The position numbers and the translations under genes are program-made. Of a stretch of 64,000 bases of DNA, positions 1-64,000 are shown piece after piece. The notes under the pieces were generated by a model. It was not told where the DNA came from. It made no database searches and was given only the letters and a program-made list of their open reading frames with translations. Each line of letters starts with the position of its first letter. The stretch's first letter is position 1. Source of the DNA: Ligilactobacillus faecis (lineage in GTDB: Bacteria; Bacillota; Bacilli; Lactobacillales; Lactobacillaceae); contig NZ_CP123639.1 in NCBI RefSeq assembly GCF_029889745.1, positions 62,001 to 126,000 on the forward strand, in the 5' to 3' direction.

Positions 1-53
1 TTATTACGCATATCTTTTGTAAAGTGCATCGTCTGTAATTTATTCCATTCCAT
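1..53 (-). CDS. Partial CDS, N-terminus only, function unknown
   Basis: An ATG at position 53 opens a frame starting MEWNKLQTMHFTKDMRN that runs off the window edge. An AAGGAG Shine-Dalgarno lies about 10 nt upstream, inside the last codons of the preceding nuclease gene, so the two are probably translationally coupled. Seventeen residues are too few to identify it; a relaxase or conjugation gene would fit the position but this is a guess. Confidence 0.5.
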   Translation of the reverse strand, partial: MEWNKLQTMHFTKDMRN

Positions 54-57
54 TATT

Positions 58-825
58 CTATTTCTCCTTTACTGTTGTCCCATCTAAATAATTTATTTTG
101 TATCCCGGCTGTACATTAAAGATAAAAATATTGAATTCTATTTGATTATTCTCAACACTTTTCGCTTCCATTCGTACACCTTTTACTACTAAATCAATGC
201 CGTTAAAAATTGGTGTCACTCTATATAAAACATGATGATTTGTTGTTCTAATATAATTAGCGATTTCTTTTTCGTAATAAACCATTGACTGTTGTTCATT
301 CGCAAAATCTGCATTTAAAGCGCGAGTTCCTGTAAATAAATTTTTAGGATTATCATTCTCTCCACTCAGAGAAAACGCGATCAAATGGCATCGATTGTAT
401 AGATAACTTTGTTCACCGTTAAATATAATCTTTTTATTTTTCCACCCTGTTGGTTTTACTGAACTTATATCACCTCGATTGTTGCTTGGTAGAGACCTTA
501 AACTAAGTAAAGCCTCAGCTTGGCCAACTCTATTTAGATAGTCCAGATCCGAAAATTTTTTCCAGTGATCTTTTTCTAGAGACATTTCTTTTTGAGTGAA
601 CGTGGGAACATTATTATTAACCTGTATTACTCGCTGACCTTGAAACTCTTTTTTTGCTAATGAATTATTTAAATCTTGATCAGGCGTAACATATTTTTTG
701 CCTGAGATCTGTTCAGAAAAACTTCTAGGAAATAGAATATGTTTAACCGTATCGAAGACATTCGGCTGCACCAAAATTATCAAAACAATAGTAATTACAA
801 CAATAAATAATTTTCCTTGCTTCAT
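58..825 (-). CDS. Membrane-anchored DNA/RNA non-specific endonuclease
   Basis: This 255-residue protein has an N-terminal hydrophobic anchor (about residues 6-25) and a C-terminal nuclease domain. The segment YNRCHLIAFSLSGEN is the NRxH-type active site of the beta-beta-alpha-metal endonucleases related to streptococcal EndA; the histidine is the expected general base and the following Asn-rich segment the metal site. The protein is therefore expected to sit outside the membrane and cut nucleic acid. Nucleases of this type are common next to conjugation genes in Firmicutes plasmids, where they could open the cell envelope region to DNA or degrade competing DNA; the role here is inference. It lies 9 bp downstream of the ribbon-helix-helix-like gene, in the same operon. 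Confidence 0.8.
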   Translation of the reverse strand: MKQGKLFIVVITIVLIILVQPNVFDTVKHILFPRSFSEQISGKKYVTPDQDLNNSLAKKEFQGQRVIQVNNNVPTFTQKEMSLEKDHWKKFSDLDYLNRVGQAEALLSLRSLPSNNRGDISSVKPTGWKNKKIIFNGEQSYLYNRCHLIAFSLSGENDNPKNLFTGTRALNADFANEQQSMVYYEKEIANYIRTTNHHVLYRVTPIFNGIDLVVKGVRMEAKSVENNQIEFNIFIFNVQPGYKINYLDGTTVKEK

Positions 826-834
826 TTTTTACCT

Positions 835-1650
835 CTACAACTGATCGCTTTGAGCCAAACTGATAAATTTGATCCAATTGATCATCAATTCAATATTGAC
901 ATTTAATTTAGAAATTATTTCCATATCATGTAATTCCTGACGTGTTTGTTGATCTGAAACTTTAACTAGTAAATTTTTTACTGCTAAAGCATCATCGGCT
1001 AACCGATTATCATAAATATCTAAGCCACCATTTTTTAAAATCAAATATACTTGATCAAGCATATATTGATTTAGGTTCGCAGCCTTAGCCTGCTTAGATA
1101 ATAGTTTTAGTCCCGCAATATCATCAGCACTTAACCCTCGAATTTCAATTCTTTTTTGTTCTTTTTTTATTTTTTTCTCTTTTTTATTTTCAAAAAATAT
1201 TTCAGGAGATTCATCAGTGAGTACGCTCTTTAATTTTTCGTTGTCACTTACTCGCTGAATTGTTTTTTCCGATACAATACCCTCTTTTTCATCAAAAGAT
1301 AATTCCCTATATTCTGCAAATTCTTTTAAGCCATCATCCATTAGATATAACCAATCACTAACTAAATCCGTCATTCTCAAAAAATATTTTGAAATTTTTT
1401 TCTTATATTTGACAGATTGAATATACCCATCGCCTAAAGCAAATAATGTTTTTTGCATTGATTCAAAATGATTTTTATATGCTGTTTTTTCTAAACCAAC
1501 TAAGTCATTTTCAATCTCACGGCGTAATAAAAACTGTAAATACCCATTCAATGAAGTATGACCATTTTTTCTAGCCATTGTACGTAATTTTTCTAACTCG
1601 CTTTTAGATATGCCATTAATATCTATCCGCATGATTTTTTCATTTTTCAT
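835..1650 (-). CDS. Probable relaxosome accessory protein with two RHH-like segments
   Basis: A protein of 271 residues. I chose the ATG at 1650 because GAGGTGA lies 8 nt upstream; a GTG 9 nt further up overlaps that ribosome binding site. An N-terminal segment (RIDINGISKSELEKLR...) and a second one around residues 168-208 (RIEIRGLSADDIAGLK...) share the pattern R-I-D/E-I-x-G-I/L-S-x8-L, so the DNA-binding module looks duplicated within one chain. The middle is charged and lysine-rich. It is the first gene after the candidate oriT, which carries phased TTGTAA repeats that such a protein could bind. By position and fold it resembles MobC/SmpP-like accessory proteins, but the family assignment is inferred. 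Confidence 0.6.
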   Translation of the reverse strand: MKNEKIMRIDINGISKSELEKLRTMARKNGHTSLNGYLQFLLRREIENDLVGLEKTAYKNHFESMQKTLFALGDGYIQSVKYKKKISKYFLRMTDLVSDWLYLMDDGLKEFAEYRELSFDEKEGIVSEKTIQRVSDNEKLKSVLTDESPEIFFENKKEKKIKKEQKRIEIRGLSADDIAGLKLLSKQAKAANLNQYMLDQVYLILKNGGLDIYDNRLADDALAVKNLLVKVSDQQTRQELHDMEIISKLNVNIELMINWIKFISLAQSDQL

Positions 1651-1729
1651 ACAAATCACCTCAAAAATTTCTGTACTTCATAATTCTAGCTATTAAAAAA
1701 TTATTTATATTTTTTGGGGTACTATTGGC

Positions 1730-1812
1730 TTGTAACAATTTGTAATCCGGCTTGTATTTTTTTGTAATTATTAGTTGTAATAATTTGTAAGTAAGATTGT
1801 AATAGCTTGTAA
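1730..1812. repeat. Eight phased TTGTAA half-sites (four 22-23 bp iterons)
   Basis: TTGTAA (one copy TTGTAT) begins at 1730, 1740, 1752, 1762, 1775, 1785, 1797 and 1807. The spacings are 10, 12, 10, 13, 10, 12 and 10, so pairs one helical turn apart recur every 22-23 bp on the same face of the helix. This is the layout expected for cooperative binding of a dimeric ribbon-helix-helix protein, and a candidate for that protein is encoded by the next gene. Confidence 0.75.
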
Positions 1813-1834
1813 AAGCGAGTTAATTTCACGGGTC

Positions 1835-2076
1835 GAGAAACGTTGGTACTACCAACCCGGTAGCTTGTCTACCGGTAGTTTCTCTTATGCTCTTTTCGCT
1901 AGTTCACCAGAAATCTTTGATTTCGTCTGTGAACCGAAAATGACAAGCGTAGCGCAATGCACAGAAATTTTATATTTCGTCTTGCATTTCATTCAATTTT
2001 TGTGGGTTTGCTTCTTTGTACTTTTGATTTCAAAAGTAAGTAAAGAAGCCGCCTCTGTAATTTTGATGCGCCATAT
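1835..2076. other. Candidate origin of transfer (oriT)
   Basis: No convincing gene lies here, but the DNA is dense in inverted repeats. GAGAAAC (1835-1841) pairs with GTTTCTC (1878-1884) and encloses two perfect hairpins, GTTGGTA/TACCAAC (1842-1856) and CCGGTAG/CTACCGG (1857-1875). Two related hairpins with AGAAAT...ATTTCGTCT follow (about 1899-1985). A long imperfect palindrome runs from GCTTCTTT (2010) to AAAGAAGC (2049), and TGCGCC (2067-2072) follows about 20 nt later. An inverted repeat followed by TGCGCC is the arrangement at MOBQ-type nic sites such as those of pIP501 and pSK41. The relaxase itself is not in the window. Confidence 0.6.
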
Positions 2077-2112
2077 TTCCTACTACTCTTAAATTTTTTT
2101 ATCAGTGCAACC

Positions 2113-2155
2113 AAAAAAATAACGGCCTTACTTGATATTTTTGTAAGACCGTTAT
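2113..2155 (-). terminator. Intrinsic terminator
   Basis: On the minus strand ATAACGG-TCTTAC pairs with GTAAG-GCCGTTAT and is followed by a run of seven T. It closes the long minus-strand operon that ends with the 85-residue coiled-coil gene. Confidence 0.8.
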
Positions 2156-2163
2156 CTATCTTA

Positions 2164-2421
2164 TTAATTGTTATGAATTTGTTCGTTTAGCTTCTCAGCT
2201 TTTAGTCGTTGTTTCAAATTCTTATTGATCGCTTTCTGTTCTAAAACTAACTCATCAATATCTAGATTACGTGAATTATTTTTCAATTGTAATTCCTCAA
2301 ACTTCAACCGACCATATTTTGAAAAAATTTCCAGCTCTGCTTTCGCATACGCTTCTTTGCGACTTTTGTATTTTGCCTGAGCTTTGTCAAGCTGCTCTTT
2401 GTAATTTTGTAATTTTGCCAT
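2164..2421 (-). CDS. Small coiled-coil protein, function unknown
   Basis: This 85-residue, highly charged protein (Lys/Glu/Gln-rich) is almost entirely predicted helix, with heptad-like spacing from LQNYKEQLDKAQ onward and a second helix around DIDELVLEQKAINKNL. It has no signal peptide or membrane segment. GAGGTGAGGG precedes the ATG. It is the last gene of the operon before the terminator and lies 14 bp after the membrane-anchored coiled-coil gene; a structural or regulatory part of the transfer apparatus is possible but unsupported by any motif. Confidence 0.65.
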   Translation of the reverse strand: MAKLQNYKEQLDKAQAKYKSRKEAYAKAELEIFSKYGRLKFEELQLKNNSRNLDIDELVLEQKAINKNLKQRLKAEKLNEQIHNN

Positions 2422-2435
2422 TCCCTCACCTCAGA

Positions 2436-3401
2436 TTATTTTGTATGAGCAACCTTGATAGGATTAGAGAATTCAAACGTTCCAGCTTCAATTGCTGCCT
2501 TCTTCTTTTCCAACATTTTTATTCTTACTCCAACAGTATCAATGTTTTCTCGAGCTTTTGAGATATTTTGCTGGTAATTATCAATGTCTGAATTAAGCTG
2601 ATCGATCTGTGATAGATTATCTTCCTTTTGATCACTAGTCAGATAAATTTGATCTTTTTCAAGTTCCTTGATTTTTTCCTTATCATCTCTGATCAGTGTC
2701 TGTAAATTTTTAATAGCTTTTTGCAATTTTACTTTCTGATCTTCTTGAAACTTGATTTCTCTATCAACTTCACTACTTGCTAACTTTGTCCTATCAAGTT
2801 GTCCTAACGTTTTATATGTTAACTTTTTACCACGTGTCGTGATCAAAAATTGTACATAATCTTTAGTTTTCTTACTCTTAGAACTGGATATTGTAGTACT
2901 TGAAGAGGAACTTTCTGCGAGATCAACTGAAATATTATCTGCTGTTGTACCTCGATTAATAATACTGATTGCTACAGCATCGAAATTTTGCGGTACATTT
3001 TTTACTAGAACAGTGATCTTATTATTTAAGATAGGGATCACTTCCATAGAAATTTTACTATTTCGATTTTTACTATAAATTTTCCACGTAAGATTTTTCG
3101 GATTGATCTCTGTGTTTCCTTGTGCTTTCGTTTCAAAATTTAATAGCAGCATCTGATTCTTTTTTGAATAAATTTGCTTCTTCAATTCAACTGATCCAGT
3201 ACCATTAGCGAAAACCTGCTCAGTTGCTAAATCGCTTGCCGAATAAACTTGTCGTGCCGGTGATAGCAAACCACTAACAACTAAAATTAACCAACTACCA
3301 AACAAAAACACAAAAAATATAAAGTATCTAAGGATCACTCTTTCGAGAAAAAAATTTCGAATTTGTCGCATTTTATCAAGAATTACTTTAAATAGATTCA
3401 T
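2436..3401 (-). CDS. Membrane-anchored protein with extracellular domain and coiled coil
   Basis: A protein of 321 residues with a transmembrane segment at about residues 24-46 (YFIFFVFLFGSWLILVVSGL). A beta-rich region follows (about 60-165), then a Ser/Lys linker (SSSSSTTISSSKSKK) and a long charged coiled coil (about 215-310). The expected topology is short cytoplasmic N-terminus and large outer part. The ATG overlaps the stop codon of the thioredoxin-like gene (ATGA) and has GGAGGTGAG in front, so the two are coupled. I do not recognise the family; the pairing suggests a cell-surface or transfer-channel component. Confidence 0.7.
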   Translation of the reverse strand: MNLFKVILDKMRQIRNFFLERVILRYFIFFVFLFGSWLILVVSGLLSPARQVYSASDLATEQVFANGTGSVELKKQIYSKKNQMLLLNFETKAQGNTEINPKNLTWKIYSKNRNSKISMEVIPILNNKITVLVKNVPQNFDAVAISIINRGTTADNISVDLAESSSSSTTISSSKSKKTKDYVQFLITTRGKKLTYKTLGQLDRTKLASSEVDREIKFQEDQKVKLQKAIKNLQTLIRDDKEKIKELEKDQIYLTSDQKEDNLSQIDQLNSDIDNYQQNISKARENIDTVGVRIKMLEKKKAAIEAGTFEFSNPIKVAHTK

Positions 3402-3865
3402 CGATTCTCACCTCCAAAAACTTTCTTGATAACATCTTGTTTTGCTCGATATGCGCCTCCTTGTTTTTCAGCATAAATATATTTTTCTGCTTTACCTTCT
3501 CTGATTTTAATTATTGTAGAAGCATACCTCACGTTATATTTTTTGACCAAAGTTTTCCCATTATTACTTCTGGTGTCAATAAAAAATGTGGGGATAGTTG
3601 TTTTTCTTGAATATTCGAGGATCTCTTTTTCAGCCCCTTCGCAGTATGGACAGTTCTTTTTGTAAAATACTAGATTACTATTGCTACTTTCCTTCAAATT
3701 GGTAAAGTTATCTTGATTATTTTTCTGCCTAGCATAACTATTGCTTCCAAATAGTCCAGTTAAACAGATTCCCAATAAAATTACTCCTAGAAAAAATTTT
3801 TTCAGCAATTTTCTCACTTCTTTCTGCTTTTTTCGCTTGTCAATAAAAAAATTCAAATTTATCAA
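3398..3865 (-). CDS. Exported thioredoxin-like protein (CPYC)
   Basis: A hydrophobic signal or anchor segment (KKFFLGVILLGICLTGLFG) is followed by a short thioredoxin-like domain with the active-site motif CPYC in FYKKNCPYCEGAEKE. It is probably an extracytoplasmic thiol-disulfide protein, as found in many Gram-positive conjugation loci. The start is uncertain. The longest frame starts at a TTG (3865) with no Shine-Dalgarno; a GTG at about 3817, just before MRKLLKKFFLGV with AGAAAGAA upstream, gives a more normal signal peptide and about 139 residues. Its 5' end lies inside a 71-bp repeat that also holds tiny reading frames. Confidence 0.7.
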   Translation of the reverse strand: MINLNFFIDKRKKQKEVRKLLKKFFLGVILLGICLTGLFGSNSYARQKNNQDNFTNLKESSNSNLVFYKKNCPYCEGAEKEILEYSRKTTIPTFFIDTRSNNGKTLVKKYNVRYASTIIKIREGKAEKYIYAEKQGGAYRAKQDVIKKVFGGENR

Positions 3866-4009
3866 AACGACATTATAGTTGCCAATTTTGCGTCATCTTA
3901 TTTACCACCTTTCTTCATGATTTAAATAAATTTTATTTGTCAACAAAAAATTTGAAAACTTCCAAAACGACATCGTAATTACCAATTTTGCGTCACCTCA
4001 TTTACCACT
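3839..4009. repeat. Two 71-bp imperfect direct repeats, 100 bp apart
   Basis: Positions 3839-3909 and 3939-4009 align over their whole length at an offset of exactly 100 bp. Shared blocks include AAAACGACAT and CCAATTTTGCGTCA. On the minus strand each copy carries GTGGTAAATRAG followed by a tiny reading frame (MTQNWQL and VTQNW). They form the leader between the 95-residue protein gene and the thioredoxin-like gene. Confidence 0.8.
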
Positions 4010-4015
4010 TCAAAA

Positions 4016-4303
4016 TTACCAAATTTCAATTTGCTTATCAGTGTCGCTTTTCCCATCTAATTGATCAGCGACTAATTTTTCGGCCTCATAAGCATTGTTG
4101 GCCATAACTAGAAAATTTTTATTTACTCCTTGATGCTCATGATCAACTAAATACAGTTTTTTCGTCACTTCCCTATAGTTGTTGTTATCTCTATCCGCAT
4201 GGTCATCTTCTAAATATGTAGCAAGCCCTGAACAATAAAATAAGCACAACAAGGTACCCCAAACAATTAACCAACTTTCATCAAATATCATTTTTATTAT
4301 CAT
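4016..4303 (-). CDS. Small membrane protein, function unknown
   Basis: I start this gene at the ATG at 4303, which has AAAGGAG 8 nt upstream, giving 95 residues; a longer in-frame extension lacks a ribosome binding site. One transmembrane segment (SWLIVWGTLLCLFYCSGLA, residues 10-28) is followed by an acidic, Asn-rich tail. The tail segment EVTKKLYLVDHEHQGVNKNFLVMANNAYEAEKLV resembles a short alpha/beta unit. A degenerate duplicate of its 3' part lies at 4404-4453. I do not recognise the family. Confidence 0.6.
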   Translation of the reverse strand: MIIKMIFDESWLIVWGTLLCLFYCSGLATYLEDDHADRDNNNYREVTKKLYLVDHEHQGVNKNFLVMANNAYEAEKLVADQLDGKSDTDKQIEIW

Positions 4304-4403
4304 TTTTATTCTCCTTTCAGTACCATATATTCGAAAAAACATTCCATGTCCACTCTTGTCTCGTAGTTGTTTTTCATCACAAGGTAGCTTTACCAACATT
4401 CTT

Positions 4404-4453
4404 GGTTGTAACTAGAAAATTTTTACTCAGTTAAATACAGTTTTTCGTCATTT
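4404..4453 (-). pseudogene. Remnant copy of the 4016-4303 gene
   Basis: TAACTAGAAAATTTTTA and TAAATACAGTTTTTCGTCA occur here and, farther apart, at 4107-4173 inside the intact gene. The encoded KNFLV is conserved but the sequence between the blocks is deleted. It therefore looks like a decayed tandem duplicate rather than a gene. Confidence 0.5.
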
Positions 4454-4921
4454 TTTCTTGTTATATAAATTAATCTTTTTCATGATGCTAGTTTCCATTT
4501 CATGTTTGAGAGATTTAAAACACATCATTAAGATAAACGTTATGGATACCCTGTCTAGTAAAGAAGCAGAACTTATAGGTAACCATGTCAATATCAATCC
4601 TATATAGCCAAAAAAAGCTACTGGACAAATATAGAAATACCATCTGATTGATCTATACAAACTATGATTTTCAATTTTAAAAATATCCCAGTCAGTAACT
4701 GATGGATACAAAATACTATGCAAAAAACTGCCCAAGATAGTTTTAGACTCTTTTCCTGTCCAACCATAATGTAGAATATATAGCTCTCTATTTTCATTTA
4801 CATAACAGATATAATATTTGTTTCTCAATCGTTCTATGACCGCTATCATAGACATTTCATCTTCGAATTGATCGATCATTACCTTTCCAAAAAAATTATT
4901 TTTGTAAGCTAACTTATACAT
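4448..4921 (-). CDS. Membrane protein, function unknown
   Basis: A protein of 157 residues with a soluble N-terminal half (residues 1-85; MYKLAYKNNFFGKVMIDQFEDEMS...) and two C-terminal transmembrane helices (about 91-115 and 122-142). AGAGGAG lies 9 nt before the ATG. It sits between the helix-turn-helix protein and the small membrane protein in the same operon. No motif is recognised. An immunity, entry-exclusion or transfer role would fit the location but is not supported by sequence. Confidence 0.65.
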   Translation of the reverse strand: MYKLAYKNNFFGKVMIDQFEDEMSMIAVIERLRNKYYICYVNENRELYILHYGWTGKESKTILGSFLHSILYPSVTDWDIFKIENHSLYRSIRWYFYICPVAFFGYIGLILTWLPISSASLLDRVSITFILMMCFKSLKHEMETSIMKKINLYNKKK

Positions 4922-4951
4922 AACTTAAGCTCCTCTCTTTCAAATGATCTC

Positions 4952-5698
4952 TTAGCTACGATCAATTTTGTATTTATGGCGGATTTGTTTAACATAGCGT
5001 TCAAACTGACGACGTCCAATAGTAAAATCTTTATGATTATCTCTAATAATTTCATATAGCCGGTGTGATGATATCGTATTATCTTCATACAAATGCTCCA
5101 AAATATCATGGTGATACATTTTTAACGATTTTCCTCTTAGATACTCTAAAAATTCATGTACGTTCATCTTTAAATAACGTCGCACTGTCTGTCTAGATAT
5201 CCCTTTATCTCTAGCAATTGCACTAATATTTTTACCGCTTTTGTACATCCTGTGTACATCGCAATAAACCTTAAACTTTCCTTCAGGCAACGCCACTTTA
5301 GACCAATCATTTTCGCTTGTTCCTGATCCGCTTAAGCTATTAAGTTCTCGTTGAAATCTACTATGTGCAGCATACATATAGCCCAATAATTCCATGTCAA
5401 ACTCTTCGATCAATTTAATTATTGGCAATATAGGATAGCCTCGTTTTGCTTCTTTTTGTAATTTCAATCGTACAGCATTTTGCTCTGAAAATACCCTATC
5501 CACCCTGATTATGGCCGGAATTGGTGTCAAGATGTCTTCAGCTTGATAGAAAGTCCAGCAAACACTATCAACCTTAATTAATTCAAAGTCAGGGTGTCCC
5601 TTAGATACTTTAAACTCATAGCAAAGTTCCTCTTGTCCCCCGCCTAAGAGATAATACCCTTGAACAATCTTCCACTCTACTTTTTTCTTGTCAGTCAT
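4952..5698 (-). CDS. Helix-turn-helix protein of the replication/transfer module
   Basis: A protein of 248 residues. The segment MYKSGKNISAIARDKGISRQTVRRYL (about 153-178) is a resolvase/Hin-like helix-turn-helix. The N-terminal half contains no recognisable catalytic site; a second helical region near the C-terminus (HRLYEIIRDNHKDFTIGRRQFERYVK) could be another DNA-binding element. GGGGGAAG precedes the ATG, which overlaps the stop codon of the upstream 51-residue gene (ATGA). Its place just downstream of the replication gene suggests a copy-number or operon regulator; this is inference. Confidence 0.6.
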   Translation of the reverse strand: MTDKKKVEWKIVQGYYLLGGGQEELCYEFKVSKGHPDFELIKVDSVCWTFYQAEDILTPIPAIIRVDRVFSEQNAVRLKLQKEAKRGYPILPIIKLIEEFDMELLGYMYAAHSRFQRELNSLSGSGTSENDWSKVALPEGKFKVYCDVHRMYKSGKNISAIARDKGISRQTVRRYLKMNVHEFLEYLRGKSLKMYHHDILEHLYEDNTISSHRLYEIIRDNHKDFTIGRRQFERYVKQIRHKYKIDRS

Positions 5699-5850
5699 AT
5701 ACTTCCCCCGATTCTTATAATTGTGTATGGTCCACTAAATTTAGTTTGATGTAGTAAATATCTTTGAGCTTCACCTCGAGACGTAAATATAATGATTCCA
5801 TCTTCGTCTTCTAAGTATTTCTGTAAGCTAAATGAAAAAATGTAAAACAT
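5695..5850 (-). CDS. 51-residue protein, function unknown
   Basis: A short frame beginning MFYIFSFSLQKYLEDEDG and ending RIGGSI has AGGTAGGTG 8 nt before its ATG, and its TGA overlaps the ATG of the helix-turn-helix gene. The overlap and the good ribosome binding site argue for translation. The sequence contains a mixed alpha/beta pattern and no membrane segment or known motif. Confidence 0.55.
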   Translation of the reverse strand: MFYIFSFSLQKYLEDEDGIIIFTSRGEAQRYLLHQTKFSGPYTIIRIGGSI

Positions 5851-5942
5851 ACTGATACACCTACCTAAAGCACATGCAAACTCCCTTTAATCTACAAGCA
5901 CACTATCCTAGATATATGTAAATGGCAATTGGACCATTTAAA

Positions 5943-7385
5943 TTATGAAGAGTTCACGTTCAAAAATTCTGTCTGTTTTGCCCGTGGTTGTACTGCACCT
6001 GAATCTTTAAGAGTTGAATCAATGTCCAAAAGATCACTGATTCTCGAAATATAATCATCTTTTACTTCACGCTTCTTACTTATTAGGCCAATAACAACTA
6101 GCGCAATCAGTGTTATCTTTGTGCTACCAAAACGACCTCTCGTCGTTTTGACACTGATCTTATTTACAAGTCTTTGTCGTAAGACTCTAAACGTAGTTTT
6201 ACTGATACCTAATTCAGACATCAGTTCTTTATTTGTGCAGCTCAAATAAGGCTTGTCCACGCTACAATTTTTGCGTAAATAAGCTAATAGATCGTTCTCT
6301 GATTCTGCGTAATGGTTATATTTACGCTCTGAACGATTTTTAGCAAATTTATACCAGCCACTTCTTCTTGAAAAGAGATCATTCTCTTTTAATGAATCAT
6401 CAACCCATGTTTGTAGCAGCTCAACAATATATTCTCGTTGAGCTGCCTTATATTTCCCGGAGTATGCGCTATTAATAATTCGCTGTACCTCGGAAAATTT
6501 TAACGGCACTGCCAGTCGATCATTGAACTGGTACAAATTATATTCGCAATTTTCCTTAGTTTTACCTGAAGAAAAATATGCGAGTGCCAAGGTCAATATA
6601 GCGTTATTGCGGCCAAGCATGCCTTTTTGACCACGAATATTGCCCTTATGTAACAACAAATCAAACCACGGTTCGTCAATTTGTCTATTTATATTTTTAG
6701 GCCGAATTAATTTCATGGCCCCCTTGTCACTAAACGAATCTTCTTGTTTATAAGACCACTGTAACCATTCATCAAATGAATAACAGTTATTCTCATCAAA
6801 ATACAACACGTTATCTTTACGTGGTATTCTGAAGATTCCAAAATCGTTACAACCAGTATCAACATTGAATTGATTGGCATAAAGTCTTCTTAGATTAGCT
6901 GAAATTCGTTTGGCAACCTTTACTACTTTAAAATTAGTATGTTTGGTTACAAACGCTGGATTATCTAACACAAAATAGACCTGATATCCTTTTACAGTTT
7001 CAAGGATCATTGTAGGCATGAAACCACTATCGAGTCCTTGTAATAGGATCTCTGTCCATTCTGTTTCCTTATCGTCAATATCAATCACAAAAGCATTAAT
7101 TTGACGAAGATTGTTCTCACTGTAGCCTGTTACTGTGCCATCTGCTTGTTTTTTTCCATAGCAGTACACATTTGGTGTCCAATGACTATATTCACCCCAG
7201 CTATCCGTTAAAGCTTCTAACGAGGTCATAATTACTCCACGCCCTAGTTTGAGCGTTTCTTTATCTCTAAAGCCAAATATGGCACCTTTATTTTCTTCAG
7301 AATAGCCTACTGGTTTTAAATGACTATTGAAATACTTGAAATCTCTTAAGCCAGATCCGACTATCAGACTATATATTTTTTCCAT
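5943..7385 (-). CDS. Primase-type plasmid replication protein
   Basis: A protein of about 480 residues; the ATG at 7385 is used because GGAGGTGAAA precedes it. The N-terminal half contains an archaeo-eukaryotic-primase-like pattern with an acidic pair in FVIDIDDKETEW and a later CNDFGIFRIPR motif. Residues around 265-320 (LALAYFSSGKTKENCEYNLYQFNDR...VQRIINSAYSGKY) match the primase C-terminal helical (PriCT-1) type. A winged-helix-like segment follows (CTNKELMSELGISKTTFRVLRQRLVNK). Proteins with this layout initiate replication of Firmicutes plasmids and some phages. No iteron array is obvious beside the gene. A phage-type primase is the main alternative. Confidence 0.7.
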   Translation of the reverse strand: MEKIYSLIVGSGLRDFKYFNSHLKPVGYSEENKGAIFGFRDKETLKLGRGVIMTSLEALTDSWGEYSHWTPNVYCYGKKQADGTVTGYSENNLRQINAFVIDIDDKETEWTEILLQGLDSGFMPTMILETVKGYQVYFVLDNPAFVTKHTNFKVVKVAKRISANLRRLYANQFNVDTGCNDFGIFRIPRKDNVLYFDENNCYSFDEWLQWSYKQEDSFSDKGAMKLIRPKNINRQIDEPWFDLLLHKGNIRGQKGMLGRNNAILTLALAYFSSGKTKENCEYNLYQFNDRLAVPLKFSEVQRIINSAYSGKYKAAQREYIVELLQTWVDDSLKENDLFSRRSGWYKFAKNRSERKYNHYAESENDLLAYLRKNCSVDKPYLSCTNKELMSELGISKTTFRVLRQRLVNKISVKTTRGRFGSTKITLIALVVIGLISKKREVKDDYISRISDLLDIDSTLKDSGAVQPRAKQTEFLNVNSS

Positions 7386-7404
7386 TAATTTCACCTCCAG
7401 CCAA

Positions 7405-7445
7405 ATAAAAAAACCTATACTAGAGATAAATCTCCAATATAGGTT
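7405..7445 (-). terminator. Intrinsic terminator upstream of the replication gene
   Basis: AACCTATA pairs with TATAGGTT around an AT-rich loop and, on the minus strand, is followed by seven T. It lies about 40 nt after the stop codon of the truncated gene at 7487-7621 and about 20 nt before the replication gene start. The stem resembles the leuS T-box terminator at 60084-60112, but no T-box antiterminator sequence is present. Confidence 0.7.
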
Positions 7446-7486
7446 AAAAAATTTACTTTTATTTTAAATAGCTAAGAAGGTATTTT

Positions 7487-7621
7487 TTACTTACCGAGAA
7501 AAACTAAACGCTTAGTTAGATACTTGAGTAGTACAAGATAGCTAATTGCCCCGACAGTTGCTGATCCAGTCCCAAAAAAAGCAACTTCAACAGCAGTTAG
7601 GTAAGGAGCCGAATATCCATA
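7487..7621 (-). pseudogene. 3' fragment of a membrane-protein gene
   Basis: The minus strand reads YGYSAPYLTAVEVAFFGTGS followed by ATVGAISYLVLLKYLTKRLV and ends FLGK-stop. It is a hydrophobic C-terminus whose frame is interrupted by a stop exactly where the ISL3-type end begins. The 5' part of the gene is missing, so insertion or rearrangement at the IS end truncated it. I do not recognise the parent family. Confidence 0.45.
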
Positions 7622-7638
7622 TCAGTTGACAAATACCC
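7611..7638. repeat. Solitary ISL3-type terminal sequence
   Basis: GAATATCCATATCAGTTGAC followed by AAATACCC matches the right end of the complete ISL3-family element at 63948-63975 in 26 of 28 positions. No transposase gene adjoins it. It marks the junction between the mobile segment and the chromosome. Confidence 0.8.
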
Positions 7639-7649
7639 GGTTTTTTTTT

Positions 7650-8984
7650 TTAATAACGTTCGCGTTGTTGTTTTCTTTCTTGGCGCCGAGCGATCTTACG
7701 TTTTTGTTGGGCATCGCGTTTCAAGGCACGTTTGATCTTGTTCTTATAACCAGGTTTGCGCTTTTTCTTAGCTTTTTTGACCATCCCGATCATCTTTGGA
7801 TCGAGACTTTCTTTGCGCGTTCTCCGCTTTTGTCGCCGGTTACGGTCGTAAGAGTCAACGATCTCCCCATTTTTGAGAGCTTTAGGTACAAATTTGACCC
7901 CCATTTGCTCTAACTCTTCGATCTCTTGTTCTTCGCTTGGGACATACAATGTGATCGCGATCCCTTTCATCCCGTTACGTCCAGTCCGTCCGACACGGTG
8001 GACAAAGAATTCTAGATCTTCTGGTAAGTCATCATTGATAACATGGGAGACCCCTTCGATATCGATTCCTCTAGCTGCCAAGTCTGTTGCTACAACATAT
8101 TGATATTCTAGATTTTGGATCTCACGCATGATCCGTTTTCTTTCCCGTGGTTGAACACCACCATGGATCTTAGCCACTTTTAGCCCTTGTTGCCGTAAAT
8201 AAGTCGTCAATTCGTCAGCTCGTTCTTTTGTATTAGTAAATACTAAAGCTAAGTATGGTTCACCTAAAGTCAATAATTGATGGATCAACTGATTTTTGCT
8301 ACGTCCTTTAGTGGAAAGCAACCAGTTATCGATATCTTTACTGATCACGTGCTTGTTTTCTACGACTTCGACCACAGGAGCTTCCATGTATTTATGCAAG
8401 AATGGCTGTAATTTTTGCGGGATCGTTGCCGAAAAGACTAACATCTGCAGATCTTTTGGTAAAGCTGACGCGATCGCATCGGTCTCTTTTAAGAAACCTA
8501 GATCAAGTGTCATGTCAGCTTCATCAACGACAAGGTAATGAGCATTATGAACATCTAAGGCGTTACTTTTCATCAGATCTAAGATCCGTCCTGGCGTCCC
8601 GATCACGATCTGCGGTTGACGGTGCGCTAATTTTTCAATTTGGCGTTTTTTATCAGTGCCCCCAACATAGTTATGCACTAAGATCTCTTTTGGAGAATGT
8701 TTTGCTAGTTGCTTAGCTGCTTCATAGATCTGATATGCCAATTCGCGACTTGGAGTCGTGATCACTGCTTGCACTTCAGTTAAAGTCGGATCGATCTTTT
8801 CAAAGATCGGAAGTAAAAATGTGTGCGTCTTTCCACTCCCAGTCTGGGATTGCCCAACAACGCTCTTTCCTTTTTTGATCACAGGGATCAAACGTGCCTG
8901 AACTTCAGTCGGAGTAGTAAAGCCTAACTCAGCTAAAGCTTCATTGATGAATGGTTTAAAATTGAATTCTTTAAAATTTTTCAT
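7650..8984 (-). CDS. cshB: DEAD-box RNA helicase (CshB-like)
   Basis: A protein of 444 residues with the complete helicase core: Q motif near the start, TGSGKT (48-53), TPSRELA (78-83), VDEAD (153-157), SAT (185-187) and HRVGRTGRNG. The tail (about 385-444) is very basic and probably binds RNA. Such helicases unwind RNA duplexes in ribosome assembly, mRNA decay and cold adaptation. The CshB assignment rests on the overall length, the basic tail and the neighbouring nrnA, so the subfamily is less certain than the enzyme class. It lies 12 bp downstream of nrnA. The mobile element boundary begins 11 bp after its stop codon, so its original terminator has been lost or displaced. Confidence 0.9.
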   Translation of the reverse strand: MKNFKEFNFKPFINEALAELGFTTPTEVQARLIPVIKKGKSVVGQSQTGSGKTHTFLLPIFEKIDPTLTEVQAVITTPSRELAYQIYEAAKQLAKHSPKEILVHNYVGGTDKKRQIEKLAHRQPQIVIGTPGRILDLMKSNALDVHNAHYLVVDEADMTLDLGFLKETDAIASALPKDLQMLVFSATIPQKLQPFLHKYMEAPVVEVVENKHVISKDIDNWLLSTKGRSKNQLIHQLLTLGEPYLALVFTNTKERADELTTYLRQQGLKVAKIHGGVQPRERKRIMREIQNLEYQYVVATDLAARGIDIEGVSHVINDDLPEDLEFFVHRVGRTGRNGMKGIAITLYVPSEEQEIEELEQMGVKFVPKALKNGEIVDSYDRNRRQKRRTRKESLDPKMIGMVKKAKKKRKPGYKNKIKRALKRDAQQKRKIARRQERKQQRERY

Positions 8985-8996
8985 TACTTGTTTCCT

Positions 8997-9950
8997 TTAA
9001 TTTTCTGTTACACTCGCAGCGATCTGATCTAATTTTTCAACGTAGGCTGGTAATTGGTCTAGATCTTCTAAAACCGCTCCACTAGCAAGTGGATGTCCCC
9101 CACCAGCATATTCTTTTGCCAGTTCATTGATCACTGGTCCTTTTGATCTGATCCGCATCCGATAAGTCTCATCTTTTTGCTGAACGATCACAGTCCAACA
9201 AACAACAGAAGAGATCTTACCGACTAACGGTACGACTTGAGCTGTGCCTGCATCCTCAAGCTCAAATTTTTCCATCGTTTCATTATCTAAAACGATGTAT
9301 GCTGCATTGTGCTTTGTATATTCGATATTTTCTAAAACATAAGCTGAAAGTCGTGCTACTTCAGGTGTCACCTCATCTAAGATCCGGTTGACTTGGCTTG
9401 CATCGAAGTCATATTCCATCAACTGTGCGGCTGCGCGATGAGTACGTGGTGTGGTCGCACTATACATAAACCGCCCTGTATCGCCAACGATCCCAGCATA
9501 CAACATGCGGGCTGCCTCTGCCGTTAAAACAAGTTTTCCAGCTAAACTCGCCACTAACTCAGTGATCATTTCTGAAGTACTTGAAGCACTTGGATCGACC
9601 CAACAAATATCACCGTAAGGGTCGTCATTTGGGTGATGATCGATCTTGATCAAAGCTTTTCCATTGAGATAACGTTCATCATCGACGCGCGGTCGATTAG
9701 CAGTATCAGTTACGATCACTAAGGCGTCTTTATAAATATCATCTGTGATCTCTTGTGGAGTTGCGATCCAACTAAGACCTTTGACATTTTTCCCAACTTG
9801 ATAAACTTTTTTGGCGGGAAAAGTCGCTCTAATGATCGCTGCTAACCCACATTGGGAACCGTAAGCATCGGGATCAGGACGTTGGTGGCGGTGGATGATG
9901 ATCGTATCATATTTTTGGATCTGAGCTAAGATTTCTTCTTCAACTTTCAT
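8997..9950 (-). CDS. nrnA: DHH-family nanoRNase / pAp phosphatase NrnA
   Basis: A protein of 317 residues. Metal-binding motifs of the DHH phosphoesterases are present in order: HRHQRPDPDAYGS (about 20-32), VTDTANRPRVDD, KIDHHPNDD (the DHH signature) and the C-terminal DHHA1 motif AGGGHPLASGA. NrnA degrades 2-5-nt RNA fragments to mononucleotides and dephosphorylates pAp, completing RNA turnover. It is followed by the DEAD-box helicase gene, which makes a small RNA-metabolism unit. A promoter is visible 43-72 bp upstream. Confidence 0.92.
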   Translation of the reverse strand: MKVEEEILAQIQKYDTIIIHRHQRPDPDAYGSQCGLAAIIRATFPAKKVYQVGKNVKGLSWIATPQEITDDIYKDALVIVTDTANRPRVDDERYLNGKALIKIDHHPNDDPYGDICWVDPSASSTSEMITELVASLAGKLVLTAEAARMLYAGIVGDTGRFMYSATTPRTHRAAAQLMEYDFDASQVNRILDEVTPEVARLSAYVLENIEYTKHNAAYIVLDNETMEKFELEDAGTAQVVPLVGKISSVVCWTVIVQQKDETYRMRIRSKGPVINELAKEYAGGGHPLASGAVLEDLDQLPAYVEKLDQIAASVTEN

Positions 9951-9992
9951 TTTAGTTTTTCCTTATCTTTTAGTTTTCACATCTAACTGTAT

Positions 9993-10022
9993 AGTATAGC
10001 ATGTTTTTTTAAGTTTACTCAA
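9993..10022 (-). promoter_or_regulatory. Sigma-A type promoter of nrnA-cshB
   Basis: On the minus strand TTGAGT (10017-10022) and TATACT (9993-9998) are separated by 18 bp, just after the dinB stop codon and about 45 bp before the nrnA start. Confidence 0.6.
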
Positions 10023-10025
10023 ATT

Positions 10026-11099
10026 TCACAAAGGTAAACGGATATTTTCAAATTCAAGCGGAGCAAGACTTGTCATCGTCAAACCTAACAAGCGGACAGA
10101 GATCTCAGATAATTCTAACGTTTCAAAGATCTGTTTAGCTTCATACATTAAAAGCGTTGGCTCATTTTCAAAATGATCTTGTTTCGTCACACGACGCGTC
10201 ACTGTTTCAAACTCTGTCGTCCGTAATTTCAAAACTAGAGTCTTGCCATGTTTTTGTTTGGCATTCAATTCTTTAGCTAAACGATCAGCTAAAAGCGCCA
10301 ATTGCTCGTCAACTTGAGCTTCACTGATAAGTGGGCGTGGATATGTCCTTTCATTACCGATCGAACGCCTTTCTTTGACTTCAACTGGACGCTGATCGAT
10401 CCCGCGGACTCGTTGATAAAGGTCAAAACCGGCTTTGCCAAAGTGAGCTCTCAAATAACTTTGCGACTTACCATAAAGATCATGACCATCTTTGATCCCT
10501 AAAGCATGCATTTTTTGTGCTGTTTTTTTACCGACACCGCGAAATTTTTCGATCGGTAAAGGCAATAAAAATGCTTTTGCTTCACTTTCTCTGATCACTG
10601 TCGTACCGACTGGTTTACAAAAATCAGAAGCTAGCTTAGCTAAAAACTTATTATACGAGATCCCAGTCGAACAAGTTAAGCGTGTTTTTTCATAGATCTC
10701 TTGTTGTAAATAATGAGCTGTTAAAACTGCTGAGCCTAAATTTTTCTTATCATTTGTAACGTCTAAATAAGCTTCATCTAAGGCTAACGGTTCAACGACA
10801 TCGGCGTATTCATGAAAGATCTCATGGATCTTACGAGAAACTTCCCGATATTTTGGAAAATCGGGACTGATAAAGACCGCATCAGGACAAAGACGCAACG
10901 CCTCACTTGCATTTTGCGCTGAATGCACTCCAAAAGAACGGGCTTGATAATTAGCCGTGGCAACGACCCCATGCCCCCCAGTCTTTCTAGGATCTTTGGC
11001 GATAACAACTGGCTTATCGCGCAAGCGCGGGTCATCACGCATCTCGATCGAAGCATAGAAGCAATCCATATCAACATGGATGATCTTACGCTTTTTCAA
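10026..11099 (-). CDS. dinB: DNA polymerase IV (Y-family)
   Basis: About 357 residues from a TTG start at 11099, chosen because GAGGTGG lies 5 nt upstream; an in-frame GTG 9 nt further up falls within that ribosome binding site. Catalytic acidic residues appear in HVDMDCFYASIE near the N-terminus and in LALDEAYLDVT. The helix-hairpin-helix thumb (FRGVGKKTAQKMHALGI) and the C-terminal little-finger domain are present. The enzyme performs low-fidelity translesion synthesis. It is separated from zwf by a terminator and is probably transcribed alone. No LexA/DinR-type operator was recognised upstream. Confidence 0.95.
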   Translation of the reverse strand: MKKRKIIHVDMDCFYASIEMRDDPRLRDKPVVIAKDPRKTGGHGVVATANYQARSFGVHSAQNASEALRLCPDAVFISPDFPKYREVSRKIHEIFHEYADVVEPLALDEAYLDVTNDKKNLGSAVLTAHYLQQEIYEKTRLTCSTGISYNKFLAKLASDFCKPVGTTVIRESEAKAFLLPLPIEKFRGVGKKTAQKMHALGIKDGHDLYGKSQSYLRAHFGKAGFDLYQRVRGIDQRPVEVKERRSIGNERTYPRPLISEAQVDEQLALLADRLAKELNAKQKHGKTLVLKLRTTEFETVTRRVTKQDHFENEPTLLMYEAKQIFETLELSEISVRLLGLTMTSLAPLEFENIRLPL

Positions 11100-11124
11100 A
11101 ATTACCACCTCGCTTTAGGCAGAC

Positions 11125-11149
11125 AAAAAGCGTATGCGATGACATACGC
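11125..11149 (-). terminator. Terminator of the acc-zwf transcript
   Basis: On the minus strand GCGTATG (11143-11149) pairs with CATACGC (11130-11136), followed by a T-run. It lies 17 bp after the zwf stop codon. Confidence 0.8.
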
Positions 11150-11165
11150 CTCTTAAATAACTATA

Positions 11166-12641
11166 TCAGTAGATCCAATGATCACCATTTTTTTCCAAAA
11201 GTTCAGCTGAAGCTTGTGGCCCCATCGTACCACAAGCATAATTTGGGAAAAAGTCAACTGGAAGATCTTGCTCATCCCAAGCATTTCGGATCGCATCTAA
11301 AAATCTCCAAGAATACTTTAATTCATCCCAATGGGTAAAGTTGACTGCATTGCCTTGTAAAACATTTAAGATCAAACGTTCATAAGCTTCAGGGATCTTA
11401 GCGACTTGTTCTTTTGAAAGACGATAACCGATCTTAGTTTTTTTCGTTGCAAATTCCTGACCAACTTTTTTCATATTCAAGCGCAGATCAAGTCCAAGAT
11501 CAGGGTCAATGTTGATCGTTAAAACGTTCTCTGGCTCAATGCCCCCGCCAAATAACGGAGCTTCATTTTTAAAGACGATATCGACTCGAGTCGTCTTTGC
11601 TGTCATTCGTTTTCCAGTGCGGATATAAACAGGTACACCAGCCATACTCTTATTTTGGACTTCAAGTTTGCCTGCGACAAAAGTCTCAGTCATCGAATCT
11701 GGGTCGATCATATCTTCTTCACGATAAGCGACTTGTTCTTCACCTTCACCATATTGTCCGCGTACAAAATTTTGATAAACTTCTTCTGGCGAATAAACTT
11801 TCAATGCTTTGAAAGTCTCAACTTTGGCTTGACGAATATCTTTTTCACTAGCACTCTTAGGTCGATCCATCGTTAAGAGTGAAACGATCTGTAAAATGTG
11901 ATTTTGGACCATATCTCGTAAAGCTCCTGCAGTTTCGTAATAACCGCCTCGCTCTTCGACCCCTAGCGCTTCACTCAATGTCACCTGAATATTTTTGATA
12001 TGCTCTTTATTCCATAAAGCACTCCAGATACCATTATCAAACCGCAAAGCCATAATATTTTGGACCATTTCTTTTCCAAGATAATGATCGATCCTAAAAG
12101 TCGAATCTTCATCAAAATATCGACTGATCTCATCATTTAATTCTTTAGCACTTTGATAGTCACGTCCAAACGGTTTTTCAATGATCACTCGACCATAACC
12201 GCGTTCTGTCACAAGACCTTCAGACCGTAAATATTGACTGATCGTGCCAAAGAAGCGTGGCGACATCGCCAAGTAATAGATCCGATTCCCGCCTAAGTCA
12301 TATTTTTCATCTAACTTATCGGCTAAAGCTTTTAATTCCTCATAATGTTGTTTATCGTTGACGTTATGTGAGCGGTAGTAAAAATGGCTCGCAAAGTCAG
12401 TTGCCTGAGCTTGTGAATCAAACATTCCATCGATCGAACATTTGATCACATCACGATAATAATCATTTGTCCATGGGCGTCGAGCTGTACCGATCACTGC
12501 GAAGTTTTTCTTCAAATAACCCCGCTTATATAAGTTGAACAAAGCAGGATAGAGCTTACGTTGAGCTAGATCACCAGTCCCACCAAAAATAATAAAAAGC
12601 GCTCGTTGTTCTTCCCTTATCACTTTCAGCACCACTTTCAT
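11166..12641 (-). CDS. zwf: Glucose-6-phosphate 1-dehydrogenase
   Basis: About 491 residues, normal for the family. The nucleotide-binding motif FGGTGDLAQRKLYPALF lies near the N-terminus and the substrate/catalytic motif RIDHYLGKE follows about 170 residues later. The enzyme oxidises glucose-6-phosphate to 6-phosphogluconolactone and makes NADPH. The start is uncertain: an upstream TTG (12689) gives 507 residues without a ribosome binding site, the ATG at 12641 used here has a poor one, and a GTG at 12623 is also possible. It follows accA by about 60 bp in the same direction, so fatty-acid precursor synthesis and NADPH supply may be co-transcribed. Confidence 0.93.
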   Translation of the reverse strand: MKVVLKVIREEQRALFIIFGGTGDLAQRKLYPALFNLYKRGYLKKNFAVIGTARRPWTNDYYRDVIKCSIDGMFDSQAQATDFASHFYYRSHNVNDKQHYEELKALADKLDEKYDLGGNRIYYLAMSPRFFGTISQYLRSEGLVTERGYGRVIIEKPFGRDYQSAKELNDEISRYFDEDSTFRIDHYLGKEMVQNIMALRFDNGIWSALWNKEHIKNIQVTLSEALGVEERGGYYETAGALRDMVQNHILQIVSLLTMDRPKSASEKDIRQAKVETFKALKVYSPEEVYQNFVRGQYGEGEEQVAYREEDMIDPDSMTETFVAGKLEVQNKSMAGVPVYIRTGKRMTAKTTRVDIVFKNEAPLFGGGIEPENVLTINIDPDLGLDLRLNMKKVGQEFATKKTKIGYRLSKEQVAKIPEAYERLILNVLQGNAVNFTHWDELKYSWRFLDAIRNAWDEQDLPVDFFPNYACGTMGPQASAELLEKNGDHWIY

Positions 12642-12704
12642 ATTGATTTTAGTTATATTTATTTTACTAATAACCCTTCTTTTTAACAAGTAAATTGTTC
12701 AAGA

Positions 12705-13478
12705 TCAAAATTTTCGAAAACGTGCATAGCGTTTTTCCAATAATTCAGTTTGTGATAGGGCTGATAATTTTGGTAATTCTTTTTCTAAGATCGCTCTGAT
12801 CGCTTCAAGCGTCTGAGTATCATTTGCTTCTTTGATCACACCATCGATCACCTGAGCTTTTAATAAAGCTGTGGGCGTTAGTTGCATCAATTCCGTTGCC
12901 TCAGGAGCTAACCGACGGTCTTTCCATAAGATCGCTGCAAAACCTTCAGGTGAAAGAACTGAATAACAACTATTTTCAAGCATATAGACTCGATCACCAC
13001 AAGCAAGCGCTAAAGCTCCCCCACTACCACCTTCGCCAAAGATCACTGTCATCAGCGGGACTTTTAACTGTCCTAATGTTAGTAAACATTCTGCTAGAGC
13101 TTCGCCTTGCCCTTTTTCTTCTGCACTTTTTCCTGGGTAAGCTCCTGCTGTATTCACAAAAAACAATACAGGACGCTTAAACTTTTCCGCTTGTTTGGCG
13201 ACTCGCAAAACTTTACGGTAACCAGCTGGTGTCGGTGAGCCAAAATGTCTGGCCTTTTTTTCAGCTGGTGAAATGCCTTTATCCGTTGCGATCACTGTTA
13301 CTGGCTGCCCTAAAAAATAGGCCACCCCCGTAATGATCGCCGGATCATCACCACTTACACGATCGCCATGGAGTTCAAAAAATTCAGAAAATAGGTTCTT
13401 TATCAACGTTTGCGTCGTGATCTTTTGATCAGAACGTGCGTTTAAAACGATCTGATGGGCATTCTTTTTTTCTACCAT
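12705..13478 (-). CDS. accA: Acetyl-CoA carboxylase carboxyltransferase subunit alpha
   Basis: A protein of 257 residues of the short Lactobacillales type, with the crotonase-like carboxyltransferase core. FFELHGDRVSGDDPAI and the glycine-rich oxyanion segment FGEGGSGGALALACGDRV are visible. With AccD it transfers the carboxyl group from biotin to acetyl-CoA, giving malonyl-CoA for fatty-acid synthesis. Its ATG overlaps the accD stop codon by one base (TAATG), so the two subunits are translationally coupled for equal amounts. Confidence 0.95.
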   Translation of the reverse strand: MVEKKNAHQIVLNARSDQKITTQTLIKNLFSEFFELHGDRVSGDDPAIITGVAYFLGQPVTVIATDKGISPAEKKARHFGSPTPAGYRKVLRVAKQAEKFKRPVLFFVNTAGAYPGKSAEEKGQGEALAECLLTLGQLKVPLMTVIFGEGGSGGALALACGDRVYMLENSCYSVLSPEGFAAILWKDRRLAPEATELMQLTPTALLKAQVIDGVIKEANDTQTLEAIRAILEKELPKLSALSQTELLEKRYARFRKF

Positions 13479-14350
13479 TATTTTTCCACCTCAGTATGCA
13501 AGCGTAAAAGTCGTTCTAAAGTTTGCTTTTGGTCTGAACGTTTGACGATCGCATCGATAAATCCGTTTTTTAATACTGTTTCTGCACTTTGAAGGTCTGC
13601 TGGAACTTTTTGTTTGAGCGTTTGTTCGATCACCCGTTTCCCTGCAAAACCTATAGTCGCATGTGGCTCAGCTAAAATAAGATCGCCTTGCATCCCAAAA
13701 CTAGCTGTCACTCCACCAGTCGTCGGATCTGTTAAAACTGAGATATATAAAAGCCCTGCCTGAGCATGCCTAGCCACAGCATTTGAGATCTTTGCCATTT
13801 GCATCAAAGAATAGATCCCTTCTTGCATCCTCGCTCCACCTGAAGCGGTAAAAACTACGACTGGCCGCCGTTCTTTAGTTGCTCTTTCAAATAAACGCGT
13901 GAGTTTTTCACCTGCCACGGTCCCTAATGAACCCATGATAAAATTCGGATCCATGATCCCAAGGAAAAAGGTCTGCGTTGCGATCCTAGCTTTTCCAGTC
14001 AGAACAGAGTCGTTCAACTGTGTAAGAGTTTGGGCTTTCTGTAATTTTTCTGTATAAGTCGGAAAAGCTAACGGATCAGTTGTTTGGATTTCTTGATCCA
14101 ACTCTTCAAATTCATCGACTAGCCAAATGAGCCGTTTTCTAGCCTTGATCCGAAAACCATAAAAGCACTTAGGACATTGATCATAAACCCCAAGATCTTT
14201 ATAAAAGATCTCTGCTCCGCATTTGGGGCAGGCTTGCCATAAACCAATAGGTACTTTTTTTGCTGCCTGTAGATCTGCTTTAGGTAGCTTACCTTGTATT
14301 TTACTTTCAAATGGTCGCATCAAGTTTTTTGCTATATAATATGTGAGCAA
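13478..14350 (-). CDS. accD: Acetyl-CoA carboxylase carboxyltransferase subunit beta
   Basis: A four-cysteine zinc ribbon (CPKCGAEIFYKDLGVYDQCPKC) precedes the carboxyltransferase core (VVFTASGGARMQEG and DPTTGGVTASF). The partner is AccA. The N-terminus is unusual: the TTG at 14350 and the ATG at 14320 both lack a visible Shine-Dalgarno, and the Lys-rich start common in the family is not recognisable. A 183-bp gap separates it from accC and holds a half-site resembling the FabT operator. The gene is otherwise complete, so altered translation initiation or a leaderless transcript should be considered. Confidence 0.92.
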   Translation of the reverse strand: MLTYYIAKNLMRPFESKIQGKLPKADLQAAKKVPIGLWQACPKCGAEIFYKDLGVYDQCPKCFYGFRIKARKRLIWLVDEFEELDQEIQTTDPLAFPTYTEKLQKAQTLTQLNDSVLTGKARIATQTFFLGIMDPNFIMGSLGTVAGEKLTRLFERATKERRPVVVFTASGGARMQEGIYSLMQMAKISNAVARHAQAGLLYISVLTDPTTGGVTASFGMQGDLILAEPHATIGFAGKRVIEQTLKQKVPADLQSAETVLKNGFIDAIVKRSDQKQTLERLLRLHTEVEK

Positions 14351-14533
14351 ATATAATCAAATTTAGTCTAAATTACATTTGAGAAAAGAATTATATATTT
14401 CCTTTCTTGCTTTTATCTACTACTCTCAATAAAAATATTTCCAGCGCCTAAGACCTAAACTGTGACCTATATATTTACCTCACATCTTAGCTTTTCTATA
14501 AAACATTAGGTCATAAGTTGCGCTTTTAGATCA
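14345..14533 (-). promoter_or_regulatory. accC-accD intergenic region with FabT-like half-site
   Basis: The minus strand reads AATTTGATTATATTTG at about 14348-14363. Its left half matches the FabT consensus ANTTTGATTATCAAATT known from streptococci, but the right half does not. AT-rich hexamers that could serve as -10 boxes lie nearby. Nothing else recognisable is present in this 183-bp gap, which is odd for an acc operon. Confidence 0.3.
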
Positions 14534-15901
14534 CTAGTTGACGTTCTTTTTAAAACGTGGTAATAAAACTTTTTCAACGTGATCAGTCTTGGCTTTACCT
14601 GCCAAAAAAGTTGCGTCTTCTAAGAGCGCTTTGTGGAAGGCTTGATTCGTTTTAACACCTGAGATCACCAATTCATCAAGTGCCCGCTTTAATTTTTCAA
14701 GCGCTTCGGCCCGATCTTTGCCTAAAACGATCACTTTAGCGATCATCGAATCGTAGTAAGGTGAGATCTTAGCTCCTACATAAAGATCAGAGTCGATCCG
14801 CATCCCTAAGTTTCCTACAGGAAAATACAAATAATCGACTTGTCCCACAGACGGAGCAAAGTCACACAGTGGGTCTTCAGCATTGATCCGACACTCGATC
14901 GCTGTCCCTAAGACTTTGATATCTTTTTGCGTAAAAGGAAGATCTTCTCCGAAAGCGACTTTGACTTGGGCTTTTACAAGATCAACTCCCGTCACCATCT
15001 CAGTCACAGTATGTTCGACTTGTAAGCGTGTATTCATTTCCATGAAGTAAAAACGATGCTGTTCATCCATCAAAAATTCTAACGTGCCTGTGTTGCGGTA
15101 GTCCAACGCTTCAGCCGCGCGGACAGCCAACTCACCTAAAGTTTTCCGCTCTTTTGGTGAAAGCAGATCAGAAGGGCTTTCTTCTAACATCTTTTGCTTA
15201 TTTCTTTGTAACGAACAATCACGCTCGGGAAAATAGACTGTATGACCTGCTAAATCACGGAAGATCTGCATTTCAATGTGTTTAACATCTTCCATGATCT
15301 TTTCTAAATACATTCGTTCATCGCCAAAGGAAGCTTTAGCTTCTCTTTTAGCTTCATCAAAGGCTTTTTCTAAGTGAGCTTCATCGTCAACCCGCCGAAT
15401 ACCTTTCCCCCCTCCACCAGCAGCCGCTTTTAACAAGACTGGATAGCCTACTTGTTTAGCTACGCGCTTTGCTTCAGTTGCATCGGTCAAAAAACCTTTA
15501 CTCCCTGGGATGACTGGGATCTGATGTTTTTGCATCTCGATCCGCGCATTTGCTTTGTTTCCCATCAATTCGATCGTTTCTGACCGCGGTCCGATAAACG
15601 TCAAGCCACACATTTCACATAATTCTACGAATTGGCTATTTTCAGCTAAAAAACCAAAGCCTGGATGGATCGCTTGCGCCCCCGTCAAAAGTGCGGCAGC
15701 CAAAATATTTTTCATATTCAAATATGAATCTTTTGGATGTGGCCCTCCGACACAGATCGCTTGATCGGCTAGATGTACATGCAAACTATCACGATCTTCG
15801 GTTGAATAGATCGCAACTGTTTTGATCTTTAACTCTTTTAAGGAGCGGATGATCCTGACCGCGATCTCTCCGCGATTAGCCACTAATACTTTTGAAAACA
15901 T
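14534..15901 (-). CDS. accC: Biotin carboxylase subunit of acetyl-CoA carboxylase
   Basis: A protein of 455 residues with the biotin carboxylase layout: N-terminal domain (VLVANRGEIAVRIIRSLKEL), ATP-grasp glycine loop (KAAAGGGGKGIRRV, about 160-173), FMEMNTRLQVEHTVTE and a C-terminal domain. It carboxylates the biotin of AccB using ATP and bicarbonate. It lies 20 bp downstream of accB. Confidence 0.96.
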   Translation of the reverse strand: MFSKVLVANRGEIAVRIIRSLKELKIKTVAIYSTEDRDSLHVHLADQAICVGGPHPKDSYLNMKNILAAALLTGAQAIHPGFGFLAENSQFVELCEMCGLTFIGPRSETIELMGNKANARIEMQKHQIPVIPGSKGFLTDATEAKRVAKQVGYPVLLKAAAGGGGKGIRRVDDEAHLEKAFDEAKREAKASFGDERMYLEKIMEDVKHIEMQIFRDLAGHTVYFPERDCSLQRNKQKMLEESPSDLLSPKERKTLGELAVRAAEALDYRNTGTLEFLMDEQHRFYFMEMNTRLQVEHTVTEMVTGVDLVKAQVKVAFGEDLPFTQKDIKVLGTAIECRINAEDPLCDFAPSVGQVDYLYFPVGNLGMRIDSDLYVGAKISPYYDSMIAKVIVLGKDRAEALEKLKRALDELVISGVKTNQAFHKALLEDATFLAGKAKTDHVEKVLLPRFKKNVN

Positions 15902-15921
15902 CGATTTTTCCCCTTTGTAGC

Positions 15922-16344
15922 CTAGTGCCTTACCTTAAATAATGGTCGCTCATAATCAACAAGATCTTCGTTTTCAACTAAGATCTCAGTAATAACACCA
16001 GCTTGAGTACTCTTGACTTCAGTCATCATTTTCATTGCTTCTACGATACAAACGACATCTCCTGGGGAAACATGTGAACCAACTTCGACAAAGGGCTTAG
16101 CATCTGGTTTAGGTTGAAGATAGACACTACCAACTAACGGTGATCTGATATAATCTATTGCTTTTTCGTCCTCTGTAACTTGATCCTTGTGGCCTTTTTC
16201 ATTTGCTTTTACATTCACTGAAGTTTCATTCTTGCTCAAACGAATATGAAATCCATCTGCCGTGATCTCTAACTCACGCATCTCAGAGTTTTCAAAATCA
16301 TTCATCAATTTTTCGATCTCATTAAAATCCACTTTTGTCACCAC
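15922..16344 (-). CDS. accB: Biotin carboxyl carrier protein
   Basis: A protein of 140 residues: short N-terminal region, charged linker and a C-terminal biotinyl domain. The biotinylated lysine is in VEAMKMMTEV. It carries CO2 between AccC and AccAD. The first base is uncertain because several GTG codons lie behind GGCTGGTGG. It is the first gene of accB-accC-accD-accA-zwf; no fab genes lie beside it. Confidence 0.93.
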   Translation of the reverse strand: MVTKVDFNEIEKLMNDFENSEMRELEITADGFHIRLSKNETSVNVKANEKGHKDQVTEDEKAIDYIRSPLVGSVYLQPKPDAKPFVEVGSHVSPGDVVCIVEAMKMMTEVKSTQAGVITEILVENEDLVDYERPLFKVRH

Positions 16345-16440
16345 CAGCCCAATATGGTCTGGCTTTATCCTTCCTAGATCTCAATTTTTCATAAACAACT
16401 ATAGCTGGCTTGACCGCATTCGACCAAAAATCACTTTAAC

Positions 16441-17289
16441 TCATTTTTTCCAAATAAAGTCAATGATCGCTCGATCAACTTTTGCACTTTCATGTAGTTT
16501 GCTATGTTGTCCTTTTTCCCCCTTGATCTCAAGTTCTTGATATGAACGAGCTCGCCCTTTTAATAACGCGGCTAACGCTTTCGAAGAATCATTATTGACA
16601 CGCCCGTCTGAATTTGAACCATCGTCAAGGTCGCCATAAATATTCAAAACTTGCACTTGAGCCTTAGGGTATTTCTCTTTCAAAGCTGACAGTTCCTTAT
16701 AAGTTTCAGTCTGATCGTATGGCAGGCCATTTTCTTGTAGAGCATAAGTTTTAGGCTCATCATTTAAACCTAAGATCCCATTATAATGCCCAGCAAGATC
16801 AACTTGTTTTTGGAGCTTAGGTAATGACTTATCTGACGCATTATCTAGCATATAATAAGCAACTGCCATATTGCCCATTGAGTGTGCCACAACATTGAAT
16901 TTCTTGAAGCCATACGTCTTTTGTAACTTAACTAAAACATTTTTTAAATATTTACCATTTTTATGTTGATCAGTTTGTTTGTTATCAGAAAAATCAACTT
17001 CGACTAGTGGATTATACGCATTTTGCGGCAAAACCCCACTCAATTTGACATTTCCATCTTTAGCTACGTTAGCACGGATCACATTTTTAGTCACCCCTGC
17101 TTTGACGATCGCTTTTGTCATCTGCTCTTCTGCCCGATAGCTGCTCCCATAACCGTGTATAAACAATGTCGGGATCGTTGTTTTCTCATATTGCTGACTT
17201 GCAGTGTCACGCAACGTCTGTTCAACAATGAACCAACCACCAAAAAGCAGTGCACATCCTATGATCAAAGTCCAGATCCATTTTCTCAT
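16441..17289 (-). CDS. Secreted or membrane-anchored alpha/beta hydrolase (DUF915-type)
   Basis: A protein of 282 residues with an N-terminal signal-anchor (WIWTLIIGCALLFGGWFIVEQ). The fold signals are the oxyanion segment FIHGYGSS, the nucleophile elbow VAHSMGN and a probable catalytic His in KGQHSKLHES. These are the features of DUF915 lipase/esterase-like proteins of lactic acid bacteria, whose substrates are mostly unknown. It ends 96 bp before accB. A lipid-related role beside the acc genes is possible but not shown. Confidence 0.85.
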   Translation of the reverse strand: MRKWIWTLIIGCALLFGGWFIVEQTLRDTASQQYEKTTIPTLFIHGYGSSYRAEEQMTKAIVKAGVTKNVIRANVAKDGNVKLSGVLPQNAYNPLVEVDFSDNKQTDQHKNGKYLKNVLVKLQKTYGFKKFNVVAHSMGNMAVAYYMLDNASDKSLPKLQKQVDLAGHYNGILGLNDEPKTYALQENGLPYDQTETYKELSALKEKYPKAQVQVLNIYGDLDDGSNSDGRVNNDSSKALAALLKGRARSYQELEIKGEKGQHSKLHESAKVDRAIIDFIWKK

Positions 17290-17439
17290 CTTTTAAGGAC
17301 TTCAGACTGCATTTGTCTTTTGTCCTTATCTTCAACACCTTTCTCTTTGAACTTTAGCTTTTGTGTCGAGTCCTTAGGGTCAAGTGCCTCCCTTTTTAAG
17401 TTGGATACTCAAACAACTTATCATCAAGATTATAGCACA

Positions 17440-17477
17440 GAAAAAAGCTCTCGTTTGAAAAAATCAAACAAGAGCTT
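17440..17477 (-). terminator. Terminator of the galK-galT-alpha-galactosidase operon
   Basis: GCTCTCGTTTGA (17447-17458) pairs with TCAAACAAGAGC (17464-17475) with one mismatch. On the minus strand the hairpin is followed by six T. Confidence 0.85.
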
Positions 17478-17482
17478 CTTTC

Positions 17483-19678
17483 TTAATCGAGAGCTTTAAA
17501 ATGATACATTTGCGCGCTAAAATCATGACGAACGACTGGATCATAAAAACCAAGTTCCATCAATTCGCTCCCAGTAGCCTTTGCTTTTGAAGTCACTTCT
17601 TCGTAGACCTTTGCTTCAGCTAATCCAGCTAGTTTCGTTTTTGTCAGTGTTGGCTGTGCTTGTGCCAAACGCCCAAAGTCAAAGACTAAAGCTTCACTTT
17701 TATCTTTAGCCACAAACATCCAAGCACATTGATCACCTAAAGCCGGATTTTTCAAGCGGATAAAATCGCCAAACTGTACGAGCGGACGGATCTTTTTATA
17801 TAATGCGACTTGTTCTTTGACTGCTTGTTTTTCTTCCACCGTCAGTTTTGTCAGATCAAGTTCATAGCCAAAGACCGCACTCATCGCCACAGCACCTCTT
17901 GTCTTAAATGGTGTGATTCGACCCGTTTGATGATTTGGAACAGCTGAGACGTGCGCCGTAAAGACTGAAGGTGGGTAAACAAGAGAAGTGCCATATTGGA
18001 TCGTTTGCCGAGCAAGCGCATCAGTATTATCACTTGTCCATGATTGAGGCATATAGTACGCATAACCAGTGTCAAAACGTCCGCCACCACCAGAGCATCC
18101 TTCCCATAAGACATCAGGATATTTAGTTGTCAAAGTCTCAAGCACTTCATACAAGCCTAACATATAACGATGGTAAACTTCACCTTGTTTTTCTTTTGGT
18201 AAAGCGACCGAATAAACATCTGACATATGGCGGTTCATATCCCACTTGATGTAGTCGATATAGCCTTCGTCTAACAACGCACTGAGTTGTGCAACGATGT
18301 TTTCTCGCACAGCTTTTTGAGTCAGGTCTAAGACATATTGATCACGTGACGGACTTGGAATTCGCTCTGGAACTTGCATCAAATATTCGGGATGCTCTTT
18401 ATAAAGTTCAGACTCATGCGAGATCATTTCAGGTTCAAACCATAGACCAAATTTCAAACCTTGAGCATGAACATAATCGGCAAAATGTTTAAGACCATTA
18501 GGGAATTTCTTAGCGTAGACACTCCAATCTCCTAAAGAAGTATTATCGTTATCACGCTTGCCAAACCAACCATCATCTAAAACAAACATCTCGATCCCAA
18601 GTTCTTTTGCCTCGTCAACGATCGTTTTTAATTTTTCTTCGTTAAAATCAAAGTAAGTCGCTTCCCAGTTATTGACTAAAATCTCGCGTTCGCGGTGTTT
18701 AAATTTTCCTCGAACGATATGTTCTCGGATCAATTGATGGTAATTTTGACTCATTTCATTTAAGCCATGGCTAGAAAAGGCTAATAAAACTTCTGGTGTT
18801 TGGAATGACTCACCAGCTTCGAGTTGCCATTCAAAATTAAAATCATTGATCCCAGCCACGATCCGGGTTTGTTCAAATTGATCTTTTTCGATCTCAAAAC
18901 TGTGATTTCCAGAATAAACTAAGTTAAAGCCATACACATCACCTGAAAATTCATCTGCTTTATGCTCTAAAACAGCAATAAAACTGTTCATTTGATGGCT
19001 CGAAGCTCCCCGACGACTTTCAAAAACTTTACGCCCTTGACCGATCTTTTCCCGCTCAAGATGGCGCTCGTTAGCATGGGCCCCAGGTAAAGAGATCACA
19101 TCCATATCTTGTCGTAATAGATCCATTTGCATCGAAGCAACTTTTTTCAAAGCAACTTTTGAACTACCAGCATTTGTCACTTTAGCTGAACGAGCAATAA
19201 TAGCAAGGTCTTTAAAGATCGTATACAAGAGCGTCACTGTGACACCTGTCAGTTCATCTTTTAAAGTGACAGCTAGCGTTTGCGCCTCCTCATCTGTTGC
19301 ATAGGCAGCCGGGAGTCCAGGCAATTTAGGCTTTCCTGCCGTGATCTTATGCCCTTGATAAACTAAACGTACAGCATAAGAGCCATCTTCATTTTGTAAA
19401 TCTAAAGCTGGAGTCCGATAATCACAAGCACCAGTTCCACTATATTCTTGGAGCAACGAATCGAGCGAATAAGTGCGGTCCAAACTTCCTGGTAAATTTC
19501 CTGAGAAGCCTCGGTCAACTCTTGGGTAGCGCAACTGTCCATGGTAACCTAAAACGCGTTTACCAAAATATAAATGACTTAGGTAGCCACCTTCTTCGAT
19601 CCCAAAAAGATATGAGATCTTATCGTTGTGTAAATGGAAAACTTTATTTTTTTCATCAAATTCGATCAATTTCTGCAT
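17483..19678 (-). CDS. Alpha-galactosidase, GH36
   Basis: A protein of 731 residues, the usual size of bacterial GH36 enzymes. The catalytic nucleophile is the Asp of YIKWDMNRH and the acid/base region is GCSGGGGRFDTG. An N-terminal beta-sandwich and a C-terminal beta domain flank the barrel. It cleaves terminal alpha-1,6-galactose from melibiose, raffinose and related sugars. It has no signal peptide, so it acts on imported sugar, presumably delivered by LacS or an unlinked carrier. It is the third gene after galK and galT, so galactose release and use are co-transcribed. Confidence 0.94.
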   Translation of the reverse strand: MQKLIEFDEKNKVFHLHNDKISYLFGIEEGGYLSHLYFGKRVLGYHGQLRYPRVDRGFSGNLPGSLDRTYSLDSLLQEYSGTGACDYRTPALDLQNEDGSYAVRLVYQGHKITAGKPKLPGLPAAYATDEEAQTLAVTLKDELTGVTVTLLYTIFKDLAIIARSAKVTNAGSSKVALKKVASMQMDLLRQDMDVISLPGAHANERHLEREKIGQGRKVFESRRGASSHQMNSFIAVLEHKADEFSGDVYGFNLVYSGNHSFEIEKDQFEQTRIVAGINDFNFEWQLEAGESFQTPEVLLAFSSHGLNEMSQNYHQLIREHIVRGKFKHREREILVNNWEATYFDFNEEKLKTIVDEAKELGIEMFVLDDGWFGKRDNDNTSLGDWSVYAKKFPNGLKHFADYVHAQGLKFGLWFEPEMISHESELYKEHPEYLMQVPERIPSPSRDQYVLDLTQKAVRENIVAQLSALLDEGYIDYIKWDMNRHMSDVYSVALPKEKQGEVYHRYMLGLYEVLETLTTKYPDVLWEGCSGGGGRFDTGYAYYMPQSWTSDNTDALARQTIQYGTSLVYPPSVFTAHVSAVPNHQTGRITPFKTRGAVAMSAVFGYELDLTKLTVEEKQAVKEQVALYKKIRPLVQFGDFIRLKNPALGDQCAWMFVAKDKSEALVFDFGRLAQAQPTLTKTKLAGLAEAKVYEEVTSKAKATGSELMELGFYDPVVRHDFSAQMYHFKALD

Positions 19679-19716
19679 AGATAGTTTCTTCCTTCCAACT
19701 TAATAATTGCATTTTT

Positions 19717-21198
19717 TTATTTTGTTAACCCGACACTTTCTGCAAAACGCATAAAAGCATTTTGACCTGCTTGATCTTGTTTGAAGACTCCTGCATCTTC
19801 TAAGACCCGTGTAAATACTTCTCCCACTGCTTCTTTGACCAACTGCTCAACATTTTCTTCAGCCACCTCAGGATGGGCTTGTTTGAGCTCTTTTGCCCAT
19901 TCTAAATGGTATGGTGCGATCTGATTTGGTCGATCGAGCAAGTATTTCTCTACTTCAACTAACTCATCTTTTAAACGTGGCGGTAAGATCGCAAGCCCCA
20001 TAACTTCGATCAGACCGATATTTTCTTTTTTGATGTGCTGGACATCTTTATGTGGATGATAGATCCCATCTGGATATTGTTCAGAAGTTTGGTTATCTCG
20101 TAAAACAAGGTCCAATTCATAGTTTGTCCCACGTTTACGTGCGATCGGAGTGATCGTATGGTGTGGTTCTTTAGCGGTATAAGCTTTGATCGAAGCTTCT
20201 TTATCAGAGTAATTTTGCCAATGCTTCAAGATCTTAGTAGCTAAAGCAACTAAACGTTCCCTATCAGGTCCATTCAAGCGAATGACTGACATTGGCCATT
20301 TAACGATCCCGGCTTTGACGTCTTCAAAATCAGTAAAGACTAATTCATTTTCAAGTTGGGCTTTTTCCATGGCAAATGTATGACATCCGCCTTGATAATG
20401 TTCATGTGATAGGATCGATCCTCCTACGATCGGCAGATCTGCGTTACTTCCAGCAAAATACCCTGGAAAGCTAGCTACGATCTCGAGGAGTTGGGCAAAT
20501 GTTTTCGCATTGATCACCATCGGTTCGTGTTTAGCGTCTAAGAAGATACAATGTTCGTTAAAGTAGGCATATGGTGAATATTGAAACCCCCAAGTTTCAT
20601 CATCAAGTGTAAATCTGATGATCCGGTGATTTGCCCGTGCTGGATAGTCGATCCGACCTTGATAGCCTTCATTTTCTAGGCATAACTGGCATTTAGGATA
20701 ACCACTTTGCTTCATCGTCTTAGCTAAAGCGATCGCTTTGGGATCTTTTTCTGGTTTAGATAGATTGATCGTGATCTCAAGCTCACCATAGCGCGTCGCA
20801 ACTTTATAAGCGATATTTTTAGCGATCGCTTTAGTCTTGATGTAATCGTTTCTTTTACTCAACGCATAAAAATCAGCGATCGCTTGTTTTGGATCGACAG
20901 CATAAGTTTCATTGAACTGCTTGTTCAAACGACTTGGACACGGTGTGATCAGATCCATCAACTCTGCGCCTAGATTATCTTGTTCATTTAAAGTTTCACC
21001 GACAGTTCCATTTTCGACGGCTAAAGCAACAAGTTCATCTTTTAAAGAGATCAATGCTTGGCTTTTAGCCAAACGATCGCTCCCATTTTCACCTACTAAA
21101 GCTAAGACGCGGTTTTTTAAATAAATGGTATCTAACTCTTCATAATCACTTACTTCGATCACTTTTTTGACAAAGCGCTCCACTAAAGTCTCTTCCAT
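19717..21198 (-). CDS. galT: UDP-glucose-hexose-1-phosphate uridylyltransferase, type 2
   Basis: About 493 residues, the long Gram-positive type. The ATG at 21198 is preferred because AGGGG lies about 10 nt upstream; a TTG 9 nt earlier is also open. The active-site region is [17 protein letters not shown]. It exchanges galactose-1-phosphate with UDP-glucose, the second step of the Leloir pathway. galE is not in this window and must be elsewhere. It lies about 18 bp after galK. Confidence 0.95.
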
Positions 21199-21216
21199 CT
21201 CGATCAATCCCCTATC

Positions 21217-22380
21217 TTAAAGTTGTTTTGTCCCATCAGCAATCTCAGCAATATAAAAGGCTGGCGCATAACCGATCTTTTCTTCATAAACTTTACCGAC
21301 ATTTTCTTTGAAAGCTTCGACTTGTTCTTTATTGACTATAGCGATCCCACAGCCCCCAAAGCCAGCACCTGTCATCCGTGCCCCTAAAACACCTGGTTGT
21401 TGCCAAGCTGTGTGTGCAAGCGTATCTAACTCTTTACCCGTTACTTCATAATCATGTTCAAGGGAAACATGGGAGGCATTGACTAAACGTCCAAATTTTT
21501 CTAAGTCATCAGCTTGTAATGCTTCACGTGCTTTCAATGTTCGTTGATTTTCAAAGACTGCATGTCGCGCACGTTTCAAACGGGCTCCGTCGGCGACCAA
21601 ATAACTATATTCATCAAAAGTCTGTTCATCTAACGCACCTAAACTGTCAACTGTTACACCTTTTTGTAACTCTGCTAATGCTGTCTCACATTCACTGCGC
21701 CGTTCATTATATTTAGAATCGGCTAATTCACGCCGTTTGTTCGTATTCATGATCACGATCACATTATCTTTTAGGTCTAACGGAACTAGTTCATATTCAA
21801 GCGTATTCGTATCAAGCAAGATCGCTTGATCTTTTTGCCCCATTCCAACCGCAAACTGATCCATGATCCCAGAATTGACGCCAATAAAATCATTTTCTGT
21901 TTGCATCCCGATCTTGACTAGATCTAAGCGATCGAGTTTGAGATCAAAAAGCTTTTCAGCGATCACACCCATCAAAAGCTCTAAGGAAGCAGACGAGGAT
22001 AGCCCCGACCCATTTGGAATATTTCCATTGACATAAACATCCAAACCTTGCTCGATCTGATGCCCTGCTTCTTTTAGAAAATGGATCATTCCTTTTGGAT
22101 AATTAGTCCATTTATCTGCTTTATCAAAATGAAGATCTGCCAGATCGACTTCAATGATCCCTTCTGTAGCAAAGTTTTCAGAATAGAAACGTAACCGTTG
22201 ATCGTCTCGCTTAGCAGCTGCACCATATGTTCCAAGTGTGATCGCACATGGGAAAACATGCCCACCATTATAGTCGGTATGTTCACCGATCAAATTTATC
22301 CGTCCAGGTGAGAAAAATGTTCCTTCTGCCTCTTTGCCAAAGATCGCTTTAAAACGTTGCTGTAATTCTTCTTTTTTCAT
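21217..22380 (-). CDS. galK: Galactokinase
   Basis: A protein of 387 residues. The galactokinase signature [16 protein letters not shown] is at about 26-41, the GHMP ATP-binding motif is [14 protein letters not shown] and the third motif is [12 protein letters not shown]. It phosphorylates galactose at C1. It is the first gene of its operon, transcribed from a clear promoter and divergent from galR. Confidence 0.97.
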
Positions 22381-22404
22381 TTTGATAGCCTCTTTTCTAT
22401 TTTA

Positions 22405-22484
22405 GGTAAGCGTTTTATTTACAAGTATTATTATAGGAGAGCTGACATTTTTTATCAACTATTTTTACTTAATTTTTAGTAAAA
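22405..22484 (-). promoter_or_regulatory. galK promoter with cre-like site and GalR-type operator
   Basis: On the minus strand TTGATA (22453-22458) and TATAAT (22430-22435) are spaced by 17 bp. A cre-like sequence, AATAAAACGCTTAC (22406-22419), lies just after the -10 box. The 20-bp sequence TTACTTAATTTTTAGTAAAA (plus strand, 22465-22484) lies 6 bp upstream of the -35 box and recurs exactly, in inverse orientation, upstream of lacS. Further TTTAGTA/TTTACTA half-sites occur toward galR (22499-22565), where TATAAT at 22577-22582 is a plausible galR -10 box. Confidence 0.7.
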
Positions 22485-22631
22485 ATAACTCTAAATTTTT
22501 TAGTATATCTTCTATTAATGCTTTTTAGCTTTACTAAAAAAGTGCACAGACTTTCTTTTTTTTACTAGATCTATGCTATAATTGAACAAAACCTCAATTA
22601 ATTGTTCTAAATATTTAGAAAGGAATTTTGA

Positions 22632-23808
<1,177 letters not shown>

Positions 23809-25059
23809 CTAGGCTAGTTTAGCTATTCCCTTATCCAGAATATTCTTAGCTGCATTCCAGTCACGAATATGATGAATACCGCAATTAGGACACGTCCATT
23901 CACGATCAGCCAAGGTTAGTTTCTCGGTGTTATTAGTTCCCATGATAAAACTACAATCATTGCAAGTTTGAGTAGTATTTTTCGGGCTGACAGTCACGAA
24001 CTGATGATTATACAGCTTAGCTTTATAAGCCAACATGCCGAGAAATGTTCGCCAGCCAACGTCAGAAATACTAAGCGCTAAAGCATGATTCTTGAGCATA
24101 TTCTTACTACGCAACTCCTCAGCTACTACTAAATCGTGGTTCTTGATTAGTGCAGTAGAGATTTGTTGGAGAAAATTATGTCTTTGGTTCATTACTTTGG
24201 CATGGAGTTTGGCAACTAACAAGCGTTGCTTTTGGTAATTTTTACTATTCTGTAAAGAGCGATGTTCTTTCTTGGCACGGCGTTGTCGTCTAGATAGAAT
24301 ACGCTGTTCTTTAGCTAATTTGCCTTTAATAGTACGATAATATCGTGGGTTAGGAACTGTGTTACCTTCATTATCGGTTAAGAAATTATCAGTATTAAGA
24401 TCAATTCCAATATGTCCGTGATTAGCCTTGGACACTTTAACAAAAGGTTCATCTGAAGCTAGTTGCATTGATATGAAAAAGCGATCTGCTGGATCTTTAG
24501 TCAAAGTTACTGTGCCAATTCTAGTTTCACACGCTCTTTTCAATAGGCGCGCTTGAGAACCCGCAATCCGTAACCGACCAATTTTAGGCACTTTAACATG
24601 GTGCTTATCTAAAAAACATACTGTACCGTTAGTTAGTAACGCAGTCTTTTGCCCTGGGTATTGACAATTAGTTTGATAACGCCAGCGATAACTCTTTCGA
24701 TGAAATTTAGGAACACCAGCAGTGTGAACCTTCCGAAAGGCATTCCAAGCTTTTCGGTAGTTCTGAATGGCATTAGCTTTCGCCAAACTGTCAATTCGTT
24801 TATCTTCTAAAAATTGATAGTGATTAGACATTTGTTTAGCGTTTTGACGCATAGTTAGTTGCTTAATACGCTCCTGGACTGTGTCAATCGGTAACTTAAC
24901 TCTGCGAAGTTGCATCAGTTCCTTACCGATCGCAACCATTTCGTTATAGATAAAGCGACTAGCGTCACTGTTAATTTTAATCAACTGCTTTTGTTGGTCA
25001 CTAGGGTAGCAACGCATTTTCAGGCCATAATGATATTGCATTTTCGCCATTGACTTCAT
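23809..25059 (-). CDS. tnpB: RNA-guided endonuclease TnpB
   Basis: I start at the ATG at 25059 because AAGGAGGTGG precedes it, giving 416 residues. The RuvC-like acidic residues lie in GIDLNTDNF, VVAEELRSKNM and IRDWNAAKNI. The zinc ribbon is C-x2-C...C-x2-C (TCNDCSF...WTCPNCG). All catalytic positions are present, so the protein should be active. It is divergent from tnpA with only 74 bp between start codons. Confidence 0.93.
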   Translation of the reverse strand: MKSMAKMQYHYGLKMRCYPSDQQKQLIKINSDASRFIYNEMVAIGKELMQLRRVKLPIDTVQERIKQLTMRQNAKQMSNHYQFLEDKRIDSLAKANAIQNYRKAWNAFRKVHTAGVPKFHRKSYRWRYQTNCQYPGQKTALLTNGTVCFLDKHHVKVPKIGRLRIAGSQARLLKRACETRIGTVTLTKDPADRFFISMQLASDEPFVKVSKANHGHIGIDLNTDNFLTDNEGNTVPNPRYYRTIKGKLAKEQRILSRRQRRAKKEHRSLQNSKNYQKQRLLVAKLHAKVMNQRHNFLQQISTALIKNHDLVVAEELRSKNMLKNHALALSISDVGWRTFLGMLAYKAKLYNHQFVTVSPKNTTQTCNDCSFIMGTNNTEKLTLADREWTCPNCGIHHIRDWNAAKNILDKGIAKLA

Positions 25060-25133
25060 TTGATTCCACCTCCTTAATTGATATAATGATATTGTATCAT
25101 ATGTCAATGATAATAAATATAGGGGTAAATAAA

Positions 25134-25583
25134 ATGAGTAAAGATAAAATCAAAGACGCAGTATATACCAGACGATATATCTATAACTTCCATTTCCATC
25201 TAATTTGGGTTACTAAATATCGTCATAAAACTTTTACTACTGATGAGTTATCAAACGAAATGAAGGATATCCTATGGCAAGTAGCCGAGGATAACGAAAT
25301 CGTAATCGAGAAAATGGAAGTTATGCCTGACCATGTTCATGTCTTAATTAGCTTTCCGCCTAGCAAGGCACCGACTAGCGCCATCAAAGCGCTCAAAGGC
25401 AGAAGTGCCTTTATTTTCTTACGTCGACACCCGGAAATTCGGCAGTCTCGATACTGGAGTGGTCATTTATGGTCTCCTAGTTACTACATGAGCACGTTAG
25501 GTAATATGAGTAAAGAAGTAGTTGAAAAATATATAAACGATCAAAAATACAATGAGATGAAAAAAGCCCCTTACGGAGCTTGA
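25134..25583 (+). CDS. tnpA: IS200-type Y1 transposase TnpA
   Basis: A protein of 149 residues from the ATG at 25134 (AGGGG upstream). It has the HUH motif PDHVHVLI and a C-terminal helix with a candidate catalytic tyrosine (NMSKEVVEKYINDQ). It cuts and joins single-stranded DNA at the element's subterminal hairpins. Length and motifs are normal for an active enzyme. Confidence 0.95.
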   Translation: MSKDKIKDAVYTRRYIYNFHFHLIWVTKYRHKTFTTDELSNEMKDILWQVAEDNEIVIEKMEVMPDHVHVLISFPPSKAPTSAIKALKGRSAFIFLRRHPEIRQSRYWSGHLWSPSYYMSTLGNMSKEVVEKYINDQKYNEMKKAPYGA

Positions 25584-25714
25584 TAGGGCCTATCCATCCC
25601 ATGACTGAAGTCACGGGATTTCCGGCTGAATCTCATTAAATTGATATATGCACAAAAAGACACCTTCAAAATTGATCTGAGACCCGTCAAGTGAACAACT
25701 AAATAATTAAAATT

Positions 25715-26622
25715 CTAGGCAGCCTGATTCCGGTATTCTTCTGGAGTCAGGCTGTTTAGTTTTATTTGGTAACGTTGGGTATTGTAGAACTTGATATAGT
25801 TTTCGATCATTTCTACAAGTTCTCCATATGTTTCACATTTTAGCCAATAATAACATTCTGTCTTGAAATGACTCCAAAAACTTTCCATTGGTGCGTTATC
25901 GATACATTTCCCCACTCGAGACATACTTCTTGTAACACCATGCCTTGAGGTCAACCGAAGATATTCCTTTGAAGTATATTGAAATCCACGATCACTGTGA
26001 AGAAGTAGATTAGCTTCATTTAAATGCGTGAATGCTTTTTCTAAAGTCTTCATGACAAGCCGATTATCATTTCTTTTACTAATTTCAAAACTTATGATAG
26101 ATCCATCGTATAGATCTTTGATCGCACTTAAATAAGCTTTTTGTCCTAAGCCATATTCTAAATAAGTGACATCAGTCACCCACTTTTGATTAGGTCTAGT
26201 AGCGGAAAAATCACGACCTAAAGTATTTTCTTCGTAGTTTAAATGTTCTGAACGAGTACAACCTCGGCGTTTGCGACGAATTACTGAATATAAACCAAGG
26301 ACTCTCATTAAGCGACGAATACGTTTGAAGTTATATTGTTTTTGATACTTTCGATTGATAAGAAGAGTCATTCTTCTAGAACCGTAAATTCCATTTAAAG
26401 CATGAAATTCTTTTTTTATGATCTCACTTAACCATTCATTTTCCAAAGTACATTGTGATTTTGGAGCAGTTAAATAACGATAATACCCTGAGCGCGATAC
26501 ATTTAAGATCGCACAAAGGATCCAGAGTTCAATTTGTGGAAACTCTTTAAGAACTTCCTGAATAGCTTTAAAACGCAGATTTTTAGGTATAAAGCTTATC
26601 TCCTCCTTTCGAGTTCGTCCAA
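25715..26622 (-). CDS. IS3-family transposase orfB (catalytic part, made by frameshift)
   Basis: The frame stays open upstream of any ATG and overlaps the end of orfA. It contains an HTH_21-like region (EIIKKEFHALNGIYGSRRMT) and a DDE integrase core: WVTDVTYLE (D), LLHSDRGFQYTS (D) and APMESFWSHFKTE (E). No start codon with a ribosome binding site is evident at its beginning, so it is probably produced only as an OrfAB fusion by -1 slippage at A7 (26623-26629, read on the minus strand). Confidence 0.88.
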
Positions 26623-27285
26623 TTTTTTTAAAACGATATTTTCTGCTTCTAGATATTTATTACGTTCTTTCAAACGTAGGATCTCAAGCTTGAGACGCTC
26701 AGTTTCAGAAAGAGTCTTATAATCACGATCTTTAACTGTTTTACCACGATTATCGTATAATGCCTTTTCGCCATCTACTTCAAACTTTTTGACCCAATTA
26801 TAGACTTGGGAATAAGAAACATTATATTTATCGATCGCTTTGTGATAATTCTTATTATTAGCAAGTGTATACTGAACTATTTCGAGCCGTTCCTTAAAAG
26901 TAGTTTTACGTCCATGTTTCATTCTATTACGACCTCCAATGGTAGCTTTAAAGCCTTTTCCATTAGTATACAAGTTGATCCATTTACGTAAAACCGAAAC
27001 ACTCGAAATATTGTATTTATCACAAATTTTCTTTGGTGAACGTCCATTTTCTAAATATTCTAGAACCGCAGTTGTTTTTAATTCAACTGAATATTCTTTC
27101 CAGGTTCTAGACTCTTTTAAGCCATCTAAACCGCCAGCTTTGTATTTTCTGATCCAATTATCAAATGTATTTTTAGAAATGGTATATTTCCGGCAGATAA
27201 AGTACTTACTATATTGTCCACTAAGATACTCGGAGACTGCCTGGTATCTTTCTTCAAGTGTATGTTTAGTAGTTCTTCTAGACAT
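26596..27285 (-). CDS. IS3-family transposase orfA (DNA-binding part)
   Basis: From the ATG at 27285 with AGGGGG upstream; 229 residues. It holds repeated helix-turn-helix units (ISKNTFDNWIRKYKAGG, ISSVSVLRKWINLY, VSYSQVYNWVKKFEVDG) and a C-terminal leucine-zipper-like helix. Its last codons contain the in-frame heptamer A-AAA-AAA followed about 16 nt later by AGGAGG, a standard arrangement for programmed -1 frameshifting into orfB. Confidence 0.9.
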   Translation of the reverse strand: MSRRTTKHTLEERYQAVSEYLSGQYSKYFICRKYTISKNTFDNWIRKYKAGGLDGLKESRTWKEYSVELKTTAVLEYLENGRSPKKICDKYNISSVSVLRKWINLYTNGKGFKATIGGRNRMKHGRKTTFKERLEIVQYTLANNKNYHKAIDKYNVSYSQVYNWVKKFEVDGEKALYDNRGKTVKDRDYKTLSETERLKLEILRLKERNKYLEAENIVLKKLDELERRR

Positions 27286-27382
27286 AAAAAATCCCCCTAG
27301 AGTGATCACAGAATCTTTATTATTTCCGTGTCCACTCTAGGGGAATCATATCAAATTTGAAGGTGTCTTTTCTTATATTCGT

Positions 27383-28621
27383 TTATTGATAGATCGGATG
27401 AGCTGTTGTCAGTTCTTTTACTTTAGCTTTTACTGCTTCTAAAGTAGCTTCATCGCCATTGGAGCGTAAAACAGAGACGATCAACTCTGCCACCGTCTTA
27501 GCATCAGCTTCATCAAAGCCACGGCTTGTGATCGCTGGTGTTCCTAAACGAATCCCGCTTGTTTTAAAAGGACTGAGCGTCTCAAATGGAATCGAATTTT
27601 TGTTGACTGTTAGAGAAACACTATCTAAAAGCTGTTCGGCTTCTTTACCATTTAATCCAAAACCACGTACATCGAGTAACAGCAAATGATTATCAGTTCC
27701 GCCTGAGATCATTTTTAATTCTGGCACTTTTGCAAAAACTTCTGCCATCGCTTGTGCATTTTTGATAACTTGAGCAGCATAAGCTTTGAAAGCTGGTGTC
27801 AAAGCTTCTCCTAAAGCAACTGCTTTAGCCGCGATAACATGTTCTAACGGACCACCTTGTAAGCCCGGGAAAACAGCGCTATTGATCTTTTTAGCCAATT
27901 GTTCATCATTTGTCAAGATCAGCCCGCCTCGTGGTCCACGTAATGTTTTATGTGTTGTCGTGGTCACGATATCAGCATATTCAACTGGATTTTGATGTTC
28001 TCCAGCTGCGACTAGTCCTGCGATGTGCGCCATATCAACTAAAAAGAAAGCTCCTACTTCATCTGCGATCGCTTTGAAACGTTTAAAGTCGATCTGGCGT
28101 GGATAAGCACTCGCTCCAGCTACGATCAACTTCGGCCGGACTTCTTTGGCCAAAGCTAAAACCGCCTCGTAGTCGATTTGTTCTGTTTCACGGTCAACGT
28201 TATAACCAACAAAGTTATATGTTTGTCCGCTAAAGTTGACTGGCGAACCGTGGGTCAAATGACCTCCGCTAGCTAGATCCATGCCTAAAACAGTATCACC
28301 TGGCTCGATCAAAGCTTTATACGCAGCTGCGTTAGCTTGTGACCCCGAATGCGGTTGGACATTGGCATAACTTGCCCCAAAAAGCTCTTTGGCACGATCG
28401 ATCGCTAATTGCTCAACAACATCGACAAATTCGCACCCACCGTAATATCGTTTCCCAGGATAACCTTCTGCATACTTATTAGTCAAAACACTGCCTTGGG
28501 CTTTTAAGACTGCTTCTGAAACGATATTTTCTGAAGCGATCAACTCGATATTGCCTTGTTGTCGGTTTTCTTCGGCTGCGATCGCAGCCCATAACTGAGG
28601 GTCGTTTTTTGTATGATCCAT
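27383..28621 (-). CDS. glyA: Serine hydroxymethyltransferase
   Basis: A protein of 412 residues, normal length. The PLP-binding lysine is in [15 protein letters not shown]. Substrate and cofactor motifs such as [14 protein letters not shown] and [12 protein letters not shown] are intact. It interconverts serine and glycine and supplies one-carbon units. It stands alone, between an IS3-type element just past its stop codon and an IS1182-type element upstream of its promoter. Confidence 0.97.
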
Positions 28622-28655
28622 GAACTAAGAACCTTCTTTCTTTCTATTTTCCTGT

Positions 28656-28684
28656 ATTGTAGCGAAAATACTGATTTTTTTCAA
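28656..28684 (-). promoter_or_regulatory. glyA promoter
   Basis: On the minus strand TTGAAA (28679-28684) and TACAAT (28656-28661) are 17 bp apart, 35 bp before the start codon. The IS1182-type insertion lies upstream and leaves the promoter intact. Confidence 0.7.
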
Positions 28685-28711
28685 CAAACAATCTAGAACT
28701 AGAGCTAAAAA

Positions 28712-28735
28712 AGTCGTGTTTTTTCTAACACGACT
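28712..28735. repeat. Copy 1 of a duplicated 24-bp terminator hairpin flanking the IS1182-type element
   Basis: AGTCGTGTT/AACACGACT stem with loop TTTTCT. An identical copy in the same orientation is at 30253-30276. On the minus strand this copy is followed by a T-run, so it retains the U-tract of the original lacS terminator. Confidence 0.85.
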
Positions 28736-30252
28736 CAGAATGTAGACTAAGTCATCAGAGTATGTGCTCTGGTGACTTTTTTTGTATAATTAAAGAAAAC
28801 GGTTACGGAGGTGCTCATTATGCTTCACAAAAGTGATCCCAATCTCAAACGCTGTGAATATGCTCGTACTTCTCTAGATGATTTGGTCCCAAAAGATCAT
28901 TTACTCCGTAAAATTGATCAAATTATTGATTTCTCTTTTATTTATGATCTTGTCGAAGATTCCTATTGTAAAAATAATGGTCGTCCTAGTCTTGACCCTG
29001 TACTACTCATAAAGATTCCTTTGATCCAAAATCTATTTGGTATTCGTTCTATGCGTCAAACGATCAAAGAAATTCAAGTTAATGTCGCTTATCGATGGTT
29101 TCTAGGACTAGGTTTAAATGATCCTGTTCCTCATTTCTCTACCTACGGTAAAAATTATAAAAGAAGATTTGCTGAAAGCCATGTAATAGAAGCTATTTTT
29201 GCTCATATTTTGAAACTCTGTTTAGAAAATGATCTTATCGACACAACTGATATCTTTATTGATGGAACTCATTTGAAAGCTGCTGCTAACAGCCGTAAAT
29301 ATACTACTGAAGTTATTGAAACTAAGTCAAAATTTATGAGTGAAGATCTCGAAAAAGAAATAAATGTAGATAGAGCTAAACATCAAAAGAAACCCTTAAA
29401 AGAAGAAAAACCTAAAAAAAAACTAGACAAGTAAAAATATCTAAAACTGATCCTGATAGTGGATGGTTTCATAAGGGTGAACACAAACAGGTTTTTGCCT
29501 ATAACGTTCAAGCTGCCTGTGATAAAAATGGGTGGCTCTTAGCTTATGTGGTCGGTGCGGGAAATATCCATGATACGCAACTTTTTCCTGAAATATTTGA
29601 AAAAGTACGGAAGTACGACCCACAATATATTATCGCTGATTCTGGCTATAAAACACCCACGATCGCACACTTTTTACTATCTCAAGGCATAATTCCCATT
29701 CTTCCTTATAAACGCCCAAGGGGCAAAGTTGGTACGCTTAGACCCAAAGATTTTGTTTATGATGAATATTATGATTGTTATTTATGTCCTGGCGATCAAA
29801 TCTTAATGTACTCCACAACTAATCGAAGTGGTTATCGTGAATATAAAAGTGATCCTACAATCTGTGAAAAATGTCCTTTACTGCACAAATGTACACAAAG
29901 TAAAAATCATCAAAGAGTTATCGCTCGTCATGTTTGGCAAGATAGTATGGAAAAATGTGAGGATATCAGGCATCAAACTGGCTCAAAATTAAAGTATGAA
30001 GCGCGAAAGGAGACGATCGAAAGAAATTTTGGTTCGGCAAAAGAATATCACAACTTGAGATACGCCCGAGAAGTAGGAATTGATAAAATTCTAGCTAAAG
30101 TTGGGTTGATATTTGCGTGCCTAAATCTAAAAAAATTGGTAAAAATACTGGGGAAAAACCCTGTTATATTCGTATATTTCAAAGTATATAGTTATAAAAA
30201 TACATAAAAAAATAAACTCTATCCGATTTGAATAGAGTTTGTCTACGTTCTG
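28736..30252. mobile_element. IS1182-family element
   Basis: About 1517 bp with 12-bp inverted ends CAGAATGTAGAC / CAGAACGTAGAC. Just inside each end is an inward-facing terminator: the CATCAGAG/CTCTGGTG hairpin plus T7 at about 28749-28780, and the AAACTCTAT/ATAGAGTTT hairpin on the other side at about 30210-30240. The element lies between two direct copies of the lacS terminator hairpin. Its transposase reading frame is interrupted. Confidence 0.85.
28820..30207 (+). pseudogene. IS1182-family transposase, frame-shifted at an A9 tract
   Basis: GGAGGTG precedes the ATG at 28820. The first part (to a stop at 29434) has the N-terminal DUF772-like region (VPKDHLLRKIDQIID...FSTYGKNYKRRF) and the first catalytic Asp in IFIDGTHLKAA. 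The second part continues in the -1 frame to 30207 with VFAYNVQAACD, IIADSGYKT, a four-Cys cluster and ERNFGSAKEYHNLRYAR. The shift occurs at nine A (29414-29422). It may be an inactivating mutation, a homopolymer sequencing error, or a slippage site; normal members of this family have one frame. Confidence 0.75.
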
Positions 30253-30276
30253 AGTCGTGTTTTTTCTAACACGACT
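30253..30276 (-). terminator. lacS terminator hairpin, copy 2, U-tract lost
   Basis: Identical to 28712-28735 and located 10 bp after the lacS stop codon. On the minus strand the stem is now followed by CAGAACG from the IS instead of T-run, so this copy alone should terminate poorly; the inward terminator of the IS at about 30210-30240 may replace it. Confidence 0.75.
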
Positions 30277-30286
30277 TCCCTAAAAA

Positions 30287-32215
30287 TTATTTTTCAACTT
30301 CGATAACAACTGTCTCTGGTTCCACATGGACTCCTGGACTCACTTTAAGTTCGAAATCAGTGATCGCATCAGCTGGAGTAAATGTCATCATCACAGTATC
30401 ATCGAGACCAGCCTTCTTGATCGCAGGATCCCAGAATTCCATGATCTGTTCACCTTGTTTGACATGTTGCCCTTCATTGACATAAGTCACAAATCCAGTT
30501 CCTTTCAAAGCAACTGTCCCGATCCCTACATGGATCAAGACCGGTATCCCATTATCAGAAACAAGTCCGATCGCATGGCGCGTAACAAAGACTGTCTTGA
30601 TCGTCCCATCAAATGGAGCATAGACTTTACCATCACTTGGTTTGAGCGCGATCCCTTGTCCCATTGTACCTGAAGCAAAGTTTTTATCTGCAACTTGTTT
30701 TAGAGCAACGACTTCACCTGCTACTGGCGCATGAGCAACTAAAGTATTTTCTTCAACTAAGACACCACCTTCTGGACTTTCAGGTTCAAATTGTTCGCCC
30801 CAAGTCTTTTCGAGTTCAGCAACGATCTGCGCATGCCGTTCTTCTGTTAAGGTGATCTTTTTACCAAAGATAAACATTCCGATCAACATCATCACAGCTG
30901 GGATCGCAAACATCATGATCTTAAAGACAAAACGATCGCTTGCTGTGATCGAAGAAGCTGTCGCACCAGTTGTCATTCCAGCTAAGACTGCGATCTGACC
31001 AACAACACCATTTGAGATCGCACCCCCAAATTTATCCACTAATGGCCGCACAGAAAGTGCTAATGATTCATCACGGTGTCCTAATTTCCATTGACCATAT
31101 TCAACCGAGTCAGTAATGATCATCAAAACGATCAAGAAAACGACTGGTTGTGGGATAAAGAAGAGTTCAGCTGCAAATAAAACTAACGCTAAATTGCTAC
31201 CTGCGATCGAAAAGACTCCTAAGCCGATCAGCATCATCACTAAACAACCCATAAACAATGGTTTACGACTGAATTTTTTCGCTAACATCGGGAAGAAAGC
31301 TACTGAGAAGAGCCCTACGACCATATTGATCGCCGAAAGGATCGAAAAACCTTTGGAAAAGCCCATGATATATGTGAAGTAATATAACTCAAGCGCGTTT
31401 ACTAAATTGATCCCGATCCCATAAAAAAGATAAGCGATCGCGACCCAAAGTAATTGGTCATTTTTAACTAACATTTTCAAAACAGCGCCGATCCCTGCAG
31501 TATCTTCTTCATTTTTGCGAAGATCATTTTCAACTTCCCGTGTCCCAAAACCAACAGCCAAAGCGCTCAAGAAAGCTGTTGCACACACAATAAAGGCAAA
31601 CCAGAACCAACCGCGATCATCCCCTGTGCCCCCATTACTTTGGAGTGAGAAGAACAAAACAAGTGGCATTACGACGACACCCACTAATGAACCACCGATC
31701 GTTGAACCGATCCGCGCTAAAGTAGCGATTTTTTCCCGTTCGCGTGAATCAAATGAAAGTGCTGGTAACATCGACCAAAAACCGATATCTTTAAATGAAT
31801 AAAAAATATCCATCGTGATATATAAAACAGCAAAAATAAATAAATATAACCATGGATTTGTTTTATTCAAACCACCCATATTAGTAAATAAGATCAGTAA
31901 AGCGATCGAACTGACAGTTCCACCGATCACGACCCACGGACGAAAATGGCCCCACCGTGTTTTCGTTCGATCGATCGCATTTCCGATAAAAGGATCGATC
32001 AAAAGTTCAACGATCCGTAAGATCATGATGATCAAGGTCACATAACTGATCAAACGATTATTAGTAGCTTGATCTCCCGTGTTGAACAAGTGCGAGGTGA
32101 TAAACATGATCAGATAACTCGATAACGCTGCGTAGAAGACATCGTTACCAAAAGCGCCAAAGGTATACGCAAGTCGCGAGGTCACTTTGCCTACTGGACG
32201 TTCTTTTGTTTCCAT
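30287..32215 (-). CDS. lacS: Galactoside permease with C-terminal EIIA-like domain
   Basis: A protein of 642 residues in two parts. Residues 1 to about 465 form a 12-helix GPH-family transporter (SRLAYTFGAFGNDVFYAALSSYLIMF..., DPFIGNAIDRTKTRWGHFRPW). The C-terminal part is an EIIA-Glc-like domain with the phosphorylatable His in VLIHVGIGTVALKG. In streptococcal LacS this domain is phosphorylated by HPr and tunes lactose/galactose exchange. TAGGAGTG precedes the ATG. It is divergent from lacZ. Raffinose permeases (RafP) have the same architecture, so the substrate could include alpha-galactosides. Confidence 0.94.
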   Translation of the reverse strand: METKERPVGKVTSRLAYTFGAFGNDVFYAALSSYLIMFITSHLFNTGDQATNNRLISYVTLIIMILRIVELLIDPFIGNAIDRTKTRWGHFRPWVVIGGTVSSIALLILFTNMGGLNKTNPWLYLFIFAVLYITMDIFYSFKDIGFWSMLPALSFDSREREKIATLARIGSTIGGSLVGVVVMPLVLFFSLQSNGGTGDDRGWFWFAFIVCATAFLSALAVGFGTREVENDLRKNEEDTAGIGAVLKMLVKNDQLLWVAIAYLFYGIGINLVNALELYYFTYIMGFSKGFSILSAINMVVGLFSVAFFPMLAKKFSRKPLFMGCLVMMLIGLGVFSIAGSNLALVLFAAELFFIPQPVVFLIVLMIITDSVEYGQWKLGHRDESLALSVRPLVDKFGGAISNGVVGQIAVLAGMTTGATASSITASDRFVFKIMMFAIPAVMMLIGMFIFGKKITLTEERHAQIVAELEKTWGEQFEPESPEGGVLVEENTLVAHAPVAGEVVALKQVADKNFASGTMGQGIALKPSDGKVYAPFDGTIKTVFVTRHAIGLVSDNGIPVLIHVGIGTVALKGTGFVTYVNEGQHVKQGEQIMEFWDPAIKKAGLDDTVMMTFTPADAITDFELKVSPGVHVEPETVVIEVEK

Positions 32216-32235
32216 AAAATCACTCCTAAATCAAT

Positions 32236-32316
32236 AATAACGTTTTCTTTTTTACAAGTTTCATGTTAAACGTTTTCAAGAAAAATTTCAAGTTGATTTT
32301 ACTAAAAATTAAGTAA
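32236..32316 (-). promoter_or_regulatory. lacS promoter with two cre-like sites and GalR-type operator
   Basis: On the minus strand TTGAAA (32286-32291) and TAACAT (32263-32268) are 17 bp apart. TTGAAAACGTTTAACA (32264-32279) is a strong cre-like site overlapping the -10 box, and a second weaker one is at 32236-32249. The 20-bp operator found upstream of galK is repeated exactly at 32297-32316, 5 bp upstream of the -35 box. Catabolite repression by CcpA and control by GalR are inferred. Confidence 0.7.
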
Positions 32317-32440
32317 TTTATTTATTTTTGATGTATTCCGCTCCAAAAGCCCTATTTTATCTACCTTTTAATACTAACTTTGCTTTATTAAGAACTCAAC
32401 AGCTTTTAACCCCCCAAATTTTAGTGATAAATTTTTTGTT

Positions 32441-35608
<3,168 letters not shown>

Positions 35609-35611
35609 TCT

Positions 35612-35658
35612 AAAAAAGGACCGCTACTCCTCTTTACTTAAGGAGTAGCGGTCCTTTT
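35612..35658. terminator. Bidirectional terminator
   Basis: GGACCGCTACTCCT pairs perfectly with AGGAGTAGCGGTCC around a 9-nt loop, flanked by A6 and T4. It serves both lacZ and the convergent dehydrogenase gene. Confidence 0.92.
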
Positions 35659-35665
35659 AACGTTT

Positions 35666-36574
35666 TTAACCTAATTGTTCAACGTGTTCTTTGATATAAG
35701 CGACTGATTCATTTAGTTTTTCAACTTCTTCTGCAGTCAATTCTAACGGAACGACTTTTTCGGCTCCGTTTGCGCCAATGATCGCTGGATACCCTAAATA
35801 AGTTCCAAATTCTTCAACATAAACTGAAGCTGGCGCAAAAAGCTTGGCGTCTGACATTACGGCTTGAGCCAAACGAACCCCACATGTAGCGATCGCATAA
35901 GATGTATAGCCTTTGCCACTTGCAACGATCCACGCACCTTCTGATGGTTTTCCATCTAAAGAAGCGATCTCGTCTAAACTGATCACTTCAGCTAAAGGCT
36001 TATTGTTGACGCGAACGGTCGACCACGCTGTAAATTGGGAATTTCCGTGTTCGCCTAAAACAAAACCATCGACATTTCGACTATCTTGGTTTAAGTAGTC
36101 ACCTACTACGTGTTGCATCCGCGCAGTATCGAGAAATGTTCCGGTTCCAAAAACTCGTTCTTTTGGCAAGCCAGTCTCTCGTTGTAAGATCGTCGTGATC
36201 GCATCACATGGATTTGAGATATTGATCAAAACGCCTTTAAAACCAACTTCTTTGAGCTTTGTGCCCACTTCGACGGCATTTTTACTATTGATCTTAAATT
36301 CAGCAAAACGATTACCCGTCTTGATGCTAGCCTCGATATCACCAAATGCCGTGATCACAACATCTGCATCGCTCAAAGCTGCATAATCTTGGATCTTGAT
36401 CTTTGTGTGGTATGGCAAACGTGGCATCGCATCTTCAAAATCAAGTTTTTCTGCTAAGACCTTTTTGTCATTTGTATCGATCATAACTAATTCATCAACG
36501 ATTCCTTGGGAAACAAGAGTATAAGCGACAGTTACGCCAACATTCCCGATCCCGATCACACCTAATTTTCTCAA
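35666..36574 (-). CDS. L-2-hydroxyacid dehydrogenase (HicDH-type, LDH family)
   Basis: I start at the TTG at 36574 (MRKLGVIGIGNVG) behind GAAGG; about 302 residues. The Rossmann motif GVIGIGNVG, the substrate Arg in FGTGTFLDTARMQ and the catalytic His in LGEHGNSQF are present. The segment GEHGNSQFTAWSTVRV and the overall pattern look closer to the L-2-hydroxyisocaproate dehydrogenase known from lactobacilli than to the main glycolytic LDH. It probably reduces branched-chain 2-oxo acids with NADH; a minor LDH is the alternative. A perfect 7-bp palindrome lies in its leader. Confidence 0.85.
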   Translation of the reverse strand: MRKLGVIGIGNVGVTVAYTLVSQGIVDELVMIDTNDKKVLAEKLDFEDAMPRLPYHTKIKIQDYAALSDADVVITAFGDIEASIKTGNRFAEFKINSKNAVEVGTKLKEVGFKGVLINISNPCDAITTILQRETGLPKERVFGTGTFLDTARMQHVVGDYLNQDSRNVDGFVLGEHGNSQFTAWSTVRVNNKPLAEVISLDEIASLDGKPSEGAWIVASGKGYTSYAIATCGVRLAQAVMSDAKLFAPASVYVEEFGTYLGYPAIIGANGAEKVVPLELTAEEVEKLNESVAYIKEHVEQLG

Positions 36575-36651
36575 AGCCTTCGCCCCTTCTTTTTGGCAGA
36601 ACTGCCAAGTATTTTTACTAATCATACTTCAACATTACTAAAACAGCAAGT

Positions 36652-36690
36652 AAAAAAACTGATAAGTTAACACTAACCTATCAGTTTTTT
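36652..36690. terminator. Terminator of the mutS-yajC gene run
   Basis: ACTGATA-GTTA pairs with TAAC-TATCAGT and is flanked by A-run and T-run, so it can act in both directions. It lies just after the yajC stop codon and before the dehydrogenase promoter. Confidence 0.85.
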
Positions 36691-36693
36691 AGC

Positions 36694-37056
36694 TTATTTA
36701 TCTTCGTCAGTCGTTTCTTTTTCAACGACAGAGCTTGTTTCAGTCGTTGTTTCAACTGTTTTTTCTTCTGCTTCTTCGACTTTAGCAGTAGCTTTTTTAG
36801 TTACTCGTGCGATCGCTGAACGTGTGAAATCAAGGTAAACACCATCACAATCGATCGTTACGAGATTTTTTTCTTGGTTGACTTCACTTACAACACCGTG
36901 TAAGCCACCGATCGTTACGACTTGATCGCCTGGCTTCAAAGCGTTCATCATTTCTTGATGTTGTTGTTGTTGCTTCTTTTGTGGACGGATCATCATAAAG
37001 TACATCAAAGCGATGAAGACCACAAACATTAAAATTGTTGAAATTGAAGAATTCAC
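36694..37056 (-). CDS. yajC: Sec translocase accessory subunit YajC
   Basis: A protein of 120 residues with one N-terminal transmembrane helix (STILMFVVFIALMYFMMIRPQKK) followed by the YajC domain (MMNALKPGDQVVTIGGLHGVV). The tail is Glu/Thr-rich and low in complexity. It associates with SecDF-SecYEG. Its place after tgt is the usual queA-tgt-yajC order. Confidence 0.95.
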   Translation of the reverse strand: MNSSISTILMFVVFIALMYFMMIRPQKKQQQQHQEMMNALKPGDQVVTIGGLHGVVSEVNQEKNLVTIDCDGVYLDFTRSAIARVTKKATAKVEEAEEKTVETTTETSSVVEKETTDEDK

Positions 37057-37134
37057 GAATTATACCTCCTAAGATATTCTACTTATAACTGTATCAGAAA
37101 AAAATGCTAAACACTAGCACTTTCAGTTACTCTT

Positions 37135-38313
<1,179 letters not shown>

Positions 38314-38329
38314 TCACGCTCCTTTCCTT

Positions 38330-39373
38330 TTAGTAGATAAACATCGCATCGCCAAAACTAAAGAAGCGATACTTTTCTGCAACTGCATGTTCATATGCTC
38401 GTAAAATATTTTCACGCCCCGTAAAGGCGGCCACTAACATCACTAACGTTGATTTTGGCAAATGGAAATTCGTAATGAAAGCATCAACGACTTTCCATTC
38501 ATAACCTGGTTTGATGAAAATATCTGTCCAACCACTGTCAGCTTTGATCTCACCATTGAATTTGGAACCGATCGTTTCAAGCGTTCGGATCGAAGTCGTT
38601 CCTGTCGCCACGATCTTGCCCCCATTTTGTTTGACTTCATTTAGCGTTTGCGCAGCTTCTTTGGAGAGACGATAAAACTCACTGTGCATCTTATGATCTT
38701 CGATATTATCGACACTAACAGGTCTAAAAGTCCCCAGACCAACATGTAACGTCAAATAAACTAATTTAACACCTTTAGCTTCGATCTTTTCTAGCAATTC
38801 TTTAGTAAAATGTAGCCCAGCTGTTGGAGCGGCTGCTGAACCGACTTCTTTTGAATAAACAGTTTGATACATCTCAGGATCGTCTAACTTTTCTTTGATA
38901 TATGGTGGTAAAGGCATCTCACCTAAACTTTCTAAAACTTCTAAAAAGATCCCCTCATAATGGAATTCTACGATCCGACCACCGTGATCTAATTCTTCTA
39001 AAACGGTCGCAGTCAAAGCGCCATCACCAAAACTGATCTTTGTGCCGACTTTAGCACGCTTAGCTGGTTTGACTAAAGTTTCCCACTTGTCGCCTTCAAT
39101 GTTATTTAATAGTAATACTTCTAAATGTCCACCTGTTTCTGGTTTTACGCCATAGATCCGTGCTGGCAAAACACGAGAATCGTTCATCACTAACGCATCA
39201 CCTGGCTCAAGATGATCGATCACATCATAAAAATAGTCATCTTGGTAGGCACCTGTTTTCGAATCTAACACGAGCATGCGCGACTGATCGCGTTCTTCTA
39301 AAGGCGTTTGTGCGATCAATTCTTCTGGTAAATAGTAGTCAAAATCTTCCGTCGTTAAATGTTTGTCTGTCAA
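38330..39373 (-). CDS. queA: S-adenosylmethionine:tRNA ribosyltransferase-isomerase
   Basis: About 347 residues from a TTG start at 39373 (GAAGGGTG 7 nt upstream; a GTG 9 nt earlier lies in that site). Family motifs include [21 protein letters not shown] near the N-terminus and [10 protein letters not shown]. It builds epoxyqueuosine on tRNA after Tgt has inserted preQ1. It lies 16 bp after ruvB. Confidence 0.96.
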
Positions 39374-39389
39374 AAAAATCACCCTTCAA

Positions 39390-40394
39390 TCAATTTTGGG
39401 TAAATGGGATCCCTAAATATTCATAAGCTTTTGGGGTCACCATTCGTCCCCGTGCAGTTCGTTTGATAAAACCGATCTGCATCAAATATGGCTCGATCAT
39501 ATCGGCCAACGTCTCTGTTTCTTCACCTAAATTAGCCGCTAAAGTATTGAGACCAACTGGTCCGCCACCATAAAGTTCGATCATCGTATGCAAGACTTTG
39601 TGATCTGTTTCATCCAGACCTTTTTCATCAACATGAAGCATCGTCAAAGCATAGCGGACTGTTTCAAGATCGATCTCTGGTTTACGTGCAACTTCAGCAA
39701 AATCTCGGACACGCTTTAACAAGCGATTAGCGACCCGAGGCGTACCTCGCGAACGACTAGCGATCTCTAAAGCCCCAGTCGTACTGATCTGAGTCTCAAA
39801 AACTTGGGCTGAACGGGTCACGATCTGCGCTAATTCTTCTTTAGTGTAGTAATCCATACGCTCAACGATCCCAAAGCGCGCTCGTAAAGGCGCAGATAAC
39901 ATTCCCGCCTTGGTAGTTGCTCCGATCAATGTAAATGGTGGTAACGGAAAGCGCACTGGATGAGCAGTCGCATCTTGCCCAACGATGATATCGATATAAT
40001 AATCTTCCATCGCCGAATACAAGATCTCTTCAATACTTTTTTGCATTCGGTGGATCTCATCGATAAATAAGACATCACCTGGTTCAAGTTCATTTAACAG
40101 TGCCACGAGATCGCCTGGGCGCTCGATCGCAGGTCCCGTTGTCGTTTTGATCGCAACTCCAAGTTCATTAGCAATGATCGTTGCTAAAGTCGTTTTCCCT
40201 AAACCTGGTGGTCCATAGAGCAGAACATGATCGAGCGACTCAGAACGCTGTTTAGCAGCTTGAATATAGACATTGATCTTTTGCTTGAGTTTTTCTTGCC
40301 CGATATAGCTTTGCAACTCTTTTGGACGTAAACTATATTCCGCTACTTGTTCACTTTGCTCGAGCTCATTTGAAAGCAAGCGCTCATCCTCCAT
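39390..40394 (-). CDS. ruvB: Holliday junction branch migration ATPase RuvB
   Basis: About 334 residues. I use the ATG at 40394 because GAAAGG is then 9 nt upstream; the ATG 9 nt earlier directly abuts it. Walker A is [12 protein letters not shown], Walker B is LFIDEIHR, and the sensor and C-terminal winged-helix regions are intact. It drives branch migration with RuvA. No ruvC is nearby, as expected in Firmicutes. Confidence 0.97.
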
Positions 40395-40416
40395 AGCTGT
40401 CATCCTTTCTTTTTAT

Positions 40417-41022
40417 TTATTTTTTCATTAATAGACGTAAAGCTTGGCGTAAATAAGCATCGGTCGAATCACCTTGATAATCTTCCAGCTTTTTAGCGAT
40501 CTTTTTGACCTCTGTTTTAGTATAGCCTAAAGCATTTAAAGCTTCTAATGTTTCTGTCAAATATGGCGTCGGTTCTTTCGTCAACGTGATCCCTTGTTGG
40601 CCTAACATTTGTACTTGGGTGAGTTCTGTCAACTTGCCTTTCAGATCTAAAATGATCTGCTTAGCAGTTTTTTTACCGATCCCTGGGAAATTTGTTAAAT
40701 AGCCATCATCTTCTTGTTCGATCGCATTGATCAATCCACTGTGATCTTCACTTGCTAAAATAGCTAAGGCACTTTTAGGACCGATCCCAGAAACATTTAG
40801 CAATTTTAAAAAGAGTTGTTTTTCAGCTTCGTCATAGAAACCATAGAGTGTCATCTCTTGTTCCCGCACTGCTTGATGGACATAGATCTTTTGTTCAGCT
40901 ACTTGATCGACTTGATACCGAAATGGGTTAGCAACGTAGATCAAATAGCCGATCCCATTACACTCTAAAACAAGATAGCGCGGAGTGATCTTAACGATCT
41001 TACCGATTATATATTCATACAT
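40417..41022 (-). CDS. ruvA: Holliday junction DNA-binding protein RuvA
   Basis: A protein of 201 residues: N-terminal OB domain ([26 protein letters not shown]), two helix-hairpin-helix motifs ([13 protein letters not shown] and [16 protein letters not shown]) and a C-terminal UBA-like domain binding RuvB. It lies 13 bp before ruvB. Confidence 0.97.
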
Positions 41023-41062
41023 CTTTTTTACTCATACTTTCTTATGTTACCACAGATCTTTC

Positions 41063-43012
41063 TTAAAGGTCTGCTCTTTTTGAAACATGCTGATCTTGGA
41101 TCCGTTTGAACATATGCTCAAGATCAGTCGGACTAAAGTGAACTAGTGTCGGGCGCCCATGCGGACAATTGAACGGGTTTTCACAGGTCTTCAATTGTTC
41201 CAACAAGGCTTTAGCTTGTAGTTCATCTAAGTGATGGTTAGCCTTGATCGAACGTTTACAGCTCATCATGATCGCTGTTTTTTCGCGTACTTGAGCAACA
41301 GTCAAATGTTGATCGGCTAAAAACCACTCGATCATCTCTTTTACGATCTCTTCTTCTTGTCCTTTTTTGAACCACTGTGGGTGTTTACGAACGATAAACG
41401 TATTTTGCCCAAAATCTTCCAACCAGACCCCTAATTTAGCTAATTTTTCACGGTTTTCTGCGATCTTTAACGCCTCACTTGTCGGGTAAGTCAAAACGAG
41501 CGGCACTAATAAAGTTTGTTGGACTTGTTGAACGTTGGCGATCTTTTGCCGGTAATACTCATATTTACACCGTTCTTGTGCAGCATGTTGATCAACGATA
41601 TATAAGCCATCTTCGGCTTGAGCAAGCAAATAAGTCCCGTGAAGTTGCCCGATATATGTCAGCTCAGGGAATTTAGGTCGTTCTTTTACAGGCTTTTCTG
41701 TCAGCTCGACTGATTCAAGCGGCTTTTTTTCTTTATTCAATGTAACTTGATACTTTTCATCCCATTTTTGTAATTGTGGCGAATTCAGTTGTTGCTTATC
41801 TTTAATGATCACTGGCTCAACTGTCACCTCTACCTTTGGTGAGACGTTTTTTTTGAGAGCTTCACCTAATAAGACTTGCGTTACTTCAGCTGTACTATGC
41901 CTTTTTTGTGGTCTAGTTTGATAGTTACTTTGCGTTTCAGCCAAAGTCAGATCTAACTGGGTCACTTTTTCTTTTGTTTTTGGCCTATTTGACGTCATAT
42001 TTTGCAAGGCATTGGGGATCAAGTTTTCTTGACTTAACCGCTCCTTTAGTGCCTGCGTCACGAGCTCACAGAGCTGCTCTTCTTTGCTGATCCGAACTTC
42101 TTGTTTAGTCGGATGCACGTTGACATCAACTAACAGCGGATCAAGTTTGATATCGATAACTGCGAGCGGATAACGCCCGACCATTAATTTAGAACCATAG
42201 CCTTTCAAGACCGCTTTTAACAGCTGGTTATTTTTGATATATCTTCCATTGACTAATAAGCTGATATAATTTCGCGAAGCCCGCGTCAATTTAGGCAATG
42301 AGATATAGCCCTTTACTGAAAAATCGCTATCTTGCCCTGAAAATTCTAACATTTGTCGCGCGTTTTGGACCCCATAGATCGCGCTGATCGTCTGTTGTAG
42401 TTTACCATTACCAGCAGTCTGTAAAAGGCGGCGCTCGTTATTGTAAAGCGAAAAAGCGATCTGCTCGTGACTTAGAGCTAAACGATCGACGATGTCACTG
42501 ATCGCTGCTAATTCCGTTTGAAGTGAACTCAAATATTTCAAACGTGCTGGCGTATTATAAAAAAGATCGGTCACAGTGATCTTTGTACCCACTCGCTTAG
42601 CTGCAGGGCGTTTAGTTTGCGTCTTGCCCCCACGAACGTGGTAAAATGTTCCTTCAGTTTCAGCAATATTTGCTGTTTCAACTTTAACATCAGCGATCGA
42701 AGCAATACTTGGCAGGGCCTCGCCACGAAAACCTAACGTCTTGACTTGAAAAAGATCGTTTCGATCTGTGATCTTACTTGTAGCATGGCGGAAAAAGGCC
42801 AATGCAACATCTTCTTGTAAGATGCCTTCGCCGTTATCGATCACAGTGATCTCTTTTACTCCTGCATCTTTGACGTAAATATCGATCTGTGTACTTTTAG
42901 CATCGATCGCATTTTCAACTAATTCTTTAACGACCGAAGCTGGTCGCTCAACGACCTCGCCGGCTGCGATCTGATCGGCTAAGATCGTGGATAATTCATG
43001 TATCTTTGCCAT
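41063..43012 (-). CDS. mutL: DNA mismatch repair protein MutL
   Basis: A protein of 649 residues. The GHKL ATPase motifs are VVKELVENAIDA, VIDNGEGI and GFRGEALPSIASI. A variable linker (about 330-450) leads to the C-terminal dimerisation/endonuclease region, with SCKRSIKANHHL and NCPHGRPT late in the chain. It couples MutS recognition to strand incision. It lies 18 bp after mutS. Confidence 0.97.
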   Translation of the reverse strand: MAKIHELSTILADQIAAGEVVERPASVVKELVENAIDAKSTQIDIYVKDAGVKEITVIDNGEGILQEDVALAFFRHATSKITDRNDLFQVKTLGFRGEALPSIASIADVKVETANIAETEGTFYHVRGGKTQTKRPAAKRVGTKITVTDLFYNTPARLKYLSSLQTELAAISDIVDRLALSHEQIAFSLYNNERRLLQTAGNGKLQQTISAIYGVQNARQMLEFSGQDSDFSVKGYISLPKLTRASRNYISLLVNGRYIKNNQLLKAVLKGYGSKLMVGRYPLAVIDIKLDPLLVDVNVHPTKQEVRISKEEQLCELVTQALKERLSQENLIPNALQNMTSNRPKTKEKVTQLDLTLAETQSNYQTRPQKRHSTAEVTQVLLGEALKKNVSPKVEVTVEPVIIKDKQQLNSPQLQKWDEKYQVTLNKEKKPLESVELTEKPVKERPKFPELTYIGQLHGTYLLAQAEDGLYIVDQHAAQERCKYEYYRQKIANVQQVQQTLLVPLVLTYPTSEALKIAENREKLAKLGVWLEDFGQNTFIVRKHPQWFKKGQEEEIVKEMIEWFLADQHLTVAQVREKTAIMMSCKRSIKANHHLDELQAKALLEQLKTCENPFNCPHGRPTLVHFSPTDLEHMFKRIQDQHVSKRADL

Positions 43013-43030
43013 AAATCCACCTTAATTCGA

Positions 43031-45637
43031 TTACTCATTTTTTAATTTTTCTTGCCAAGCAAAAACTTTGTTCATCACTTCCATTGGCGTTAATGCCATC
43101 AAATTAGTTTGATGCAACTCTGCTAGCACTTCTGTTTCATTGGAATTTGATGCTGACACAAGTTCCGGTTCAAAGAGCGAAAGTTGTGTATCATTTGCTG
43201 AAATTTCAGCTTCCTTGATCTCTTCTGCTTGCGTTTCAAATTGCAGGCCCTCATTTGCTTGCCCCTCTAAAGTCGTTAAGATCGTAGCGGCTCGGGTCAA
43301 AAGCGCTGATGGCATCCCGGCAAGTTTAGCAACATGGACTCCATAAGAACGATCGGCCGGGCCTTTTTGCATCTTGTGTAAAAAGACGAGCTCACCATCT
43401 TTTTCAACTGCCCCTACGTGGATATTAGTCAACTTCGGTAGCTCTTCTTCTAGCGCCGTCAATTCATGATAGTGGGTCGAAAATAGCGTTTTTGCGTGTA
43501 CATGATCATGCAAATATTCAATGATCGCTTGGGCAAGCGCCATCCCGTCATAAGTTGCTGTTCCCCGTCCGATCTCATCAAACAAGATCAAACTTTTAGC
43601 AGTCGCGTGTTGCAAAGCTTCATTAGCCTCTTTCATCTCGACCATGAATGTCGATTCACCTGAGATCAAATCATCAGCTGCCCCGATCCGGGTGAAGATC
43701 TGGTCAAAGATCGGCATTACTGCACTTTTAGCTGGCACAAAACAGCCCATTTGTGCCATGACGACACTTAAAGCTAGTTGCCGCATATAAGTACTTTTAC
43801 CAGACATATTTGGCCCTGTGATCAGTAAAATATCTGTTTCGTCTGCTAATGAAACATCATTGGGAACATAGCTCTGCTTACCTAAAACTTTTTCCACAAC
43901 TGGATGCCAGCCATCTTTGATCTGCAACGTTTGACTTGTAGTTGCTAATTTTGGGCGTACAAAATGATTTTCTTCACTGACATTAGCAAAACTTTGCAAG
44001 ACATCTAACTCTGCCAACTTAGACGCTAATTTTTGAAGTCTTTCGATCTGATCTTTGATCTGTTCACGAATATCTTTGAATAATTGGTATTCAAGATCGT
44101 ATGCTTTCGTCTCAGCCCCTAAGATCAACTCTTCTTTTTCTTTTAATTCCGGGGTAACAAAACGTTCGGCATTGGCCAGTGTTTGTTTTCTTTGATAACG
44201 CCCTTCTTCTAATTTACTTACATTAGCTTTTGAGACCTCGATATAGTAGCCAAAAACACGATTGAACCCGATCTTTAACGTCGCGATCCCTGTTTTTTTT
44301 CGCTCACTAGCTTCAAGTTCAGCAAGCCATTTTTTCCCATTACGCATCGCATCATGATATTGATCTAGCTCAGTGTTGTACCCTGCTTGGATCAAATTGC
44401 CTTCTGTCACTGAGATCGGCGGTTCAGGAACGATCGCCCGCTCGATCAGATCAGCGACATCTTCAACAGGATCAAGCTCACTTAAAAGTTCAGCATAGAG
44501 TTTAGGCTCAAGTTGTTCTAATAGATAACGGATCTGTGGCACTTGTTCTAACGAAGTTTTGAGCTGGATCAGATCGCGTCCGTTAACGCTCCCAAAAGCT
44601 ACTCGTCCCGCTAAACGTTCCAGATCATAAACTTTCGTCAATTGTTCAGTCAAACTTGCTCGTTCAAAATAATTTTCCAATAGATTTTCAACGATCGCCT
44701 GACGTTTGATGATCACTTCCTTATCTAAAAGAGGGCGCATGATCCACTGTTTGAGCAAACGCCCGCCCATCGCCGTCTTAGTCTTATCTAAAAGCCACAA
44801 TAAAGTTCCTTGTCGGCGATCAGTCCGGAGATTTTGCAATAATTCTAAGTTTCGTTGTGCAGCATGATCGATCTTCAAATAGTGTGATGGTTCATAATGT
44901 ACTGCTTTTTGTAAATGTGATAAAGAGCGTTTTTGCGTCTCTAAGAGATAGGCCAACAGTAGCTCTAACACGTTTTTTTCAGCAGCCACGCTGATCGTTT
45001 GGGTCACATAAGAAACTTCAGCAGTGAGGACTTTTGTGTCCTGAACTGAAGTCAGAAGTTTTAATTTATCCAAAATTTGCTTAGTCTGTTGTGAAACAGT
45101 CTCATCGATCACGACTTCCCGCGTTTTCAAACTCAACAATTCATTTACGAGTGCATCACGTGTCGTCAAAGTCGCAACTTTGATCTCTCCGGTCGAAAGA
45201 TCAACATACGCTAGACTGTATTTTTCTTGCTCTTCATGTAACGCCGTTAAATAATTATTTTCGCTTGCTTCCCCATTCTTTTGGTCCATGATCGTTCCAG
45301 GCGTGATCAGTTGCACGACTTCTCTTTTGACCATTCCTTTGGCTGCTTTAGGATCTTCGACTTGTTCACAGATCGCAACTTTATAGCCTTTTTCCACTAG
45401 AATATCGATATAATTTTGAGCAGCATGGTGCGGGATCCCACACATCGGGATCGGATCGACCGCATTTTTATTTCGAGCAGTCAAAGTCAACTCTAGCAGT
45501 TGCGAACCTTTGACCGCATCCTCATAAAACATCTCATAGAAGTCACCTAGCCGATAAAATAAAAAAGCATCTGGATATTGCTTTTTTACGGCAAGATATT
45601 GTTCCATCATCGGTGTATTTTTCGTTTTTTGCGGCAT
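43031..45637 (-). CDS. mutS: DNA mismatch repair protein MutS
   Basis: A protein of 868 residues with full MutS layout. The mismatch-contacting Phe lies in the N-terminal [16 protein letters not shown]. Walker A is [17 protein letters not shown], Walker B is [16 protein letters not shown], and the signature loop and a beta-clamp-type QLSLFEPE tail are present. It is the first gene of mutS-mutL-ruvA-ruvB-queA-tgt-yajC. Confidence 0.98.
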
Positions 45638-45750
45638 CTATCCTAAAATTCCTTTCTTTGAGTGGCTATCATTTGAGCCGAGCAATATATTATTAATTCT
45701 ATCATTTTTAAAGAACTTATGAAAATACGTTCGCCTAGCATTTTAAAAGT

Positions 45751-45780
45751 AAAAAAAAGGATGGCGTTACCGTCACCCTT
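45751..45780 (-). terminator. Terminator of the 67-residue protein gene
   Basis: On the minus strand AAGGGTGACG pairs with CGCCATCCTT and is followed by a run of T. It separates the small gene from mutS. Confidence 0.7.
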
Positions 45781-45801
45781 GTATTACTTATCTTCTTTTG
45801 A

Positions 45802-46005
45802 TCAATCTTCCGCAGCGTCGATCGCTTGTAAAATGACCCGTAAGTGATCACGTTCACTTTCAGTCTGTTTTAATTTTTCGTCATAAACTGCGACTAAATG
45901 GTTATTACGTTTAGTTCCATGTAATTTTTCGCAAACATTGTTGAGCTCAGCACATTTTTGATCTGCTAATTGATACTCGTGTAAAATATCAAGCTTATTG
46001 CCCAT
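45802..46005 (-). CDS. Small helical protein, function unknown
   Basis: 67 residues from the ATG at 46005, with GGGAGG 8 nt upstream. The sequence is helical and charged (MGNKLDILHEYQLADQKCAELNNVC...), with two cysteines and no membrane segment. It is monocistronic, with its own terminator. No family is recognised. Confidence 0.65.
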   Translation of the reverse strand: MGNKLDILHEYQLADQKCAELNNVCEKLHGTKRNNHLVAVYDEKLKQTESERDHLRVILQAIDAAED

Positions 46006-46133
46006 CACAAAGCCTCCCAAAAAACATATTTATCTTGACTTGATTAATTTAACACTTTTAGCTCAGTTTGTTAACTACCTTTTTTTAAATTTGTGTTACA
46101 AAATAGTAACGACTTGCGTAAGATGATACATCT

Positions 46134-46163
46134 TTGTCAAAAAAAGCTGAGCTATGGTATTAT
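46134..46163 (+). promoter_or_regulatory. Promoter of the nucleotidyltransferase-like gene
   Basis: TTGTCA (46134-46139) and TATTAT (46158-46163) are 18 bp apart, about 50 bp before the start codon. Confidence 0.6.
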
Positions 46164-46215
46164 CATAGATACTGTTATTAATATTTTTGCGAAAGGATCA
46201 ACTTAATCTATTACT

Positions 46216-46767
46216 ATGACACTTGATAATCAATTGATCACACTTATCCAAAATAAACATGAATTTGCAGAAGTTTTTTCGATCTTAGCCAAGATGCACC
46301 TGAAAAATGCTTATCTTTGTGCAGGCGCACTCCGCGATTACGTCTGGTGTACCCAAGAAAAGCTTGATTTTCACCTCATCACTCGCAATTTAGATATTTA
46401 CTACTGTGACCCTAATGAATCATATGAAGAGTATTTGACGCACAAAACCGAACTCAATCAACGCCATTCGAAATATTTATGGGAACTGACTAACATCAGT
46501 CTTAAAAACCAAAAATTCCCAACAACGACTGAATTAGACACAGTATTAACAAATTTTCCTGAAACTTGTAGCGCAGTTGGTGTGACCTACACTGAAAATG
46601 GGTTTGAAGTTATTGCTCCATATGGTTTAGAAGATCTTTTCTCTGAAACGATCCGCCCAACGGCTGCTTACCTTGAAAAAAACTCACTTGCAACTTTCAA
46701 ACAACGGGTCACACGTAAAAAATGGCTCACCCATTATTCTAATACGACTTTGATGCTTCCTAAATAA
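46216..46767 (+). CDS. Nucleotidyltransferase-like protein (NTP_transf_6/DUF925 type)
   Basis: A protein of 183 residues. LCAGALRDYVW and a second block LDIYYCDPNESYEEY match the glycine/arginine and acidic positions of this family; VTYTENGFEVIAPYGLEDLFSETIRPT is the conserved C-terminal segment. The family is widespread and its substrate is unknown. AAAGGA lies unusually far (about 17 nt) from the ATG; an ATT two codons upstream would be better spaced. It is isolated, with its own promoter and terminator. Confidence 0.7.
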   Translation: MTLDNQLITLIQNKHEFAEVFSILAKMHLKNAYLCAGALRDYVWCTQEKLDFHLITRNLDIYYCDPNESYEEYLTHKTELNQRHSKYLWELTNISLKNQKFPTTTELDTVLTNFPETCSAVGVTYTENGFEVIAPYGLEDLFSETIRPTAAYLEKNSLATFKQRVTRKKWLTHYSNTTLMLPK

Positions 46768-46775
46768 AATCAAAA

Positions 46776-46801
46776 ATGACCGCTAGTTAACCAGCGGTCA
46801 T
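46776..46801. terminator. Bidirectional terminator
   Basis: ATGACCGCT pairs with AGCGGTCAT around an 8-nt loop, between the convergent nucleotidyltransferase-like and permease genes. Confidence 0.85.
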
Positions 46802-46812
46802 TTCGTTATATT

Positions 46813-48240
46813 TTAATCTTCTTGGTCAGTCGCATGCATTCCATAAAAGATATACACTAAGATCCCCAAAATAAACCAGATCCCTGTCACTAATTTGGCC
46901 ATATGATCGAGCCCTAAAAAGACTAATAAAGCTCCGATAAAAGCTACCGCTGGCAAAACAGGATAAAGTGGCATCTTAAAACCTGGAACAGGCAGATCTT
47001 TACCTTCACGTGGTCGTAGTTTATAGATCCCAAGTGTTACAAACATAAAAGCGATCAATGTTCCTGCAGAAACAAGCTGCGATAAGAAACTAAATGGGAA
47101 AACAGCCCCTAAAAAGATCGCTACGATCGACAGCAAGATCAAAGCGTGATTTGGTAAATTCCGTTGATCTAATTCACCTAACCAACTTGGCAAGAGCTTA
47201 TCACGACCAAATGAATACAAGAGACGCGAACCCGCTAAAGTCATCCCGATCAAAGCTGTAAACATCCCGATAACTGCGATCGCTTGTACAACAGTCGCTA
47301 CGATCGGATGACCAGCATGACGTAGCGCCCAACCAACAGGTTCAGCATTACCCGTATAGTTCGTGTAGTGGAACATACCGACTAATACAAGTGATACACC
47401 TGAGAAAAGAGCTACGGCGATCAAAAGAGAACCTAAGATCCCTCGTGGCATCGTTTTAGCTGGATCTTTTGCTTCGGCTGCATTGGCTGCGATCGAATCA
47501 AACCCAATATATGAGAGAAAGATCGAGGAGATCCCGGCATAGATCCCTTGCCAACCACCAAACGAAGTTCCATCTGGATTGACTTTATGTGGTGGGATAA
47601 AAGGCTGATAATTTGAAAATTTGATCGCTGTCGCACCAACAACGATGAAAACTAAGATCGCAGCTACTTTTAAAATAACTAATAGATTTTCGACTTGAGC
47701 TGCGTTAGACGTCCCGCGTGAAAGCAAGAACGCTACGATCACGATAACTAAAATAGCAATAACATCGATCATCCCGCCATTTGAACCAAAAGCAGCTGAA
47801 AGTTGAGCTGGCAATTTAAAGCCAATTGGTTCCAAAAGTCCTTGTAAGTTAGCTGAAAGCCCAGAAGCCACAAAAGCTACCGCAATAAAATATTCAGCGA
47901 TCAAAGCCCAACCTGCGATCCAGCCAAACCCTTCACCAAAAACAACGTTGATCCATGAATAAGCTGAACCAGCAAATGGTAAAGCTGAAGACATCTCAGC
48001 ATAAGCAAAAGCTACTAAACCGGCAACGATAGCAGCTGCTAAAAAGGATAAGACCACGGCTGGACCAGCATGTTGCGCTGCAACGATCCCTGGTAAAGTA
48101 AAGATCGATGTCGAAACGATCGTCCCTACACCTAACGCCAAAAAGTCCCTGACACCTAACACTTGAAGTAGATGTGCATCTTTTTGCTGATATTCCTTAG
48201 GATCTTTTTTTTGCGTCATCTTACTCCATAGTTTACCCAT
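46813..48240 (-). CDS. APC-family amino-acid permease (YfnA/CAT-like)
   Basis: A protein of 475 residues with about 12-13 transmembrane helices. The helix-1 motif DFLALGVGTIVSTSIFTLPG and the following FAYAEMSSALPFAGSAYSW are typical of cationic-amino-acid-type APC transporters in Firmicutes. The substrate cannot be told from sequence. It appears monocistronic. The 240 bp upstream hold AT-rich DNA and one terminator but no gene. Confidence 0.88.
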   Translation of the reverse strand: MGKLWSKMTQKKDPKEYQQKDAHLLQVLGVRDFLALGVGTIVSTSIFTLPGIVAAQHAGPAVVLSFLAAAIVAGLVAFAYAEMSSALPFAGSAYSWINVVFGEGFGWIAGWALIAEYFIAVAFVASGLSANLQGLLEPIGFKLPAQLSAAFGSNGGMIDVIAILVIVIVAFLLSRGTSNAAQVENLLVILKVAAILVFIVVGATAIKFSNYQPFIPPHKVNPDGTSFGGWQGIYAGISSIFLSYIGFDSIAANAAEAKDPAKTMPRGILGSLLIAVALFSGVSLVLVGMFHYTNYTGNAEPVGWALRHAGHPIVATVVQAIAVIGMFTALIGMTLAGSRLLYSFGRDKLLPSWLGELDQRNLPNHALILLSIVAIFLGAVFPFSFLSQLVSAGTLIAFMFVTLGIYKLRPREGKDLPVPGFKMPLYPVLPAVAFIGALLVFLGLDHMAKLVTGIWFILGILVYIFYGMHATDQED

Positions 48241-48445
48241 AGAAATCCCCCTATAATTTTTCTGAAAATATATATTAGAATATAGAGATTATAGCAAAGC
48301 ACTATATCATTAGTCAACAGCAAAAATTAGCTTGCTTTCATCATTTTTTAACATATGTTTTTAAAATTCTTCTATCATAAACTATAAGTTTTGATAATGT
48401 TTTATAAACAATTAGTATTTAATTAAACAATTCCTTAATGCAGAT

Positions 48446-48477
48446 GAAAAAACGACTCAAGCTTTCCTTGAGTCGTC
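48446..48477 (-). terminator. Terminator of the uspA operon
   Basis: ACGACTCAAG (48452-48461) pairs with CTTGAGTCGT (48468-48477); on the minus strand the hairpin is followed by six T. Confidence 0.85.
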
Positions 48478-48479
48478 CT

Positions 48480-48833
48480 TTATTCTTTGAAATAATTTTG
48501 CAAAAAATAAAACGGTGCGAGTAAAAGATCGACACAACTTGTCAAAAAGTTGAGTGCCAACCGATTTAAAAGATCACTCTCCTGTTTTCGCCGAGTCATT
48601 TCAGGTTGTTTTCGTCGTGAACGTTGTAAATTTCCACGCGTTTGCAAACGTGTTTGAAATTTACAACGCTCATTGTATGGATACAAGAGAAAATAATTAC
48701 TTAAAAAGTAGTAATATAGACCTAAACGTTGCCCTTGGGTGACAACTAAACTCCCTAAGAGTAACAAGACAAACAAACTCACACTACCTTGTAAAAGAAA
48801 CGTACAATACTGTTTGAAATTTTGTTTAGTCAT
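48480..48833 (-). CDS. Small membrane protein, function unknown
   Basis: A protein of 117 residues. A transmembrane helix (SVSLFVLLLLGSLVVTQ, about 17-33) is followed by a basic, Arg/Gln-rich middle (RLQTRGNLQRSRRKQPEMTRRK) and a hydrophobic C-terminal helix. It lies 9 bp after the next membrane-protein gene and ends the uspA operon. The family is not recognised. Confidence 0.55.
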   Translation of the reverse strand: MTKQNFKQYCTFLLQGSVSLFVLLLLGSLVVTQGQRLGLYYYFLSNYFLLYPYNERCKFQTRLQTRGNLQRSRRKQPEMTRRKQESDLLNRLALNFLTSCVDLLLAPFYFLQNYFKE

Positions 48834-48842
48834 CGAGCCTGC

Positions 48843-49181
48843 CTACTTAACTGCTAAAATATTGATCGTTGTAATATTATTCCGCAAAACGATAATGTTA
48901 CAGATCGAATAGAGCGTCAAAAAGAAAGCAACTTCCGTTAGATCACCAGTTAAAGCAACTAAGATCGTCCCCCAAAAAAAGACTCTCCCTAAAATACTCC
49001 AACGACGCTTATCTTTGCTAAGCAACTGAAGCTGTTCATTTTCTTGGCGGTCAAGTTCAGCCGGATGGCGTAAAAGCTTTTGAGTCTGTAGTTTAGCTAA
49101 CTTCCAAGCTAAACTCAAATTATATCCGGTGAATATAAATAACGCTGCATAAATTATCAAAGAAATCGTATCTATTTGCAT
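48843..49181 (-). CDS. Small membrane protein, function unknown
   Basis: A protein of 112 residues with an N-terminal transmembrane helix (ISLIIYAALFIFTGYNLSL), a charged loop and two C-terminal hydrophobic helices (VFFWGTILVALTG, VAFFLTLYSICNIIVL). It lies 26 bp after uspA. Function is unknown; operon position suggests a stress-related membrane role, which is inference. Confidence 0.6.
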   Translation of the reverse strand: MQIDTISLIIYAALFIFTGYNLSLAWKLAKLQTQKLLRHPAELDRQENEQLQLLSKDKRRWSILGRVFFWGTILVALTGDLTEVAFFLTLYSICNIIVLRNNITTINILAVK

Positions 49182-49207
49182 TTTGAACCTCTCTTGGGAG
49201 GTGACTC

Positions 49208-49657
49208 TTACCGGGCGACCATCACATCACAATTTGCAACCCGAGTTACGTAACCTGTCACCGATCCCACTAATAATCTTTCAACTGGGTTTAAACCTGT
49301 CGCCCCCATTATGATCAGATCATTTTGATGATCTTCAGGAAATTCACGCGCGATGATCCCTCGTGGAGAACCAAAGCGAGCATGCGCTGAAACATCCTTT
49401 AACCCTAAGTCATGGACACGCTCGACCAATTTATTCAAGTAACCTTCAACATCTTCAAAACTTTGATAAACTGCGTCTCCATTGGCATCGATCATTCCTG
49501 AAAAACTGACCGAAAATTGCTTTAGATCGATCACATTCAAAATGTCCACATGCGCCTTGTTACGCAAAGCGATCTCAACACCACGTTCGAGTGCTTTTTC
49601 AGCAGCTTTGGAACCATCGACAGGTATTAAAATATTTTGATATTCTTGTTTGATCAT
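49208..49657 (-). CDS. Universal stress protein, UspA family
   Basis: A protein of 149 residues with the complete single-domain fold. The N-terminus is NILIPVDGSKAAEKALE and the ATP-binding motif is IIMGATGLNPVERLLVGSVTGYV (G-x2-G-x9-G-S/T). It likely binds ATP and is induced by stress. It heads a three-gene operon with two small membrane proteins. TATAAT at about 49707-49712 is a plausible -10 box. Confidence 0.92.
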   Translation of the reverse strand: MIKQEYQNILIPVDGSKAAEKALERGVEIALRNKAHVDILNVIDLKQFSVSFSGMIDANGDAVYQSFEDVEGYLNKLVERVHDLGLKDVSAHARFGSPRGIIAREFPEDHQNDLIIMGATGLNPVERLLVGSVTGYVTRVANCDVMVAR

Positions 49658-49914
49658 TCTAAGTCCTCCGTTCTCTCTAAGAGTAAGTGTTCTTCCGTAT
49701 ACTAAATTATAACATTTTTATACGCTTCTGTCGCTGACGACAACTAAACACGATCTTTAGCACTTTGATATGAGGTATTTCAAATAGAACTGCTCGCTTT
49801 ATTTGAAACACACATCGATCTGAAATAGTAAAGAACTTTTGATCACAAACCGCTATTGCCACTGCAGATCTTATAGAGTGAATTTTTTACCTACTTTATA
49901 TTCAAAAAATCAAA

Positions 49915-50036
49915 TCTATAAAGCCCTACCTAACTCTAAAGTTGGGGAAGATTTTGGAGAACTGGGAAACAATTTCGCTGTTCCTACTTGGTTTTTCTTT
50001 TTCGAGCGATCATGAACCACTAGGGGTCTAAAACCT
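49915..50036 (-). ncRNA. Candidate small RNA upstream of uspA (lacto-usp/6S-like)
   Basis: No real gene lies between uspA and tRNA-Leu. On the minus strand TATACT (50043-50048) could start a transcript at about 50036. AAGGTTTTAGA near its 5' end can pair with TCCAAAATCTT about 90 nt later, enclosing an inner hairpin GGAACA...TGTTTCC; CCCCAACT/AGTTAGGTAGGG follows. A rod closed by its ends with an inner bulge fits 6S-type RNA, and the published lacto-usp motif of lactobacilli, later linked to 6S RNA, lies near usp genes. I could not compare with the published consensus. Confidence 0.35.
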
Positions 50037-50052
50037 TGTACTAGTATAACAC

Positions 50053-50087
50053 AAAAAAGCGCCACGCCCGATTTTTTCGGGTATGGC
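50053..50087 (-). terminator. Intrinsic terminator
   Basis: On the minus strand GCCATACCCGA pairs with TCGGGCGTGGC and is followed by six T. It lies between the tRNA-Leu terminator and the candidate small RNA, isolating the latter from read-through. A second hairpin, CGGTCGAAAGACCG, is just upstream at 50103-50120. Confidence 0.8.
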
Positions 50088-50181
50088 ATTTTCCATCTAG
50101 TGACGGTCTTTCGACCGATCATAGTTCATATTTGATACTAAGATGAGCAAATAGTCGACTTACTGGAGCGATTTAGCTACT

Positions 50182-50224
50182 AAAAAAGTGCCTTAGATAA
50201 AACTGAAAAGTTGATCTAAGACAC
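50182..50224 (-). terminator. Terminator of tRNA-Leu
   Basis: On the minus strand GTGTCTTAGAT pairs with ATCTAAGGCAC and is followed by six T, about 50 bp after the tRNA. Confidence 0.85.
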
Positions 50225-50274
50225 ATTCCGTAGCTTTTTAAGGCTATATCATTCTGATAAACCCTAGTATTATA

Positions 50275-50359
50275 TGCCACTGGCAGGAGTCGAACCTGTA
50301 CTTGGAAAAACCAAACAGCGACCTGAACGCTGCGCGTCTGCCAATTCCGCCACAGTGGC
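50275..50359 (-). tRNA. tRNA-Leu (anticodon CAG)
   Basis: An 85-nt cloverleaf with acceptor GCCACTG/CAGTGGC, a D arm, anticodon stem CAGCG/CGCTG with loop TTCAGGT (anticodon CAG), the long variable arm expected of tRNA-Leu and the T arm containing GGTTCGACTCC. The 3' CCA is not encoded. It has its own promoter and terminator. Confidence 0.95.
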
Positions 50360-50371
50360 ATCGACCCTTAT

Positions 50372-50399
50372 ATTTTACACCAATGGGCCGAATAGTCAA
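50372..50399 (-). promoter_or_regulatory. Promoter of tRNA-Leu
   Basis: On the minus strand TTGACT (50394-50399) and TAAAAT (50372-50377) are 16 bp apart, 12 bp before the mature 5' end. Confidence 0.7.
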
Positions 50400-50407
50400 G
50401 CTTTAGC

Positions 50408-50689
50408 TCAACGTTTTGGAAAACTTATCACTGTTCCATACCCATGGAGCATCAAATATTTAGGACCAACTGAGACTCGGACGATCTGTGGTTCAAAACG
50501 TACGCCAATGATCCCGTCGCCATCTTTAGCAACAGCGCGCTCGATAAGGAGCGCTTCGACTTCTTTATAGAGATCATCATAGTTATCGACCTCATCAAGT
50601 TGTTCGGCTGTCAAAGTTTTTTTGACAGTTGCATTAACGATCCCTTTGATCGTATATGTTCGATTGATCTCACCAGTTGTTAAAAACAC
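50408..50689 (-). CDS. YbjQ/UPF0145-like heavy-metal-binding-domain protein
   Basis: A protein of 93 residues from a GTG start behind GAGGTGAAG. The core AVAKDGDGIIGVRFEPQIVRVS and the N-terminal GEINRTYTIKGIVNATV follow the YbjQ pattern, a small pentamer-forming fold of unknown function. It lies 13 bp after the 79-residue gene, with which it probably shares a transcript. Confidence 0.65.
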   Translation of the reverse strand: MFLTTGEINRTYTIKGIVNATVKKTLTAEQLDEVDNYDDLYKEVEALLIERAVAKDGDGIIGVRFEPQIVRVSVGPKYLMLHGYGTVISFPKR

Positions 50690-50702
50690 TTACTTCACCT
50701 CA

Positions 50703-50942
50703 TTAAAAAAATATCCGATAATTATGTTGATCGATATTGATGATCTCACGCCGATTATTCTTGGTCTTCATCCGTAAAAGCGTTTTGAGCATCTTATGTA
50801 GCTTTCTATCATCGTCTAGTTTAGCTACCAACTTATTATCAACATTTAAAAAGAGCTCTTCACGTCGACTTAACACTTGAAAAAGTGTTTTTTGTGGATC
50901 TGGTTGGGTCAAACACTTTCTCAAAAAACTTTTCTTTAACAT
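50703..50942 (-). CDS. Small basic protein, function unknown
   Basis: A protein of 79 residues, rich in Lys, Arg and Leu (MLKKSFLRKCLTQPDPQKTLFQV...). It has no membrane segment or known motif. AGGAG precedes the ATG. It is the first gene after a long structured leader and is followed by the YbjQ-like gene. Confidence 0.55.
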   Translation of the reverse strand: MLKKSFLRKCLTQPDPQKTLFQVLSRREELFLNVDNKLVAKLDDDRKLHKMLKTLLRMKTKNNRREIINIDQHNYRIFF

Positions 50943-50964
50943 CGCTCTTTACTCCTGCATGTAA

Positions 50965-51200
50965 TTTGGAAAGTACAGTTTCCCTTTCCTAAATTTTTAA
51001 GGCGTACACGTAGCGTCGATGGGCTCAACACTAGCTAGCAAAGAGTTGGATCAGACTGTCAAAGCAACATTTGACCCGACCGAAAGCCACTGTGTTAAGT
51101 TGTGACTACGATCAATTCGATCTTGGCGCTAACTGCTTCAGTTACACTTAGCTTTCCCTGAAGTTATCGCTTGCCCTCATCTTTTCACTACTTATATTTT
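50965..51200 (-). ncRNA. Long structured leader or small RNA, family unknown
   Basis: The 300 bp between pepV and the 79-residue gene hold no reading frame but several perfect hairpins on the minus strand: CTTCAG/CTGAAG (51136-51163), GTCAAA-TGTTGC-TTTGAC (51058-51075) and GGAAAG/CTTTCC (50968-50989) just before the ribosome binding site. TAAAAT at about 51199-51204 is a possible -10 box. It did not match the T-box, FMN, TPP, SAM, M-box, SRP, tmRNA or RNase P signatures I know. Confidence 0.4.
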
Positions 51201-51244
51201 ACGTCACTTTGTTTTTTTTAGCAAAGTTCAAGTCAAGCATTTAC

Positions 51245-51283
51245 TAAAAAACGGTCAAGACTGTTATGTCTGACCGTTTTTTA
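51245..51283 (-). terminator. Terminator of pepV
   Basis: On the minus strand CGGTCAGAC pairs with GTCTTGACCG and is followed by six T. Confidence 0.88.
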
Positions 51284-51287
51284 GTAA

Positions 51288-52688
51288 TTATTTGATCAAT
51301 TCGTAGATCGCTTGGGCATAGATCGCCGTTGCTTTAACAAGATCATCGACTGGAATAAATTCATTTGCTTGGTGCATCGTATCTGGTACACCTGGGAACA
51401 TCGCTCCAAAGGCAACACCACGTTCCATCAAACGACCATAAGTCCCCCCACCAACAACTTTACCGCTTGCTGGCTCGCCAGTCTGTTCTTGATATACATC
51501 AAGTAAAGTTTTGACCATTGGATCTTCTGGGGAAACATAATGTGGCACTTGTAATTTTCCACTGCGTTTTACGGTGATATCTAAAGGTGTAGCTGCTTTT
51601 TCTAAGCCATTTTTGATATCAGTTTCATCCATTCCCTTTGGAAAACGGAAGTTCAAGGTGATCTGACCACCTTTACCAGCTTCAAAATTATAGATCCCAG
51701 AGTTCATCGTCAGATCGCCCATGATCTCATCAGTATAAGCGATCCCAAATTTTTCCATCCGTGAATCACGATGTAAATAATCTGCTGTAAAGTTGATAAA
51801 TGCAGCAGCAGCGCCACCAAAAGCAAATTGTTGTAAAAAGGTTGCCATATAAGTAGCTGCGTTTTCACCATTACGTGGTTCTTGCGCATGTGCTGCCTTT
51901 CCAATGATATGCAAATAAAGCGCGTCACCTTTGCGATAAGCTGTCCCTGTGATCGGATTAGCTGCCACAAAAGCATCAAATGCTTGTAAGATCTCTTTAT
52001 CTTGCGTTGTTTTTAAATAGACTTCTGCATCGCGTGGGACCATGTTTTCACGTAGACCAGCATCAAAACTCAATAGTTCGACTTGTCCTCCGTTTGTCCC
52101 TGCAACTTCAGCGATAAAGCTGACATTTCCCTTTTCACCATTGATGATCGGGAAAAAAGCATCAGGTGAGAAGCCAAAATCTGGCTGGGGCATCTTTTCA
52201 AAATAATGAGTCATCCCACGCCATTGACTTTCTTCATCTGTTCCTAAAATGAAACGAACTTTCTTTGAAACAGGTAAGCCAGACTCTTTTACGATCTTTA
52301 AAGCATAGTAAGCTGCCATACTTGGACCTTTGTCATCAGAAGCGCCCCGCGCATATAAACGTCCATCTTTAATGACTGGTTTGAAAGGATCTGTATTCCA
52401 GCCTGCACCAGCAGGCATTACATCCACATGAGCTAAGATCCCTAAAGTTTCATCACCAGCACCGTATTCGATATGTCCAGCTAAGCCATCAAGCTCAAGC
52501 GTTTCAAATCCATCCCGCTTTGCGATCTCTAAAAATTTATCTAAAGCTTCTTTTGGTCCTGGACCAAGTGGTGCTTCTGCTGTTTTGTTTGCTTCGTCTC
52601 GAACGCTTTCGATCTCGAGCATTGTTTTTAAATCTGCGAGCAAATCTTCTTTATGCTTATTTGCTTCGGCTTGCCAATTGATTGCCAT
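51288..52688 (-). CDS. pepV: Dipeptidase PepV (M20 family)
   Basis: A protein of 466 residues, typical of lactobacillar PepV. Metal ligands are seen in LGILAHVDVMPAG, GASDDKGPSMAAYY and LGTDEESQW (with the catalytic Glu pair), and a late His in PDTMHQANEFIP. The catalytic domain is split by a lid domain. It hydrolyses dipeptides released by the oligopeptide uptake and peptidase system. It is monocistronic. Confidence 0.96.
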   Translation of the reverse strand: MAINWQAEANKHKEDLLADLKTMLEIESVRDEANKTAEAPLGPGPKEALDKFLEIAKRDGFETLELDGLAGHIEYGAGDETLGILAHVDVMPAGAGWNTDPFKPVIKDGRLYARGASDDKGPSMAAYYALKIVKESGLPVSKKVRFILGTDEESQWRGMTHYFEKMPQPDFGFSPDAFFPIINGEKGNVSFIAEVAGTNGGQVELLSFDAGLRENMVPRDAEVYLKTTQDKEILQAFDAFVAANPITGTAYRKGDALYLHIIGKAAHAQEPRNGENAATYMATFLQQFAFGGAAAAFINFTADYLHRDSRMEKFGIAYTDEIMGDLTMNSGIYNFEAGKGGQITLNFRFPKGMDETDIKNGLEKAATPLDITVKRSGKLQVPHYVSPEDPMVKTLLDVYQEQTGEPASGKVVGGGTYGRLMERGVAFGAMFPGVPDTMHQANEFIPVDDLVKATAIYAQAIYELIK

Positions 52689-52872
52689 AAAAAAACCACC
52701 TTTACTTTTCTATACGGTCATATTCTATTTTAGCATATTTTTCTTTAGAACTCTTTGCTCACCTTATCACTTAACTATATAACGACTGCTTTCTTTGTTA
52801 CAATCAAGATATAGCAAAAAAGAAAGGTGTTGACAACGGCTGCTTATCATTGAGAACCCAGCCCACAAAGCA

Positions 52873-53718
52873 ATGAAATACATTACAGAAAAGATCCTAG
52901 ACCAAGTTATTTGTAAACGTCCTTTAAATAGTCACAAAGGTGATTATGGTAAGATCTTATTGATCGCCGGTTCAAGTCAAATGGGAGGCGCAGCTCTAAT
53001 GGCAACTAGTGCTACAGTTCACAGTGGCGCTGGCTTAGTAACATGCGCGACTTCAGCTACAAACAAAACTGCTTTACATACCTTGATCCCAGAAGCGATG
53101 TTTCTTGATTATACTGATCAAGCTGCTTTAGTTGAAAAGATCTCAAGCGCTGATGTGATCGTTGTAGGTCCTGGCTTAGCTCAAAGTCAAACAACGATTG
53201 AGATCTTAGAACTTCTCTTTTTGGAGATCCGACCAACAACAGCGCTTATCATTGATGGAACTGCACTCACACTTCTCGCTAAATATCCAAAATTACAGAC
53301 TCAATTACCAAAATGTCCTCTGATTTTAACACCACACCAAATGGAATGGCAACGTCTTTCACAGATCAAGATCACAGACCAAAAAGATCCTACCAAAAAT
53401 CAAACTGTCCAACAAAAATTACACGCTACTGTCGTTTTAAAAAAATTCCAAAGTGAGATCTATCACCAAAATGGCACGATCTCACAGCTAACGATCGGCG
53501 GTCCCTACATGGCGACTGGCGGAATGGGAGATACTTTAACGGGGGTCATCGCAGCTTTTCTTGGGCAATTCAAACAAGTCGAGCGCTCATTAGCGCTAGA
53601 AGCAGCAGTCTATCTCCATAGTGCTGTAGCTAGCGAACTTGCGCAAACACGCTATGTCGTCTTACCAACGATCCTAAGTTCCCAGATCCCTTTTTTTATG
53701 GCACGATATTCAAAATAA
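52873..53718 (+). CDS. nnrD: ADP-dependent NAD(P)H-hydrate dehydratase
   Basis: A protein of 281 residues, ribokinase-like. SHKGDYGKILLIAGSSQMGGA (about 21-41) and the anion hole MATGGMGDTLTGVIAAFLGQ near the C-terminus are the family signatures. It repairs hydrated NADH and NADPH. The N-terminus (MKYITEKILDQVICKRPLNSH) fits the family, yet no Shine-Dalgarno lies before this ATG; GAAAGGTG is about 44 nt upstream, where a CTG at 52840 is the nearest in-frame candidate. The partner epimerase domain is not fused. It converges on rsuA with 5 bp between stop codons. Confidence 0.92.
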   Translation: MKYITEKILDQVICKRPLNSHKGDYGKILLIAGSSQMGGAALMATSATVHSGAGLVTCATSATNKTALHTLIPEAMFLDYTDQAALVEKISSADVIVVGPGLAQSQTTIEILELLFLEIRPTTALIIDGTALTLLAKYPKLQTQLPKCPLILTPHQMEWQRLSQIKITDQKDPTKNQTVQQKLHATVVLKKFQSEIYHQNGTISQLTIGGPYMATGGMGDTLTGVIAAFLGQFKQVERSLALEAAVYLHSAVASELAQTRYVVLPTILSSQIPFFMARYSK

Positions 53719-53723
53719 CTAAC

Positions 53724-54443
53724 TTATTTTTGTTTCAAGCTGGCCAATTCTTGTGGCGTCAAGGCCCGATATTGACCAGCTTTTAATTTCTCATCTAAGC
53801 TTAAAGTCCCCATTTTTAAACGTTTCAATTCTAAAACATGAAGCCCTACAGCTGCAAACATTCGCTTGACTTGATGATATTTACCTTCAGTGATCGTGAT
53901 CTCTACTAGACTTTCAGCTTGATCGTGATCATAAGAAAGGATCTTTAACTGCGCTGGTTTCGTTACCTCGCCATTTTTTAATGTGAGCGGTGCTTTGAAA
54001 GTTGCGATCGTTTCTTCAGTCGCGATCCCTGCTAGCTTAGCGCGGTAAGTTTTAGCAACATGCTTTTTAGGAGCTAAAAGCTCATGGGCCAAGGCACCGT
54101 CATTTGTAACAAGCATAAGTCCAGTCGTATCTTTATCTAAGCGTCCCACTGGAAAAAGATCTGGTCTTTGATCGCTAGGAGTTAATAGCTCGATGATCGT
54201 TTTTTGCGCTTTATCAACAGTTGCTGATAAAACACCTTGAGGCTTGTTGAACATATAGTAGTAATATGTTTGATAACGCAATGGTTTTCCCGCATAACAG
54301 ACCTCTACTTCAGTCGGTTCGATCTGCTTTTTTCCATCAACTATGCACTTGCCATCGACTGTGATCTGCTTTTTTTTCAAAAGCCTTTTAACTTCTGAAC
54401 GCGTTCCTAAGCCGACCTCAGCCAAATATTTATCTAATCTCAT
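53724..54443 (-). CDS. rsuA: 16S rRNA pseudouridine-516 synthase family protein
   Basis: A protein of 239 residues: N-terminal S4 RNA-binding domain (MRLDKYLAEVGLGTRSEVKRLLKK) followed by an RsuA/RluB-type synthase domain. The catalytic Asp is in VGRLDKDTTGLMLVTNDG. It lies 10 bp after the flippase gene in the same direction, a pairing commonly seen in lactobacilli. Confidence 0.92.
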   Translation of the reverse strand: MRLDKYLAEVGLGTRSEVKRLLKKKQITVDGKCIVDGKKQIEPTEVEVCYAGKPLRYQTYYYYMFNKPQGVLSATVDKAQKTIIELLTPSDQRPDLFPVGRLDKDTTGLMLVTNDGALAHELLAPKKHVAKTYRAKLAGIATEETIATFKAPLTLKNGEVTKPAQLKILSYDHDQAESLVEITITEGKYHQVKRMFAAVGLHVLELKRLKMGTLSLDEKLKAGQYRALTPQELASLKQK

Positions 54444-54453
54444 TTTTATTTCC

Positions 54454-56076
54454 TCACCGTAAACGTAATTTTATCAATCTCGTCAGTTTATGGGCAACAT
54501 TTTCCCCTAAGATCTGTTGGAGCAACCGACTCTTCAAACATAAGCCCAAATATAAATAGCCGCCAACTCCTGCACAAAGACACAATTCTACTAAAGCTAA
54601 GATCCGACTATTTCCCGGGAAAATCAGCTGCCACCCCCAAGTCAAACATAAGACAATAACAAACATCAAAAGTGCATAACTTAATAGTCGATTGAAATTT
54701 TGCTGTAATTTTGCGGTTGGTAGATCATATTTATAGTATAAAAAGCGTAACATCAAATAACTTGCAATGATCATCGCGATCCCAGTTGCAACGATCGGTC
54801 CAAAAACATGAAGCCAAGCTGTCAACGGATACTGTAAGATGAGTTTTAGCAATAAGCCTATGGCAGTATATTTGATCGCTTGTTTATTTTCATAGATCCC
54901 TTGTAATAGAGAACCTAGCACATTAAATAACCCCATGGCGATCGTCATATAAGCTGAAACAGCTAAGACATAGATCCCTGTTTGATCATAGCCATAAAAA
55001 ACAAGATATAACGGACGACTAACTGCTGCCATCCCTAAAACCGCTGGAAGCATCACAAAAAAAAGTAGCTCTAAGGCACCTAAAAGTTGCTCCTGTGTCA
55101 ATTCACGTTCACCTTTAGTAACTGCTTCACTCAATAACGGGATCGCTGTTGTTGCCATCGCCGTGGATAATGCTACAACGATCATGATCAATTTGTTTGC
55201 ATTACCTGCAAACAAAGCATATAACCCATTGATCGTTTCATAACTATACGAAGTTACTTGCTTCAAGATCACAGGGAAGCTAAATTGATCGACTAAATTG
55301 AACATCGTCATCGCACAAGCGATAAAAATAAACGGCAACGCTTGGTATAGTACTTCTTTTAATAATGTTTGATCTGAGATCTGTAATTTATTTGCACTTT
55401 GTTGCTCTAACTGAACTAACTTAGGTCGCTTTTTCAAATAGTAAATGATGAGCAGTAATGTGCCCCCGATCGCTCCTATAAAAGCAGCAAACGTTGACTG
55501 CCAAACACCTGCTTCATATGAACGACCTAAAACTTTGACGGTAATAAACGTTGCTCCTAACATATAAATGATCCGCACTAACTGCTCAATCAATTGAGAT
55601 AGAGCTGAAGGTGCCATATCTTGAAAACCTTGGAAATATCCCCGTAAAAGACTCATCGAAGGGATCACTAAAAGTGCGATCGAAAGTGAGCGGTAGATTG
55701 GAACGACTTTTAGATCCCCTTGCGAAATATATGGAGCGATCCACCAAAAAACAAGTGTACATAGCGCGCCTACTAAAAAAAGCGTTACTAAACTCGCCTT
55801 AAAAAGTCTTTTTGAGACTTGATACTCATTTCTCGAGTTGTAGTGGGCAACTTGCTTAGCAACAGCTGATGGGATCCCCGAGATCGCGATCATTAGAAAA
55901 ATACTATAGACTGTGTAGCCTTTAGTATAGAGCGCATTAGCTTGGAGCTTATCTGCTCCAAACCAACTATACCAAGGAATGATATAGATCGCTCCTAAGA
56001 CTCTTGAGATAATGCTTCCTGCTGTCATCCAAGCTGAGCCTTTCAACATCTTAGACTTCATCGTCTGCTCGCTCAT
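54454..56076 (-). CDS. Polysaccharide/lipid flippase (PST/MATE-like, YtgP/SpoVB type)
   Basis: A protein of 540 residues with about 14 transmembrane helices. GSAWMTAGSIISRVLGAIYIIPWYSWFG at the N-terminus is typical of SpoVB/YtgP-type exporters of the MOP superfamily, some of which act as lipid II flippases. It presumably moves a lipid-linked cell-wall precursor. Whether it is the main lipid II flippase cannot be told here. Confidence 0.88.
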   Translation of the reverse strand: MSEQTMKSKMLKGSAWMTAGSIISRVLGAIYIIPWYSWFGADKLQANALYTKGYTVYSIFLMIAISGIPSAVAKQVAHYNSRNEYQVSKRLFKASLVTLFLVGALCTLVFWWIAPYISQGDLKVVPIYRSLSIALLVIPSMSLLRGYFQGFQDMAPSALSQLIEQLVRIIYMLGATFITVKVLGRSYEAGVWQSTFAAFIGAIGGTLLLIIYYLKKRPKLVQLEQQSANKLQISDQTLLKEVLYQALPFIFIACAMTMFNLVDQFSFPVILKQVTSYSYETINGLYALFAGNANKLIMIVVALSTAMATTAIPLLSEAVTKGERELTQEQLLGALELLFFVMLPAVLGMAAVSRPLYLVFYGYDQTGIYVLAVSAYMTIAMGLFNVLGSLLQGIYENKQAIKYTAIGLLLKLILQYPLTAWLHVFGPIVATGIAMIIASYLMLRFLYYKYDLPTAKLQQNFNRLLSYALLMFVIVLCLTWGWQLIFPGNSRILALVELCLCAGVGGYLYLGLCLKSRLLQQILGENVAHKLTRLIKLRLR

Positions 56077-56119
56077 TATTTTACCTCACATCATAATTAT
56101 TTATGCTTTAATTTTACCA

Positions 56120-56150
56120 AAAAAGCCTAGGGTCTTCTATCTCCCTAGAC
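56120..56150 (-). terminator. Terminator of the amino-acid permease gene
   Basis: On the minus strand CTAGGG pairs with CCCTAG across a 10-nt loop, followed by GC and six T. Confidence 0.8.
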
Positions 56151-56159
56151 TTGATCATT

Positions 56160-57497
56160 TTATTCTGTTTTTGCGATAAATTTTGAAGTGATGAACAAGA
56201 TCACAAACCAGATGATCGCAAAGATAAGCGAAGTCAAAGTACTCTTATCAAAAGCAAGTAAGATCAAGACACCACCAAAAAAGATGATCGTCAAAAAGTT
56301 AGTGAATGGGTAAAGTGGCATTGGAAAGACTTTACTTACTTTTTGTGTTTGTTGGCGATATTTATAATGACACCATACTAAAATGATCCAGACAAAAACA
56401 AAACTAACTGTTGAAACACCAGAAATGATATCAAAAATACTGCTTGGTAATACATAGTTCAAGATCACGATAACAAATAAGATCGATGAGGAAAAAACAA
56501 GTGAACTCACCGGAACGTTCCGATTGCTTACTTTAGCCATCCGCTTAGGAGCTTGGCCACTATTAGCTAAAACAAAAAGAGTTCGACTTGTACTAAAGAT
56601 CGCACTATTACATGCCGATAGGGCTGCTGTTAAAACAACAAAGTTGATCACGGCAGCGGCGATCTTGATCCCGATCCCAGAAAAGACTTGGACAAAAGGA
56701 CTGGAAGTCGTTGCGATCTCATTCCACGGGTAGATACACATCAAAACAAACATCGAACCGATATAGAAAAGACCGATCCGTAGTGGCAACGTATTGATCG
56801 CCTTTGGAAGATCACTTTCTGGATCAGCTGTTTCCCCAGAGGTCAGCCCAACCATTTCGATCCCTGTAAATGCAAAAATGACCATCGGAAAGGCTGCTAA
56901 TAACCCGGAAAATCCTTTGGGAAATAGTCCACCATATTCGACAAGATTGCTCAATTGGACTTGATGTCCTCCCACGTTAGCCGATGTAACTAATAAAACT
57001 AGCCCCGTTACGATCAAAGCAATGATCGCCATGACTTTGATACTTGAGAACCATGCCTCAAGTTCACCAAAAACACCAACACTGAGCAGATTAAAAGCTA
57101 ACAAGATCAAAATGATCACTAAAGCTGTGAGCCACTGTGGAATATTAGGAAACCAATAGCGAATATAGATCCCGCTTGCCGTTAGATCTGCCATAGCCAA
57201 ACTTTCCCAACAAAGCCAATAAGTCCAGCCCACAACAAACTCCCATTTGACTCCAAGATATTCACGTACAAATTCAATAAACGATGACTTCGAAGTGTCT
57301 GATAAGATCAATTCACCGATCGCACGCATCATCAAAAAACAAAAAATACCAGCTACTAAATAGGCAATAATAATGGCTGGACCTGCTTTTTGGATCGCAC
57401 TTCCAGAACCAAGAAATAACCCTGTCCCGATCGCCCCCCCGATCGCGATCATCTGAACATGCCGATGAGTTAGGGCGCGAGATAGTTCGTTTTTCAT
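56160..57497 (-). CDS. AAT-family amino-acid permease (CycA/AapA-like)
   Basis: About 445 residues from the ATG at 57497 (AGAGGG upstream; a GTG 12 nt earlier is also open). The family signature IAIGGAIGTGLFLGSGSAIQKAGP opens helix 1, and 12 helices follow. The subfamily includes D-Ser/D-Ala/Gly, proline and aromatic amino-acid transporters; WEFVVGWTYWLCWESLAMADLTASGIY suggests the CycA/AapA side, with modest confidence. It is monocistronic. Confidence 0.88.
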   Translation of the reverse strand: MKNELSRALTHRHVQMIAIGGAIGTGLFLGSGSAIQKAGPAIIIAYLVAGIFCFLMMRAIGELILSDTSKSSFIEFVREYLGVKWEFVVGWTYWLCWESLAMADLTASGIYIRYWFPNIPQWLTALVIILILLAFNLLSVGVFGELEAWFSSIKVMAIIALIVTGLVLLVTSANVGGHQVQLSNLVEYGGLFPKGFSGLLAAFPMVIFAFTGIEMVGLTSGETADPESDLPKAINTLPLRIGLFYIGSMFVLMCIYPWNEIATTSSPFVQVFSGIGIKIAAAVINFVVLTAALSACNSAIFSTSRTLFVLANSGQAPKRMAKVSNRNVPVSSLVFSSSILFVIVILNYVLPSSIFDIISGVSTVSFVFVWIILVWCHYKYRQQTQKVSKVFPMPLYPFTNFLTIIFFGGVLILLAFDKSTLTSLIFAIIWFVILFITSKFIAKTE

Positions 57498-57593
57498 GCC
57501 AGTATACACCCTCTCTAAATTTAAATGTTCCTTTTTTTAACAAAATAAAGAATTATCTCTTATTTTATCGAATTTCACCTAAATTCGCAATTA

Positions 57594-57627
57594 CAAAAAA
57601 AATACAGGTATACGCGATACCTGTATT
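57594..57627 (-). terminator. Terminator of leuS
   Basis: On the minus strand ATACAGGTA pairs with TACCTGTAT across a 7-nt loop and is followed by eight T. Confidence 0.88.
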
Positions 57628-57634
57628 TTAGTTC

Positions 57635-60049
57635 TTAATTTGCTACGATATTGATCAATTTCCCTGGAACAGCGATCACGCGCCGAAGCGTCTTTCCTGC
57701 AAGTTCTTCTTTGACCTTTTCATCGTTTAACGCTATTTCTTCAAGTTGTTCTTTTGTAGCATCGCGAGAAACATTTAATCTCTGACGGATCTTTCCGTTG
57801 ATCTGAACTACGATCTCTACTGTATCTTCAACAAGTTTCGTTTCGTCATATGTTGGCCAACTAGCATACGCTAAACTTTCTTCATGTCCCAGTTGGTTCC
57901 AAAGTTCTTCCGCCATATGTGGCGTGATCGGAGCCAGTAATTTGACTAGTCCTTCAACATATTCAAGCGGTAGTGCTTCAGCTTTGTAAAATTCATTTAC
58001 TAAGACCATCAATTGTGAGATCGCTGTATTAAAGTGGAGCTTTTCGTAATCTTCAGTTACCTTCTTGACAGTTTGATTATAAACAAGATCAAGATCACCG
58101 TCATTGATAGTTGTGATCCGATCACGTAAATGTCCCTCTTCGTCAATGATCAGATTCCAAACGCGATTTACAAATTTGTTGGCCCCATTTAGTCCGTCTT
58201 CACTCCAAGCGATCGAAGCATCAAGTGGCCCCATAAACATTTCATAAAGACGTAAAGTATCTGCGCCATATTCTTCGACGATATCGTCTGGATTAACAAC
58301 ATTCCCTTTAGATTTAGACATCTTTTCATGGTTATTTCCAAGGATCATTCCTTGGTTGACCAATTTTTGGAATGGTTCTTTCGTTGGCACGACCCCAAGA
58401 TCATAAAGGAATTTATGCCAGAAGCGAGCATACAATAGGTGTAACACAGCATGTTCTGCCCCACCAACGTATAGATCGACTGGTAACCACTCTTTTAATT
58501 TTTCTGGATCAGCGATGACATCTTTATTATGTGGATCAATGTAACGCAAGAAGTACCATGAACTTCCTGCCCATTGTGGCATAGTGTTAGTTTCTCGCCG
58601 ACCTTTACGGCCATTTTCATCAACGACATTGACCCAGTCTTCTAGGTTAGCCAAAGGACTTTCTCCAGTTCCAGAAGGTTTGATGTCATTTGATTTTGGC
58701 AAAAGAAGTGGTAATTCATCTTCTGGAACAAGTGTTGTTTCGCCATCTTCCCAATGAATGACTGGGATCGGTTCGCCCCAATAACGTTGACGTGAGAAAG
58801 TCCAATCTCGGAGACGATAATTGACTTTCTTATCGCCAACATGATGCTCTTTTAACCACTCGATCATCAATTCGATAGCTTTTTCTTTATCTTCTAATCC
58901 ATCTAAAAAGCCTGAATTGATATATTTTCCTTCACCAGTATACGCTTCTTTTGTGATATCGCCCCCAGCGATCACTTGGATCATTGGGATATCATATTTT
59001 TTAGCAAATTCCCAGTCACGAGGATCATGAGCTGCTGAGACCATGACTGCACCAGTACCATAAGAAGCTAAAACATAATCTGCGATCCAGATCGGAACTT
59101 TAGCGCCATTAACTGGATCGATCGCATAACTTCCTGTAAAGACACCTGTTTTATCTTTAGCCAGATCTGTGCGTTCAAGATCTGATTTATGAGAAACTTC
59201 TTCTAAGTATTTTTCAACAGCTTCTTTTTGGTCAGCTGTTGTTAAAGTTTCAACTAATTCATGTTCTGGTGCGATCGTGATCGCTGATGTTCCAAAGAGT
59301 GTATCTGGACGCGTGGTAAAGACTTCAATTTCAGCCTCTTTATCAGCTACTTTAAAATCGATCGTTGCCCCAACAGAGCGTCCGATCCAATTTTTTTGTT
59401 GTTCTTTGATCGCTTCAGGCCAGTCTAGATCATCAAGATCATCGATCAGACGATCTGCATAAGCTGTGATCTTTAAGACCCATTGGCGCATTGGCTTGCG
59501 AATAACTGGGAATCCACCGCGTTCTGTCTTTCCATCGATAACTTCTTCGTTGGCAACAACTGTGCCAAGATCTGGACTCCAGTTGACTGGGATCTCAGCT
59601 TCATAAGCTAGACCACGTTTGTAAAGTTGTTCAAAGATCCATTGAGTCCATTTGTAATATGCAGGATCGGTCGTATTTACTTCACGATCCCAGTCGTATG
59701 AAAGCCCTAAAGATTTGATCTGACGTCTAAAGTTATTGATATTTTTCTTTGTAAATTCACGCGGGGAATTTCCTGTCTTTAGCGCATATTGCTCAGCAGG
59801 TAGCCCAAAAGCATCCCAGCCCATTGGATGTAAAACATTATAACCTTGCATCCGCTTCATCCGTGAGATAATGTCTGTTGCAGTATAGCCTTCCGGATGC
59901 CCAACGTGTAAGCCTTGGCCAGATGGATATGGAAACATATCTAAAGCATAGTAATTCTTTTTAGCTTTATCTTCTGTTGTTTTGAAAGTTTTATGCTCAT
60001 CCCAGTAGCGTTGCCACTTAGATTCAATTTTTTTGTGATCGTAAGCCAT
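57635..60049 (-). CDS. leuS: Leucyl-tRNA synthetase
   Basis: A protein of 804 residues, the bacterial type. The HIGH-like motif lies in [16 protein letters not shown] and KMSKS in [12 protein letters not shown]. The CP1 editing domain sits between them ([22 protein letters not shown]), and the anticodon and C-terminal domains are intact. It charges leucine to tRNA-Leu, one isoacceptor of which is encoded at 50275-50359. Expression is controlled by a T-box leader. Confidence 0.98.
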
Positions 60050-60079
60050 ATTGAAAAAAGATCCTTTCTTGAAAATAAA

Positions 60080-60345
60080 AAAACCTATACGAGAAATAAA
60101 TTCTCATATAGGACGAAAAATTCCGCGGTACCACCCATTATTCCAACAATCATGTTGACTCTTATCTTCGTAACGTGAAGTCCCGTCTCTGCCTACTTGC
60201 ATTTCACCAGAAAACTCAAAGGTGAGTTCAAAAAGAAAAGTTACATGCTCACAGCACCGCATGCTCTCTTAAAAACTTTAGCTTTCCTACTATTCCTTCT
60301 CAGCGTTCTAATATTTAACTCTTATACTAGCAAAACAGACTCACT
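60080..60345 (-). promoter_or_regulatory. T-box riboswitch of leuS
   Basis: On the minus strand the core T-box GGGTGGTACCGCGGAA (60121-60136) is followed by a terminator hairpin CCTATA...TATAGG with T7 (60078-60112). Upstream lie stem-I-like elements (AGAGAGCA, GGTGCTGTGAGC, CTGGTGAAATG). A CTC at 60224-60226 in GAACTCACC is a candidate leucine specifier, but I could not verify its place in the loop. Uncharged tRNA-Leu would stabilise the antiterminator and switch leuS on. Confidence 0.93.
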
Positions 60346-60359
60346 AATTCAAGTAGATT

Positions 60360-62372
60360 TTAGCGTAATTTTAACTTTTGGCCAATATAGATCAGATCCG
60401 AAGACAAACTATTCAAAGCTTTGATCCGATCAACTGTCGTAGCATTTTTTGAGGCGATCTTCCATAACGAATCACCAGCTTTGACTGTATATTCAGCTGA
60501 ATTACTCGAAGTTTGAGTAACCTTATTTTCATTAGAAGCAGCTACTTTTAAATTTTGACCGACATAGATCATATCTGAACTTAGATTATTCAACCGCTTT
60601 AATGTAGCTAAAGTCATCTTGTGGGCATTAGCGATCGACCATAAAGTATCACCAGCTTTAACTACGTACCCACTATTAGAAGTTACTTGAGCATTGCTTG
60701 TAGTCGGAGTAGTTTTATTGGGAGTCACTTTACTTTCACCAATCGTTTTTAACGTTTGACCAGGTAAAATGAGATCACTATTCAGACCATTCAAAGTTTT
60801 TAGTGCTTGTAAGCTCATATTATGCTCACGTGCGATCCGATATAATGAATCACCAGCTTTAACTGTATAAGTTCCTGTCGCTTGTGGTCGTGTTTCTTGC
60901 TCAGAAGGTCGTGGCTGACTTTGAGTCTGATTTTGGTTTTGGTTTGATGTTTGCGGTTGACCACTGACTTTTAAGCTTTGACCGACATAGATCATGTTAC
61001 TACTCAAGTTATTCAAACTCTTCAATGCTTGCACGCTCATCGAGTGGGCTAATGCGATCCGATATAAGTTATCGCCTGCCTTGACTGTATAAGTTCCTGT
61101 CGCTTGTGGTCGTGTTTCTTGAGCAGAAGGTTGTGGTTGACTTTGAGTCTGATTTTGGTTTTGGTTTGATGTTTGCGGCTGACCACTGACTTTTAAGCTT
61201 TGACCGACATAGATCATGTTACTACTCAAGTTATTCAAACTCTTCAATGCTTGCACGCTCATCGAGTGGGCTAATGCGATCCGATATAAGTTATCGCCTG
61301 CCTTGACTGTATAAGTCCCTGTCGCTTGTGGTCGTGTTTCTTGCTCAGAAGGTCGTGGTTGACTTTGAGTCTGATTTTGGTTTTGGTTTGATGTTTGCGG
61401 TTGACCACTGACTTTTAAGCTTTGACCGACATAGATCATGTTACTACTCAAGTTATTCAAACTCTTCAATGCTTGCACACTCATCGAGTGTGCTAATGCG
61501 ATCCGATATAGGTTGTCGCCTGCCTTGACTGTATAAGTCCCTGTCGTTTGGGGTCGTGTTTCTTGCTCAGAAGGTTGTGGTTGACTTTGAACATTATTTT
61601 CTGTACTTTGACTTTGCCCACCTATATCATAAGCTGTTAAATTATAAGTCTCGATCACACGGATCAGTTTTTCAGCGTAATCAGGTGCAGTTGCATATGT
61701 ACCATAAACTCCGTTACGAAGATTATGAGCTGCGATCTGATAATTTGCTGCATTAGCACGAGTCGAATTAGGGAACCGAGAAGTTATTACATTAGCGTAA
61801 CCATTTAATGATTCGGCATAACTTGAATAACGTTGAAATTTATCATAAACAGTTTGGTACGAACCATTATAATATTCTTGGGTCGGCAACTCGATATATG
61901 CACCAGCACCTGACCATTTAACTCCAAACAAATTATAAGCAGAAGTTGAAAGATAACTTCCTCCCCAACCACTTTCAAGTGCTGCTTGTGCGATCATCAA
62001 AGAAGCATATAGACCTCTTTGTTGAGCTACTTGTTGTGCAGAACCAGCAATGTTTTGTAAGAATGTTTGAACGTTACTTGCATAAGTTGTAGGAACATTA
62101 ACAGTTTGTGGTGTAGTAACTGTCGAGACCTCCGAAGACGCAGTTGAAGTAGTGTTATTTGTGTTATTTGTTGTAGTGTTATTCAAACTTGATATATTAT
62201 TTTGATCAACTTGAACAGTATCAGCTTGAGCTTTTTCTTTATTTAATGAAAAACCTGCCGCCCCCATCAAAAATGTTGTTCCTAAATAAGTTGTCACTCT
62301 TTTTACAGAACGAAGGTTTTGTGATAATAGCTGTTGCTTTTGACTATCGATCCGCTGCTTTCTGCTTTTCAA
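60360..62372 (-). CDS. Secreted GH73 peptidoglycan hydrolase with six LysM domains
   Basis: A protein of 670 residues from a TTG start behind AAGGAGGAG. A long, basic N-terminus and hydrophobic core form the signal peptide (cleavage near KAQAD, about 51). A Ser/Thr/Asn-rich linker leads to the glucosaminidase domain (about 100-250) with the catalytic Glu in AQAALESGWGGSYL. Six LysM domains follow: three nearly identical (TVKAGDNLYRIALAHSMSVQ), then three divergent ones ending at the C-terminus. Linkers are Gln/Asn/Ser/Pro-rich. It should cut N-acetylglucosaminyl bonds and act in cell separation while bound to the wall through LysM. Confidence 0.95.
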   Translation of the reverse strand: MKSRKQRIDSQKQQLLSQNLRSVKRVTTYLGTTFLMGAAGFSLNKEKAQADTVQVDQNNISSLNNTTTNNTNNTTSTASSEVSTVTTPQTVNVPTTYASNVQTFLQNIAGSAQQVAQQRGLYASLMIAQAALESGWGGSYLSTSAYNLFGVKWSGAGAYIELPTQEYYNGSYQTVYDKFQRYSSYAESLNGYANVITSRFPNSTRANAANYQIAAHNLRNGVYGTYATAPDYAEKLIRVIETYNLTAYDIGGQSQSTENNVQSQPQPSEQETRPQTTGTYTVKAGDNLYRIALAHSMSVQALKSLNNLSSNMIYVGQSLKVSGQPQTSNQNQNQTQSQPRPSEQETRPQATGTYTVKAGDNLYRIALAHSMSVQALKSLNNLSSNMIYVGQSLKVSGQPQTSNQNQNQTQSQPQPSAQETRPQATGTYTVKAGDNLYRIALAHSMSVQALKSLNNLSSNMIYVGQSLKVSGQPQTSNQNQNQTQSQPRPSEQETRPQATGTYTVKAGDSLYRIAREHNMSLQALKTLNGLNSDLILPGQTLKTIGESKVTPNKTTPTTSNAQVTSNSGYVVKAGDTLWSIANAHKMTLATLKRLNNLSSDMIYVGQNLKVAASNENKVTQTSSNSAEYTVKAGDSLWKIASKNATTVDRIKALNSLSSDLIYIGQKLKLR
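60871..61536. repeat. Three tandem 222-bp repeats encoding LysM plus linker
   Basis: The motif GTTCCTGTCGCTTGTGG or a one-base variant recurs at 60871, 61093, 61315 and, slightly diverged, 61537, a period of exactly 222 bp (74 codons). Copies are nearly identical at DNA level, including synonymous positions, so they were duplicated or homogenised recently. Confidence 0.9.
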
Positions 62373-62502
62373 AGCTTCTCCTCCTTACAATTTTAAATAA
62401 TTACTAAAATAATAAAAACTATACTTCGATTATATATTCAAAAGACTTTTGATGCTAGCTTTTTCACTCACCAAGTAAGAGTTTACATTTCTTGCAAATA
62501 AA

Positions 62503-62531
62503 AATGAGCGTCCTTCTTACAGGCGCTCATT
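62503..62531 (-). terminator. Terminator adjoining the ISL3 insertion
   Basis: AATGAGCG pairs with CGCTCATT; on the minus strand it is followed by TTTTTATTT. It probably ended a minus-strand gene lying right of the window and is now separated from it by the IS, which inserted 11 bp away. The rest of 62373-62667 holds the LysM gene leader and the IS left end only. Confidence 0.7.
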
Positions 62532-62542
62532 TAAAATATTTA

Positions 62543-63975
62543 GGGTATACACTTTCTGGTATGGATGAAAAATTCCATACCAGTTTTTTTGCGCAAAAAA
62601 AAGGACATTTAATGCCCTCTCATTATACAATGAATTCACCACAAACCACGTAAAGGAGAGAATTTAAATGTCCCATAACGATTGTATACTAAAACTTCTA
62701 AATATTAAAGACCCTAATCTCAAAGTTATTGATGTTATCGATAATTTAAATAATGGCACAGAGAAATTAGTTTTGATCAAAGCTGTACTATCTTATCCTA
62801 TCAGCCGTTGTCGAAATTGTGGCTTTGCCACTGTTAATAAAAATGGTTTCGCTAAAGCTCACGTACGTTTACCAAGTTTAAACGGTATACGTTATGAAAT
62901 GATCCTTCATAAACAACGCTATCAATGTAAAAATTGTCGCACAACTTTCGGTGCGACCTCTGAATTGACTAAGCCTAATCAAACTCTTTCTCGTAAACTA
63001 AAAAATCAGATCATGTTATTAGCTAGGGAAGGTTTGAACGGTGAACTTATCGCTCGCATCTGTCATTGCTCTGCTAGTAGTGTTCGAAGAACTATTGTCG
63101 AACGGATCAAACCTCAATATCGAGTACCTGTTTTGCCCAAGAATCTTTGTTTTGATGAATTTCGTTCGATTAAAAATACAACTTCTTTTATCTGTTGTGA
63201 TGCACAAACTCATAGGTTAGTTGCTAAACTCCCAGATAGACTATCTTCTACCATTATCAATTATTTTGAAAATCGTTACTCAAAGTTTGAACGTGATCAA
63301 GTGGAATCGGTCGTCATTGATTTAAACGCTCAATACCAGCGTTTCATTCGACGACTTTTCCCGAATGCCAAGATTATTATTGATCGATTTCATATCGTTC
63401 AGCTAGCCGGACGTGCTTTAGACAGTTGTCGAATCGCTCTCACTAGGTCGCTCAATAAGCATAGTCGAGAATATAAGATCCTCAAATCACAGTGGCGTTT
63501 ATTCCATAAAAAATCTGATGAGATCGACCCTAAAAATGTTGTCTATCTTAGGGGAATCAATGAATATATGACTCAACAGAATGCGATCGACTTGATCATC
63601 AATAAATTTTCTAAATTCAAAATAGTTTATCAGACTTACCAAGATATTACCTTAGCTTTGAAGAATAAAGACATTACTACTTTGAATGAGGTTCTTGATA
63701 GTTATGAGCGCACCAATACAGAGATGGATACGACCATTCGTACTTTCCGTAAAAATCGCAGCTATCTAATAAATAGCGTAACTTCAATATATTCCAATGG
63801 TCCTTTGGAGGGTATCAATCGAAAGATCAAACTCTTAAAACGAAGTTGTTACGGTTTTGCTAATCAACAATTTTTCTTTTTACGAATTGATTGTATATTT
63901 GCGTAAAAAAACACTCCCCACAATTCTATTGTAGGAAGTGTTTGTAGGAATATCCATATCAGTTGACGGATACCC
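62543..63975. mobile_element. ISL3-family insertion sequence, complete
   Basis: 1433 bp. The ends are imperfect inverted repeats: GGGTATACACTTTCTGGTAT at the left and the complement of GGGTATCCGTCAACTGATAT at the right, both followed by GGAT. AATATTTA directly flanks both sides (62535-62542 and 63976-63983), an 8-bp target duplication as expected for this family. The transposase gene is full length, so the copy looks recent and probably functional. Confidence 0.95.
62668..63906 (+). CDS. ISL3-family transposase
   Basis: A protein of 412 residues with AAAGGAGAG upstream. The N-terminal zinc ribbon (CRNCGFA...YQCKNCRTTF) is followed by a helix-turn-helix (GELIARICHCSASSVRRTI). The DDE core has its acidic residues in LCFDEFRS, VVIDLNAQYQ/IIDRFHIVQLA and SNGPLEGINRKIKLLKR. 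Length and motifs are complete. Confidence 0.95.
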   Translation: MSHNDCILKLLNIKDPNLKVIDVIDNLNNGTEKLVLIKAVLSYPISRCRNCGFATVNKNGFAKAHVRLPSLNGIRYEMILHKQRYQCKNCRTTFGATSELTKPNQTLSRKLKNQIMLLAREGLNGELIARICHCSASSVRRTIVERIKPQYRVPVLPKNLCFDEFRSIKNTTSFICCDAQTHRLVAKLPDRLSSTIINYFENRYSKFERDQVESVVIDLNAQYQRFIRRLFPNAKIIIDRFHIVQLAGRALDSCRIALTRSLNKHSREYKILKSQWRLFHKKSDEIDPKNVVYLRGINEYMTQQNAIDLIINKFSKFKIVYQTYQDITLALKNKDITTLNEVLDSYERTNTEMDTTIRTFRKNRSYLINSVTSIYSNGPLEGINRKIKLLKRSCYGFANQQFFFLRIDCIFA

Positions 63976-64000
63976 AATATTTATGCTAAACCTAATTCTT

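What the first reader, a model, noticed from the sequence alone, without database searches (positions are those of the whole stretch)
7650..62372. Extreme GATC density in chromosomal genes through G-ending codons before Ile-ATC
Seen: by-eye counts give about 22 GATC per kb in 7641-8640 and in 9001-10000 and about 14 per kb in lacZ, against roughly 3 to 4 per kb expected from composition. In galR about 14 of 23 isoleucines are preceded by G and all 14 of those use ATC (ACG-ATC, GCG-ATC, GGG-ATC, GTG-ATC, AAG-ATC, TTG-ATC), although the same amino acids elsewhere usually have A- or T-ending codons. The palindrome GCGATCGC recurs, for example at 8470 and around 20705, 20822, 20877, 23391 and 28577. 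The IS605 element has about 3 per kb, the ISL3, IS3 and plasmid-like DNA about 5-8. It resembles the HIP1 phenomenon of cyanobacteria, which I do not know to be described for lactobacilli.
Basis: partly seen in the sequence, partly recalled or inferred. Interest (0 to 1): 0.7.

Follow-up and report, generated by a model that had tools for sequence, protein, structure and literature searches.

The report
GATC-directed T:G mismatch correction signature
In this lactic-acid bacterium nearly every silent position where DNA could read GATT or AATC reads GATC instead, the same scar that E. coli's very-short-patch repair leaves at its own site, yet neither the known repair enzyme nor its partner methylase was found in the genome.

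Summary
GATC is the most over-represented of 256 tetramers in 424 kb of this genome, which ranks first of 217 sampled Lactobacillales. It is neither a codon effect nor HIP1. It is a strand-symmetric, frame-independent, transition-only bias, GATT->GATC and AATC->GATC, also present in intergenic DNA. At synonymous sites after GAT, C is 96% against a median of 26%. Between two relatives, C/T changes at these sites are about 20-fold rarer than elsewhere, while C/A changes that also destroy GATC are not reduced. That fits sequence-specific correction of T:G to C:G, not selection for GATC. E. coli MG1655 shows an effect of the same size at its Dcm/Vsr site CCWGG and none at GATC. Lactobacillales with a GATC-type cytosine methylase plus Vsr are GATC-enriched (4 of 4); those with the methylase and no detected Vsr are not (15 of 15). 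This genome has neither, so its enzyme is unidentified: lost, or of another family. Best reading: very-short-patch-like repair aimed at GATC, long kept in one clade; gene unknown.

The parts
7650..62372 (.). Stretch of chromosomal genes dense in GATC; GATT and AATC are nearly absent at synonymous positions
   Evidence: GAT|Y third positions in the whole window C 583, T 29, against 27% C elsewhere (8880 sites)
43031..45637 (-). mutS ORF (868 aa), mismatch-repair factor; used as marker for relatives
   Evidence: Matches in 26 of 26 genus genomes. That VSP repair is helped by MutS/MutL is recalled from E. coli, not tested
41063..43012 (-). mutL ORF (649 aa)
   Evidence: translation (name recalled from sequence); orthologs used
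8470..8477 (.). GCGATCGC, first of 11 in the window; largely explained by GATC plus flanks
23809..25107 (-). IS605/TnpB-like gene, the mobile gene with least conversion (1 of 4 GAT|Y is C)

Best explanation
The chromosome carries the scar of a sequence-specific T:G mismatch correction acting on GATC. When one strand reads GATC and the other has T opposite the G (a GATT/GATC heteroduplex, from replication error or from deamination), the T is replaced by C whichever strand is old. This turns GATT and its complement AATC into GATC and prevents GATC from decaying. It is relaxed at the second base (GGTT) and weakly at the first (CATT, TATT). It works like E. coli very-short-patch (VSP) repair. SHOWN: the direction, strand symmetry, independence of reading frame, transition-only character, activity since the split of two relatives, and the match in size to E. 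coli CCWGG. INFERRED: that an enzyme acting on T:G mismatches does it. UNKNOWN: the gene. No Vsr and no C5-cytosine methylase was found in this genome, so the agent is either of another or very divergent family, or was lost very recently.
For: (1) Synonymous C/(C+T) after GAT is 0.962 (n=3844), median of contexts 0.258; the mirror G/(A+G) before ATC is 0.960 (n=3553). (2) Intergenic DNA (35 kb): GATC is the most over- (O/E 1.72) and GATT/AATC the most under-represented (0.54) of 256 tetramers. (3) Leu after GAT is CTR in 239 of 306 CTR+TTR cases, against 5-23% after 15 of the 16 other codons tested (GGT 47%). (4) Transition-only: before Ile, A/G is .08/.69 against .41/.41 in neutral relatives while the purine total is similar (.77 and .82); escapes from GATT/AATC that do not make GATC show little specific excess. 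(5) G022 against G014, 53 ortholog pairs: C/T discordance 10/539 at GAT|Y, 828/2072 elsewhere; mirror 8/474 and 722/1833; but C/A at Ile ATC is 8/537 after G and 1/151 otherwise (Fisher 1.7e-4). Neutral pairs show no such contrast: G003-G011 23/50 and 271/719, G003-G018 5/37 and 97/472. (6) Where G022 and G014 both have C after GAT and this genome has GAT|Y, this genome has C at 231 of 231 (mirror 176 of 178), while elsewhere 181 of 329 such C sites are T here. (7) E. coli control: xC[Y]|WGG 115 C, 1 T (OR 65); CCW[R]G 273 G, 3 A (OR 75); GAT|Y not enriched. (8) Seven genomes of the order with Vsr over cut-off rank 2, 4, 9, 19, 29, 52 and 165 of 217 (p=0.0008, phylogeny not corrected). (9) GATC-type methylase with Vsr: 4 of 4 enriched; without detected Vsr: 15 of 15 not.
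Against: No Vsr (best 12 bits), no C5 methylase and no relative of the GATC-type methylase in this genome. G015 and G017, which carry Vsr with such a methylase, have weaker bias (odds ratio 15 and 14) than this genome (93), and only 2.6-fold suppression of C/T changes (20/164 against 348/1085), so their Vsr is probably not the cause of the clade-wide trait. Of the nine other genomes in the order with ratio above 3, six have no Vsr hit over cut-off (G168, G229, G119, G045, G031, G025); in one 20-kb stretch each, G168 shows the bias (6.3 and 3.8) but G119 hardly (1.2 and 2.6). G->Y changes before ATC are also about 4.5 times rarer than before other A-starting codons (10/287 against 24/151); neutral relatives too prefer purines before Ile, which may explain this but was not fitted. 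Lys/Glu/Gln G-ending codons before TC show a weak excess (OR 1.48, control 1.18). G052 and G224 carry Vsr with ratios 0.46 and 1.10; their target sites are unknown.
Confidence: 0.8

Rival explanations
1. Same process by an ordinary Vsr that belonged to a GATC restriction-modification (or methylase-Vsr) module, carried by the ancestors and by many strains, but lost recently from the sequenced representatives (or on a replicon missing from the assemblies).
For: Modules of GATC-type methylase, Vsr and a Sau3AI-related nuclease exist in G015 and G017 of the same genus and in G189 and G084 of other families. A Vsr 72% identical to that of G015 is on two Lactiplantibacillus plantarum plasmid records.
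Against: Three genomes with near-complete conversion (G000, G014, G022) all lack Vsr and a related methylase, with no remnant reported although stops are read through. Changes at GATC between G014 and G022 are almost absent, so loss would have to be very recent in each. No Ligilactobacillus plasmid is among the 30 records listed (of 191 with a match).
Confidence: 0.35
2. Selection for GATC sites as such (HIP1-like function, binding protein, methyl mark).
For: GATC conserved over deep divergence.
Against: Frame NGA|TC is not enriched (94 against 118 expected); Asp GAT is not favoured before C (.83, against .82 and .81 before A and G); GATC is lost by C->A at a rate not below that elsewhere (8/537 against 1/151); GGTC and YATC, which are not GATC, rise too.
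Confidence: 0.05
3. Translational codon-pair preference NNG-ATC.
For: Most sites lie in that frame (3688 observed, 1123 expected).
Against: Intergenic DNA, the Leu test and strand symmetry; amino-acid-changing frames shift as well (GA|TC odds ratio 3.24, against 0.53 in neutral relatives).
Confidence: 0.03
4. A cytosine modification at GATC (for example N4-methylation) that shields C from deamination, with no T:G correction.
For: Would also suppress only C->T (inference; no call tests it).
Against: C is 97-99% at GAT|Y in G014 and G022. With a C->T rate of about .01-.02 per site over the G014-G022 distance, stationarity needs T->C several times above the rate elsewhere (inference). E. coli reaches the same ratio with a known T:G enzyme.
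Confidence: 0.08
5. Avoidance of GATT/AATC, for example by a nuclease cutting that sequence.
For: GATT/AATC is the most depleted tetramer in intergenic DNA.
Against: Little specific use of other escapes: Asn AAC before C OR 1.37 against 1.98 for the AATT control; Gly before TT OR 1.00; Asp GAC before T OR 2.00 equals the Asn control. Lys/Glu/Gln G-ending before TC (1.48, control 1.18) is a weak exception. GATC avoiders in the same genus use several routes (Asp GAC before C OR 2.77; Ile ATA 80% of ATA+ATC after G).
Confidence: 0.04

Closest known systems
Very-short-patch repair of E. coli (Dcm/Vsr at CCWGG)
   Same: Transition-only T->C/A->G bias at one short site, both strands, odds ratio 65-75 against 93 in the mutS region here and about 70 from the 424-kb fractions; relaxed near-cognate sites here (relaxed Vsr sites in E. 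coli are recalled).
   Different: Site is GATC; no Vsr and no C5 methylase found in this genome.
Sau3AI-type GATC restriction-modification modules with a vsr gene
   Same: Vsr beside a C5 methylase and a Sau3AI-related nuclease in G189, G084, G015, G017; carriers are GATC-enriched.
   Different: Methylase and Vsr absent from this genome; carriers have weaker bias. Of the three nucleases scanned only that of G189 is over the NCBIfam Sau3AI cut-off (549 bits, cut-off 300; G015 116, G017 195 and half-length).
HIP1 (GCGATCGC) of cyanobacteria
   Same: Contains GATC; the 8-mer is frequent here too (242, reversed control 12); a methylation/mismatch-repair origin has been proposed (PMC4390886, abstract and section 3.4 part 1 read).
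   Different: Little or no 8-mer excess beyond GATC here; GATC itself is generally under-represented in Group A and B cyanobacteria (PMC4390886 section 2.5.1).
Over-represented R-M sites (CCGG in Helicobacter, PMC4687349)
   Same: A palindromic restriction site above expectation, left unexplained by its authors (section on over-representation read).
   Different: Peak at Kr about 1.4-1.5 there (a different statistic); here zero-order 4.06 and near-complete conversion; no GATC methylase found in this genome.

Membership tests
VSP repair (Vsr system) | T:G to C:G bias at one short recognition site, both strands | tested here: met
   Bias; E. coli control. The mismatch itself is inferred
VSP repair (Vsr system) | Vsr endonuclease gene (PF03852) | tested here: not met
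   none over cut-off in G000, best 12 bits at E 0.365
VSP repair (Vsr system) | C5-cytosine methylase of the same site | tested here: not met
   no PF00145 in G000 at E<=0.001; no relative of the GATC-type methylase
VSP repair (Vsr system) | T:G-specific nicking activity at the site | not testable with these tools
   Needs biochemistry
HIP1 | 8-mer GCGATCGC over-represented beyond its core | tested here: not met
   52 observed, 43 expected; CGATCG 469 and 464
HIP1 | Orphan GATC adenine methylase | tested here: not met
   PF02086 absent from G000; other adenine-methylase families not searched genome-wide
Sau3AI-type R-M + Vsr module | methylase, Sau3AI-like nuclease and Vsr side by side | tested here: not met
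   Methylase and Vsr absent from G000; the nuclease family PF02976 itself was not searched genome-wide
Restriction-site selection or avoidance | All synonymous routes to or from the site used | tested here: not met
   (weak exceptions named in the Against line)
MIG-type T:G glycosylase (HhH-GPD) | HhH-GPD paralog shared by G000, G014, G022, or Nth with changed catalytic Lys | tested here: not met
   G000 two hits, G014 and G022 one each; Nth of all three keeps GVGRKTA (motif meaning recalled)

The most novel reading that the evidence does not exclude
A long-lived, chromosomal T:G mismatch-correction system aimed at GATC, carried out by an enzyme family other than Vsr and without C5-cytosine methylation, has rewritten whole genomes of one lactobacillus clade and even shifted amino-acid usage.
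Probability: 0.4. Interest if true: 0.85.

Novelty: new variant of a known kind. Interest (0 to 1): 0.7.

Why it matters
Genome composition here records a repair enzyme's target and history: gain in one clade, retention in three species, loss and decay in a sister (G021). If the enzyme is not Vsr, it is a new mismatch-repair family, found by its footprint alone. The same test (C/T odds at a site, both strands, against a transversion control) can be run on any genome to read off which T:G repair specificity acts there. It also offers a candidate explanation for over-represented restriction sites that others left unexplained.

Tried and rejected
Rejected: codon-pair bias, HIP1, selection for GATC, avoidance of GATT, and an HhH-GPD/MIG glycosylase as the shared agent (see rivals and membership). 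Dam methylation as the cause: PF02086 is absent, and E. coli, which has Dam (recalled), shows no GATC bias. The Vsr modules of G015/G017 as cause of the clade trait: weaker effect there.

Led nowhere: IMG/VR scan for the GATC-type methylase, 2 pattern matches and no relative. Local profiles of Vsr and Sau3AI against six-frame ORFs of held stretches of G000, G022 and G014: no hit at E 5, but that is only about 18% of G000 and less of the others. Methylase-motif scan of the G000 sample: two ORFs with a [DNS]PP[YFW] motif, which from their N-terminal letters look like RNA methylases (recalled). Comparing G022 ORFs with G014, G021 and G000: no obvious candidate; coverage too small. The 80 loci around mutS (29 labelled by organism in my script, the rest mostly MAGs): the highest ratio is 4.8, on 7 sites; the highest with more than 50 sites is 2.4.

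Limits: genes are ORFs of 300 nt or more chosen greedily, not annotation. 'Neutral', 'avoider' and 'high' groups were defined after seeing the ratios (20 relatives plus own, of 26 genus genomes; G001, G002, G009, G013, G241 not in that table, G013 measured). G015 was dropped from the tree. The 217 genomes are a draw from the order with no other member of this genus, so rank 1 does not cover G022 or G014. In one search I gave 80 of 136 wanted genomes, hand-chosen by methylase score and GATC ratio. 'GATC-type' means 59% identity or more over nearly the full length, which does not prove specificity.
Full report
WHAT IS THERE. Over 424 kb of this genome (window plus eighteen 20-kb stretches; the 3-kb second contig dropped) GATC occurs 5704 times and is the most over-represented of the 256 tetramers, 4.06 times zero-order and 1.64 times Markov expectation. 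Synonymous-codon shuffling leaves 2274 of the 5075 coding occurrences expected. The excess sits in frame NNG|ATC (3688 against 1123) and less in GAT|C (1293 against 1033), and is absent from NGA|TC (94 against 118). Ile after a G-ending codon is ATC in 93% of 3982 cases, 49% after C or T, 22% after A.

WHY IT IS A DNA-LEVEL PROCESS. The frame pattern is what a GATT->GATC / AATC->GATC bias predicts, because these changes are silent in NNG|ATC, partly silent in GAT|C (Leu TTR to CTR) and never silent in NGA|TC. Three tests agree. Intergenic DNA (35 kb): GATC highest (O/E 1.72) and GATT/AATC lowest (0.54) of all tetramers. Leu after the codon GAT is CTR in 239 of 306 CTR+TTR cases (78%), against 5-23% after 15 of the 16 other codons tested, with GGT 47%. 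The two strands mirror each other: C/(C+T) after GAT 0.962, G/(A+G) before ATC 0.960. Even non-silent frames shift: odds ratio GA|TC 3.24 against 0.53 in neutral relatives, GAT|C without Leu 1.73 against 0.70.

WHY IT IS A T:G CORRECTION AND NOT SELECTION. Only transitions are clearly involved. Purines before Ile total .77 here and .82 in neutral relatives, but A/G is .08/.69 here and .41/.41 there; ATA after G is .04 and .03; Asp GAT is not favoured before C. Ways out of GATT or AATC that do not make GATC show little specific excess (the weak exception is Lys/Glu/Gln G-ending before TC, 1.48 against 1.18 in the control), whereas GATC avoiders in the same genus use several ways (Asp GAC before C, odds ratio 2.77; Ile ATA). 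Two relatives, G022 and G014 (53 ortholog pairs, 17,333 codons), differ in C/T at 828 of 2072 C-containing sites elsewhere but at 10 of 539 after GAT, and in A/G at 722 of 1833 elsewhere but 8 of 474 before ATC. Neutral pairs show no such contrast (G003-G011 23/50 against 271/719; G003-G018 5/37 against 97/472). Loss of GATC by C->A is not reduced (8 of 537 after G, 1 of 151 otherwise; Fisher 1.7e-4 for the C/A and C/T contrast). G->Y before ATC is lower than before other A-starting codons (10/287 against 24/151), which I ascribe, without fitting it, to the purine preference before Ile also seen in neutral genomes. Near-cognate sites rise too: GGT|Y 0.79 and YAT|Y 0.54, against AAT|Y 0.32, as expected of an enzyme with relaxed recognition.

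POSITIVE CONTROL. E. coli K-12 MG1655 (200 kb) has vsr and dcm. At its site CCWGG the same statistic gives 115 C and 1 T (odds ratio 65), and 273 G and 3 A on the mirror (75). At GATC E. coli shows 311 C and 505 T, no enrichment. The effect in this genome (odds ratio 93 in the mutS region; about 70 from the fractions) is of the same size as that of a known VSP system. That VSP repair may alter oligonucleotide abundance in E. coli is in print (Bhagwat and McClelland 1992; Merkl et al. 1992, seen only as references cited in PMC4687349).

HISTORY. In 21 genomes of the genus the odds ratio runs from below 0.1 to 180. High values form one clade on a MutS/MutL/RuvB tree (8 rows, support 91, G015 not placed): {this genome, G021, G022, G014} and {G008, G007, G017, G016}. 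Where G022 and G014 share C after GAT, and this genome has GAT|Y, it has C at 231 of 231 (mirror 176 of 178), while elsewhere 181 of 329 are T. G021 has T at 32 of 151 (mirror A at 32 of 116; elsewhere T at 182 of 297), so its lineage seems to have lost the activity and to be decaying. In a draw of 217 Lactobacillales, with no other member of this genus in it, this genome ranks first (ratio 11.6; median of the other 216 is 0.74; nine exceed 3).

LINK TO VSR. Vsr (PF03852) is over cut-off in 7 of 217 genomes of the order, at ranks 2, 4, 9, 19, 29, 52, 165 for the GATC ratio (Mann-Whitney p 0.0008, phylogeny not corrected), and in 2 of 26 of the genus, G015 and G017. Six of the nine other genomes above ratio 3 have no Vsr over cut-off, so a high ratio without Vsr is not unique to this clade; G168 shows the bias in a sampled stretch, G119 hardly. 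In G189, G084, G015 and G017 the vsr gene lies beside a C5 methylase (71-73% identical between the genus and the other two) and a Sau3AI-related nuclease. The G189 nuclease matches Sau3AI (4pxg) at E 1.5e-222 and is over the NCBIfam cut-off; those of G015 and G017 match the family below the cut-off and the one of G017 is half-length, so for them GATC specificity rests on the methylase. These four are GATC-enriched (3.15 and 2.06 whole-genome; 15 and 14 in the mutS region). Fifteen genomes with a similar methylase and no detected Vsr are not: 14 have ratios 0.25-1.03, median 0.46 (p 0.011 for lower than the rest), and G013 of the same genus has C at 0 of 57 GAT|Y sites in the mutS region. This fits the idea that Vsr, not the methylase, drives GATC up. 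Against a simple story: this genome, G014 and G022 have no Vsr and no such methylase (this genome no PF00145 at all), and G015/G017 have a weaker bias and only 2.6-fold suppression of changes. So the clade's main agent is probably not that module, unless a Vsr was lost very recently in each.

TAXON. Weak plasmid matches to Ligilactobacillus and the nearest named mutS, Liquorilactobacillus at 69%, suggest Ligilactobacillus; this is inference.

LITERATURE. Searches listed no title or abstract start on GATC-directed VSP repair or on this excess in lactobacilli; that covers only the held open-access library. Read: PMC4390886 outline and sections 2.5.1 and 3.4 (part 1); PMC4687349 passages and its section on over-representation; PMC12907096 passages only.

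VERDICT. Real, strong, and best read as VSP-like T:G correction at GATC, with the enzyme unidentified.

Noticed in passing
L192, L194, L182, L189 (G012, G023, G006, G010), L265 and L263 (G013): Other species of the same genus nearly lack GATC (2-4% C at GAT|Y; 0 of 57 and 0 of 36 in two stretches of G013, which carries a GATC-type methylase without detected Vsr). In the four-genome avoider group pooled (G013 not included) other escape routes are used as well, so avoidance and conversion coexist in one genus.
   Followed up: partly
L181, L264 (G021): A natural loss lineage: GATC decays to GATT/AATC in G021 although its sisters keep it; useful for finding the gene by comparison.
   Followed up: partly
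window 1-7394: Plasmid- or phage-like genes (DNA/RNA non-specific endonuclease, PriCT_1 primase, HTH protein) with low GATC but already partly converted (17 of 25 GAT|Y).
   Followed up: partly
window 23809-25107, 25715-26446, 28811-29434, 62668-63906: IS605 TnpB-like gene, an rve integrase (IS3-like), a DUF772 transposase and an ISL3 transposase; the IS605 gene looks the most recent by lack of conversion (1 of 4).
   Followed up: no
L077 (Companilactobacillus sp. RD055328) 3923-6780: A GATC-type methylase and Sau3AI-related nuclease near mutS with no vsr in the locus; GATC ratio 0.51.
   Followed up: partly
L020, L021, L023 (G123, G131, G061): A second Vsr group about 34-41% identical to the Sau3AI-linked one; two of its carriers rank 2 and 4 of 217 for GATC, although no methylase close to the GATC type was found in them (best E 6.7e-7).
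   Followed up: no
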